Positions 1 through 41,553 of a stretch of 41,553 nucleotides of DNA are shown one piece after another; position 1 is the first letter of the stretch, and every line of letters starts with the position of its first letter. This stretch comes from Bacteroidota bacterium (lineage in GTDB: Bacteria > Bacteroidota > Ignavibacteria > Kryptoniales > JAKASW01): the NCBI GenBank assembly GCA_021794075.1, contig JAJYRM010000024.1, positions 1 through 41,553 on the forward strand. The letters are read 5' to 3'. The translations under genes and the position numbers were made by a program. Under the pieces are notes generated by a model that searched no databases, had not been told where the DNA came from, and saw only the letters and a list, made by a program, of their open reading frames with translations.

Positions 1-1
1 T

Positions 2-208
2 CCGTCGATACCTCCCGAGTGGGACGGGTTCGAGGCGGTAAGGAAGTGGCGCGGAGCTACGTACCACATAACCGTTAAGAATCCCGATCACGTCGAGCAT
101 GGGGTCAAGGCGATGAAGTTGAATGGAACCGTGGTTGATGGCACAGTCCCTGCGCAGTTGGCTGGGTCGGATAATAGTGTCGATATCCTAATGGGAGAGC
201 CTGTTTAG
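2..208 (+). CDS. C-terminal fragment of a GH94-family glycoside phosphorylase (5' end outside window)
   Basis: Reading from base 2 gives 68 residues with no upstream stop, ending at TAG 206-208. The stretch PEWDGFEAVRKWRGATYHI followed by VKNP is typical of the C-terminal end of GH94 cellobiose/chitobiose-type phosphorylases, where this segment closes the C-terminal beta domain after the (alpha/alpha)6 catalytic barrel. These cytoplasmic enzymes split a beta-linked disaccharide with phosphate to give a sugar 1-phosphate. The catalytic Asp and the specificity loops lie outside the window, so cellobiose, chitobiose and other substrates cannot be separated. The presence of nagA/nagB-like genes in the locus makes a GlcNAc-containing disaccharide an attractive but unproven substrate. 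A hairpin follows the stop. Confidence 0.75.
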   Translation, partial: PSIPPEWDGFEAVRKWRGATYHITVKNPDHVEHGVKAMKLNGTVVDGTVPAQLAGSDNSVDILMGEPV

Positions 209-220
209 TAAGGAGGAAGG

Positions 221-243
221 ATATCACTTAAGTCAAGTGGTAT
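221..243 (+). terminator. Hairpin just after the phosphorylase gene, possible terminator
   Basis: ATATCACTT (221-229) pairs with AAGTGGTAT (235-243) over nine base pairs including one G-U, with a five-base loop. It lies 12 bases after the stop codon. No T-tract follows, so it may be a weak terminator or an mRNA-stabilising end. Confidence 0.35.
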
Positions 244-418
244 GCGTTGGCGATCGCCCCGGCGAGAGTTTAGGCCCAGTGTGTTTACCGCGGCCACACG
301 AGATCTCGGACGACGTCTTACAACGCAGGCCGTTGCCAACTTAAGCCAGGTGTTGATAAAAGCTGACTTTCACCGATATGCCATACCTGTCCATGATGCC
401 GATTCGCATTTCGGAATG

Positions 419-485
419 ATTCTGTCCCCAGTCTGTATCGCTTCGATTTTGCCCTCAGGTACTCCTGTTTTCCTCGTTTTCCCAT
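419..485 (-). pseudogene. Possible N-terminal remnant of an IS transposase/integrase
   Basis: On the minus strand from ATG 485-483 the reading is MGKRGKQEYLRAKSKRYRLG, which resembles the first residues of a transposase family with an MGRRGKEEYLxAIxxRYRxA start. An AGGAG sits about ten bases upstream of that ATG. Similarity appears to stop after about 20 codons, so this would be only a scar. The identification rests on memory of the family start and is weak. The rest of 244-603 shows nothing else I can support as coding. Confidence 0.3.
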
Positions 486-603
486 AATCTGGTAAGCTCC
501 TATTTGGGTTACCTAAATTATGAGGCAACGACTTTCTAACGACTCCGCCAGAGTGACCTTCTTTATGAGTCAATGCGATGCGCTGAATTTCGTGTTGCGC
601 CTC

Positions 604-632
604 TTGACAAACTGTTTAAGGTGGCGTATATT
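604..632 (+). promoter_or_regulatory. Sigma-70-like promoter for the LacI-type regulator gene
   Basis: TTGACA at 604-609 and TATATT at 627-632 are separated by 17 bases, close to the canonical sigma-70 pattern. Transcription would start near 639 and give a leader of about 90 bases containing the operator-like palindrome at 705-718. Confidence 0.55.
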
Positions 633-704
633 CGTTTGTTGGCCGAACGAACCAACGTACGTCGTATGGTTGAACTTGAGGACGGACTATCTTACGTATA
701 AAAT

Positions 705-718
705 GTTAAGCGTTTATC
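705..718. promoter_or_regulatory. LacI-type operator-like palindrome upstream of the regulator
   Basis: GTTAAGCGTTTATC (reverse complement GATAAACGCTTAAC) is an imperfect palindrome centred on CG, the usual architecture of LacI-family operators. It agrees at 12 of 14 positions with the site at 1759-1772 on the other side of the regulator gene. Its position between the promoter and the start codon fits autoregulation by roadblock or repression. Confidence 0.45.
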
Positions 719-729
719 ATAATTAGCCG

Positions 730-1722
730 ATGGCTACTATAAATGATGTCGCCGAAAAGGCGAAGGTTTCGGTCGTAACCGTTTCGAGGTTGCTGAATCA
801 CCCTGAAGTTGTTAATGCCAAATCAGCAGAGAAGATACACAAGGCTATGGAAGAATTACACTTTCAACCTAGCCAAATTGCAAGATCGTTGGCAAAGAGA
901 AGAACGAATACGCTCGGTGTAGTAATGCCCGATGTAAAGAACCCCTTCTTCAACAAGTGGTTTCGCTGTCTGGAGGAATACGCAACAATCCATCAGTTCA
1001 GCATGCTCCTTTGCAATACGGATGACGATCCCGAGAAGGAGATGCGGTACATAAAACTAATGCAGGCACATAGAGTGGACGGCATCGTTATCGTCCCGTA
1101 TGCGAAGAAATCTATCGAATATTTAATCAAGAGCGGTCAGAAGTTTGTCCTTGTCGATAGGATCTTCAAGGACTTGGAAGTCGATTTCGTAACTACAGAT
1201 CACTTCAGGGGTGGCTATGAGGCTACTCGATACCTGATAAGTCTAGGTCATAGACGCATTGCGGTCCTGAGAGGGGAAGGCTACATATTTCCCGATGCTG
1301 AGCGATATTCAGGCTTTCAAAAGGCTATGCAGGAAACTGGTATTCAAATCGATGAAAATATGATCATGAATTGTGGTTTGGACGAGGGGAAGGCTTATCA
1401 GCAAACGAAGGAGCTTATGAATCGAGAAGAAAGGCCAACCGCAGTCTTTTCGTTCAATGGTTTAATGTCATTAGGTTTCATCCAGGCTGTTCAAGAGATT
1501 GGACTTTCGATTCCGCAAGATGTATCGCTCTTAGGTTTTGACGAAATCCAGGGATATGGAATATTCCGTCCCAAGGTGACACATGTAATTCAGCCAATTA
1601 AATCACTAGGGGAATTTGCTTTCGACATGATAGCGGAAAGAATTAAGAAGGCCGACTCTGTTAGGCAGCAGATATTTCTTAAGCCCTTACTTATTGTAGG
1701 TGATTCTTGCATTCAAATATAG
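730..1722 (+). CDS. LacI-family transcriptional regulator
   Basis: The 330-residue protein is of normal LacI/GalR length. Residues 1-25 (MATINDVAEKAKVSVVTVSR) form the helix-turn-helix, followed by the hinge region with NHPEVVNAKSAEKIHKAMEEL and PSQIARSLAKRRTNTLGVVMPDVKNPFF, which leads into a periplasmic-binding-protein-like sensor domain (about 60-330). FSFNGLMSLGFIQAVQEIG and LLGFDEI are typical sensor-domain segments. Such regulators bind palindromic operators and release DNA when a sugar or sugar phosphate binds. Two matching CG-centred palindromes, at 705-718 and 1759-1772, flank the gene, so autoregulation and control of the downstream isomerase/receptor genes are likely. The ligand is unknown. 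The ATG has no strong ribosome site, but the start is fixed by the canonical HTH beginning. Confidence 0.93.
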   Translation: MATINDVAEKAKVSVVTVSRLLNHPEVVNAKSAEKIHKAMEELHFQPSQIARSLAKRRTNTLGVVMPDVKNPFFNKWFRCLEEYATIHQFSMLLCNTDDDPEKEMRYIKLMQAHRVDGIVIVPYAKKSIEYLIKSGQKFVLVDRIFKDLEVDFVTTDHFRGGYEATRYLISLGHRRIAVLRGEGYIFPDAERYSGFQKAMQETGIQIDENMIMNCGLDEGKAYQQTKELMNREERPTAVFSFNGLMSLGFIQAVQEIGLSIPQDVSLLGFDEIQGYGIFRPKVTHVIQPIKSLGEFAFDMIAERIKKADSVRQQIFLKPLLIVGDSCIQI

Positions 1723-1758
1723 TCCCAGTAAGTCGCAGTGTATTTTTTTAACGGTTTT

Positions 1759-1772
1759 GATAACCGCTTATC
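1759..1772. promoter_or_regulatory. LacI-type operator-like palindrome ahead of the isomerase/receptor genes
   Basis: GATAACCGCTTATC is a near-perfect palindrome with a CG centre (half-sites GATAAC and GATAAG). It lies 37 bases after the regulator stop and about 115 bases before the isomerase-like gene, and it overlaps a possible TTGATA -35 element at 1757-1762. With the related site at 705-718 it is the best candidate binding site for the regulator at 730-1722. Confidence 0.5.
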
Positions 1773-1885
1773 ATTTGTTGTTATGGAAGGAAGAAGTAAG
1801 TATGTTGCGGTCACTAGCTCTTCTAACAACCAAGGTGTAGCTGAAGCGGGTCGGCCTGAAAATAACTACGAAAGTAGATAGTTAG

Positions 1886-3484
1886 ATGAAGAACGTCTAT
1901 TTGATCCCTGATGGTGATCTTCGCTTATCAGCTAAAGGGATATGTGAGAAGGCACAGACAGAAATGGAATCTAAGCTCATTGCATCTTTGAACAAGGAAA
2001 GGGTAACGATAATCCGTGGGCATCGATACAATCCGGTCAAGAAACAGGGATTCATCGACAGTCAGAAGTTTGGAATTCAGGAATTTTGCTCAATACCTGG
2101 AGATGCTCCGTCAATAGTTGGAGAGGCATTGGGGTAATATACACAAAACATATTGCCCGGGCTGTTGACGCACCGTGGGCCTGTTCTGACAGTGGCCAAT
2201 TGGAGCGGAGCTTGGCCCGGGTTGGTAGGTCTCCTAAACATTAATGCATCTTTAACGAAGGCAGGCATGGAATACGGCACAATCTGGAGTGAGGATTTTT
2301 ATAACGCTTACTTTCTTAACTGTCTGAAGAGATTGTTACAAAGTGGATCAATTTCTCCCGATGTGTCTCATGTTCATCGGGATGATGGCAGTGAAGTCCC
2401 TGGAGATGTCGCAAAGATAGGTATTGAATCTGCAAGAAAGCTGAGGGCCCAAAGAGCCATCATGGGAATATTCGATGGAGGCCGTATGGGAATGTATAAC
2501 GCAATGATATTGGCTGAACTACTTCAACCACTCGTGATTTACAAGAAGCGTTTGAACCTGTCAAGCCTATATGCCAAAATGCAGACTGTCAGCGATATCG
2601 AAGCCGGAAAGGTGTTCAATTGGCTAGAAGCAAAAGGTATGAGGTTCCATCTTGGTGCGAGCAAGGAAACCTCGCTCACCGAGTCCCAGATTATGCATCA
2701 ATGCAAGATGCCTATCGCTGCTTTACGGATCGCTGACGAATTCGGCTGTGCGCTTATCGAAATCCAGTATCAACAGGGGCTGGAGGACCTTCGTCCTGCA
2801 TCAGATTTAGCGGAAGGGCCGTTCAATAATATCGACAGGCCGCTTGTATGTCATGAGGAAACGAAATCAAAACAGTTTCCTGGAGAAGCGCTACCCCATT
2901 TTAATGAAGCAGTTGAGTGTGCAGGTGTTGACGCACTCATTACGAATCGTGTGTGGCGACAGCTAGGTTATCCTCCCGAAACCACGTTGCATGGCATCAA
3001 GTGGGGAAGGCGCCTTAAAGGCGACGGCATAGACGAATCTGTCTGGGTATTTGACATATCGGCCTCGATTCCGGCCGCGCATATCGATGGCGGTTACAGT
3101 GAGGCCGTTAGCGAGCGTCAACTGCCTGTCTACTTCAGGCTTGGAGGAGGTACCCTGAAGGGAGTAAGCAAGCCGGGGAGTATAGCATGGAGCAGGTTGT
3201 TCATTGAGGGTGGAAAGCTGAAATGGGATATAGAGCTCGGAAAGGCTGTGAAGTTGCCCAAAGAGGAAACCGAGGAACGATCAAACCTTACCAATCGTGA
3301 ATGGCCCATGATGCACACCGAGCTGAAGGGAGGAACGCGCGGTCAAATGATGGCACGGCACGAAGCAAATCACATACAAGTCGCATATGCCCCGGACGAA
3401 AAGCGAGCGAGACGCACTCTGTATGCAAAGGCAGCCGCAATGAACGAACTCGGCGTGGATGCTTATATCTGTGGCAGGGTGTGA
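1886..3484 (+). pseudogene. L-fucose isomerase-like protein gene interrupted by an in-frame TAA
   Basis: Two stretches in the same frame, 1886-2137 and 2138-3484, are separated only by TAA 2135-2137; read through, they give about 532 residues. The sequence matches the bacterial L-fucose/L-arabinose isomerase-like family: GLLTHRGPVLTVANWSGAWP, LVGLLNINASLTKAG, CKMPIAALRIADEFGC, ALPHFNEAVECAG, DALITNRVWRQLG, YFRLGGGTLKGVSKPG and MARHEANHIQVAYAP. Family members interconvert aldose and ketose forms of a deoxy- or pentose sugar in the cytoplasm using a divalent metal. The stop falls within conserved sequence just before YTQNILPGLLTHRG. The larger downstream part might still be translated from TTG 2153, but it would lack the N-terminal domain. 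From memory, relatives carry FDEG where this has FDGGRMG at about 2470-2490, which may be another decay mark. A sequencing error is possible. Confidence 0.75.
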
Positions 3485-3597
3485 CCTTATCGTCAGATGA
3501 AAAAGATGTTAAATGAGTCGACTAACGAAGCAGAATTGTAAAGAAGAGCTGCAAAGTAACTGAGGCAGCTTGTTTTCAGATAGAAGGAGCGTGATCA

Positions 3598-6500
3598 TTG
3601 GCCAGAAACTGGAGCTTAGTTTGCATTATCACATTTATTGCACTGTGTCTCTGGCCTTCGAATATCAGTGCACATCAGCTTGATAACCATTCTGTAAGAA
3701 GTTCAAACGGAAGCCGAGCAAAATCGTCGTCTAATCCTTCATCAGGCCAGCTCTCATACTTGGAAAGTCAAATTTCACTAAGAGCCGAGAACATCACTTT
3801 GCGCCAGTTTTTGAACAAAATAGCTTCCAAGACTGGCGTGCGTTTTTCTTACAACAGGAAAGTGTTTCCGTTCGAGAGGAGGATCGATGTATCTGCCGAT
3901 CATGCGCGTCTATCGAGCGTTCTCAATCAGGGCTTTGAAGGGATGCGATTTAGCTGGACGGCGATGAAAGGGAAACGTATTGTAATTGTTGAAGGTGTCG
4001 GGACCAGTCAATCGAACGGCGATATCCGCGGAAAGGTACTGGATGCCAATTCAGGTGATCCTTTGCCGGGAGCCATAGTCCTCTTGAAAGGAACTAGCAT
4101 GGGCGCATCTACTGACCTGGACGGCAATTATTCGATCCGGGATGTACCTTCGGGGAGCTACCTGGTACGCGTAAGCTATATCGGTTATGTGTCCCGGGTT
4201 ATATTCGTGCAATTGGCGGCGGGTGGGAAACTCACGGAAGATTTGAAGCTGAGGCCCGTCGGTGTAAAGGGGAAGGCCGTCGTTGTCACCGCGCAGGCGA
4301 GCGGCCAGGCACAAGCCATCAATCAAGAACTATCGTCGGACAAGATTATGAACGCGGTCTCCGCAGCGAAGATTCGTCAGCTCCCGGATGAGAATGCCGC
4401 GGAATCTGTAGGAAGGCTACCGGGTGTTTTTGTTCTGAGGAAAGGAGGAGAAGGGTATAAGGTGATAATCCAGGGGATGGCTCCACAGTATAACGAGATC
4501 ATGATTAACGGCATTGAGATGGGAGCCTCCAATCCCAATGACAGGAGCACCAATTTGAGCATGATCTCCTCGAATATGCTAGAAGGTATACAGGTCTACA
4601 AGACGGTCACGCCCGATATGAATGCCAACGTCATAGGCGGAGTTGTCAACTTTGACATGCGGGAAGCGGAGGTAAAGAAACCGGGAGTGCCACAATTTAG
4701 CCTGCTGGTCCAGGGTGGATACAATAATCTTCCGGACGCATACAACAAATTCAATAATTACAAATACATCGGCAGTGTACAGGACAGACTTTTAAATGAC
4801 AAATTAGGCATCTTCGCACAGGCAGACATTGAGAGGCTGAATCTTTCTTCCAATGAGCTGTCCAGCGCTTACACACATTTCGGGAACAGCACATCCAAAT
4901 ACGCCATTTACGACGTGAATCTTTATGACATTCCTCGCGACAAACTCCTCTACAACGGCGCATTTGATTTGGATTATGAGTACTCAGGAGGATCGCTAAA
5001 ATCCATGAACTTTCTGAGTTCGAGCATTACTAACACTAATCAGTGGTACCAGCAGTTTAGTATCGGTGCCAACATGCTCTACTACGGCCTCACGGGTTCT
5101 CGCGATGTCTTGAACACAATATCGAATGTCCTTGATTTCAAGCAGGTGCTTCCGGTCTTTGACATGGAATTAGACCTGGGGCATACCTACTCGGAAACAA
5201 GGACACCGAACAACTGGGGTGTCTCGTTTTCTCAGTTGTCAGGAGGTTTGAATCTATTCAATGGTATGCAGAATGTTAGTCCTGCGACCGTTGTAGCTGC
5301 TGCTACCCCCAACTTATCCGAGGCGTACCTCTTCGGCGTCAATAACATCAACAGCTTTTCAAGAGCGAATGCGTTTACAGCGAAGCTTAACTTGAAGACC
5401 AATATCGATCTCTCGGACGCGGTTTCGGCAGTCGTAAAATTCGGGGGAGAATCCATGTTTGTGTCGAGATCTTACATATACGGTGAATATCTTGGGCAGC
5501 TCGACACAGGCGGAGCGCTCGCGGCAGATAATCTAATTAGTTCTCACTTCAACTTACCGACAGGTAATTATCTCTTGCCCATCACGGATTTTCTGGATCC
5601 ACATTTCAGATATGGAACGTTTCTCAACGGCAACTACAGGATGACTGCACCATTGAGCCTTGGCATGATATCTCAGGCGGCAGCCCTTCTGCAAAAGAAC
5701 GTGCAAACTCTTACGCCGATCTACTACCATGATCTTCATGAGTCGACGATATCGAATTACTCCGGGCATGAAAATCCCTCCGCAGTTTACGCAATGGCAA
5801 CCGTGAATATAGGACACGAGCTAGCGTTAATTGGTGGAGTGCGGTATCAGACTTTCCAGACATCTTACAGTGGCGTAGCTGGTGTCGCCAGTCTTGAGCC
5901 TCAATTTGCCTACAACCACTACGATACGACTGTCTCCCGTTTCAGAGGTTACTTTCTACCGGACGTAACCTTGAAGTATGATCCTGTGTCGTGGGCTGAT
6001 ATGCGGCTCTCGTACACAAACACCCTTGCTTATCCAAGCTACGGAGATTTTGTGCCGAAGATAGACCTGTCCGATCTGACGGATATTTGGAACAACACAC
6101 GACTCGTTCCGGCTCAATCCACTAATTACGATGCCGCAGTTTCCTTTTACAACAACACGATCGGAATGTTTTCTGCTGACGCCTTCTTCAAGCAGATAGT
6201 TGACATGATCTATTCCTGGCAGTTTTTCATCAAAGGAACAGGTTCTATGGAGTATCTGCCGACAAATTTAGCCAATTTCAATCCCAACGCCACATATTCT
6301 GTATTTACGACAGAAAACAATCCGTACCGGAATGAAGTCTATGGAATAGAGCTGGATTGGCAAACCCATTTCTGGTACTTGCCGGGTGTTCTCTCCGGTT
6401 TGGTGCTTGGGGTCAACTACACGCACACCAGGTCAAGAGCTCATTACCCATATGTATATTCATTCTCAACCGGTCGAGTTATACAGTACATTGATACTTC

Positions 6501-6834
6501 TTTTACCGACCGCATGGTTGAACAGCCGGACAACATATTCAACCTTTCAGTTGGATATGACTACGAAGGGTTTTCAATCTGGGCTGCCTTGGTCTACCAG
6601 GCCAACATCTTCACGTCACCGAGCCAGTGGCCTCAACTGAACGGGTTCACCGCGGCATACAGACGATGGGACGTTGCTGTGAGGCAGAAGCTGCCATGGA
6701 CCGGACTCGAAATGTACATGGATATTAACAACATAATCTCTGCTAACGATGTACAGGTGATCGAGGGTGGTCCTCCCACTGCAATAGAAGATTACGGATT
6801 GACAGCCGACATGGGACTTCGGTGGAAGGTATGA
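3598..6834 (+). CDS. TonB-dependent outer-membrane receptor with STN signalling domain
   Basis: This 1078-residue receptor starts at TTG 3598 with AGAAGGAG at 3582-3589. Domains in order: signal peptide (1-25); STN (secretin/TonB N-terminal) domain about 55-130 with ITLRQFLNKIASKTGVRFSY; carboxypeptidase-regulatory-like beta-sandwich about 140-225 (GKVLDANSGDPLPGAIVLLKG); plug about 235-360 (DENAAESVGRLPGVFVLRKG, IIQGMAPQYNEIMINGIEMG); and a 22-strand-type barrel to the end. The plug style is that of carbohydrate/siderophore TonB receptors, not classic SusC, and no SusD follows. STN domains usually contact a FecR-type anti-sigma factor, but none is present in the window. The gene lies 113 bases after the isomerase-like gene and is probably cotranscribed with the beta-helix gene at 7078. 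A strong paralogue is at 38350. Confidence 0.92.
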   Translation: MARNWSLVCIITFIALCLWPSNISAHQLDNHSVRSSNGSRAKSSSNPSSGQLSYLESQISLRAENITLRQFLNKIASKTGVRFSYNRKVFPFERRIDVSADHARLSSVLNQGFEGMRFSWTAMKGKRIVIVEGVGTSQSNGDIRGKVLDANSGDPLPGAIVLLKGTSMGASTDLDGNYSIRDVPSGSYLVRVSYIGYVSRVIFVQLAAGGKLTEDLKLRPVGVKGKAVVVTAQASGQAQAINQELSSDKIMNAVSAAKIRQLPDENAAESVGRLPGVFVLRKGGEGYKVIIQGMAPQYNEIMINGIEMGASNPNDRSTNLSMISSNMLEGIQVYKTVTPDMNANVIGGVVNFDMREAEVKKPGVPQFSLLVQGGYNNLPDAYNKFNNYKYIGSVQDRLLNDKLGIFAQADIERLNLSSNELSSAYTHFGNSTSKYAIYDVNLYDIPRDKLLYNGAFDLDYEYSGGSLKSMNFLSSSITNTNQWYQQFSIGANMLYYGLTGSRDVLNTISNVLDFKQVLPVFDMELDLGHTYSETRTPNNWGVSFSQLSGGLNLFNGMQNVSPATVVAAATPNLSEAYLFGVNNINSFSRANAFTAKLNLKTNIDLSDAVSAVVKFGGESMFVSRSYIYGEYLGQLDTGGALAADNLISSHFNLPTGNYLLPITDFLDPHFRYGTFLNGNYRMTAPLSLGMISQAAALLQKNVQTLTPIYYHDLHESTISNYSGHENPSAVYAMATVNIGHELALIGGVRYQTFQTSYSGVAGVASLEPQFAYNHYDTTVSRFRGYFLPDVTLKYDPVSWADMRLSYTNTLAYPSYGDFVPKIDLSDLTDIWNNTRLVPAQSTNYDAAVSFYNNTIGMFSADAFFKQIVDMIYSWQFFIKGTGSMEYLPTNLANFNPNATYSVFTTENNPYRNEVYGIELDWQTHFWYLPGVLSGLVLGVNYTHTRSRAHYPYVYSFSTGRVIQYIDTSFTDRMVEQPDNIFNLSVGYDYEGFSIWAALVYQANIFTSPSQWPQLNGFTAAYRRWDVAVRQKLPWTGLEMYMDINNIISANDVQVIEGGPPTAIEDYGLTADMGLRWKV

Positions 6835-7077
6835 ATGATATGTCTTTGTATCGCAGATGTACGGTCAGCACGCCTGAGACCCTGCACGCCTGCATCGGCG
6901 GCTGCCATCTGATCGGCAAAAAAGAAAGGATGAGAGGTGAAATTGGATTCGAAGCATTAAGTACTCTTGGAGGTGTAGTCACCAAGGGGGAAATGTTTGT
7001 GAAGTATGTTGTTTCGTCCGGGCGATTATTTTTGATCGGGAGAAATTGCAGAAAACACAAACAAAAGGACTGTCATC

Positions 7078-8811
7078 ATGAAAAGTGTATTAATCGCATC
7101 GCTTGTTGTTGCGGTCACTGTATGGCTTGCGCCTGCACGCAAGGCATTTGCTTCGACAAACGACACGCTTACGGTCTATGCGAGCGGGCCAGCCATTAAT
7201 CAGGTCATCAACGGCGACACAACCGCAGACGGCCAGCAGGCCCACAATGTGTACAGGCTCGTATCAACGGACACAACATACATCTTTTTGAATCAAATAA
7301 CACCCAAGTCGAGCATCACGGTTTTGGGCGTCCAGGGTCCGAACGGCCGGCCACCGTGCATACAACCTGGAGTCTTAAACGACGGCTCAATACCGCCAAC
7401 TTTGTTCAACATCAACCGAAAAGCGATCACGGCCACATTCAAGAATCTCCTCATTGAAGGGCTGGCGACAGATGGGTCTTTTGTCCACCCAGCTTATGGC
7501 ATACAAGTCACGGCTGATTCTGTAAGGCTTTACGTTGACAATGTCGTTTTCAGCGATGTAAGCGGGTGTGCCATCGTTTACACCGGCAACTGGGGTAACT
7601 ACTTCATAACAGATTGTACTTTCAGGGATAATGTTGACCCTGTCACCTGGACTGATGCTTCAGCGCTGGAGCCGCTGTGGCCGGCGATTGCTGCCGTTGA
7701 TTCTATTGTTATGAACGACAATACATTCTTCTGCGATAATTCTGCCGAAGTTGTCGCCAAGTATCCGGTACGATATGTCGGGTTTTCCCATAACAGCGTC
7801 GTCTTTTCGTTCATGCAACCGTTCTTCATTATGGCTTCTGAAAACGCAAAGATTGACAACAATATCTTCTATGACACTTTTGTCGGAGGAGAATTGAAAT
7901 CTCAGTACCCGTGGTGGGATGAGGAGTTCTCCCCTGCGACCCCCGCGATCATTTCCTTTGATACTATGAATGTGGCCAGCGACAGGGTGTTTGATCCGCA
8001 GGATTCCACCAAACCGAATTGGAGAATGTTGGCTGAGGCAAAGAGAGTGGTGCAGGTAGAGAATAATGATTTCTACGAGGAGTCAACCGTAACGAATTTC
8101 TGGACTTCCTGGAATGATACCTCTAAAGCTGGAGATCCCGATTCACTGTACACTCCGACGTTTATGAATTCCAGAACCGAAAATATGTTTAACGACAAGA
8201 CTGCATGGCCGGGATTCACTCAATCGGGAAACATATCAGTCAACCCTGATTACGGTGCGTCCTTTGCGAATGTACTGAAAGGTGGAGGCAACTACGGTAT
8301 TGGATTGCTCCCTTATTTCTCGTTGATAAACTCGCAGAAATCTCCGACTATTGGGTGGGGATATCAGATACAATCTATTTCTAATGGAAATTCGAACTGG
8401 ATTCCGTATTGGCCACTGCCGGAAGCCGCGGATATGCAGTACACGAATGCGGCAGTAAAAAACGCCAGCAACGATGGGATACCACTTGGCGATCCGGTCT
8501 GGTTTAACAAGGTCACTGCCGTCATGCCGTTGTCGGCACAGGTACCGACGAAGTTCGATCTGAGCAATAACTATCCGAACCCCTTCAACCCTTCAACTGT
8601 CATCAAAGTCACGCTGGCAAACGCAGGTAACATGAGCTTGGAAATCTACAATGTGCTTGGGCAGCTCGTTAAAGTAGTAGCTCAAGGTTACAAAGCTCCG
8701 GGCGTTTATACCTATAACGTATTCATGGACAACTTTGCAAGCGGAGTCTACTTCTACAGGTTACAAGAAGGATCACGCTCTATGACGAAGAAGATGCTCT
8801 TGTTGAAGTAA
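7078..8811 (+). CDS. Secreted right-handed beta-helix-like protein with T9SS sorting domain
   Basis: 577 residues, starting at ATG 7078 with AAGGA about ten bases upstream. A signal peptide (about 1-25, ending KAFAS) is followed by a region with repeated short beta-strand units: VRLYVDNVVFSDVSGCAIVY, YFITDCTFRDN, SIVMNDNTFFCDNS, AKIDNNIFYDTF, VVQVENNDFYEE. This pattern of regularly spaced D/N-N-x-F turns is typical of pectate-lyase-like parallel beta-helices. The C-terminal 80 residues (from FDLSNNYPNPFNPST) are a T9SS type A sorting domain ending MTKKMLLLK, so the product should reach the cell surface. It lies where a SusD gene would stand in a Bacteroidia locus. No catalytic residues could be assigned; it could be a polysaccharide lyase, a glycan-binding protein or an adhesin. 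Confidence 0.82.
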   Translation: MKSVLIASLVVAVTVWLAPARKAFASTNDTLTVYASGPAINQVINGDTTADGQQAHNVYRLVSTDTTYIFLNQITPKSSITVLGVQGPNGRPPCIQPGVLNDGSIPPTLFNINRKAITATFKNLLIEGLATDGSFVHPAYGIQVTADSVRLYVDNVVFSDVSGCAIVYTGNWGNYFITDCTFRDNVDPVTWTDASALEPLWPAIAAVDSIVMNDNTFFCDNSAEVVAKYPVRYVGFSHNSVVFSFMQPFFIMASENAKIDNNIFYDTFVGGELKSQYPWWDEEFSPATPAIISFDTMNVASDRVFDPQDSTKPNWRMLAEAKRVVQVENNDFYEESTVTNFWTSWNDTSKAGDPDSLYTPTFMNSRTENMFNDKTAWPGFTQSGNISVNPDYGASFANVLKGGGNYGIGLLPYFSLINSQKSPTIGWGYQIQSISNGNSNWIPYWPLPEAADMQYTNAAVKNASNDGIPLGDPVWFNKVTAVMPLSAQVPTKFDLSNNYPNPFNPSTVIKVTLANAGNMSLEIYNVLGQLVKVVAQGYKAPGVYTYNVFMDNFASGVYFYRLQEGSRSMTKKMLLLK

Positions 8812-8908
8812 AGCTAGCTGTGCTTCAGACGAAAATAATCGGCGAAACACCTGAATAGGACAGAGAGAAGAAAAGGCCGACGGACAAAAATAGAGAGAAA
8901 ACCCGAAG

Positions 8909-8950
8909 GGAGACCTCACATAAGAGTCAGGTGACTTATGTGAGCTCTCC
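8909..8950 (+). terminator. Strong hairpin in the 320-base gap after the beta-helix gene
   Basis: GGAGA-c-CTCACATAAG (8909-8924) pairs with CTTATGTGAG-c-TCTCC (8935-8950): 15 base pairs interrupted by one C-C mismatch, with a ten-base loop. No T-run follows, so it may be a non-canonical terminator, a 3'-end stabiliser separating receptor and enzyme transcripts, or a protein-binding palindrome. The rest of 8812-9131 shows nothing else recognisable. Confidence 0.5.
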
Positions 8951-9131
8951 GGACGGGCCGGTGTTGTAGAAAGGTTAGCGATTGGATTGAAGGACGAAGT
9001 ATGCCACGGACGATCGGGACTATTGAGTTACTTGGTCATTCAACTGACATAGCAAGCAGCCAGAATGGACGAGAGATTCAACAAACTGCGTAATGGCACA
9101 AGTCAAATCCATTAATTAGAAAGGACGATAA

Positions 9132-10211
9132 ATGGTGCTGGACAATTTATATAAGCTATCTAATGCTGTAAGCCGATCAATTAGTCCTGAGAACTTCACG
9201 GGAGGGAAAGGACAAGGGGGTAAGGCGACTGAAGGGACGGGTGCTGATGCATCCGCAGACCTGGGAAAAGGGTGGAAGGTGAGCCCCAGCGTGAAATTAG
9301 ATTCGAAGTCAACTTTCACATTGGGAGAGATAGATGGACCCGGCGAAATCAAGCATATCTGGATGACTGCCACAGGTAACTGGCGGCTGTTGATCTTCCG
9401 AATTTATTGGGACGGTGAAGAAGAGCCTTCAGTGGAGTGCCCTGTCGGGGATTTCTTCTGTATGGGATGGGGTAAATACTCACCATTGCAGTCATTGGCG
9501 GTAGCTGTTAATCCTGGGAACGGTTTCAATTGCTACTGGCCTATGCCTTTTCATAAGAAATGCAGAGTAACGATGGAGAATATTAGCGACCATGATGTGA
9601 TTCTATACTACCAGATCGACTATATCCTCTCAGATATTCCGGATGACGCGGCCTATTTTCACGCAACATTTAACCAGGAGAATACCGTCTCTTACAAGAA
9701 AGACTATGTGGCGGTTGAGAATATTCGCGGCAGAGGTCATTACGTCGGGACATATCTTGCGCTGGAAGCGCGCAGCAATGGATGGTGGGGGGAAGGCGAA
9801 TTTAAATTCTTCATGGATGGGGATGATAAGTTCCCCACCATTTGCGGCACAGGTGCAGAAGACTATTTCTGTGGCTCTTACAGCTTTGAGACGAGAAAGG
9901 AAAGTACACCCGGTGTAGAAACAGTTGAGTACACCGAATTTTGCAGTCCATACAGTGGACTGCCGCAAGTAATACCTGGAGATGGCCATGACAACATAAA
10001 GGAGCGGTTCGGTATGTACCGGTGGCATATCGTCGATCCAATACACTTCAAAGATAGTCTGAAGATTACGATACAGGACTTAGGATGGGGGGCTGACCGG
10101 AAATATCGCCCCAGAGAGGATCGGATTTCTTCCGTTGTGTATTGGTACCAGACCGAACCGCATATTCCCTTTCCAAAGCTGCCGCCAAAGAGTCAGTTGG
10201 AAACAAACTGA
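9132..10211 (+). CDS. GH172 (DUF2961) family glycosidase, cytoplasmic
   Basis: 359 residues with no signal peptide, AAAGGA upstream of ATG 9132. The protein matches the DUF2961 family, now glycoside hydrolase family 172: GEIDGPGEIKHIWMTATGNW, FRIYWDGEEEPSVECPVGDFF, CYWPMPFHKKCRVTMENIS, WWGEGEFKFFMDGD and CGTGAEDYFCGSYSF. Characterised members have a double jelly-roll fold and form oligomers; they cleave or transfer alpha-D-fructofuranosyl or D-arabinofuranosyl groups using two glutamates. Here E221/E223 (in WGEGEF) and E243 (in GTGAEDYF) are the likely pair. Residues 20-50 form a Gly-rich segment, consistent with the substrate-binding N-terminal portion. The exact sugar cannot be read from the sequence. 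It heads a row of genes with short gaps, up to the CBM9-like gene at 15352. Confidence 0.85.
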   Translation: MVLDNLYKLSNAVSRSISPENFTGGKGQGGKATEGTGADASADLGKGWKVSPSVKLDSKSTFTLGEIDGPGEIKHIWMTATGNWRLLIFRIYWDGEEEPSVECPVGDFFCMGWGKYSPLQSLAVAVNPGNGFNCYWPMPFHKKCRVTMENISDHDVILYYQIDYILSDIPDDAAYFHATFNQENTVSYKKDYVAVENIRGRGHYVGTYLALEARSNGWWGEGEFKFFMDGDDKFPTICGTGAEDYFCGSYSFETRKESTPGVETVEYTEFCSPYSGLPQVIPGDGHDNIKERFGMYRWHIVDPIHFKDSLKITIQDLGWGADRKYRPREDRISSVVYWYQTEPHIPFPKLPPKSQLETN

Positions 10212-10317
10212 ACGTAATGAGATACCCTTTCAAATATTACTGACTCCAGGTTACGGAGAACGGCGGACTGCGACCTGAAGCTTCTTGCTGAATTAACAAG
10301 ATGGAGAGACACGATAT

Positions 10318-12474
10318 ATGAAGATGACTTCTTTTTTCAGCGGCTTGATTTGTTTCTCAATCCTTTTCGCGACGATAGCATATTCGCGAAATCGGGAAAC
10401 TAGAATAAACATCTGTGGCACTGCTGGCAGTGACCTGTGCGTGCTCCTGCGCAAAAATGGTATAGGCGTAAACGTTTACCCCAATCCTCGTGAAGCGATT
10501 ACACATGCCAGCGAAGGATCAGGCGTATTCGTCTTGGCTGACGCCTATCCGAAAGGGAAAACATCTATGTCCAATAAGCTCCTCAAAACTGCGAAAGAGA
10601 AGGGGCTAAGGCTTTACGTAGAATATCCCGGTTGTTTGCCCGGATTGGACATCCGGGATACGGTAATAGCGACGAGGTGGGAAAGAGGTGTGGTTGTTTC
10701 CAAAGTATTTGGGAAGAGACTCAGCCCCATGAGCATTCTGGGAATTGGCGGTTGTCACGTTATACCTGCAAAGGTCAAGGATCCATTGGTAGTATTGGGC
10801 AGGGTTGCCGGTCTTGACAAGGCTGCGTACGGACTCAAAGGCGTCAAAACTTATCCGATCCTGTTTCGAGAAAAAAACATGCTGGTAGCAATGACCCGGT
10901 TAAGCAGCTTTGCAACCGGGCGTTATGAACCGCAACCCTACTGGAAGGCTCTGTGGCAATACATTCTGTCATGGGTATCCGGAGATAAGAACATCAGGCT
11001 TCATCGGTGGCTTTCCTATGTCTCTCCAATGTATGGGAAGAACGTACCTCTTCCGCCGGATGCAATGCAAACTTCCATACGCGAGGGGGTGCAGTGGATG
11101 TTCAACGGACATTTCTTCGTCGACTCCGCCTGGAACAAGCTGTTCTTAAAAGACCAGGGGACATCCGCATATCCTTTAGGACCGCCCGTCGGCAGATATT
11201 GGCCGAATGGGAACGGCTCCCTCGGAATTTTCGAGGGACAACTCTCACATATTCTCTATAACGGGTCTCAGCAGATTCATTATTGGGTGCGGGCCGACAA
11301 TCAGGGGCAGGTTGCCTATGCTCTTGCGGCTGCCGGGAATTATTTTAAAGAGGAACACTACTACAAGATCGCATCCAACCTTGCCAATTTCATTTTCTAT
11401 CATTCCAATCTCAGGTCAGGTCCCAAGAATGACAAGAATAGTCCGGCCTTTGGTTTTATCGGCTGGGCCACAACCACTCCTGATGTTTTTTATGGCGATG
11501 ACAATTCCAGGCTTCTGCTTGGGCTTATCGGGGCTGAAGCTTACCTGAAAACCGACAGATGGAACAAGCAAATCGCCGAATGCATAATGGCGAATTTCAG
11601 AACTACTGGCAGAGAAGGATTCCTTCGAGATCGAATCGAACAAACCAAGCTTCTGAAGCACGGATGGAAATATTACTGGGACCAGAATCTTATCAATCCA
11701 CATCCGCATTTTGAGGCATGGATGTGGGCATGTTACCTCTGGCTTTATCACGAGACTGGCTACAAACCCTTGCTAACGAAGACCGAGAACGCAATACGTA
11801 TCACAATGCAGGATTATCCGAAGAAATGGATCTGGACGAACGGGTTGCAGCAGGAAAGAGCACGCATGATTTTACCGTTGGCATGGCTGGTGCGGATCCA
11901 GGATACGCCTCAGCACAGGAAATGGTTGAATGAGGTCGTCTCCGGCATGTTGAAGTATCAGGCCCCGTGTGGCGCCATAGAGGAAGAACTTGGTACCCCG
12001 GGGAAAGGATTCTGTCCACCCCCGAAATCGAATCAGGCTTACGGAACGGGAGAGGAGCCTTTAATATTCAGGAACGGCGAGCCAGTATCGGACATGTTAT
12101 ATACCTGTAACTTCGCTTTGTTTGCTTTGAATGAGGCTGCGCACGCCACGAAAAACAAGAAATACGAAGCTGCCGAAAAGAAGCTTGCCGATTTTCTTAT
12201 CCGCATCCAAGTGCGAAGCGCAAAGCATGAAGCTCTTAATGGTACCTGGATTAGGACCTTCGACTTCGGCCAATGGGATTACTGGGGATCAAATGGAGAT
12301 ATCGGGTGGGGAGCATGGTCTACGAATACGGGATGGACGCAAGGTTGGATCGTTCCATCAATGGTCCTGTTAGAAAAGAACCAGAGCTTTTGGACGCTTA
12401 CTAAGAGGTCCACAATTAAAGATGTGATGCATCAAACCGTTAGAATCATGTTCGGAAAGAATGCGCGATTTTGA
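10318..12474 (+). CDS. Secreted unclassified (alpha/alpha)-barrel glycosidase-like protein
   Basis: 718 residues. A signal peptide (1-22) is followed by an N-terminal alpha/beta domain, about 28-215, that looks like a glutamine-amidotransferase/ThuA-like fold (INICGTAGSDLCVLLRKNGI, GVFVLADAYPKGK, LRLYVEYPGCLPGL). The rest, about 245-700, is rich in long helices with aromatic residues (REGVQWMFNGHFF, GQVAYALAAAGNYFKEEHYY, FEAWMWACYLWLYHETGYK), as in six-hairpin glycosidases. A pattern of paired acidic residues (YGDDNSRLLLGL; GAIEEELG) could be catalytic but this is not established. I cannot place it in a numbered GH family. It sits 106 bases after the GH172 gene and 104 before the GHL10 gene, so probably one transcript. 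There is no T9SS tail, suggesting a periplasmic location. Confidence 0.7.
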   Translation: MKMTSFFSGLICFSILFATIAYSRNRETRINICGTAGSDLCVLLRKNGIGVNVYPNPREAITHASEGSGVFVLADAYPKGKTSMSNKLLKTAKEKGLRLYVEYPGCLPGLDIRDTVIATRWERGVVVSKVFGKRLSPMSILGIGGCHVIPAKVKDPLVVLGRVAGLDKAAYGLKGVKTYPILFREKNMLVAMTRLSSFATGRYEPQPYWKALWQYILSWVSGDKNIRLHRWLSYVSPMYGKNVPLPPDAMQTSIREGVQWMFNGHFFVDSAWNKLFLKDQGTSAYPLGPPVGRYWPNGNGSLGIFEGQLSHILYNGSQQIHYWVRADNQGQVAYALAAAGNYFKEEHYYKIASNLANFIFYHSNLRSGPKNDKNSPAFGFIGWATTTPDVFYGDDNSRLLLGLIGAEAYLKTDRWNKQIAECIMANFRTTGREGFLRDRIEQTKLLKHGWKYYWDQNLINPHPHFEAWMWACYLWLYHETGYKPLLTKTENAIRITMQDYPKKWIWTNGLQQERARMILPLAWLVRIQDTPQHRKWLNEVVSGMLKYQAPCGAIEEELGTPGKGFCPPPKSNQAYGTGEEPLIFRNGEPVSDMLYTCNFALFALNEAAHATKNKKYEAAEKKLADFLIRIQVRSAKHEALNGTWIRTFDFGQWDYWGSNGDIGWGAWSTNTGWTQGWIVPSMVLLEKNQSFWTLTKRSTIKDVMHQTVRIMFGKNARF

Positions 12475-12495
12475 CCGACAATCACAAAGGTCGTT

Positions 12496-12509
12496 CGCTC
12501 ATTAGAGCG
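12496..12509 (+). terminator. Small hairpin between the alpha/alpha-barrel and GHL10 genes
   Basis: CGCTC (12496-12500) pairs with GAGCG (12505-12509) around an ATTA loop, 21 bases after the stop. The stem is only five pairs with no T-run, so it is more likely to tune message stability than to terminate. Confidence 0.25.
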
Positions 12510-12578
12510 TCGCACGGGATGTATTCACTACATGATTGCAGTAAGAAATCTCACTGATGACGAAAGGAAGAGCTGCTC

Positions 12579-15209
12579 ATGCATACATTTCACGAGGAGA
12601 ACGCCGCTTATCAAACGAGAGTATCACTGTTGGGTACAGTCCTTTTGCTCACCCTGTTTGTGTCGGTGTCCTTGGCTCAGAGTTTTGCTCCCCCCGAAAC
12701 GAGAGGCGCATGGATACCCTCGCGGTCTTTGCCAACAGACTCAGCGGGAATAGTTGCTATGGTCAAGAACTTGAGCTCGGCTAATTTCAATGTGATCTAC
12801 GCCGCCGTCTGGGATGTCCACAGTAACGAAGCGGGAACCATTTATCCAAGTAATGTCGTAAAAAATGCGGGCGGTCCGCTTCAGTTTCCGTCTTTTGTCG
12901 GAGAGAATCCCCTTCAAACACTCATAGATGTCGCTCACAAATACGGTATGGAAGTCTTTGCTTGGTTTGAGGGGGGAGGGTCCTTTGATATTAGCCTGGC
13001 CAATGATTCGACGGACCTTCCCACAATTCTGAGGGCAAACCCCAGCTGGTCATACGTCCAACGTGATACTGCCAAGGATTTTGAACCTACTTCAGACGGT
13101 TACTTCTTCTCGCTTGATCCAGGCGTTCCTGCAGCGGACAGCTTCATTGTTAACCTGTACGCAGAACTCGCAAAGGATTATCCAAATCTTGACGGGATCG
13201 AATCAGATATAGAATTAGATACCACAGGTTCCTACTCGGCCATCGCCCGGGCCCGCTTCATGGAACAGACCGGACAGCCCGATCCGTTGACTCTGCCTGA
13301 TGACGATCTTGCGTGGCTGGCCTGGCGGCGCGAACAGATAACCGACGTGGTGGGGCGAATATATAAGGCTGTAAAGGAGGAGAACCCGAACTGCGTCGTC
13401 AGCGGCACTGCCATTCCGCCGTATATGTCCAGCACCATGCTTGAGTCTTGGGGGACATGGGTAAAAGACGGATATGTGGACATGCTGGAGCCGATGCTCT
13501 ACGTAAGCAACAGCAGCTTTCCCGGGCAGATGACCGCCTGTAATGATTCAATTCCGCCTGGGTTCGAGCTCTCTGCGGGTATTGCACTCAGTTCTGCAGG
13601 GACGGTCGCAAATACCATTTCTCAAATAGAGGACGCGAGGAATGAAGGGGCCGCGGGCGTTACTATGTGGTACTACGGCGCCGCTTCGCGTTTCGGATCT
13701 CTATTGTATTACCCTGATGCCCTTGCGGAGTTGAAGTCTGCAGTCTTTCCCGCAAAGACTCTTCCAAGTTTTGATGACATACTTGTCGACAATTCAACGC
13801 CAGGGCTCTTTTCAAAAGAAGGCTCGTGGACTTTAATGACAGGCGGCTATGGCGACGTTTACCTGCCGCGTGGCGGATACGGGCCGACTTATTATGAATC
13901 GACGCCGTCGAGCGCAAACACTGCAACTTATACATTTAGGACTCTGCGAAGCGGAAGTTATTCACTGTACGGATTTTGGGTCGGTGACAGCAGCTCAAAT
14001 TGTAAGACGACGTTGGTCGATGTCACTTACGGATCCACTTCGAAAATCGACACAATAAACCAATCGCATGGACTCAACCAATGGAATCTGGTCGGTGCAT
14101 TCACACTGAACTCAGGTGACTCGGTTCGGGTAACGGTGAGCGGGATCGGAAGAGGAAATGTCATTGCGGATGCCTTCAGGCTGCGAAGAGGGCTTGCAAT
14201 GCGGTTAGAAGATGAGGCGGTACCGGATAGTCAACAAGTGTTGCTTAAATTCAACCAATTTCTTCTCAGCCCATTACCATCGTGTACCCGGGTATATGTC
14301 GTACCGCCTCCTAACGGCCATGACAGCACGGCTTCAGCATTCGTCGATAATGGCGACTACTCAGTCTTGCACATAGTTGTTCCGCAGTTGAGAACAGGCG
14401 AGTTGTACACTCTTCAGGTGGACGACCTCGTAAGTGCGAACTTTGACACGTCCGATTTGGCGACGGCGATAATGTACAATCCTGACAGTTCTTTCGTTGA
14501 GCTGGACGATGGCGTGCCCGGTGAATTTACGACGATGGGTTATCCATGGATAACAATAAACGACTCCGCGGCAGTCGGCGGATCGTGCAGGATCCTAAAG
14601 CAATCGACGAGCATTGCTCGAGCGCAATGGGCTCCGATTCAGATTCATAGGAGTGGGTATTACGATGTTTATGCGAGTGTTCCAAAAGTCCCCATACCCT
14701 TGTCGGATAGATGCGTATACCTGGTTTTGGATCAAAATGGGACGGATTCGGTTGTAACTTCGCAGCAAAATGCTGTGAGCGGATGGCTACACCTTGGATC
14801 ATTTGATTACAATGCAGGTGAAACAGGAGGGATTATGCTTTCGTCCGTGCCGGGAGCAGATACCAATCGGTATTTGGTCGCGGATGCAATCTTGCTGAGA
14901 AGTACGGTCAACGTTACAGGCATAGGGAGAGGTGCGGGCACGCCCGTCGCGTTTCAGTTGCGGCAGAACTATCCAAACCCGTTCAACCCTTCGACCGCTA
15001 TCCGGGTGAGCTTGAGCCATGCGGGAACGATGAGCCTGAAGATCTATGATGTCCTTGGTCAGCTGGTAAAGGTGGTCGCGGATGGATACAAAACTCCGGG
15101 CACTTACACTTTCAATGTGAATATGAATAATCTCGCCAGCGGAGTCTATTTCTACGTCCTCCGTCAAGGCGCGAAGGTCATGACCAGAAAGATGATGCTG
15201 TTGAAATGA
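12579..15209 (+). CDS. GHL10-family secreted hydrolase with two golvesin-like modules and T9SS tail
   Basis: 876 residues from ATG 12579, with AAAGGAAG upstream. Signal peptide to about residue 34 (SVSLAQ). Residues about 38-385 form a GHL10/YngK-DigH-like TIM barrel: PPETRGAWIPSR, NFNVIYAAVWDVHSNEAG, DVAHKYGMEVFAWFE, PNLDGIESDIELD, YVDMLEPMLYVS, GVTMWYYGAA. Relatives act on glycans such as denuded peptidoglycan. Two golvesin-like beta-sandwiches follow, about 400-530 (GSWTLMTGGYGDVY...VIADAFRLRR) and 640-775 (ending LVADAILLRS), separated by an Ig-like segment. The last 80 residues (RQNYPNPFNPST...MTRKMMLLK) are a T9SS type A sorting domain, so the protein should be surface-anchored or released. 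The glycan target is not known. Confidence 0.85.
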   Translation: MHTFHEENAAYQTRVSLLGTVLLLTLFVSVSLAQSFAPPETRGAWIPSRSLPTDSAGIVAMVKNLSSANFNVIYAAVWDVHSNEAGTIYPSNVVKNAGGPLQFPSFVGENPLQTLIDVAHKYGMEVFAWFEGGGSFDISLANDSTDLPTILRANPSWSYVQRDTAKDFEPTSDGYFFSLDPGVPAADSFIVNLYAELAKDYPNLDGIESDIELDTTGSYSAIARARFMEQTGQPDPLTLPDDDLAWLAWRREQITDVVGRIYKAVKEENPNCVVSGTAIPPYMSSTMLESWGTWVKDGYVDMLEPMLYVSNSSFPGQMTACNDSIPPGFELSAGIALSSAGTVANTISQIEDARNEGAAGVTMWYYGAASRFGSLLYYPDALAELKSAVFPAKTLPSFDDILVDNSTPGLFSKEGSWTLMTGGYGDVYLPRGGYGPTYYESTPSSANTATYTFRTLRSGSYSLYGFWVGDSSSNCKTTLVDVTYGSTSKIDTINQSHGLNQWNLVGAFTLNSGDSVRVTVSGIGRGNVIADAFRLRRGLAMRLEDEAVPDSQQVLLKFNQFLLSPLPSCTRVYVVPPPNGHDSTASAFVDNGDYSVLHIVVPQLRTGELYTLQVDDLVSANFDTSDLATAIMYNPDSSFVELDDGVPGEFTTMGYPWITINDSAAVGGSCRILKQSTSIARAQWAPIQIHRSGYYDVYASVPKVPIPLSDRCVYLVLDQNGTDSVVTSQQNAVSGWLHLGSFDYNAGETGGIMLSSVPGADTNRYLVADAILLRSTVNVTGIGRGAGTPVAFQLRQNYPNPFNPSTAIRVSLSHAGTMSLKIYDVLGQLVKVVADGYKTPGTYTFNVNMNNLASGVYFYVLRQGAKVMTRKMMLLK

Positions 15210-15351
15210 GAGATGAACACTAACAGTTACGACTAAAATGGAGAAACACGATGAGTGCCTTAAGGAAGATATACAACACAAGATCGGTGGAGTCTAAACT
15301 TGAGCAAAGATTGACAAGCACATCAAAAACGTTAGTTGAAAGGAGCTTGTC

Positions 15352-17238
15352 ATGAAGAACAACATGCGAAAGCATATACTTGGATTCTTGGCGGTATGTA
15401 TTATGGGGGGATTCTCGAATGTGAGTGCACAGGCAACGCATAGAAGCGATGCGATTTGGGCGCGTGCCATCCCGCCCGGTACGATCAAGCTCACCGGAAA
15501 ACTTGAATCGCAAGCATGGGCTATGGCGGACTCCGTTCACATATATTACGGCAAAAGTTCCGGGTTGCCGGGGAGTGGATGGGTAGACTATGCCCAGAAT
15601 CAACCCACAGATCCAATCCATACGACAGTAAAATTTCTCGTATGCAAAGACACGCTCTACGTTGGAGCATGGGTACCCGACAGTACGATCGGCGGCGGAA
15701 AATGGCCGAATTTCGACGGATTCCTAGTGAATATATACGACATCAAAACTGGCATGGCTGAAGCACACGAATACTTTTACGGCTGGCTAACAAATTCCTG
15801 GGGCAATCCGAATACGGGAAAAGTTGGAGCGATGCCGAGCAAACTCAGTCTCTCCTCGAGTGACACGACATGGCAGGCTGCCGCCTTTGTTTACGGGACA
15901 ACAAACTCCGATACCACCGCCAACGGAACTTTCAGCCCCGACACCGGCTATTCGGTTGAAATGCGGTTTTATCTGGGAGCACGCGGTTATCACATAGACA
16001 ATCCCAATGGCGGCGTAATCCTGTTCAGCATGGCAGAATACAATGCAAACGATATGTGGCCTCTCGAACCCAACAAGTTCAGCGATGCCAAAGCTTGGAT
16101 CCAGGGAGCGTGGAGTTCTACAGAAGCGTATGACGCGATGAGGATATATACCAACCCGAGCGTTACGATAAGCTCCGGCCAAGAGCCCGTCATTCCTCCA
16201 AGTTACGACATTCCGAACGGTGAGAATTTCCAGCCGCCTGCAATTTCTGGCAACATGGCCGATACCATCTGGAATCATTTGAAAGGTTTCAAGATTGAAT
16301 ACGGAGATTCCTTGCTAAAGGCAACGTACCATGGTGCAGGTGGCTACCTTAGCGGCCAATATAACCACATGATCGACGGTAAAACCCAGCCATTGCTCGA
16401 TACGGCCTCGGCGACGATTAAGACTTTCTTCATCGGAGACACATTATTTATTGGAGCTAATGTGAATGACAAGGATGTTACAACCAATGATGGCATCGGA
16501 ATTACAATCGATGACGATACATTGCAGGGTGCCAGCCATGAGCTGAAGGTGTGGGATCTAAAAATACGACCAGGCCTCTTCGACCAGGGGCGATCGGGCT
16601 ATGCGGTCCTGGGCGGTGACGGGCCATACTTGAGCAATACGCTTGATGCCGTTAAATATGCATTGATGCTGAAGCCCGAAACCTATGTTAACAATCCCAG
16701 CAATGTCGGGTCCGGTTATCAAGTCGAAGCTGCAATCGATCTTACTAAACTCGGGTACCCCGCGAATCTCGGCGATCATGTCGTATGGCTTGGCGTCGAT
16801 TTATACGATTACAATGCCTACTCCGATACCTCGAAGAACACGTATACGGAAGCCTGGTGGTACCGTCGCAACAGTGTCGCGAATGACACCGGAGCCGTTG
16901 GCCCCGCCTGGTGTTACATGGATCCGGCAAATATGGTAACCGGCATATTGTCAAATCAGAGCTCAGAGCTACCTACGAAGTTTGAATTGAACCAGAACTA
17001 CCCTAATCCCTTTAACCCGACGACGCAAATAGACTATTCTGTGCCCACGAGCGGTCAGGTTAACCTCTCTGTGTATAACGTCCTTGGTCAGAGAGTGGTA
17101 ACCTTGTTTTCCGGCTTGCAAAGCCCAGGTACCTATGTCGTGACTTTCGACGCGGACAAATATGCGAGCGGAGTCTATTTCTATCGTCTCGAAGCAGGCA
17201 ACGTCGTGATCACGAAGAAGATGGTACTTATCAAATAA
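15352..17238 (+). CDS. Secreted CBM9/DOMON-like two-domain protein with T9SS sorting domain
   Basis: 628 residues, ATG 15352 preceded by AAAGGAG. After the signal peptide (1-27, ending NVSAQ) two similar beta-sandwich domains follow, about 36-270 (IKLTGKLESQAWAMADSVHI ... TVKFLVCKDTLYVGAWVPDS) and about 290-520 (FQPPAISGNMADTIWNHLKG ... IKTFFIGDTLFIGANVNDKD). The pattern of a short 'G..D..W' opening and a central 'Y-x-x-x-D-T-L-F/Y-I/V-G-A' strand is typical of CBM9/DOMON-type carbohydrate-binding domains. The C-terminal 80 residues (NQNYPNPFNPTT...ITKKMVLIK) are a T9SS sorting domain. It is likely a surface glycan-binding protein working with the GHL10 enzyme 142 bases upstream. A related protein begins at 41364 after the second receptor. 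Confidence 0.82.
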   Translation: MKNNMRKHILGFLAVCIMGGFSNVSAQATHRSDAIWARAIPPGTIKLTGKLESQAWAMADSVHIYYGKSSGLPGSGWVDYAQNQPTDPIHTTVKFLVCKDTLYVGAWVPDSTIGGGKWPNFDGFLVNIYDIKTGMAEAHEYFYGWLTNSWGNPNTGKVGAMPSKLSLSSSDTTWQAAAFVYGTTNSDTTANGTFSPDTGYSVEMRFYLGARGYHIDNPNGGVILFSMAEYNANDMWPLEPNKFSDAKAWIQGAWSSTEAYDAMRIYTNPSVTISSGQEPVIPPSYDIPNGENFQPPAISGNMADTIWNHLKGFKIEYGDSLLKATYHGAGGYLSGQYNHMIDGKTQPLLDTASATIKTFFIGDTLFIGANVNDKDVTTNDGIGITIDDDTLQGASHELKVWDLKIRPGLFDQGRSGYAVLGGDGPYLSNTLDAVKYALMLKPETYVNNPSNVGSGYQVEAAIDLTKLGYPANLGDHVVWLGVDLYDYNAYSDTSKNTYTEAWWYRRNSVANDTGAVGPAWCYMDPANMVTGILSNQSSELPTKFELNQNYPNPFNPTTQIDYSVPTSGQVNLSVYNVLGQRVVTLFSGLQSPGTYVVTFDADKYASGVYFYRLEAGNVVITKKMVLIK

Positions 17239-17247
17239 GCGGTGAAC

Positions 17248-17279
17248 GATATATTCATCGGAAATATCATGTTTTTTTT
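17248..17279 (+). terminator. Weak hairpin followed by a T8 tract
   Basis: GATAT (17248-17252) can pair with ATATC (17264-17268), and a run of eight T follows at 17272-17279. The stem is short and AT-rich, but the T-run, ten bases after the CBM9-like stop codon region, makes a weak intrinsic terminator plausible for the 9132-17238 gene row. Confidence 0.35.
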
Positions 17280-17328
17280 AATAGTTCTCACGAGGCTATC
17301 AAGACCATTACTAGATGCTGTGCTCTAG

Positions 17329-17358
17329 CTCCCGTCGGTCATTCGAGACCGATGGGAG
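17329..17358. terminator. Strong 12-bp hairpin in the gap before the MFS gene
   Basis: CTCCCGTCGGTC (17329-17340) pairs with GACCGATGGGAG (17347-17358), all 12 positions pairing with one G-T wobble and a six-base loop. There is no T-run. It may act with the T8 tract upstream as a terminator or be a regulatory structure in the leader of the permease gene. The remaining gap to 17662 shows a short open frame (17352-17651) that does not look like protein-coding sequence. Confidence 0.45.
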
Positions 17359-17662
17359 TAATTACTGATACAGGAATTACGGCAATGGGAGAAACGGCAT
17401 TGGCGGAGGCTGAGAAACCTGCGGGTGGGAAGACAATACTTGATTCGTTGGTTTCTCGGCTCAGGGAACGAGGACGATTTTATGAATCTATAAATATCAT
17501 GCCGACGGGAATACGGATAGGTGTCTGCGGAACAATGGAAAGCGACGATGGTGAGCTGACGGCCTTGGTCTCCGTAATACTAGGATTGCGGAGCGTAAAC
17601 GTAAGAGTTGATTTGCAGTACAGTGGCGCTAACACTCGGGCCAAAATTTGAAAGGGTGATCA

Positions 17663-19000
17663 ATGTTCAACTCGACTTCAAGAAAAGTGAGTCCGGCCTT
17701 ATGGATGCCAACATTATACACAGCAGAAGGGCTTCCTTTTGTGATCGTGAATACTGTGTCGGTTCTCATGTACAAAGATTTCAGTCTGATGCTGAAGAGC
17801 AAGGGGCTCCCTGGAATTCCTGACAGCCAGATCGCTCTTTTTACGACCCTTGCTGCTTGGCCCTGGATGTTGAAACCTCTCTGGGCACCATTTTTAGAAA
17901 TGTTCAAGACTAAGAAGTACTTCGTAGTAATCACGGAGTTATTGGGTGGAGTCGGCCTCGGTCTGCTTGCTCTTGTCCTAGCACTTCCTGATTTCTTCGT
18001 CGTGTCGCTTATCCTCTTTTCCGTGATTGCATTCAACTTCGCGACTCATGACATTGCTGCGGACGGAGTGTACGTGACTACCCTTTCTGAGAAAGAGCAA
18101 TCTCAATACGTTGGGTGGCAGGGCGCCTTTTACAATGTCGGAAAAGTGTTGTCGGAAGGTGTATTTGTGATGCTTGCAGGATATCTGGAAGTAAGGATCG
18201 GCGTAAAGGGAGGATGGATGGTTGTAATGATGCTTTTCGGAGCGTTTATGGTCCTTACAAGCTTGTACCATGCGAAAATGCTTCCTACGGGGGGCGCCTC
18301 AACTCGTGTAACCACGATAAGGGCAACGTCGGAAAGGTTCGGCAACGTGGTCAAAGATTTCTTCCGGAAGAAATATATCTGGTGGGGAATCATTTTTCTC
18401 GTTTTATATCAGTTTGCCTCAGGACAAGGTATTAAGATATTTCCCCTATTCCTGCGAGCCCCAAGAAAGAGGGGAGGGCTAGGTTTACCGCTTGAGGAGA
18501 TAGGTGTGATCTATGGTTTTTTCCCTCCGATGGCATTTATCCTTGGTTCAATTCTTGCCGGGTACTACACCGCTCGACGCGGTCTTAAGAAGTCTTTGTT
18601 GATATTATGTGTCTTTTTCAACGTACCATTCGCGGCATACGCATTTTTGGCGATTACCCAACCGGTAAACGTATTAGTCATTGGCATAGCTTGTGTCGTT
18701 GAATACTTCGGGTACGGTGTTGGATTCGTCGGTATGATACTGTTTATCATGCAGCAAATAGCGCCTGGAAAATATAAGACAGCTCATTATGCATTCGGTG
18801 GGGCCGTACTTGTATTTGGCACAAACCTCTTCTCGATGTTCAGTGGATATGTAAGTGACTTCCTTGGATACAAGGAATTCTTCATATGGGTTCTGATAGC
18901 AACATTACCGTCATTCTTGATCTCATGGTTCGTGCCTTTCAAAGAGATCGGAACTGAGTCGACGCAAACTCATGGGGAGATTCGGACTGCAGAGAAGTGA
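17663..19000 (+). CDS. AmpG-like MFS permease
   Basis: 445 residues with about 12 hydrophobic segments, ATG 17663 preceded by AAAGGGTGAT. The start (LWMPTLYTAEGLPFVIVNTV) and the following PWMLKPLWAPFLEMFKTKK, together with FATHDIAADGVYVTTLSEKEQ, match the AmpG-like group of the major facilitator superfamily. Classical AmpG imports GlcNAc-anhydroMurNAc muropeptides. Close relatives occur repeatedly in sugar-utilisation loci of this bacterial supergroup, where they are thought to import oligosaccharides across the inner membrane. Here it lies 424 bases after the surface-protein genes, with hairpins between, so it may have its own transcript. It is probably the inner-membrane step for products of the locus; a cell-wall recycling role is the alternative. 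Confidence 0.88.
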   Translation: MFNSTSRKVSPALWMPTLYTAEGLPFVIVNTVSVLMYKDFSLMLKSKGLPGIPDSQIALFTTLAAWPWMLKPLWAPFLEMFKTKKYFVVITELLGGVGLGLLALVLALPDFFVVSLILFSVIAFNFATHDIAADGVYVTTLSEKEQSQYVGWQGAFYNVGKVLSEGVFVMLAGYLEVRIGVKGGWMVVMMLFGAFMVLTSLYHAKMLPTGGASTRVTTIRATSERFGNVVKDFFRKKYIWWGIIFLVLYQFASGQGIKIFPLFLRAPRKRGGLGLPLEEIGVIYGFFPPMAFILGSILAGYYTARRGLKKSLLILCVFFNVPFAAYAFLAITQPVNVLVIGIACVVEYFGYGVGFVGMILFIMQQIAPGKYKTAHYAFGGAVLVFGTNLFSMFSGYVSDFLGYKEFFIWVLIATLPSFLISWFVPFKEIGTESTQTHGEIRTAEK

Positions 19001-19157
19001 GTCCGAGACCATCCCTTTCTTGAAACATTAAGTGGATTACGCTCGGATATAGCGTAACCACGGATCCTCTTACAATTCAAGATCTGCTATCGTGATTTTT
19101 GATTGGCAATAATGTATAAGGTTAGTGTGTGTAAGTCTTCGAAGTCAATTGGATAAA

Positions 19158-19364
19158 TCAGCAATCCTGCCAGGTGATGGTTATTGAGTAATTGCTTGCG
19201 ATAAGTTTTAAAGTCTTCTTCGTTTCGATGTTCTTCGTTTGATACTTCTCTCTTCTGGCAATTATCTCGTCCTTCCTTCCAAAGTACACATCGGCCGGCC
19301 TCACGTTGTCCAGCGTATTCTTACTCTCCCATAGCCCTTCTCCTTTCCTGTTTAAACGGACCAA
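19158..19364 (-). pseudogene. C-terminal remnant of an IS transposase (integrase type)
   Basis: The minus-strand reading contains NTLDNVRPADVYFGRKDEII followed by ARREKYQTKNIETKKTL, very like the end of IS3-type transposases, where YHESLxNVTPADVYFGR lies just behind the rve integrase core. Only about 45 residues survive, without the DDE catalytic part. The remnant ends near the 5'-truncated propeller gene at 19505, so the insertion or a later deletion probably removed that gene's start. Two TTGCACA copies flank a TTCCGCGGAA palindrome at about 19463-19493, possibly part of an old element end. No other gene is visible in 19001-19504. Confidence 0.55.
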
Positions 19365-19504
19365 TTCAATCTCCTATTCTTGCTCCCGTTTCTGTCGGCA
19401 GGCTATGAAGTCTAACAGTGATGAGCTAAACTGTTCCTTGGTGTTAATTCCGTCCGAAAGTTGCACATAATTCCGCGGAAAATTGCACAGTTGAAGATAC
19501 CTAT

Positions 19505-20290
19505 TTGTTAATGGTGTCGAGGGCCACTTTATTCCCTGTACAAGTCTATTCTGGGCCATATCTCAACTGGAATATCTCATGCTTTGCGGCAAATGGAAAA
19601 ACACTCTTTGCTGGAGAACTTCGAGGACTACTTCGATCAACTGATTATGGGACGACCTGGGCCCTTATAGATTCCAATAATTCCGTTTCAAGTCTGCTGG
19701 TGAAGAAGGGGATTCTCTATCAGGCAAATGAATATGGCAGGGGCGTCTTTGTTTCATCTGACAATGGGAATTCATGGAGCTGGCCAGACTCGGGGTTGAG
19801 CGACAAATATGTCAGCTCGCTTGCAGCCGTTGATTCCGACGTTTTTGCCGGGACTTATTATGGAGGCGGTGTGTTTCGCTCCACCAACGATGGAACGACA
19901 TGGAAGGCCGTGAATAGTGGCCTTACGAACCTGTGGATATACGGGCTCGCTACCATAGGGTCAAACCTGTTTGCTGCGACCGGTGACGGGATATTTGTGT
20001 CAACAGATAGGGGAACAAGTTGGACCCCAGCATTCTTGCGCGCCTCCGGAACCTCAGTAACATCTATGACAACTTTTGGCGGGAAATTGTTTGCTGCGAC
20101 AAACGGCGGGATCTTTTTTTCGTCAGATCAGGGCGCCGATTGGACCTCCTGCAATCTGGGCATCCCTAGTTTTCACACCTACGACATAGTGGCCGACGGT
20201 TCGAACCTGTTTGAAACCAGCCCCGAAACAGTTATTATCCGTATAATCCTAAAGCACGCACCGGACAGGAAAGCAAGATTTGAATTGTGA
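19505..20290 (+). pseudogene. Beta-propeller (BNR/sortilin-like) protein fragment, truncated at both ends
   Basis: The open frame holds repeated propeller units of the form 'LFAG..GG.V..STDNG..W..VNSGL', for example TLFAGELRGLLRSTDYGTTW, GRGVFVSSDNGNSWSWPDSG, DVFAGTYYGGGVFRSTNDGT, NLFAATGDGIFVSTDRGTSW and KLFAATNGGIFFSSDQGADW. Such proteins are normally secreted, begin with a signal peptide and often end in a T9SS tail. Here the start (MLMVSRATLFPVQV) is not a signal peptide and has no ribosome site. The end changes abruptly after DGSNLF to a sequence with no propeller character. The 5' break adjoins the transposase remnant at 19158-19364. It is most likely a pseudogene. The 3' end overlaps the start of the TonB-C gene by 11 bases. 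Confidence 0.65.
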
Positions 20291-20750
20291 TTCAGCAAGA
20301 ACATCTCCGCGAAGTATCATTGCGTTCAGCTTGCTGCTGTCAGCCCTGTCGTTTATGGGTTGTGCGGGGCCCAAAGCGGTCGCGACGAGGCAACAACCTC
20401 CCGGAAATCTGAGAATCACTTACTATATCCAGGCGGACACCAGTTCCGGGGTCAATCTTCCGTCTCCCATCAAACGTCCCGATCCCGTGTACCCCGGCCT
20501 GGCGATACTGGCAAAAATCTCCGGAAGCATCGTGGTTAGAATCTGGGTCGACGCGCATGGTGTCGTCCAAAGATCGCTCGTTATCACATCATCACACCCA
20601 ATATTCAATAAGCCAGCCATTGACGCCGTCATGAAATGGAAATTTGCGCCTTTGATGTATGGCGGAGTCGGCAAACCTTTTACTGCGATTGTCCCATTCA
20701 AATTCATCCTGACACCCGATTACAATTGGGAAGTGCAAGTGCCGCATTGA
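20280..20750 (+). CDS. TonB C-terminal-domain lipoprotein
   Basis: 156 residues from TTG 20280, with AGGAAAG about ten bases upstream. The N-terminus is a lipoprotein-type signal (IIAFSLLLSALSFMGCAG, Cys 28), although FMGC is a loose lipobox. Residues about 65-150 form a TonB C-terminal domain (PVYPGLAILAKISGSIVVRI, VDAHGVVQRSLVITSSHPIF, AIDAVMKWKFAP), the part that contacts the TonB box of receptors. There is no N-terminal transmembrane anchor plus proline-rich spacer as in true TonB, so it may be an unusual periplasmic or outer-membrane partner rather than the energy transducer itself. Some family members of this form act independently of ExbBD. Its place among broken genes gives no functional context. 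The TTG start is fairly sure because no other in-frame start would retain the signal sequence. Confidence 0.75.
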   Translation: MNCDSARTSPRSIIAFSLLLSALSFMGCAGPKAVATRQQPPGNLRITYYIQADTSSGVNLPSPIKRPDPVYPGLAILAKISGSIVVRIWVDAHGVVQRSLVITSSHPIFNKPAIDAVMKWKFAPLMYGGVGKPFTAIVPFKFILTPDYNWEVQVPH

Positions 20751-20856
20751 ACTGTCCGCATTGCTTCTTGGCATCTTCATCCGGTCACTGTTCCAGAAAG
20801 GAGGGCTCGACTCTCCACGGCATCCAATATTCCACAAATATATGTGAGGCAAGAGA

Positions 20857-21714
20857 ATGCAGTCACGGTATGCGATAGTTTTACTCATCATTCTACCGTT
20901 CCTCTCCGGCAATGGGAACGGATTCCGGTTTAAGGTGGCCTTCAAGGCGAATAAGGTTTACCGGACGTCGATAGTTACCATTAGCGACGGGACGGTAAAC
21001 TACAAAGCCAGCAAGGAAATCCTGAACGAGCTGAAATCCCGCGGAGCCACTTTTCCAATAGTGACGAGAAAGAAGCAAACGATCGTCATGGTTTCACGGA
21101 CAGGCACTATCGATAGTCGCGGAGTCATTCCCTTTTCAGATAGGGTCGACAGCGCTTCAGTCATCCAGTTTGTCAACGGGGAGCTGCAGGCGGAGAAGCC
21201 GCGGATGCCCATCGATACAAGTTTCAAGATGACCGGCTTTATCCGAAACGACAGTATGATAGTTGAGGATATCGAAGGACGGAACATGAATCCCATGATT
21301 AAGAAATCCGTGAAGTCGATGGTCACACAAATGATTAAGTCCGTTAAATTTCCCGACAGATCGCTTGAACCGGGCGACAGTTTTGTTCAAACAGTTCCGC
21401 TTACTATCCCGCTAGGCCAACTCGGTGAAATAGGCATGACCATCACGACCAGGTATAAGCTCAGGCAGATCACGTCGGGACTCGCCGATTTCGATATTGA
21501 CCAGAAATACGATATGGCGTCCAACTCCGACAGTCTGAAATTTACCGCTTCCGGCGCAGGCAAAGGGAAAATGGAGTTCGACACGCGAGAGGATTACATA
21601 ACGCTGATGGATACCCGATCCTCGATGACAATGGTGGCACATGTAGGGCCCCTCGACATGGTCGTGGAGTCCAAGGACCGGTCGGATATCTCCACCACAA
21701 TTACGGGGAGGTGA
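20857..21714 (+). CDS. Secreted hypothetical protein (DUF6263-like)
   Basis: 285 residues starting MQSRYAIVLLIILPFLSG, a clear signal peptide, followed by beta-rich sequence. The body (FKVAFKANKVYRTSIVTISD, DRSLEPGDSFVQTVPLTIP, MGKGKMEFDTREDYITLMDT-like segments near the end) resembles periplasmic proteins of the DUF6263 type that start with a 'L.fk.ekG.y.y.....' strand, but I am not certain of the family. There is no lipobox or T9SS tail, so a periplasmic location is most likely. It lies 106 bases after the TonB-C gene in the same direction, and the two may be cotranscribed. Function unknown. Confidence 0.65.
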   Translation: MQSRYAIVLLIILPFLSGNGNGFRFKVAFKANKVYRTSIVTISDGTVNYKASKEILNELKSRGATFPIVTRKKQTIVMVSRTGTIDSRGVIPFSDRVDSASVIQFVNGELQAEKPRMPIDTSFKMTGFIRNDSMIVEDIEGRNMNPMIKKSVKSMVTQMIKSVKFPDRSLEPGDSFVQTVPLTIPLGQLGEIGMTITTRYKLRQITSGLADFDIDQKYDMASNSDSLKFTASGAGKGKMEFDTREDYITLMDTRSSMTMVAHVGPLDMVVESKDRSDISTTITGR

Positions 21715-21741
21715 AGCTCCCGCGTCAGAATACCCCAACAT

Positions 21742-21834
21742 GTCACCCTTCAACCTGCATCCCGCCTGCCTGCTGGCAGGCAGGGCAGGCAGGTCTGTCG
21801 GCACGCTTATGCGTGCCTTCGCATTCAGGGTGAC
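21742..21834. repeat. REP-like palindromic module 1
   Basis: GTCACCCT (21742-21749) and AGGGTGAC (21827-21834) form outer inverted repeats. Inside are CCTGCCTGC/GCAGGCAGG (21765-21784), a second GCAGGCAGG copy (21785-21793), and GGCACGC-TTAT-GCGTGCC (21800-21817). The whole can fold into a multi-hairpin structure, as in dispersed REP/MITE-like intergenic elements. Confidence 0.6.
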
Positions 21835-21861
21835 GTGGCTTTAGTTGCCGGAGGAGTGGCT

Positions 21862-21919
21862 GTCGCCCTTCGACTCATCCGTCCCTTCTGGACGAAGTGA
21901 CGGATTCGCTCAGGGTGAC
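21862..21919. repeat. REP-like palindromic module 2
   Basis: GTCGCCCT (21862-21869) and AGGGTGAC (21912-21919) flank ATCCGTC/GACGGAT (21877-21883 with 21899-21905). It shares the outer CCCT/AGGGTGAC arms with module 1, 28 bases upstream, so the two form a tandem pair in the 432-base gap. Nothing else is recognisable in 21920-22146. Confidence 0.55.
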
Positions 21920-22146
21920 GAATGTTGTTGTTGCAGTTCGATGAGCTACCCGCTCCTTCTATTTCTACATCCCGGAGTAGTGTTACATGGTTTCAAGGGA
22001 CCTAGATGTAAAAGATACGTTAGCTCGAGTATAACTGAATATCTTATCTCGGTAATGAAAGGCTACACCGGACCCCTTGAGTTCGGGTTGCGATTGCTCA
22101 ACTAGAGCTCTAATTTATTGCTGGTGCCTCAATTGGGGAAGGATAT

Positions 22147-23223
22147 ATGAGCAAGATTGTGGTCTTGATAATGATTGTATTGCTTGTTTCAGGATGCAAC
22201 TCAGGTAGTAATCCCACAGGAGCGGAAACTAAAGGGGGATGGGCCATTACATCTCCGATGAATTTCGCAAGGTCCGGTCATACTGCAACACTGTTGGAGG
22301 ATGGAGATGTGCTGGTTGCGGGAGGCGATTCTACCGGCCGGACATGCGAAGTCTTCAATCCACAACTTCGTCGATGGGTAGTGACCGGTTCGATGATTAG
22401 TGGGCGAGAATTTCATACGGCCACACTGCTTCAAAATGGAGACGTCCTTGTCGCGGGAGGGTATGATGTCAAGACAAACAGGACACTGGATAGTTGTGAA
22501 GTCTATGATCCCCGAACAGGTTTGTGGATATTTACGGGGCTTATGCATGTAGCGAGAAGAAATCAATCGGCAACTCTTCTGCCAAATGGAGATGTGCTGG
22601 TAACAGGGGGATCGGATAACGGGGGCGGCAACAAGCTGAGTTCAGAGATCTATGATCCTAAAACCGGGCAATGGACAGTGGCAGCAAGTATGCAATATTC
22701 GAGATCAAGTCAAATCGCTGAATTGCTCCCAACCGGTCAGGTCCTTGTCGCAGGAGGGTATGGAGTCTACGAATCGCCGGCCGAATTGTATGATTACCAG
22801 AGCAACAGATGGCAAACAACCGACTCGATGGCTTCCAAATATTCATCGGCTGCGGCGATTCTCTCCGATGGTGAGATACTTGTCAGCGGAGGCGAATGGG
22901 GGTCTCCAAGCCAATCGAGCGCAATTTACGACTATCGGCAGGGTAAATGGAAATCCGTGGGCTCTCTTCTTATCGGAAGGTATTTTCACACTGCGACTAC
23001 TCTTTCAAATGGCGAAGTTCTTGTAACGGGTGGATTCACAGGCTCCTACTTAAGCGAATGTGAAGTATTCAATATCCAAGACTCTTCCTGGTCAACGGCG
23101 CCATCGTTGCTGACTGCCAGGGGAATGCAGACAGCGACACTCTTGAATGATGGTACAGTGCTGGTTGCCGGTGGATATAACGGAATTAGCAACCTTAAGG
23201 AATGTGAAATCTATTCCCCCTAA
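22147..23223 (+). CDS. Seven-bladed kelch-repeat lipoprotein
   Basis: 358 residues, ATG 22147 preceded by GGGGAAGGAT. The start MSKIVVLIMIVLLVSGC carries a lipobox (VSGC, Cys 17), predicting an outer- or inner-membrane lipoprotein. Seven repeats of about 48 residues follow, each with 'M...R..HTATLL.NGDVLVAGG' and a later 'CE.YDP..G.W' strand (for example HTATLLEDGDVLVAGG, ATLLPNGDVLVTGG, ATTLSNGEVLVTGG). Seven copies are the right number to close a kelch beta-propeller. Such propellers bind proteins or glycans. No enzyme motif is visible, and neighbours do not suggest a job. The repeats make this one of the surest structural assignments in the scar region. Confidence 0.88.
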   Translation: MSKIVVLIMIVLLVSGCNSGSNPTGAETKGGWAITSPMNFARSGHTATLLEDGDVLVAGGDSTGRTCEVFNPQLRRWVVTGSMISGREFHTATLLQNGDVLVAGGYDVKTNRTLDSCEVYDPRTGLWIFTGLMHVARRNQSATLLPNGDVLVTGGSDNGGGNKLSSEIYDPKTGQWTVAASMQYSRSSQIAELLPTGQVLVAGGYGVYESPAELYDYQSNRWQTTDSMASKYSSAAAILSDGEILVSGGEWGSPSQSSAIYDYRQGKWKSVGSLLIGRYFHTATTLSNGEVLVTGGFTGSYLSECEVFNIQDSSWSTAPSLLTARGMQTATLLNDGTVLVAGGYNGISNLKECEIYSP

Positions 23224-23786
23224 TGCAAGGACTGATGTTTGTAAGCGTGAGGCAAGCCTACCGGACTCCTTTCACCCTTCAACTATGGTTGGATCCGGAT
23301 CGCAGGCACGTAATTACCCTCCCCTTTGGGACTACATCTATTGTGGATCAAGTACCGGATGAGCACCCGGCTTCGGGCTGGCATGTTTTGCGCGATGGTG
23401 TTCGAAAGAACCGAGAGTCTGTACATTCCCGCTTTTTTGAGTGATATAGGCGTTGTTCTGGTCAATACGGTCTCCTTTCTCTCCCGTTGTCGACTTCGTC
23501 CGGCATTGCTATTTAAAGGCAGCATGGAACTATTCCTTTAAGGCTACTGCTAGAATCCCAGTCATGATCTACGCGGCGACCATGATAGACGGAAATTCCT
23601 CGGCAGTCGAATTTGAAGATTATCGTTGAGCCTTCGCAAACCTTGATTTGCAGACAAGGCTCGCAATGAGGATCCTGCCGTATTCCATTTCCGGATCGTC
23701 TTTTATTGTTGGGTAACGAGGGGCTGCCTGGGTCCTTTCCAGTGCGCCAGAGTGACATGTGTTCAGATCGGAGGAGGAGGAGCACG
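23224..23786. other. Intergenic stretch without recognisable genes
   Basis: About 560 bases with only short open frames on either strand that lack ribosome sites and recognisable motifs. The last bases, 23770-23782, are a run of GGAGGAGGAGGAG, the ribosome site of the next gene. Confidence 0.5.
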
Positions 23787-24309
23787 ATGTACAAAACGTT
23801 TACGGGTTTCTTTACTGTTCTAGCTGCCATATTCTCATTGGTGTGCAGATCGCAGGCGCAGTGGACTCAGACCGGTGGCCCGCCAAGTGAGATTACTGCC
23901 CTCGGCGTCAACGGCAGTGACATATTCGCCGGCACTATTTACGGCGCATACATTTCGACCGACAACGGGAGTAACTGGACTGCCATAAACAACGGACTGG
24001 GCATTCCTCCGAATTCGATGCAGGTCAATTCGTTTGCGTTCAGCGGAGGCAGTATCTTTGCAGGAATGAACGGCGGAGTGTACCTGTCGACCAACAACGG
24101 TTCGAACTGGTGGTCTGTCAGTTCCGGGCTCAACTACGCAACCGTGAACGCACTTGCCCTCAACGGCAGCGATCTCTTTGCCGGGACCGTCAGCAATGGA
24201 CTCTATATCTCCACCGACAACGGCACAAGCTGGACCGCCGTGAATTCGGGACTTACCTCCACAAGCGTCTATTCACTCACGATTTTTGCCGGAAAGCTTT
24301 TTGCAGGAA
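23787..24309 (+). pseudogene. Beta-propeller protein, 5' part only, cut by an IS256-type remnant
   Basis: ATG 23787 follows a strong GGAGGAGGAGGAG and begins a good signal peptide (MYKTFTGFFTVLAAIF, cleavage near SQAQ). Propeller units follow: GVNGSDIFAGTIYGAYISTD, GGSIFAGMNGGVYLSTNNGS, LNGSDLFAGTVSNGLYISTD and FAGKLFAGT. After FAGT at about 24309 the frame runs into sequence that on the opposite strand is an IS256-family transposase end, giving the spurious tail NYRFYNSCPLPSS. About 175 residues of the original secreted protein remain, the rest of the propeller and any sorting tail being lost. It could still be made as a short fragment but is unlikely to fold. Confidence 0.7.
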
Positions 24310-24612
24310 CTAACTACCGTTTCTATAATTCTTGTCCCCTGCCGTCTTCCTTTCATACCGCTCTCTGCCGAGGTGTGCCGTCAGCTCAAGTGATATAACG
24401 TGTTCTACCGCTGTCTCGCACGCCCTCTTTATGTCTATTCTGAACATATCGAACATTCTTCCCGGATCTCTCATGATCTCCTAGAACGCTTCCTCAACTT
24501 CTGTTATCCTTCCTTCGTACGAAAGCTGCATCGGATGTATCGGCACTTCGTTCTCCGGGTTCGTATCTGGCTCCGTCAGGTTTTGCTCTTCGATATTTTG
24601 TTCTGGGTACAT
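24310..24612 (-). pseudogene. N-terminal remnant of an IS256-family (mutator-type) transposase
   Basis: On the minus strand ATG 24612 (with AAAGGAG nine bases upstream) begins MYPEQNIEEQNLTEPDTNP. After a frameshift near 24510 and a TAG it continues as MRDPGRMFDMFRIDIKRACE from 24474, then ELTAHLGRERYERK and KNYRNG, where the family has the conserved 'E.tefLGaerYER....g.RNGy' segment. It stops at 24310-24312. About 100 of the usual roughly 400 residues survive and none of the DDE catalytic residues. The cut end abuts the truncated propeller at 23787-24309. 24613-24818 holds nothing further that I can name. Confidence 0.65.
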
Positions 24613-24818
24613 GGTGCATAACTCCTTTCTTTTTTATCTTAGAAATGTCCTAAAGGATTGTGCGCCATACCCTCTTCAATTTCCACAAACTAAATTACAC
24701 TACCTTTTCACGCGAAAGAGTGTTCAGTTTTCAGTCGGTAAAGACAAACAGGCGGGTGGATTAGCCAACTTATAATATTTTCTCCCGTTAGTGCTACTTC
24801 TGCGACAAGCGACCATTA

Positions 24819-26198
24819 TTAGAGTCCCTGGACGCGAAATAGAACAACTCCATGCGGTGGAACGGTCGCACTGACAGTGGTACCGTCTATCTTGTCCATC
24901 CGATTTGTCCACAGGTTGTCCTGAGAATAGCCTTTCTTATCTTCGGGAAGACCTAAGGTCGATACTTGAATGGAAATTTTCTCCGCCTTCGCCCCGATGT
25001 TAAATAAGCCGACGATCACGTCTCCGTTTGGTTCCATCTTGGCAAATACCTGCCGGCTGCCGGTGTTGACAAGTCTTTTGGCAGCGATCCCATCCTGGTC
25101 AACAGCGAGGACTGCGGTGTTCTCAAGGTATTTTTGCAGATCCTGCTGGTTGAGGTGAGTAAGATCAACGCCGAGAATGAGAGGAGATGATGCAAGAGCC
25201 CAGAGACTAAGTTGAGTCTCTCTTTCGTCCGGAGTAAGTCCGTCATTGTTTCCATTACCTATTTCGATCGCGTCATAGTCGTTGTAACCTCTCGGACCGG
25301 CAAAAGGCTGCCATTCGGCCGCATACTCGAAACGTTTCTTTACATTGGCCCAACTTGTCAGAGGGTAGCTGCTACCGTCTTTCTCAAGATTATAAGCTTC
25401 GATATCCGGTGCGAATTCCCATTGAGTAGCGTATTTTATCAATGTCAGAGCGATGTCCCGCGTGTAGCTTCCTTGCGTGATGTCGAGCATCATCGGCCGC
25501 CCGCTCTGTTGTATTGCTCTCGACCATGCTTTTATGTCACCGGTATTTCTGTTTGTTATACCGTCGAGCTTAATGAAATCAACACCCCATTTTGCGAACA
25601 TATCCGCCCATGAATTGATGAACGCCTGAGCTCCGGGTTTGTTAAAGTCGATACCTACCATGCCGCCGCAATTGTAGTTGTTTTCTTTCACAGACGGCTC
25701 CGCAATTTGGTCAGCCGTGTACGGAGTCCCTTTAATAGGTGTGTTCTTACTTACTGCCTGCATCGAAATGCCCGGAGTAACATATATACCGAACTTCAGT
25801 CCCAGACTATGGACGTAATCGGCAACTACTTCTATGCCATTAGTGTCGTTGTGTGCCGGGAATTTTGTTGGATCGGTCACCCAGCGGCCATACGGTCCAA
25901 CGTCGGGGCCCTGCTTACCTGAACATACATACCAATAATCATCAAGGTTTACGTATTTGTATCCTAGTTCCTCCAAACCACTCTCTTTCAGAGCAAGGGC
26001 CTGCTTTTCGATCTTTGCTGCCGTGGGATGCTTTCGGATAAAACTCCAGCTACTCCAACCGAGCACAGGCTTCTGATTGAGACAATTAATTCCCGTTTTG
26101 TCTTTCTGTTGTCCGTATACAAAAGCCACGTTACCCATTATGAAAATTATTGCAAGTGCAGCCGTGAAGGCATATGTCATTCTTCTTATGGAAATCAT
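24819..26198 (-). CDS. GH27-family glycosidase (alpha-galactosidase-like), secreted
   Basis: From ATG 26198 the product has 459 residues. This start gives a signal peptide (MISIRRMTYAFTAALAIIFI ... VYGQ); an open frame extends 20 codons further, to 26258, without improving it. The TIM barrel carries GH27 marks: KPVLGWSSWSF, YKYVNLDDYWY, KFGIYVTPG, DFIKLDGI (nucleophile Asp 212) and QWEFAPDI, whose Asp 265 corresponds to the acid/base Asp. GYNDYDAIEIGNG and ETQLSLWALASSPLILGVDL follow, then a C-terminal beta domain. GH27 enzymes remove terminal alpha-galactose, beta-L-arabinopyranose, GalNAc or isomaltose units. Arg next to the acid/base in classical enzymes (WRxxxD) is Glu here, so the substrate may differ. 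No T9SS tail, so probably periplasmic. It is the only sure gene on the minus strand and has its own promoter. Confidence 0.87.
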   Translation of the reverse strand: MISIRRMTYAFTAALAIIFIMGNVAFVYGQQKDKTGINCLNQKPVLGWSSWSFIRKHPTAAKIEKQALALKESGLEELGYKYVNLDDYWYVCSGKQGPDVGPYGRWVTDPTKFPAHNDTNGIEVVADYVHSLGLKFGIYVTPGISMQAVSKNTPIKGTPYTADQIAEPSVKENNYNCGGMVGIDFNKPGAQAFINSWADMFAKWGVDFIKLDGITNRNTGDIKAWSRAIQQSGRPMMLDITQGSYTRDIALTLIKYATQWEFAPDIEAYNLEKDGSSYPLTSWANVKKRFEYAAEWQPFAGPRGYNDYDAIEIGNGNNDGLTPDERETQLSLWALASSPLILGVDLTHLNQQDLQKYLENTAVLAVDQDGIAAKRLVNTGSRQVFAKMEPNGDVIVGLFNIGAKAEKISIQVSTLGLPEDKKGYSQDNLWTNRMDKIDGTTVSATVPPHGVVLFRVQGL

Positions 26199-26308
26199 TT
26201 TCCTGCCGTCCAACTTTAGTTTGTTTCTGGTGTCATCAAGTTGTTTGTGTCTTAGCACATTTGTGAATTGTCCTCGCTACCCATTTCCAAACTAAACAAT
26301 CAACCCGA

Positions 26309-26337
26309 ATCATACAATAAAAGAGATGCAGTGTCGA
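26309..26337 (-). promoter_or_regulatory. Sigma-70-like promoter of the GH27 gene
   Basis: On the minus strand, TCGACA (26337-26332) and TATGAT (26314-26309) are separated by 17 bases; each matches the consensus at five of six positions. It lies about 110 bases upstream of the chosen GH27 start at 26198. Confidence 0.5.
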
Positions 26338-27541
26338 ATGGGGGACGTCCTATCGAGCGGTTGTAACGGCTGGATTGCGCCATGCGCTCGCGGCCAATAT
26401 TCTCATTCTTCGAACGAGAAGGCTGAGATACGTTACCAAATCCCCCGCCGTTCCACCATGTCGGGGAGCGGTTGCTTTGCCGTTGACTGAAGCTTGGCCA
26501 ATGCGAGCATGGTCTTGAATCTACTCCTACGATAAACCGATCCAGCTATCAATCCCACCCACTCACAGCATTAACGCTTAAGGGGCATGGCTCTTCTTGG
26601 TCGTCGGACTCCTTTGAACCCCTTCCGACAAGGCCCGACTGTTTGACTTTCGTGTCACTTAGATATCTAATTGTCCACCCACCGAAGATGGCGGTAAGGC
26701 CAACTCTAGTCATCTGCCTTGATAAGGAATTTAAAAAAATTCTTACAAACCGCTTGATACTAAATAAAAAGATTATTATACTCTCTACGGTTAGAAGGAA
26801 GCGCCGTCCGACTTCGGCTTCAAGATGTTCTTGCGAGGAGTGTGGAACATCGAGAACAGGTTCACAAATCTCATGCTTGTTTTACTTTGGCAAGCCGGTG
26901 GTGTCGCGTAACTCGCCCGATGCCGCACAATCCTCATTCAAATTGTGATGAGAAATTACGTGTTCGTTGGTACGTACGGGAGTCCGGATGCGGTAACAGA
27001 AGCGACGAGCGCCGGTAGATTGAAGAGCGTTTGTATCTCATTATTCTTGTTTTCTGAGAAGGAGCCGTACTTTTGAGTGAGAGCCATGGATCGCGTTGGG
27101 CTAGGGAATCCGGGTATTGTCGCAGTTGCAAGGAGAGATGGGCTCCATTCCATGATGCGCTTCTTGTTGAAATGCCCGGGCAGAGCTATTCTCTCTTTAG
27201 GAATTTGTGATCCACGCTTTGAATGGTGCGGTTGCAAAAGGTTTGAAGGAGCTATATGAATTGCAGGCCGGAGCAACTGGAGGAAATGAAGGGGCGCTTA
27301 GTGGGGCAGTGTCGATCCTTCGGTATTCAAAATCATCCTTTGAAGCGTCCTGATTTGGAGTTGTTCATCCCTGTGGATTCTGAAACGTTCCCGCTGCCAT
27401 TACTCGCTCTGTTGGCCATGCGGAGACATCATGGAAAATTTTCAACGTCATTTCATCAAAGCTTTCATACGTTTCGTTGGTTGATACGGCCTTAAGATGA
27501 ATGACTTGGCTGGACATTGAGAAGATTATGAAGATGAAAGA
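26338..27541. other. 1.2-kb intergenic stretch with possible decayed coding sequence
   Basis: No intact gene is recognisable. At 27140-27353 two overlapping frames look protein-like: APFHDALLVEMPGQSYSLFR (frame ending at about 27210), then, one base shifted, GTG 27207 to TGA 27353 reading VIHALNGAVAKGLKELYELQ. That would fit a frameshifted relic, but I cannot assign a family. The remaining short frames have no ribosome sites. Confidence 0.3.
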
Positions 27542-27559
27542 ATGGGAGGACGAAGGCAA

Positions 27560-28672
27560 GTGAAAAATACAGTTCTTTCTTTAAGCAGTGCAGTGCTCTC
27601 GGTTCTACTGGTCGCCGGGTCTCTCCATTGTCAAACCACCCCGGGTGGCGTGACTTCTCCGCCGAATCTTTTGCTGCGAAATTACAGGCCTAACAGTATT
27701 TATCACTTACCCTACGTTGACATTCGAAAAGCCAAGACGTTGGCGATCGACATGTATTCCACACCTCAAGCGAAATCAGAGAAACAGCTCGGTGAGTGGG
27801 TTGAGCATATGAACTCGTGTGGCATCGAGAAGGCGATTGTTTTAACAGATGCGTATGGGCGTAAGTTTGATTCGCTAAAGACGTTTTACTCTAAGTACCC
27901 TAAAAGGTTTGAGCTTTTCTGTGGTATTGATTTATCGGGTTATTACAAGCGTGGCTTTGCCGAAAAGTCAGTGAGGGAGCTAAAGCAATGCTACGCCGAA
28001 GGCGCCAAAGGCGTGGGAGAATTGGTGGACAGAAGCCGCGGTTTTGTTCACACTACCCCGCCGGCATACTGGGTACACATAGATGATCCAAGACTTGGCC
28101 CCTTGCTCGACGAGTGCGCGAAGCTAGGAATGCCGGTAAGTATCAGCATCGGCGAGCCACAGTGGTGTTATGAGCCCATGGACTCAACCAACGACGGCCT
28201 GATGGGGGCTTATTATCGCCGATTCTCCATGGGGTGGGACTACAACCTGAACCAGGAACTAGCGCATCTCGCAAGAGCGGTCGCAGAACATCCGAAAACA
28301 ATATTTATTGCGGCTCATCTTGCCAACCAGATGACCGATCTCAAGAAGCTTGGAAAGTTGTTTGATAAATACCACAACCTATACGCTGACATTTCCCTTA
28401 GCTATGCGGATTTGGCAACCATTCCGAGATACGCCAGGACCTTCTTGGAGAAGTACAGCCGACAGATCCTGTACGCAACTGACATGGACGAGGGAGCGCA
28501 CATGTATCATGTTACATTTACGATTCTGCAGACGAAGGACGAACATTTCTATGCGGTGAACTTGCTCAAGACTATTTGGCCGCTTTATGGATTAGGGTTG
28601 AACGATAAGACTCTGAAGAGAATATACAGAGAGAACGCGTTGAACATCCTGACAGGAAGGTTTGGAAAGTGA
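27560..28672 (+). CDS. Secreted amidohydrolase-2-family protein lacking canonical metal ligands
   Basis: 370 residues from GTG 27560, chosen because GGGAGGA lies nine bases upstream and it leaves a signal peptide (MKNTVLSLSSAVLSVLLVAG); ATG 27542 in the same frame is possible. The fold matches amidohydrolase family 2 (TIM-barrel metal-dependent hydrolases/decarboxylases): YAEGAKGVGELVDR, PRLGPLLDECAKLGMPVSIS, IGEPQWCYEPMD, KTIFIAAHLAN, NLYADISLSY and ILYATDMDEG. The family normally opens with D-x-H-x-H; here it is DMYST (residues 64-68). The usual barrel His in 'PVxIHxGEP' is Ser 196. His 253 and Asp 308 remain. Metal binding may be reduced or lost. It stands alone between the long gap and the ROK gene. 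Confidence 0.8.
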   Translation: MKNTVLSLSSAVLSVLLVAGSLHCQTTPGGVTSPPNLLLRNYRPNSIYHLPYVDIRKAKTLAIDMYSTPQAKSEKQLGEWVEHMNSCGIEKAIVLTDAYGRKFDSLKTFYSKYPKRFELFCGIDLSGYYKRGFAEKSVRELKQCYAEGAKGVGELVDRSRGFVHTTPPAYWVHIDDPRLGPLLDECAKLGMPVSISIGEPQWCYEPMDSTNDGLMGAYYRRFSMGWDYNLNQELAHLARAVAEHPKTIFIAAHLANQMTDLKKLGKLFDKYHNLYADISLSYADLATIPRYARTFLEKYSRQILYATDMDEGAHMYHVTFTILQTKDEHFYAVNLLKTIWPLYGLGLNDKTLKRIYRENALNILTGRFGK

Positions 28673-28852
28673 TCCCTTTTCGTGAGCAGACCGGGCGTTA
28701 CAATTTGTCTGCAAGAACATTTTATCCATCTGTACCACACCGTAGAGCCGTGCGTCTAAAAGACGGGAAGGCGCTTCCTATCGTTGAACAACAATTGGAT
28801 TACACAGTCAAGGAAGAACTTACGCGGGTTAACAATCATTGGGAATTACATT

Positions 28853-30094
28853 ATGCCAACGTCGAAAGCTTTCAAACAAAATAAGGTAAGCGCTAAGAAC
28901 GAAATTAGACGCAGGCTCGTCCTCCGGGCATTGCTGGATTTCGGGCCACTTTCTCTAACGGACCTGGCCAAAAAGACAGGAATGACTCTGCCTGTAGTCT
29001 CTACCATTGCTTCCTCACTCAAGAAGAGTAAGCTGGTCGTAGAAGGTACCAATGGGACAGAGAGTCAGGTGGGGCGGCCCCCGTCAATTGTCATGTTAAA
29101 TGCGGGCGCTGGTTATATCGTAGGAGTCGACATTGGCCGCCTGTCCACGAATTTCGTTGTGCTCGATCTTGGAACCAACATAGTCGCGGAGGCTAGAAGA
29201 AAGTCTATTACACTAGGGAATGACATTAAGGTCCTTGACGATTTGGAAAAAGAGATACGAAATGTCCTGAGTGAGGCAAAGGCGAGTTGGGATAAAGTGC
29301 TCGGCGTGGGAATTTCTCTGCCCGGAATGGTGAGAGGAAAACAGGGGCTGGGTGAAACGTATTTCAATTTCGGTGAGAAACCCGTTACGGAACTTTTGTC
29401 AAAGCGACTCAGAAAACCTGTCCATCTAGAGCATGACCTCGAAGCCATGGCGTTCGGTGAGCGATGGTTCGGCGCCGCCAAAGATGTGGAGAACGCGATT
29501 TGCGTCAATGTCGGCTGGGGTCTGGGAGTAGGCATCATAATCGACGGGAAAGTCTACTTTGGCCAGGATGGATATGCAGGTGAGTTCGGTCATATCCAGG
29601 TTGTCAAGAGCGGCGAACTCTGTTATTGTGGAAAGAGAGGATGTCTTGAGACTGTCGCATCCGGCAAAGCAGTGACAAGGATAGCGAAGGAGAAGCTTGC
29701 TGCAGGTGCAAAGTCAATGATTACAGAAACTTTGGAAGTGAAAGGGGACGAGATTGATGCGGAGACCGTGCTTAAAGCAGCTTCGCGGGGGGACGAATTT
29801 TCAATTGAAATTCTCGACGAAGCCGCCAAGTACCTCGGATCTGGAATTGCTGTGCTAATCAACCTTCTTAATCCGGCCATGGTAATTTTTGGGGGCGGGG
29901 TGTTCACTGCAGCCCCATATTTGTCGGAGACCGCACGAGTAAGCGCGATCAAACACTCGCTAGTCCCGCTGAGCCGAGATGTTCGATTTGTTACATCCTC
30001 TTTAGGAAGTAAGGCCGGCGCGTTGGGCGCAGCAGCGTATCTTGCCGAAGACCTGTTTGATGTTGAGAGGCTGAATCCATCGGCTTATGTATAA
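28853..30094 (+). CDS. ROK-family transcriptional repressor (NagC/Mlc type)
   Basis: 413 residues from ATG 28853; the frame is open from 28784, but those extra 23 codons do not resemble the family. An N-terminal winged helix-turn-helix (about 18-65: NEIRRRLVLRALLDFGPLSL, TDLAKKTGMTLPVVSTIASS) and GRPPSIVMLN lead into the ROK sugar-kinase-like domain (IVGVDIGRLSTNFVVLDLG, GVGISLPGMV, GWGLGVGIIIDG). The zinc site GHIQV...CYCGKRGCLE is intact (His 247, Cys 257, Cys 259, Cys 264). ROK repressors respond to sugars or sugar phosphates such as GlcNAc-6-P. With nagA-like and nagB-like genes 5 kb downstream, control of amino-sugar use is a reasonable inference. The leader 28673-28852 shows no clear promoter. 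Confidence 0.9.
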   Translation: MPTSKAFKQNKVSAKNEIRRRLVLRALLDFGPLSLTDLAKKTGMTLPVVSTIASSLKKSKLVVEGTNGTESQVGRPPSIVMLNAGAGYIVGVDIGRLSTNFVVLDLGTNIVAEARRKSITLGNDIKVLDDLEKEIRNVLSEAKASWDKVLGVGISLPGMVRGKQGLGETYFNFGEKPVTELLSKRLRKPVHLEHDLEAMAFGERWFGAAKDVENAICVNVGWGLGVGIIIDGKVYFGQDGYAGEFGHIQVVKSGELCYCGKRGCLETVASGKAVTRIAKEKLAAGAKSMITETLEVKGDEIDAETVLKAASRGDEFSIEILDEAAKYLGSGIAVLINLLNPAMVIFGGGVFTAAPYLSETARVSAIKHSLVPLSRDVRFVTSSLGSKAGALGAAAYLAEDLFDVERLNPSAYV

Positions 30095-30683
30095 CTGCGA
30101 ACTTCGCGTGGTTAGCAATCGGGCGATCAATCCTTTTTTACCGATCGTGATGTTGAAGTGAAATATTCCTGGATACATGCTTTCATCGCACCATCGTCGA
30201 CTTTCAAGCGTAACATTCATTTTGAAAAACAATAGTAGATAGCGCTTTTAAACAGAGCAGAACTCCAAGGTGACCGAAAGAAACACGAATACAGAATGAC
30301 GGGAGCCTATACGGTTTGGGTAGAGTCTTATTCGGCCACGGGTTTCCGAGGAGCGGACAATATCGATATGAATGTTCATTGCTGGCTAGTCTGTGGACAA
30401 GCTCCCATCCGCGATGGCAGAACGGGAGGCAAGCGCGGTCGACTTTTTATAACACGACTGAATTTTGGAAGGATGAAATAAACTTCTTCAGAAAGTACCT
30501 GGGTCCATTAGAACATTTGCGCTGCTAAAGACAGTAACAGACAGGATTTGCAAGCCGAGCGGGGAGCGCTTGCTCTCGGATTTAGGGAGATGAAATCGTC
30601 AAAGCCAATCGTTCTTCCGCGGACAACGGCAGGAACTGCAAGAGTCGAAATAAGAGATAGCTACAATACAAATGGGTGATAGG
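30095..30683. other. 590-base gap without recognisable genes
   Basis: Short open frames here have no ribosome site or known motif. The only feature of use is GGGTGATAGG just before ATG 30684, similar to the ribosome-site context of the genes at 17663 and 32838. Confidence 0.45.
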
Positions 30684-32762
30684 ATGAAGAATACAATCGG
30701 AATTGTCCTCGTTTTTTTTGCAACCATCGTATCTGCTGACGCACAAGTAGGTGGCTGGATGAAGGTTATCAAAAATACGGAAGTGGCTGTTAGATACTAC
30801 TCTCCGGTGAAGTCAGGCTCATTCGAGTTGCTTCGCGAAAGGGAGAGCGATGTTAACCATTACGGCATCGTTAAACAATTCAGCGATAGCAGGATGAACG
30901 TGAAGCTGACTTTCAAAAAATACAAGTCTCACATTGAGCTGTTCGGCGAAGCGGTTAACCTTGGCAACCGGAATTTATGTTTTACTTTGAAAGTCATTTT
31001 CCCGCTGAGCCGGACGAGGAATGTAACGTGGAGCTATGAGCTCGACAGCACCGTGGCAGTCAGACCTGGAAAGCGAATATACTGCGACTATATCAAGGCA
31101 CAGAGCGTGGTGCCGAATCATGGCAGTTTCAATGCGGAAGGTGACGACAACGGCGGTTACGGCGACAACCTCGGAACAGGCGAGATGTCCTATTATCCGT
31201 TGGCGGCACTGTCGACGAGCAAGATCGGTTATGGCTGGGGAGTTAGCATGGGAATCCCGCTTGTATTTCGATTGGCATATGAGCCCGCGTCCGGCATGAT
31301 TTCTGAATTCGACCTCGCGACCTCGCCTGAGACATTCAATTTTCCCAATAGAGCATTCTTCAAGCTCTTTCTGTTTCAGTATGATCCCGCCTGGCATATG
31401 CGTGCCGCCTTCAAGAAATATTACAAGCTTGAGCCGAAATACTTCGAAAGAAGGGTGACCCGTGAAGGCATCTGGCTTCCCTTCACGCCGCTGAACGAAA
31501 TAAAGAGGTGGAAGGATTTTCGATTTGCATTTCATGAGACCGATTGGGGTACGAAAGATCGAGGTCTGACTCCTCCGCGTTCTACGATCGCAGCAGACAG
31601 CCTTGCTCATGTCCTAAGCTTTCAGTACACCGACCCATGGGAGATAGAACTGCCGATAACGAAACGTGACAGTACATACGCTCAAGTCACAGGCCAGGCC
31701 ATCATGCATGGAGAAATGGCAAAATACTTATGGAACTGCGCGGCTCGCGACAAGGACGGAAGGCTGATAGCGCGAAGACTTAAGACGCCGTGGAACCACA
31801 CCGGCTGGGCCGTCAGTTTGAATGTAAACGCCGATCCCGACATCAAAGGACCCAATACTTACGATTTTGTCTACAAGAGACAAATCTATCCCGCCTTGAG
31901 GAAAGGTGCCGACGGTGTTTACTTCGACTGCCTCGAATGGTACTGGCAATACGATCTTGATTACGACACGACGCACTTTTCTTACGCGAACTACCCATTG
32001 ACCTTTTCCTCATCGCTTAAGGATCCGAGACCGGCGCTGTGGAGCTACGCGGAAGATTACAAGATGATGCGGAAGATCGCCGATGAAATGCACATTCAGG
32101 GGAAATACGTCATGGGAAACGGATACGGCTGGATCCCATTCGAAGCTGGTCAGTTGGATCTCTTCGGCTCGGAGCTGAACTGGGATTCGAAGATCGAGAC
32201 GGGGATGAAACGGCTGCAGTTCTACCGGGCCCTGTCCGATCAGAAGCCTATTGTGTTCCTTTTGAACGGGGGGATGGATGACAAGGGCTTTACAGATCCT
32301 CCATACACGGGCTACGACAACTATATGGAGAAGATGCTCTTCTTCGGATTCTATCCCTCTTTTTTCAGTGTCAATTCATCCGACAACGTTTATTGGACCG
32401 ACTCGGTGAAATACGATGAAGGGAGGCCGTTCTTTAAGAAGTTCATTCCTTTGATAAAGAGAATTTCGAAGGCGGGCTGGCAACCAATTACATATGCCAG
32501 GCTGAGCAGCAAGACGCTGAGTATTGAGAGGTTCGGAACCAGAAGCAGCAACACTATCTATTTCACTGTGTACAATCCTACAGACATAACGTCTCAAGCT
32601 ACAATGACTGTAGATGCAAGAGCTCTTAACATCAAAAGACTTTCCGGCGTGAAAGGTCTCGTGAAAGGAAGTGCTCTTAGATACATCAAGCGTGGGAATT
32701 CCATCGAGATTCGAATGAACGTGCCAGGTAAATCAACCCGCCTCATAGAGCTGACGAAGTGA
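30684..32762 (+). CDS. Secreted TIM-barrel glycosidase-like protein, family unknown
   Basis: 692 residues from ATG 30684; the frame also contains ATG 30672, but the later start has GGGTGATAGG before it and directly opens a signal peptide (MKNTIGIVLVFFATIVSADA). An N-terminal beta-sandwich (about 25-250) with VAVRYYSPVKSGSFELLRER and FPLSRTRNVTWSYELD precedes a barrel (about 285-600) with PTDWGTKDRG-like opening (FAFHETDWGTKDRGLTPPRS), GADGVYFDCLEWYWQYDLDY, GKYVMGNGYGWIPFEAGQLD, LFGSELNWDSK and GFYPSFFSV. A short C-terminal beta domain ends VPGKSTRLIEL. Asp/Glu in YFDCLEW and FGSELNW are catalytic candidates by position at strand ends. I do not recognise a numbered GH family. It is 75 bases upstream of a second, broken gene of similar type. 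Confidence 0.7.
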   Translation: MKNTIGIVLVFFATIVSADAQVGGWMKVIKNTEVAVRYYSPVKSGSFELLRERESDVNHYGIVKQFSDSRMNVKLTFKKYKSHIELFGEAVNLGNRNLCFTLKVIFPLSRTRNVTWSYELDSTVAVRPGKRIYCDYIKAQSVVPNHGSFNAEGDDNGGYGDNLGTGEMSYYPLAALSTSKIGYGWGVSMGIPLVFRLAYEPASGMISEFDLATSPETFNFPNRAFFKLFLFQYDPAWHMRAAFKKYYKLEPKYFERRVTREGIWLPFTPLNEIKRWKDFRFAFHETDWGTKDRGLTPPRSTIAADSLAHVLSFQYTDPWEIELPITKRDSTYAQVTGQAIMHGEMAKYLWNCAARDKDGRLIARRLKTPWNHTGWAVSLNVNADPDIKGPNTYDFVYKRQIYPALRKGADGVYFDCLEWYWQYDLDYDTTHFSYANYPLTFSSSLKDPRPALWSYAEDYKMMRKIADEMHIQGKYVMGNGYGWIPFEAGQLDLFGSELNWDSKIETGMKRLQFYRALSDQKPIVFLLNGGMDDKGFTDPPYTGYDNYMEKMLFFGFYPSFFSVNSSDNVYWTDSVKYDEGRPFFKKFIPLIKRISKAGWQPITYARLSSKTLSIERFGTRSSNTIYFTVYNPTDITSQATMTVDARALNIKRLSGVKGLVKGSALRYIKRGNSIEIRMNVPGKSTRLIELTK

Positions 32763-32837
32763 TGGATCTTAGATCCGACGAGGTGCTGCAATTAAGGGCC
32801 GTTCGATATATGGCCCACCAAATAGAAGGGTGATGGA

Positions 32838-34874
32838 ATGAAATTAACGGCGAAAATGGAGAAGTTCGCGGCGAGAGTCGGGAGCGTGGCGCTGGTTCTG
32901 CTCGCCCTGGCGGCAATCATGTCACTGTCGATGGGAACCGGCTGGGCTCAGGAGAACTGGACACACTACATGAGGACCTCCGGCCATGGGTTGAACATGT
33001 CGCACATCGACTCGATCATCGCCCGTGCTAAGGAGTCACACGAGTTTGGCATCGAGGTCGATAATGATATAACCGGCAGGTATGCGACCTTCATGCATCC
33101 TGCGGCGAAGCTTGCCGCGATAAGAGCTATGGCCGAAAAAGCTCATGCCGCTGGCAATCACGCATTTGTCTATATCGCCGCATTCGAATGCATAACTTCT
33201 CGCGCCGACAGCGTGAAGCACAATTTGTACGGAGACCACCCCGACTGAGTCCAAAGAAATTTCAAGGGACAGCCGGCGGTGTTCGGGCATGGAATCGCGT
33301 TCTGGGTCAGCAAGGGGGACCAGGATGCTTGGCTGACACCCTATGCGCCGGGATGGCGGAAAATCTACATGAAACGTGTTAGGCAGATCGCGGCCACAGG
33401 GATCGACGGCATCTATGTCGATATACCGTACTGGATGACGTTCTATCCGGGATGGGAGAACTCGTGGGGAAGCTTCGACAAGTACACGGTCGCGGCTTTC
33501 AAGAAAGAGACGGGGCTCAACGCAATGGATATGAAGCTTGGCGACTTCAACGACCCCACGTTCGTGCAGTGGGTGAAGTTCAGGATGAGGACGATAACTG
33601 ATTTCCTGGAGCAGGTGAAACAGAACATCAAGTCAGTGAATCCTCAATGCGAGCTGATACCCGAGATATATCCGGGCTTGGGCTCCGATCCGGTAACAGT
33701 GGGAGCGGATCCCTACCAGCTGGCCCCCGTTGCGGACGTGATCACCCACGAGTATCACGTAGGGAAGGTTTACGCGGCAGAACGCAGGCCGTTCAACTGG
33801 TACAATTTCATAACCGGCATCAAAACCTTCACTGCCTTTGCATACCCCAAGCCGACTTGGATTCTGAGCTATTCCTGGTACAAGGACAAGCATGTGAAGC
33901 CTTCCGCGGCGATGAAGAGCCTCTTCGCGTCTGAATTGTTTTCTGGCGCAAATGTCTGGGACGCCAAAGGATTCGTGATGTCTTCGTCCAATAACTTGTC
34001 GACGCGGAAAATTGCGTTCAAGTGGATCGAGAAGAATCAATACAATCTGTACGGCTCAAGGAGATACGACGTCGATCCGGTTGGAATTTACTTTTCGCCC
34101 GACACGCGCGACCTGTTCCCATACACTTATATCAACAGCTACAGGGGAATGATGCTTCTTCTGATGAACAATCATGTCGATTTCCAGATTGTTACACCGC
34201 GTACACTCCATGCATTCAAGGGAAAGCTGTTGATACTCGATAACATAAAATGCGTCGACAACAGAGAGATCCAATCCTTCAGGTCGCTCTTAAGGCGAGG
34301 CACAAGGTTTCTCGTTACCGGAAACAGTCTCTCGTACGACGACAACAGAGTCTTGCGTCTTGGCGATTACCTCAAGACCCTTTTCGGCGTCGAGGACACA
34401 TCGAATGATCTGAAAAAGGGGGAGGTCCTTTACATGACCGGCGACCCTGGCATGACCTACTACACGCTTGCCGACAGCATGATGGACGGTTACTTCAACG
34501 GCAACCAGAACGACGGGAACAAGCTCAAGAAATATTGCGGTCTCTTCGGGGAAAAACTGTCGGCATTCTGTGATACGGTACCAGGAGTGCGAGTCCACGC
34601 CCCGCTTCGCGTCATAAGCTTTGTTTCCGACACAAGAAGCAAAACCTACATAAACCTTATGGACGTAAGGCAGCTTTCAACTGTATCCAAAGGACCAGAG
34701 AATCCCGACAGGATCACGATCTCGTACAAGAAGACCCTGGGTGGACCCTGGGTAAGAGTTACGCCATTCCTGGGAGACACTTACATTATCCAGGCAGAGA
34801 GCAAAGGCGGTGATTACTCTTTTCAACTTCCGAACTTTAGCAGAGGTGCGGTGCTCTGGTTAGACAAGGATTGA
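32838..34874 (+). pseudogene. Secreted GHL6-like hydrolase interrupted by in-frame TGA at an expected Trp
   Basis: Frames 32838-33248 and 33249-34874 are the same frame, divided only by TGA 33246-33248; read through, about 678 residues. The first part has a signal peptide (after AAGGGTGATGG) and the start of a TIM barrel; the second continues FKGQPAVFGHGIAFWVSKGD, GIDGIYVDIPYWMTFYPGWE, CELIPEIYPG and ADVITHEYHVGK. From about residue 410 a GATase-like segment typical of beta-galactosidase-like trimerisation domains follows (GIYFSPDTRDLFPYTYINSY, GMMLLLMNNHVDFQIVTPRT, FRSLLRRGTRFLVTGNS). The interrupted spot, HPD-stop-VQRNFKG, is where relatives have Trp, so TGG to TGA. The barrel resembles hypothetical glycosyl hydrolase family GHL6. 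It may be a recent pseudogene, as the rest shows no decay. Confidence 0.75.
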
Positions 34875-34987
34875 CTTCAGAATTCGCTCGGCAGGTAAGT
34901 GAGCCCAGCATTAATGGAAGGTGAAAGCGATGTTTCATTGAACTGCGACTGTGCCTTCACATCCCACATACTTAATTGTGAGAAGTC

Positions 34988-35164
34988 TTGAAAAGCCTGT
35001 TAACCGGAATCGAGAACACCTTTAAAATGACTTTGGCTGAAGATGGACTTAAGAAATTTCGCGGCACAATAATTCAGACAAACATCCAGCTCATAAGGAG
35101 AACTTCGGCCCTCCCCAAGAAGGATTTTGCTCAAACCAATCAGCCCGCTGAGGAAATGAACTAG
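34988..35164 (+). CDS. Possible small hydrophilic ORF upstream of the nagA-like gene
   Basis: TTG 34988 to TAG 35162-35164 gives 58 residues (opening LKSLLTGIENTFKMTLAEDG, later KKFRGTIIQTNIQLIRRTSA). An internal ATG at 35027 would give a shorter form. It has no hydrophobic segment, no recognised motif and only a poor ribosome site (GTGAGAAG). It ends 15 bases before the nagA-like start. It may be noncoding or the relic of a larger gene; it is listed because it is the only coding-like reading in the 305-base gap. Confidence 0.25.
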   Translation: MKSLLTGIENTFKMTLAEDGLKKFRGTIIQTNIQLIRRTSALPKKDFAQTNQPAEEMN

Positions 35165-35179
35165 CAGGATCAATTACTC

Positions 35180-36562
35180 ATGGCACAATGGATGGGGCGG
35201 AACAAACCTGACAGAGATAGAACGTCAGAAAGAATCATAATAACAGGAGGGATAATCCTGCTACCCGAAGGGCTGAAGCGAGCTGACCTGGAGATTGTGG
35301 ATGGGGTGATTTCAACGATAGAAGCACACATTGTTCCTGACCACCCGTGCCAGATTGTGAACGCGGAAGGAAGATATATCCTTCCTGGGTTTATCGATAT
35401 CCACACCAACGGAATTGCCGGGTTTGATTTGACCAGCGGCGTGTATGATCGGCAAAAGAAGAGTTTCACTCTCAATGAAGAAGCTTATATATCAGGATTG
35501 GACCAGGCGCTAAGAGAGTATGCGAGACGAGGTACGACGCGCGTGGTCCTATCAAGCTTAGCTTCTCCTCTCGAGGAGTTGAAGCGGGCTTTCAGCTATG
35601 CACGCGCGTACAAGGCTAGACAAACGAATGCGCCATGGGAAAGTGTACTTGGTGGTCTTTATGTTGAGGGGACATTCATGAAGTTGTCCGAGTACAGTGG
35701 GGCGCATAATCCGGATTACTTTCATGAGCCATCGGAGCGACTGTTTGATGAACTTCAGGATGCGGCCGGCGGTCTCATCAGAATTGTCAATGTGGTTCCG
35801 GAGTGGGGCGAACCGGCATTGAGACTTATCCAACACATATCTTCACGTGGAATCGTTTGTGCGGCCGGGCATACTGGTGCTACTGGCTCTCAATACTGCT
35901 TGGCGAGAAAAAGTGGGACGAAGTTGGCGGTACACTTTCTCAACGGACCGACGGGGACTTCTTTTAAGTCTTTCGACGGTGGTGGCGCAGTGGAGAGTGT
36001 CTTGCGGGCTGATGATCTGTTTGTGGAGATAATCGCAGACGGTTACCACGTTGACAAGTCTTATGTATTGGACACGATCTCTAGAAAGGGCGTTGATCAA
36101 GTCGTTGTTATCACGGACAGCATGTTTACTGCAAATTTCCCTGACATGGATCAATTTAAGGTATACGGCGTGAGTGGGAAAGTTAGCGCTGACTGTAAAT
36201 TTGTAGAAGATGCAGACAAGCCAAATACGCTTTTTGGCAGTATGCTGACCATGGACGTTGCGTTCTCAAACATGATAAATTGGCTGACTGCTGGAGTGGA
36301 CGGCGTGTGGGTCAAAAGGCACGAGTCAATCGGATTGGATTCTGCTATTGCACGAGCATCCGAGATGTGCAGCAAGAATCCAGCAAGAGTTCTGGGTATA
36401 TTCGAACCTGCGTCGGTTTGTTACGATTCCAGTTTATCCGGATTCACGGGGAGCCTTGAATCGGGCAAATTGGCCGACCTGCTCATTGCCTCGCTTGAGC
36501 TATCCGAAGGGAAATACAGACTAAACGTAGAACGTGTATATGTCGGTGGGAAAATGATTTGA
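35180..36562 (+). CDS. nagA: N-acetylglucosamine-6-phosphate deacetylase-like protein
   Basis: 460 residues, somewhat longer than usual NagA (about 380). The amidohydrolase barrel has ILPGFIDIHTNGIAGFDL (His 75, Asn 77; E. coli NagA also lacks a full HxH here), GGLYVEGTF (Glu 163), CAAGHTGAT (His 231), LAVHFLNGPTG (His 252), VVITDSMFT (Asp 313, the catalytic Asp) and NTLFGSMLTMD. These match the metal site and catalytic residues of NagA, which removes acetate from GlcNAc-6-P in the cytoplasm. Several loops differ from the classic enzyme, so another N-acetyl-amino sugar phosphate is possible. nagB-like follows 70 bases later in the same direction, giving the usual two-step route to fructose-6-P. 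The ribosome site (GCAGGATC) is distant from the ATG. Confidence 0.85.
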   Translation: MAQWMGRNKPDRDRTSERIIITGGIILLPEGLKRADLEIVDGVISTIEAHIVPDHPCQIVNAEGRYILPGFIDIHTNGIAGFDLTSGVYDRQKKSFTLNEEAYISGLDQALREYARRGTTRVVLSSLASPLEELKRAFSYARAYKARQTNAPWESVLGGLYVEGTFMKLSEYSGAHNPDYFHEPSERLFDELQDAAGGLIRIVNVVPEWGEPALRLIQHISSRGIVCAAGHTGATGSQYCLARKSGTKLAVHFLNGPTGTSFKSFDGGGAVESVLRADDLFVEIIADGYHVDKSYVLDTISRKGVDQVVVITDSMFTANFPDMDQFKVYGVSGKVSADCKFVEDADKPNTLFGSMLTMDVAFSNMINWLTAGVDGVWVKRHESIGLDSAIARASEMCSKNPARVLGIFEPASVCYDSSLSGFTGSLESGKLADLLIASLELSEGKYRLNVERVYVGGKMI

Positions 36563-36632
36563 AAGCTTTTGCGAAAACAGAGACAGAGCCTATTTTAACC
36601 AATAGAATCAAAGTTGGAAAGGAAAAAGAGGA

Positions 36633-37430
36633 TTGAGTGACCCAATTTCAAATTTCAGCATCGATAGGTTGAAGGTCGAAGTCTATGCTGACCGCCGGTC
36701 GACGGGGAGGAATGCGGCGGTGGTGGTCAGAGACAGAATTGTGAAGCTTCTTTCTGGACAGGAGAACGTGCGAATAATATTTGCAGCGGGACCTTCACAG
36801 AACGAATTCCTGGAAGAGTTATCGCTCGTTAATGGAGTCGCTTGGTCGCGCGTTGTCGCGTTCCATATGGACGAATACGTCGGACTAAAGAGAAACTCGA
36901 ATGAGCTCTGGGGAAGTTACATGAAGGAGAAACTCTTCGGAAAATTGGATTTCAAAAAAGTTCACTACCTGGATCCTGAACCGCAGGAGCCTGAGGAGGA
37001 ATGCAAGAGGTATGCTGCACTTATAGAAGAAGCGCCGATTGATATAGTGTGTTTGGGGATCGGTGAGAATGGGCACATCGCATTCAACGACCCTGGCGTT
37101 GCGGACTTTAACGACCCCGAAACCATGAAAATTGTCAATTTGGACGAGATCTGCAGGCAGCAGCAAGTGCATGACGGCTGCTTCGCATCGGTGGAGCAGG
37201 TCCCGAGACAAGCGATGACTGTGACCGTCCCCCCGATGTTGTCCGCCAATTTCTTAAGCATAGTCGTCCCTGGCCCCGCGAAAGCGAAGGCCGTGCTTGA
37301 TACTCTGAAGGGAGAAATAACCACTTCCTGCCCGGCATCGATACTGCGGCGGCACAAAGACGCAGTGCTATTTCTCGATGTGCAATCTGCAGCGGAGGTA
37401 ATGCGGCAGGGAATAGCTACTCATCATTAG
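36633..37430 (+). CDS. nagB: Glucosamine-6-phosphate deaminase-like protein
   Basis: 265 residues from TTG 36633, with AAAGGAAAAAGAGG ahead; a nearby GTG is in another frame. NagB landmarks are IIFAAGPSQNEFLEEL, VVAFHMDEYVGL (Asp 80, the catalytic base position) and LGIGENGHIAFNDPG (His 148). At the site of the usual Asp in 'DGHIAFNEP' this has Asn 146, as in a subgroup of NagB-like proteins with ENGHIAFNDP. The enzyme turns glucosamine-6-P into fructose-6-P and ammonia in the cytoplasm. PPMLSANFLSIVVPGPAKAK and a late SILRRH segment complete the fold. It forms an operon-like pair with the nagA-like gene, under probable control of the ROK repressor upstream. Confidence 0.88.
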   Translation: MSDPISNFSIDRLKVEVYADRRSTGRNAAVVVRDRIVKLLSGQENVRIIFAAGPSQNEFLEELSLVNGVAWSRVVAFHMDEYVGLKRNSNELWGSYMKEKLFGKLDFKKVHYLDPEPQEPEEECKRYAALIEEAPIDIVCLGIGENGHIAFNDPGVADFNDPETMKIVNLDEICRQQQVHDGCFASVEQVPRQAMTVTVPPMLSANFLSIVVPGPAKAKAVLDTLKGEITTSCPASILRRHKDAVLFLDVQSAAEVMRQGIATHH

Positions 37431-38044
37431 TTCATGGGAAATTGATTCCTGGTCCTTTTGGAAGTTCGCGTTTGATTTCAGTCGTGAGCAGGCGATGTTA
37501 CCTGTCGTTTGCAAGGTTACTTGCCGATATTTACATGCGTTCAAAAATCATTATACATCCGGCCGATCATCTTCTTCTGAAATGACTCAGGCATAAGATC
37601 ATCCTTAACAAACTCTGGCGGTCTCAAAGGAAGATGGGTATCTCTAGATTGCTATGATCACCCAACTTTACTTGACTTTGAAATCAAAATGGATCGTTGG
37701 GAAGCTGTGAGCTTGGTTGGCGTATGGATGAATGCAATCGTTACAAAATGCAATGGGTAGAAGTTTTATCCTTTTGCGCCTTTCGATTTAAATAACCAGG
37801 TGATTCTATATGGGGATGAGCTCACAGGCGGGTCATTGAATATGTGCCCAAGTAGGAAAACCCCGCATATCATCAAGCTAAGCGCAACCCTGCATGCCCG
37901 AATTGCACTTCCGTGGACTATTTTTCGTGGACAGTCGTTGCCCTTCGACAGAAAGCCGGACGACGTCTTCAGTCCAAAGCTAGAAATGGGCTTTTTCACT
38001 TGGAATGCGAGAGTGATATTTAAAAAAAAGTTTTTAGAAATACC
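37431..38044. other. 610-base gap without recognisable genes
   Basis: Open frames on both strands are short or compositionally unlike proteins and lack ribosome sites. An A/T-rich tract (TTTAAAAAAAAGTTTTTAG, about 38020-38038) directly precedes the promoter at 38045 and may serve as an UP element. Confidence 0.45.
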
Positions 38045-38073
38045 TTGACAATAATTGAAGGATATTATATAAT
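38045..38073 (+). promoter_or_regulatory. Perfect-consensus sigma-70 promoter of the second receptor gene
   Basis: TTGACA (38045-38050), a 17-base spacer and TATAAT (38068-38073) match the consensus at all 12 positions, with an A/T-rich tract just upstream. Transcription should begin near 38080, leaving a leader of about 270 bases before ATG 38350. Confidence 0.75.
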
Positions 38074-38079
38074 TAGGCT

Positions 38080-38349
38080 CAAGTCCGAGTGAACCGTTAG
38101 TTGTGAACCAGAAGGAGCTCCTGTCACGAACGCGACGTACCAATACACAGCCCGCTCTAACCAAATAGCTCTTCAAGCAGTTCGAGGCTCGCATTTTCAG
38201 GACGCCTCGCGTGCCGCTAGCAAAACCTTCGATTTCTTTCCCAACCTCTTATCCTCTGAGCTTGCTGTTTTGGAGTCATCTAGCACGATGACAGCTCGGA
38301 AAGAATTGATAACCCCTTTCTCTTGGTTTCAAAATTTTAGGAGATACCC
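38080..38349 (+). promoter_or_regulatory. Long 5' leader of the second receptor gene
   Basis: About 270 transcribed, apparently noncoding bases. Visible pieces are the GGAGCTCC palindrome (near 38113), CGAGGC/GCCTCG pairing around a 19-base loop (about 38181-38211), and AGGAGA at 38339-38344 as ribosome site. No known riboswitch class could be recognised; its length suggests post-transcriptional control. Confidence 0.35.
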
Positions 38350-41280
38350 ATGCGCATGATTACTTCCTTATCGGGAGAAGTCTTATTAATCTTACTTTCC
38401 CTAACAACCGTTGCCATGGGAGCTGACTCAAGCATAAAGGGGCGCGTTACTGACTCCGTAACGGGTGAGCCGCTATATGGAGCTACCGTCTTTCTCGTAG
38501 GTACAAGTCTCGGGGCGGTTACCGGTTCACACGGTCGCTATCTGATCCCGAGCGTCCCACCCGGGACTTATGAGATGCGTACTACCTATATCGGGTACAG
38601 AAAAGTGGAAGAACAAATAACCGTCGCTTCAGCCGCCCAGCTAGTGCGGGATGTGAAATTGGTGGCTGTTGGCGTACACAAAAAGGGTGTCGTAGTGACC
38701 GCCCTTGCCAGCGGTCAGAATCAGGTCATCAACGAAGAGCTTGCATCAAACCAGATAATGAATGCTGTTTCAGCTAAGAGGATACAGGAGCTACCGGATC
38801 AAAATGCGGCCGAATCCGTGGGAAGACTTCCGGGCATATCTGTCTTGCGCAGTGGAGGGCAGGGGACGGAACTTGTCATTCGCGGGATGGCGCCACAATA
38901 CAACGAGATACAGATTGACGGAATTCAAATGGCATCATCCAATCCCACCGACCGAAGCATTGACCTGAGTGGGATCTCGTCAAACATGCTTGGAGGCATA
39001 AAGGTATTCAAAACCGTGACTCCCAACATGAATGCTGACGTAATGGGGGGAACGGTTGATTTCAGCTTGCGCGAAGCGCAAACAGGCCACTCCGGGGTCC
39101 CGACGATACATCTCCTTGCCCAGGGCGGTTACAAAAGCCTTTCTGATGCTTACAATAAATTCAACAACTACAAATATGCGGGGACGGCCGAAGAGAGGTT
39201 TTTCAATGACCGATTCGGGATTCTTGCTCAAGTCGATATTGAGCGTCAAAATCTAACTTCGAATGAATTAGGTGCCGCTTATAATCACCTCGGAAATAGT
39301 TTGACGCAATACATCACTACCGGTCTGACGTTGAGCGACATACCGAGGGATATCCAACGACGTAATGCTGCTCTAGTGATGGATTATCAACTCCATAATG
39401 GAAGCATTAAGTTCACGAATTTCCTAAGCTCTTCTCTGACTAGCGACATTACCAGGCAGCAGACATACGACGTGACTGATAATGAACTTATTTACTCGCT
39501 TTCCAATACTGGCGGCACCGGTCTGGATTTAATCAACGGATTGGAATTCAAGCAGTCTTTTTCCGCGTTTCATGTCGATGCCAAAGTGTCACAAGCGTAT
39601 TCGCAGAGCGGTGGTCCTTATTGGTCCGTGGGTTTCAGTCAGCTGTCAAATGCCGGCCTGTCGCCGTTCGACAATCAGGCCAATGTCAACCCGATACAGG
39701 TTCCCAAGGCCGCAACACCGGACTTGGCGAACACATTGCTGCAATCTCTGTATGCAGACAACTCATTCTCCAAGTCGCACGTCTGGTCGGGCTCTCTTGA
39801 CCTCGCCCAAGATGTCGCCTTTTCAAAATTGGTAAATGCAAAGATAGAGGTCGGTGGTATGTACAGGTATACTAACCGCTACTACGCTGTAAATGTCGCC
39901 GACGGCGGTGGTCTTCAGTTTGCCGGATCTGGAGTGGTCAATGATCTGATAATTAACATGTTCAATCTGCCGGCATCGGCCAAGTACCACATCCCCATAG
40001 GCGATTTCACCGACCCAAGCTACAACTACGGGAAATTCCTCGGTGGTACATATCAAATGACCGAGCCGCTGAATTACGGAGTCATATCCAGAATGATGGG
40101 AATGTTACAAGACAGCATTCAATATATCGCAAATAATAACGGTACCCAGGCCTTCAGCCACGATAATCTCAATTCGACAACAAACAATTACGTAGGGAAC
40201 GAGAACGAGTGGGCGACATACGCGATGGCGGTGATAAATGTTGGACCGGATTTGACCATACTGCCGGGAGTTCGCTATCAGGATCTTCGGACCACCTACA
40301 CCGGCGCTCGCGGCATAGAAAGTCGTAACGCGTTCTTGGTATATAACCACTACGATACAACCGCTGTCCAAAATCACGGCTACCTCCTCCCCGACATTTC
40401 TTTAAGATATAAACCGCTTTCGTGGTTCGATGTCAGGGTGTCGTATACCCATACATTGGCATATCCCTCCTACAGTTACATCATACCTAGAATTGACGTA
40501 GGCGTGGGGGCGATTTCCTGGAACAATTACAAACTGCTTCCGTCCCGCTCCACCAACTATGATATTGATTTCTCGGTTTACAATAACAATATCGTCGGTG
40601 GTCTTATCACGGTCGGTGGTTTCTGGAAGAATATTCGCGATCTGGCCTATCCCTGGACTTTCTTCGTCTCTGGGACACAGGCCCTTCAGTATTATCCCCA
40701 AAGTCTTCTCAGCTCGACAAGCCCGCCGTCCGGGACTTACCAGATCAACTCTACTATCAACGACTCGGATGTGATACATGATTATGGTATCGAACTCGAC
40801 TGGGAAACGCATTTCTGGTATTTGCCCGGGGTATTATCGGGTTTGGTCCTTGACGTCAATTACTCGCACATATTTTCCAAAGCGCAATATCCCTACTCTA
40901 TGGTCCAATCGAACGGACGTTCGATAGATTATGTCGACACTTCTTTCACGGACCGGCTCCTATACCAGCCGGACAACATCTTCAACCTCTCCCTCGGATT
41001 TAACTATGAAGCGTTCATGATCAGGGTGGCGTGGCTATATCAGGACAATATCTTCACGGGTCCCAATTTCTGGCCACAGCTCAGAAACTACACGGCTGCA
41101 TACAGTACATGGGATTTGGAATTTCAACAGGGACTCCCGTGGCACGGGCTGCAGTTGTACGGCGATATATACAATCTCAATGGCGCCAACAGCGTGAGCG
41201 TTATTCAAGGAGGCGGAGTACCGATATCCGAGTCTGATTATGGTGCGACAGCAGACCTGGGTCTCCGTTACCAATTTTAG
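38350..41280 (+). CDS. TonB-dependent outer-membrane receptor without STN domain
   Basis: 976 residues, ATG 38350 after AGGAGA. Signal peptide 1-24; carboxypeptidase-regulatory-like domain 27-110 (IKGRVTDSVTGEPLYGATVF); plug about 120-240 (DQNAAESVGRLPGISVLRSG, LVIRGMAPQYNEIQIDGIQM, SSNPTDRSIDLSGISSNMLG); barrel to the end, closing with GLRYQF, the terminal Phe being typical for outer-membrane barrels. It is a clear paralogue of the receptor at 3598, sharing long runs such as AYNKFNNYKY and ETHFWYLPGVLSGLVL, but lacks the STN signalling domain. No SusD gene follows; instead a secreted DOMON-like protein begins 83 bases later. A consensus promoter and long leader lie upstream, so it is probably separately and strongly expressed. 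Substrate: presumably an oligosaccharide of this locus. Confidence 0.93.
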   Translation: MRMITSLSGEVLLILLSLTTVAMGADSSIKGRVTDSVTGEPLYGATVFLVGTSLGAVTGSHGRYLIPSVPPGTYEMRTTYIGYRKVEEQITVASAAQLVRDVKLVAVGVHKKGVVVTALASGQNQVINEELASNQIMNAVSAKRIQELPDQNAAESVGRLPGISVLRSGGQGTELVIRGMAPQYNEIQIDGIQMASSNPTDRSIDLSGISSNMLGGIKVFKTVTPNMNADVMGGTVDFSLREAQTGHSGVPTIHLLAQGGYKSLSDAYNKFNNYKYAGTAEERFFNDRFGILAQVDIERQNLTSNELGAAYNHLGNSLTQYITTGLTLSDIPRDIQRRNAALVMDYQLHNGSIKFTNFLSSSLTSDITRQQTYDVTDNELIYSLSNTGGTGLDLINGLEFKQSFSAFHVDAKVSQAYSQSGGPYWSVGFSQLSNAGLSPFDNQANVNPIQVPKAATPDLANTLLQSLYADNSFSKSHVWSGSLDLAQDVAFSKLVNAKIEVGGMYRYTNRYYAVNVADGGGLQFAGSGVVNDLIINMFNLPASAKYHIPIGDFTDPSYNYGKFLGGTYQMTEPLNYGVISRMMGMLQDSIQYIANNNGTQAFSHDNLNSTTNNYVGNENEWATYAMAVINVGPDLTILPGVRYQDLRTTYTGARGIESRNAFLVYNHYDTTAVQNHGYLLPDISLRYKPLSWFDVRVSYTHTLAYPSYSYIIPRIDVGVGAISWNNYKLLPSRSTNYDIDFSVYNNNIVGGLITVGGFWKNIRDLAYPWTFFVSGTQALQYYPQSLLSSTSPPSGTYQINSTINDSDVIHDYGIELDWETHFWYLPGVLSGLVLDVNYSHIFSKAQYPYSMVQSNGRSIDYVDTSFTDRLLYQPDNIFNLSLGFNYEAFMIRVAWLYQDNIFTGPNFWPQLRNYTAAYSTWDLEFQQGLPWHGLQLYGDIYNLNGANSVSVIQGGGVPISESDYGATADLGLRYQF

Positions 41281-41309
41281 GCGACGGGTGAAAAGAGATA
41301 GAAATCTGG

Positions 41310-41336
41310 CATGCACTCTGCGAGAGCGGGTGCATG
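41310..41336 (+). terminator. Intercistronic hairpin between receptor and following gene
   Basis: CATGCAC (41310-41316) pairs with GTGCATG (41330-41336) around a 13-base loop that itself contains CTC/GAG. It sits between the receptor stop and the AAGGAG of the next gene. It may adjust the relative levels of the two proteins. Confidence 0.35.
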
Positions 41337-41363
41337 AGCTACCAATAATAAAGGAGATACATC

Positions 41364-41553
41364 GTGAAGACCAAACTTACCATCTCAGTGCTGGCTCTTC
41401 TATTTGTGGTACCAACGGCTTGGGCTCAAATTACTATCAACGGTAATTTCAGTGACTGGAAAGGGGTATCCCCTTACGTAACCAACAGTACAGCGAACAC
41501 GACATGGGGACCAAACGGCACATTCACCGCCGGTTACTACGTGGCGGGAGCCG
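41364..41553 (+). CDS. Secreted CBM9/DOMON-like protein, 3' end outside window
   Basis: GTG 41364, with AAGGAG eight bases before, opens a signal peptide (MKTKLTISVLALLFVVPTAW, cleavage after AQ) and continues ITINGNFSDWKGVSPYVTNS. An opening of 'I.i.G..sDW.gv.p' is typical of CBM9/DOMON-like carbohydrate-binding domains. 63 codons are seen. By analogy with the protein at 15352 it may carry a T9SS tail, but that is not visible. Its place directly behind a receptor suggests that it is the receptor's surface partner. Confidence 0.65.
   Translation, partial: MKTKLTISVLALLFVVPTAWAQITINGNFSDWKGVSPYVTNSTANTTWGPNGTFTAGYYVAGA

Follow-up and report, generated by a model that had tools for sequence, protein, structure and literature searches.

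A TonB-dependent receptor and a T9SS-tailed beta-helix protein as a conserved gene pair without SusD in Ignavibacteria

If a TonB-dependent receptor lies among sugar-related genes and no SusD gene accompanies it, which protein, if any, takes the place of SusD? This question is raised by a contig of 41,553 nucleotides from a member of the Ignavibacteria (the whole contig was analysed and is called the window). It encodes two such receptors, which a preliminary description had taken to be closely related through plug and barrel. Indeed, they are 49% identical over 972 residues, covering the carboxypeptidase-like domain, the plug, and the barrel, and that description had placed them correctly. 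(Receptor 1 is at 3598..6834 and receptor 2, its paralog, is at 38350..41280; all of the window's features that we describe are on the forward strand.) Receptor 1 has a weak N-terminal STN match, followed by CarboxypepD_reg, plug, and barrel domains.

We compared both receptors to profiles for receptor families. The best family for both is TIGR01782, with 278.5 bits for receptor 1 and 294.8 bits for receptor 2. Neither reaches the cutoff of 310 bits, but paralogs from their clade elsewhere in this genome reach scores of up to 390 bits. Against the SusC family (TIGR04056, cutoff 368 bits), receptor 1 scores just 58 bits and receptor 2 has no listed match; in a scan of the genome, the window's receptors scored 50-66 bits, again under the cutoff. 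Judging from these scores, both receptors are of the TIGR01782 type and lie outside the SusC family. In a single-chain AlphaFold2 model of receptor 2 (pLDDT 84.2), the nearest solved folds are BtuB and Fiu (Z ~34), with FhuA also close. SusC or RagA chains are absent from the best 50 matches, which does not prove that the folds differ.

The window was also said to lack SusD, and a search with family profiles found no SusD gene in it. Across the genome, SusD matches occur only on contigs C97 and C188. These contigs encode the genome's only two SusC proteins above the cutoff (510 bits on C97 and 479 bits on C188), and in each case SusD is the next gene. The genome also has about 20 receptors of the TIGR01782 type without SusD.

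We then examined the protein encoded just after receptor 1, which we call B (7078..8811). It has a signal peptide, a right-handed beta-helix at about residues 28-480, and a T9SS type A sorting domain at residues 499-573 (8572..8796). Both profiles for the sorting domain match above their cutoffs (PF18962, 3.8e-10; TIGR04183, 9.3e-12). The beta-helix has a weak Beta_helix match, and the AlphaFold2 model is a right-handed beta-helix (pLDDT 84.8). More broadly, we predict that the B family consists of a right-handed beta-helix of about 480 residues and a T9SS tail. Among 71 diverse B proteins, 69 have the tail (PF18962) and 10 have a CBM35 domain. None of these proteins, nor the window's B, matches the SusD families (PF07980, PF14322, and PF12771). 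SusD has an alpha-helical TPR-like fold and a lipoprotein anchor, whereas B is modelled as a beta-helix and has a T9SS tail in place of a lipobox; by eye, its signal cleavage site has no cysteine. As the genome encodes the T9SS translocon (two SprA genes above the cutoff for TIGR04189) and B carries a Por_Secre_tail domain, we predict that B is a type A cargo of the T9SS and is exported to the cell surface.

The best match to the fold of B is the beta-helix domain at the C-terminus of two-domain alginate lyases from family PL6 (residues 422-747 of PDB:7dmk; Z 30.4, rmsd 2.8, 302 aligned residues, 15% sequence identity). The C-terminal domain of the PL6 enzyme AlyGC serves in dimerization and partly covers the active site (PMC6879350). 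Unlike PL6 enzymes, B stands alone and lacks the catalytic domain at the N-terminus; it also ends in a T9SS tail and is encoded beside a receptor. The window's B has no match to DUF4957 or DUF5123; single members of the family match them weakly (best E = 1.1e-4 for DUF4957 and 0.002 for DUF5123), and the Pfam cutoffs were not reached in the members tabulated. A search of solved structures with the sequence of B found the tail only, along with two weak matches at the level of chance.

Is B the regular partner of these receptors? We have several pieces of evidence that it is. First, we selected 80 loci across the phylum by the presence of B alone, and a receptor adjoins B in 77 of them. The receptor is upstream in 75 loci (directly in 72, with a second copy of B between in two, and with a Spherulin4 gene between in one) and downstream in two; three loci have no receptor. 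Second, starting from the receptors, B follows in 52 of 58 cases across 15 further genomes from the class and in 16 of 17 cases within the window's genome. About 10% of the receptors of this clade have no adjoining B, nor do four weaker relatives of the receptors. Third, the receptor tree and the B tree agree, with a Mantel r of 0.90 across 100 pairs and 0.95 across 10 pairs of paralogs from the window's genome (0 of 5000 permutations). By contrast, the enzymes and regulators that flank the pair vary: even the gene most often found after B, a GH18-like chitinase (identified by motif), occurs in only 9 of the 80 loci.

Chance adjacency might be suspected because T9SS cargo is common (the genome encodes over 100 tails), but the pairing counts used an alignment of the body of B without the tail, which rules this out. 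Apparent gaps in pairing at three loci (L151, L199, and L202) were due to antisense open reading frames that masked the real genes, as a six-frame search showed, and L199 is counted as paired on that basis. A caveat is that related loci do not count as independent: of the 60 loci from the class, 10 come from the window's own genus. Overall, B is the constant partner of this clade of receptors. Gene order and trees support a conserved, co-inherited two-gene unit, without SusD, for Ignavibacteria and further classes of the phylum. The preliminary description had named a lack of conservation in related genomes as a refutation, and this check speaks for it.

At receptor 2, the next gene is different. 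It begins with a GTG codon at 41364 and runs past the end of the contig (41364..41553). We think that it continues on contig C56 (locus L086), given synteny with another locus, L034, and a shared repeat. In L034, the receptor is 95% identical to receptor 2, the next gene has the same CBM9/DOMON-like start, and the order is receptor, Spherulin4 gene, B. The proteins from L034 and C56 both contain a Spherulin4 (GH135-like) domain (E = 3.5e-43), and on C56 the Spherulin4 gene is followed by receptor 2's own B (2790-4526). We did not find an exact overlap between the window's end and C56, but C56 begins with tandem repeats of the CBM9-like domain, a possible cause of the break in the assembly. By this reconstruction, the DOMON/CBM9 part at 41364 forms the N-terminal module of a Spherulin4 protein that is T9SS-exported and is inserted between receptor 2 and its B. 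C56 has no SusD gene either, so none appears just beyond position 41553, which had been the other refuting condition of the preliminary description. Thus, the proposal that a secreted, beta-rich partner directly follows each receptor holds for the conserved partner at 7078, while the gene at 41364 starts an inserted exported enzyme. Likewise, the idea that a receptor and an exported binding protein form an alternative capture unit survives for the T9SS beta-helix protein but not for DOMON/CBM9 as a second substitute for SusD.

The other genes in the window hint at what the receptors import. An isomerase similar to L-fucose isomerase is upstream of receptor 1 (2153..3484; PF02952, 5e-7). After B come a DUF2961 protein (9132..10211; PF11175, 1.7e-92), from a glycosidase family (GH172); a T9SS-exported, GHL10 glycosidase-like protein that also has Golvesin domains (12579..15209); and a T9SS-exported protein that resembles DOMON/CBM9 by eye only and whose body has no Pfam match (15352..17238). 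An AmpG-like MFS transporter of the inner membrane (17663..19000) recurs beside such units, and the ROK-family (NagC/Mlc-like) regulator (28784..30094) belongs to the commonest class of regulator beside them. Upstream of receptor 2 are a NagA-like amino-sugar phosphate deacetylase (35180..36562; TIGR00221, 160 bits) and a NagB-like amino-sugar phosphate deaminase/isomerase (36633..37430; TIGR00502, 130 bits), both scoring below the cutoffs.

We propose that the receptor and B probably form a dedicated import unit of the outer membrane, which would work much like SusC and SusD but with other parts. (We infer the surface location of B, its contact with the receptor, its binding of a ligand, and that this ligand is a glycan; co-inheritance of the two genes supports the contact indirectly.) The receptor, with its BtuB/FhuA-like fold, would be the TonB-driven channel. 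B would pass the inner membrane with its signal peptide, be carried through the outer membrane by the T9SS, and be held at the surface close to its own receptor, although T9SS cargo can also escape into the medium. Its beta-helix would bind an oligosaccharide released by the exported enzymes of its gene cluster and pass it to the receptor. Receptor 1 and the B at 7078 would serve one cluster; receptor 2, with its B on C56, would serve the amino-sugar (NagA/NagB) cluster with the Spherulin4 enzyme. The two genes of each pair have duplicated and diverged together, so each pair probably has a ligand of its own. More tentatively, B might be a lid that caps the receptor in the manner of a pedal bin. 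It would then be a counterpart of SusD that evolved independently and reaches the receptor through the T9SS instead of as a lipoprotein, and the main route of oligosaccharide import in Ignavibacteria and several related classes. We lean against this stronger version.

We considered other roles for B. It could be a general surface glycan-binding protein, similar in role to SusE or SusF, that raises the local concentration of the ligand without forming a complex with the receptor. The position of B in the gene order matches that of such proteins in polysaccharide utilization loci, and the export tail, the CBM35 domain in some members, and the weak similarity of a few members to DUF4957/DUF5123 would all fit. 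In SusCD systems, however, the presence and kind of surface glycan-binding proteins vary strongly, whereas B is kept in about 90% of cases and its tree tracks the receptor tree even among the paralogs of one genome. We consider this role unlikely, if the best of the alternatives.

It is less likely still that B is an extracellular enzyme that cleaves glycans (a lyase or hydrolase), is by coincidence the usual first enzyme of these clusters, and has no contact with the receptor. Pectate, alginate, and capsule lyases often have beta-helix folds and provide many of the fold matches, and B lies amid glycosidase genes. But the fold match is best to the C-terminal domain of PL6 enzymes rather than to their catalytic domain. 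Also, the well-conserved polar residues in the body of the 71 diverse members comprise Asn, Asp, Tyr, and Trp, plus a single His (89%). No Lys, Arg, or Glu reaches 75% conservation there, as the base of a lyase would, and the conserved catalytic Lys/Arg pair of beta-helix polysaccharide lyases is missing. Moreover, an enzyme for one type of bond would not be expected to be the one gene that stays while the sets of glycosidases around it change.

It seems improbable that these receptors take up ligands that are not glycans (metal complexes, or cobalamin-like or peptide ligands) with B as the matching surface binder: the folds nearest to the receptor and the inclusion in TIGR01782 of receptors of unknown ligand would allow this, but the neighbors are mostly glycosidase-like genes, sugar regulators (ROK and LacI), and genes for sugar catabolism. 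Finally, we rejected DOMON as an alternative partner and give very little credence to the view that the substitute for SusD can be a DOMON/CBM9 protein as well as a beta-helix: a CBM9/DOMON-like start does directly follow receptor 2 in the window and its relatives in L034 and L036, as does a related protein in L035, but B comes after this gene in L034, L035, and C56 (L036 ends inside the gene), the order in L060 is receptor, B, CBM9/Spherulin4 relative, and the Spherulin4 domain of the L034 and C56 proteins also marks this gene product as an added enzyme rather than the constant partner.

How does the proposed import unit compare to known systems? As in the SusC/SusD (RagA/RagB) systems of Bacteroidota, a TonB receptor has a dedicated, adjoining, co-inherited surface partner (here a predicted one) among exported glycosidases and sugar regulators. 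But those systems have a SusC-family receptor and an alpha-helical lipoprotein, and the window's genome has two true pairs of that kind elsewhere. In Bacteroides, BtuB works with a surface lid, BtuG, that is not SusD (PMC10404256); as the receptor fold is of the same type, such receptors can take a lid. However, BtuG serves vitamin B12 and is a lipoprotein, while B is a predicted T9SS-exported beta-helix encoded beside glycan genes. BtuG is a beta-propeller. To our knowledge, neither a T9SS nor a partner like B has been reported for the CUT loci of Xanthomonas and Caulobacter. The TonB receptors of those loci belong to the same family (TIGR01782; PMC1790865) and are found in carbohydrate clusters without SusD, but the receptors described here have a constant partner.

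In the open-access literature, searched for the pair, for DUF4957/DUF5123, and for TIGR01782 with the T9SS, we did not find a description of the receptor-B pair. The pair points to an apparently undescribed and separately evolved way to catch food molecules at the cell surface. In a metagenome study, susCD was scarcely detected in the clusters of Ignavibacteriales and was absent in Kapabacteria, and the study does not state how Ignavibacteria import the products of their clusters (PMC10576277). Ignavibacteria have many glycosidase clusters, and the receptor-B pair offers a route for importing the products; it could also be used as a marker in searches for their polysaccharide loci. If our proposal is correct, then partner-assisted glycan receptors would have a second origin, and the T9SS would be linked to nutrient uptake at the receptor itself.

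The window is one entire contig (C16) of a 4.53 Mb genome in 240 contigs, whose nearest relatives are Bacteroidetes, Ignavibacteriales, and Ignavibacteriaceae assemblies and Stygiobacter electus, which makes a member of the Ignavibacteria most likely. Its two TonB-dependent receptors, at 3598-6834 (receptor 1) and 38350-41280 (receptor 2) on the forward strand, are 49% identical in a pairwise comparison, from the carboxypeptidase-like domain to the final barrel strand, which confirms the preliminary description of them as paralogs through plug and barrel. For both, the best curated family is TIGR01782 (278.5 bits for receptor 1 and 294.8 bits for receptor 2; cut-off 310), and the SusC profile (cut-off 368) gave 58 bits or no match. 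The nearest folds to the AlphaFold2 model of receptor 2 (pLDDT 84.2, pTM 0.79) are BtuB, Fiu, and FhuA (Z about 32 to 34). A genome-wide profile scan found about 20 receptors of this type and exactly two SusC above the cut-off, on contigs C97 and C188, each followed by a SusD match. The window has no SusD, as was described, and because its receptors are outside the SusC family, this absence is not a loss.

The gene after receptor 1 (7078-8811) fits the T9SS-tailed beta-helix protein that had been proposed: its product starts with a signal peptide, has a body of about 480 residues, and ends in a matched T9SS tail, and its AlphaFold2 model (from a 33-sequence alignment; pLDDT 84.8, pTM 0.77) is a right-handed beta-helix ending in a beta-sandwich. 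We call its family B. (Also in the receptor 1 cluster, a 718-residue protein at 10318-12474 has a signal-like start; a Pfam search of this protein gave no match.)

The pairing of receptor and B was expected to be conserved in related genomes, and it is, whichever gene is taken as the starting point. First, we selected 80 loci by matches to the B body (60 from the same class and 20 from other classes), excluding the T9SS tail and ignoring receptors. In the same class, a receptor is upstream of B on the same strand at 58 of 60 loci: directly at 55, with an extra copy of B intervening at L130 and L179 and a Spherulin4 gene at L171. In the other classes, the receptor is upstream at 17 loci, directly downstream at 2, and absent at 1. 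(The receptor at L199 was counted by a separate check, as the overlap limit of our locus-scoring script had excluded it.) Second, B follows 52 of 58 full-length receptors of the clade in 15 other genomes, in a tally from coordinates of only those receptors with sequence continuing beyond their end. In the window's genome, B follows 16 of 17; the sixteenth is receptor 2, through contig C56. B was beside none of 4 weaker receptor relatives. Given about 20 receptors and this genome size, the chance expectation for adjacency is well under 1%.

The arrangement varies at some loci. Two tandem B genes follow a single receptor at L130, L172, L178, and L179, and B is directly ahead of the receptor at L059, L214, and L216. 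Clade receptors at L047, L063, L079, L220, L221, and L224-L226 have no adjoining B. At L072 (contig C5 of genome G000, about 38071-41013), the clade receptor has one in-frame TAA, from either a pseudogene or an assembly error, and the B downstream is intact.

Receptor 2 is followed by a CBM9/DOMON-like gene (41364 to 41553, forward strand) that is cut by the contig end and had been taken for the receptor's partner. At L034, whose receptor is 95% identical to receptor 2, a T9SS-tailed protein of 743 residues comes after the receptor and before B; it begins with a CBM9/DOMON-like region and contains a Spherulin4 domain (E 3.5e-43). C56 aligns to L034 (5857 bases at 87%), begins within one of several tandem CBM9-like domains, and encodes B at C56:2790-4526. 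(In L086, which is C56, the tandem copies are at 1-900.) The simplest reading is that C16 is interrupted in the CBM9-like repeat and C56 is its continuation; the tandem copies probably broke the assembly at 41553. Given the Spherulin4-containing counterpart and the B on C56, the DOMON gene encodes a T9SS-exported enzyme, and the partner is the B after it. We take Spherulin4 to be GH135, active on galactosamine-containing polymers. Combined with the presence of NagA- and NagB-like genes ahead of receptor 2, this suggests that the cluster targets an amino-sugar polymer. Upstream of those genes are two large proteins (696 and 531 residues; 30672-34874), which have at most a sub-threshold match to GHL10 and are possibly unclassified glycosidases.

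Is B an enzyme or a binder? In fold, its model most resembles BcAlyPL6, a PL6 alginate lyase, at the C-terminal beta-helix domain (Z 30.4, rmsd 2.8, 302 residues), followed by the corresponding domain of Patl3640 (Z 24.9). In AlyGC, also of PL6, the C-terminal domain is for dimerization and partially covers the active site (PMC6879350). Among 71 diverse B proteins, the polar residues that are well conserved in the body are Asn, Asp, Tyr, Trp, and one His, and no body position has Lys, Arg, or Glu in at least 75% of the sequences. Judging from these residues, B would not be expected to be a lyase; an enzyme of another sort would be compatible. The T9SS tail is present in 69 of the 71 proteins and CBM35 in 10, the genome encodes two SprA translocons, and B presumably stays at the cell surface.

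The receptor-B pair is real, conserved, and distinct from SusCD, whose utilisomes have been described (PMC7618045). In Ignavibacteriales clusters, susCD is reported to be scarcely detected (PMC10576277). Xanthomonas has glycan receptors that lack SusD (PMC1790865), and in vitamin B12 uptake, a BtuB-type receptor has a non-SusD lid (PMC10404256). We found no description of a T9SS-exported partner for such receptors in the open-access literature searched, a gap that does not by itself make the arrangement new. That B is a lid in the strict sense seems somewhat doubtful. The best-supported reading is that B captures the ligand and hands it over to the receptor, which we consider fairly probable.

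Receptor and B also share their history. Across 100 pairs, the patristic distances of the two trees are correlated (Mantel 0.90; the highest of 500 permutations was 0.22). For 10 pairs inside the window's genome, the correlation is 0.95 (0 of 5000 permutations were as high), and because these are paralogs from one genome, species history cannot cause it. The genes beside the pair differ between loci: the most frequent gene after B, GH18-like by sequence motif, is found at 9 of 80, and the upstream side repeatedly has ROK regulators, FecR-like proteins, and sigma factors. Since the pair is inherited together and its flanks vary, receptor and B are the constant core here, in the way that SusC and SusD are in Bacteroidia.
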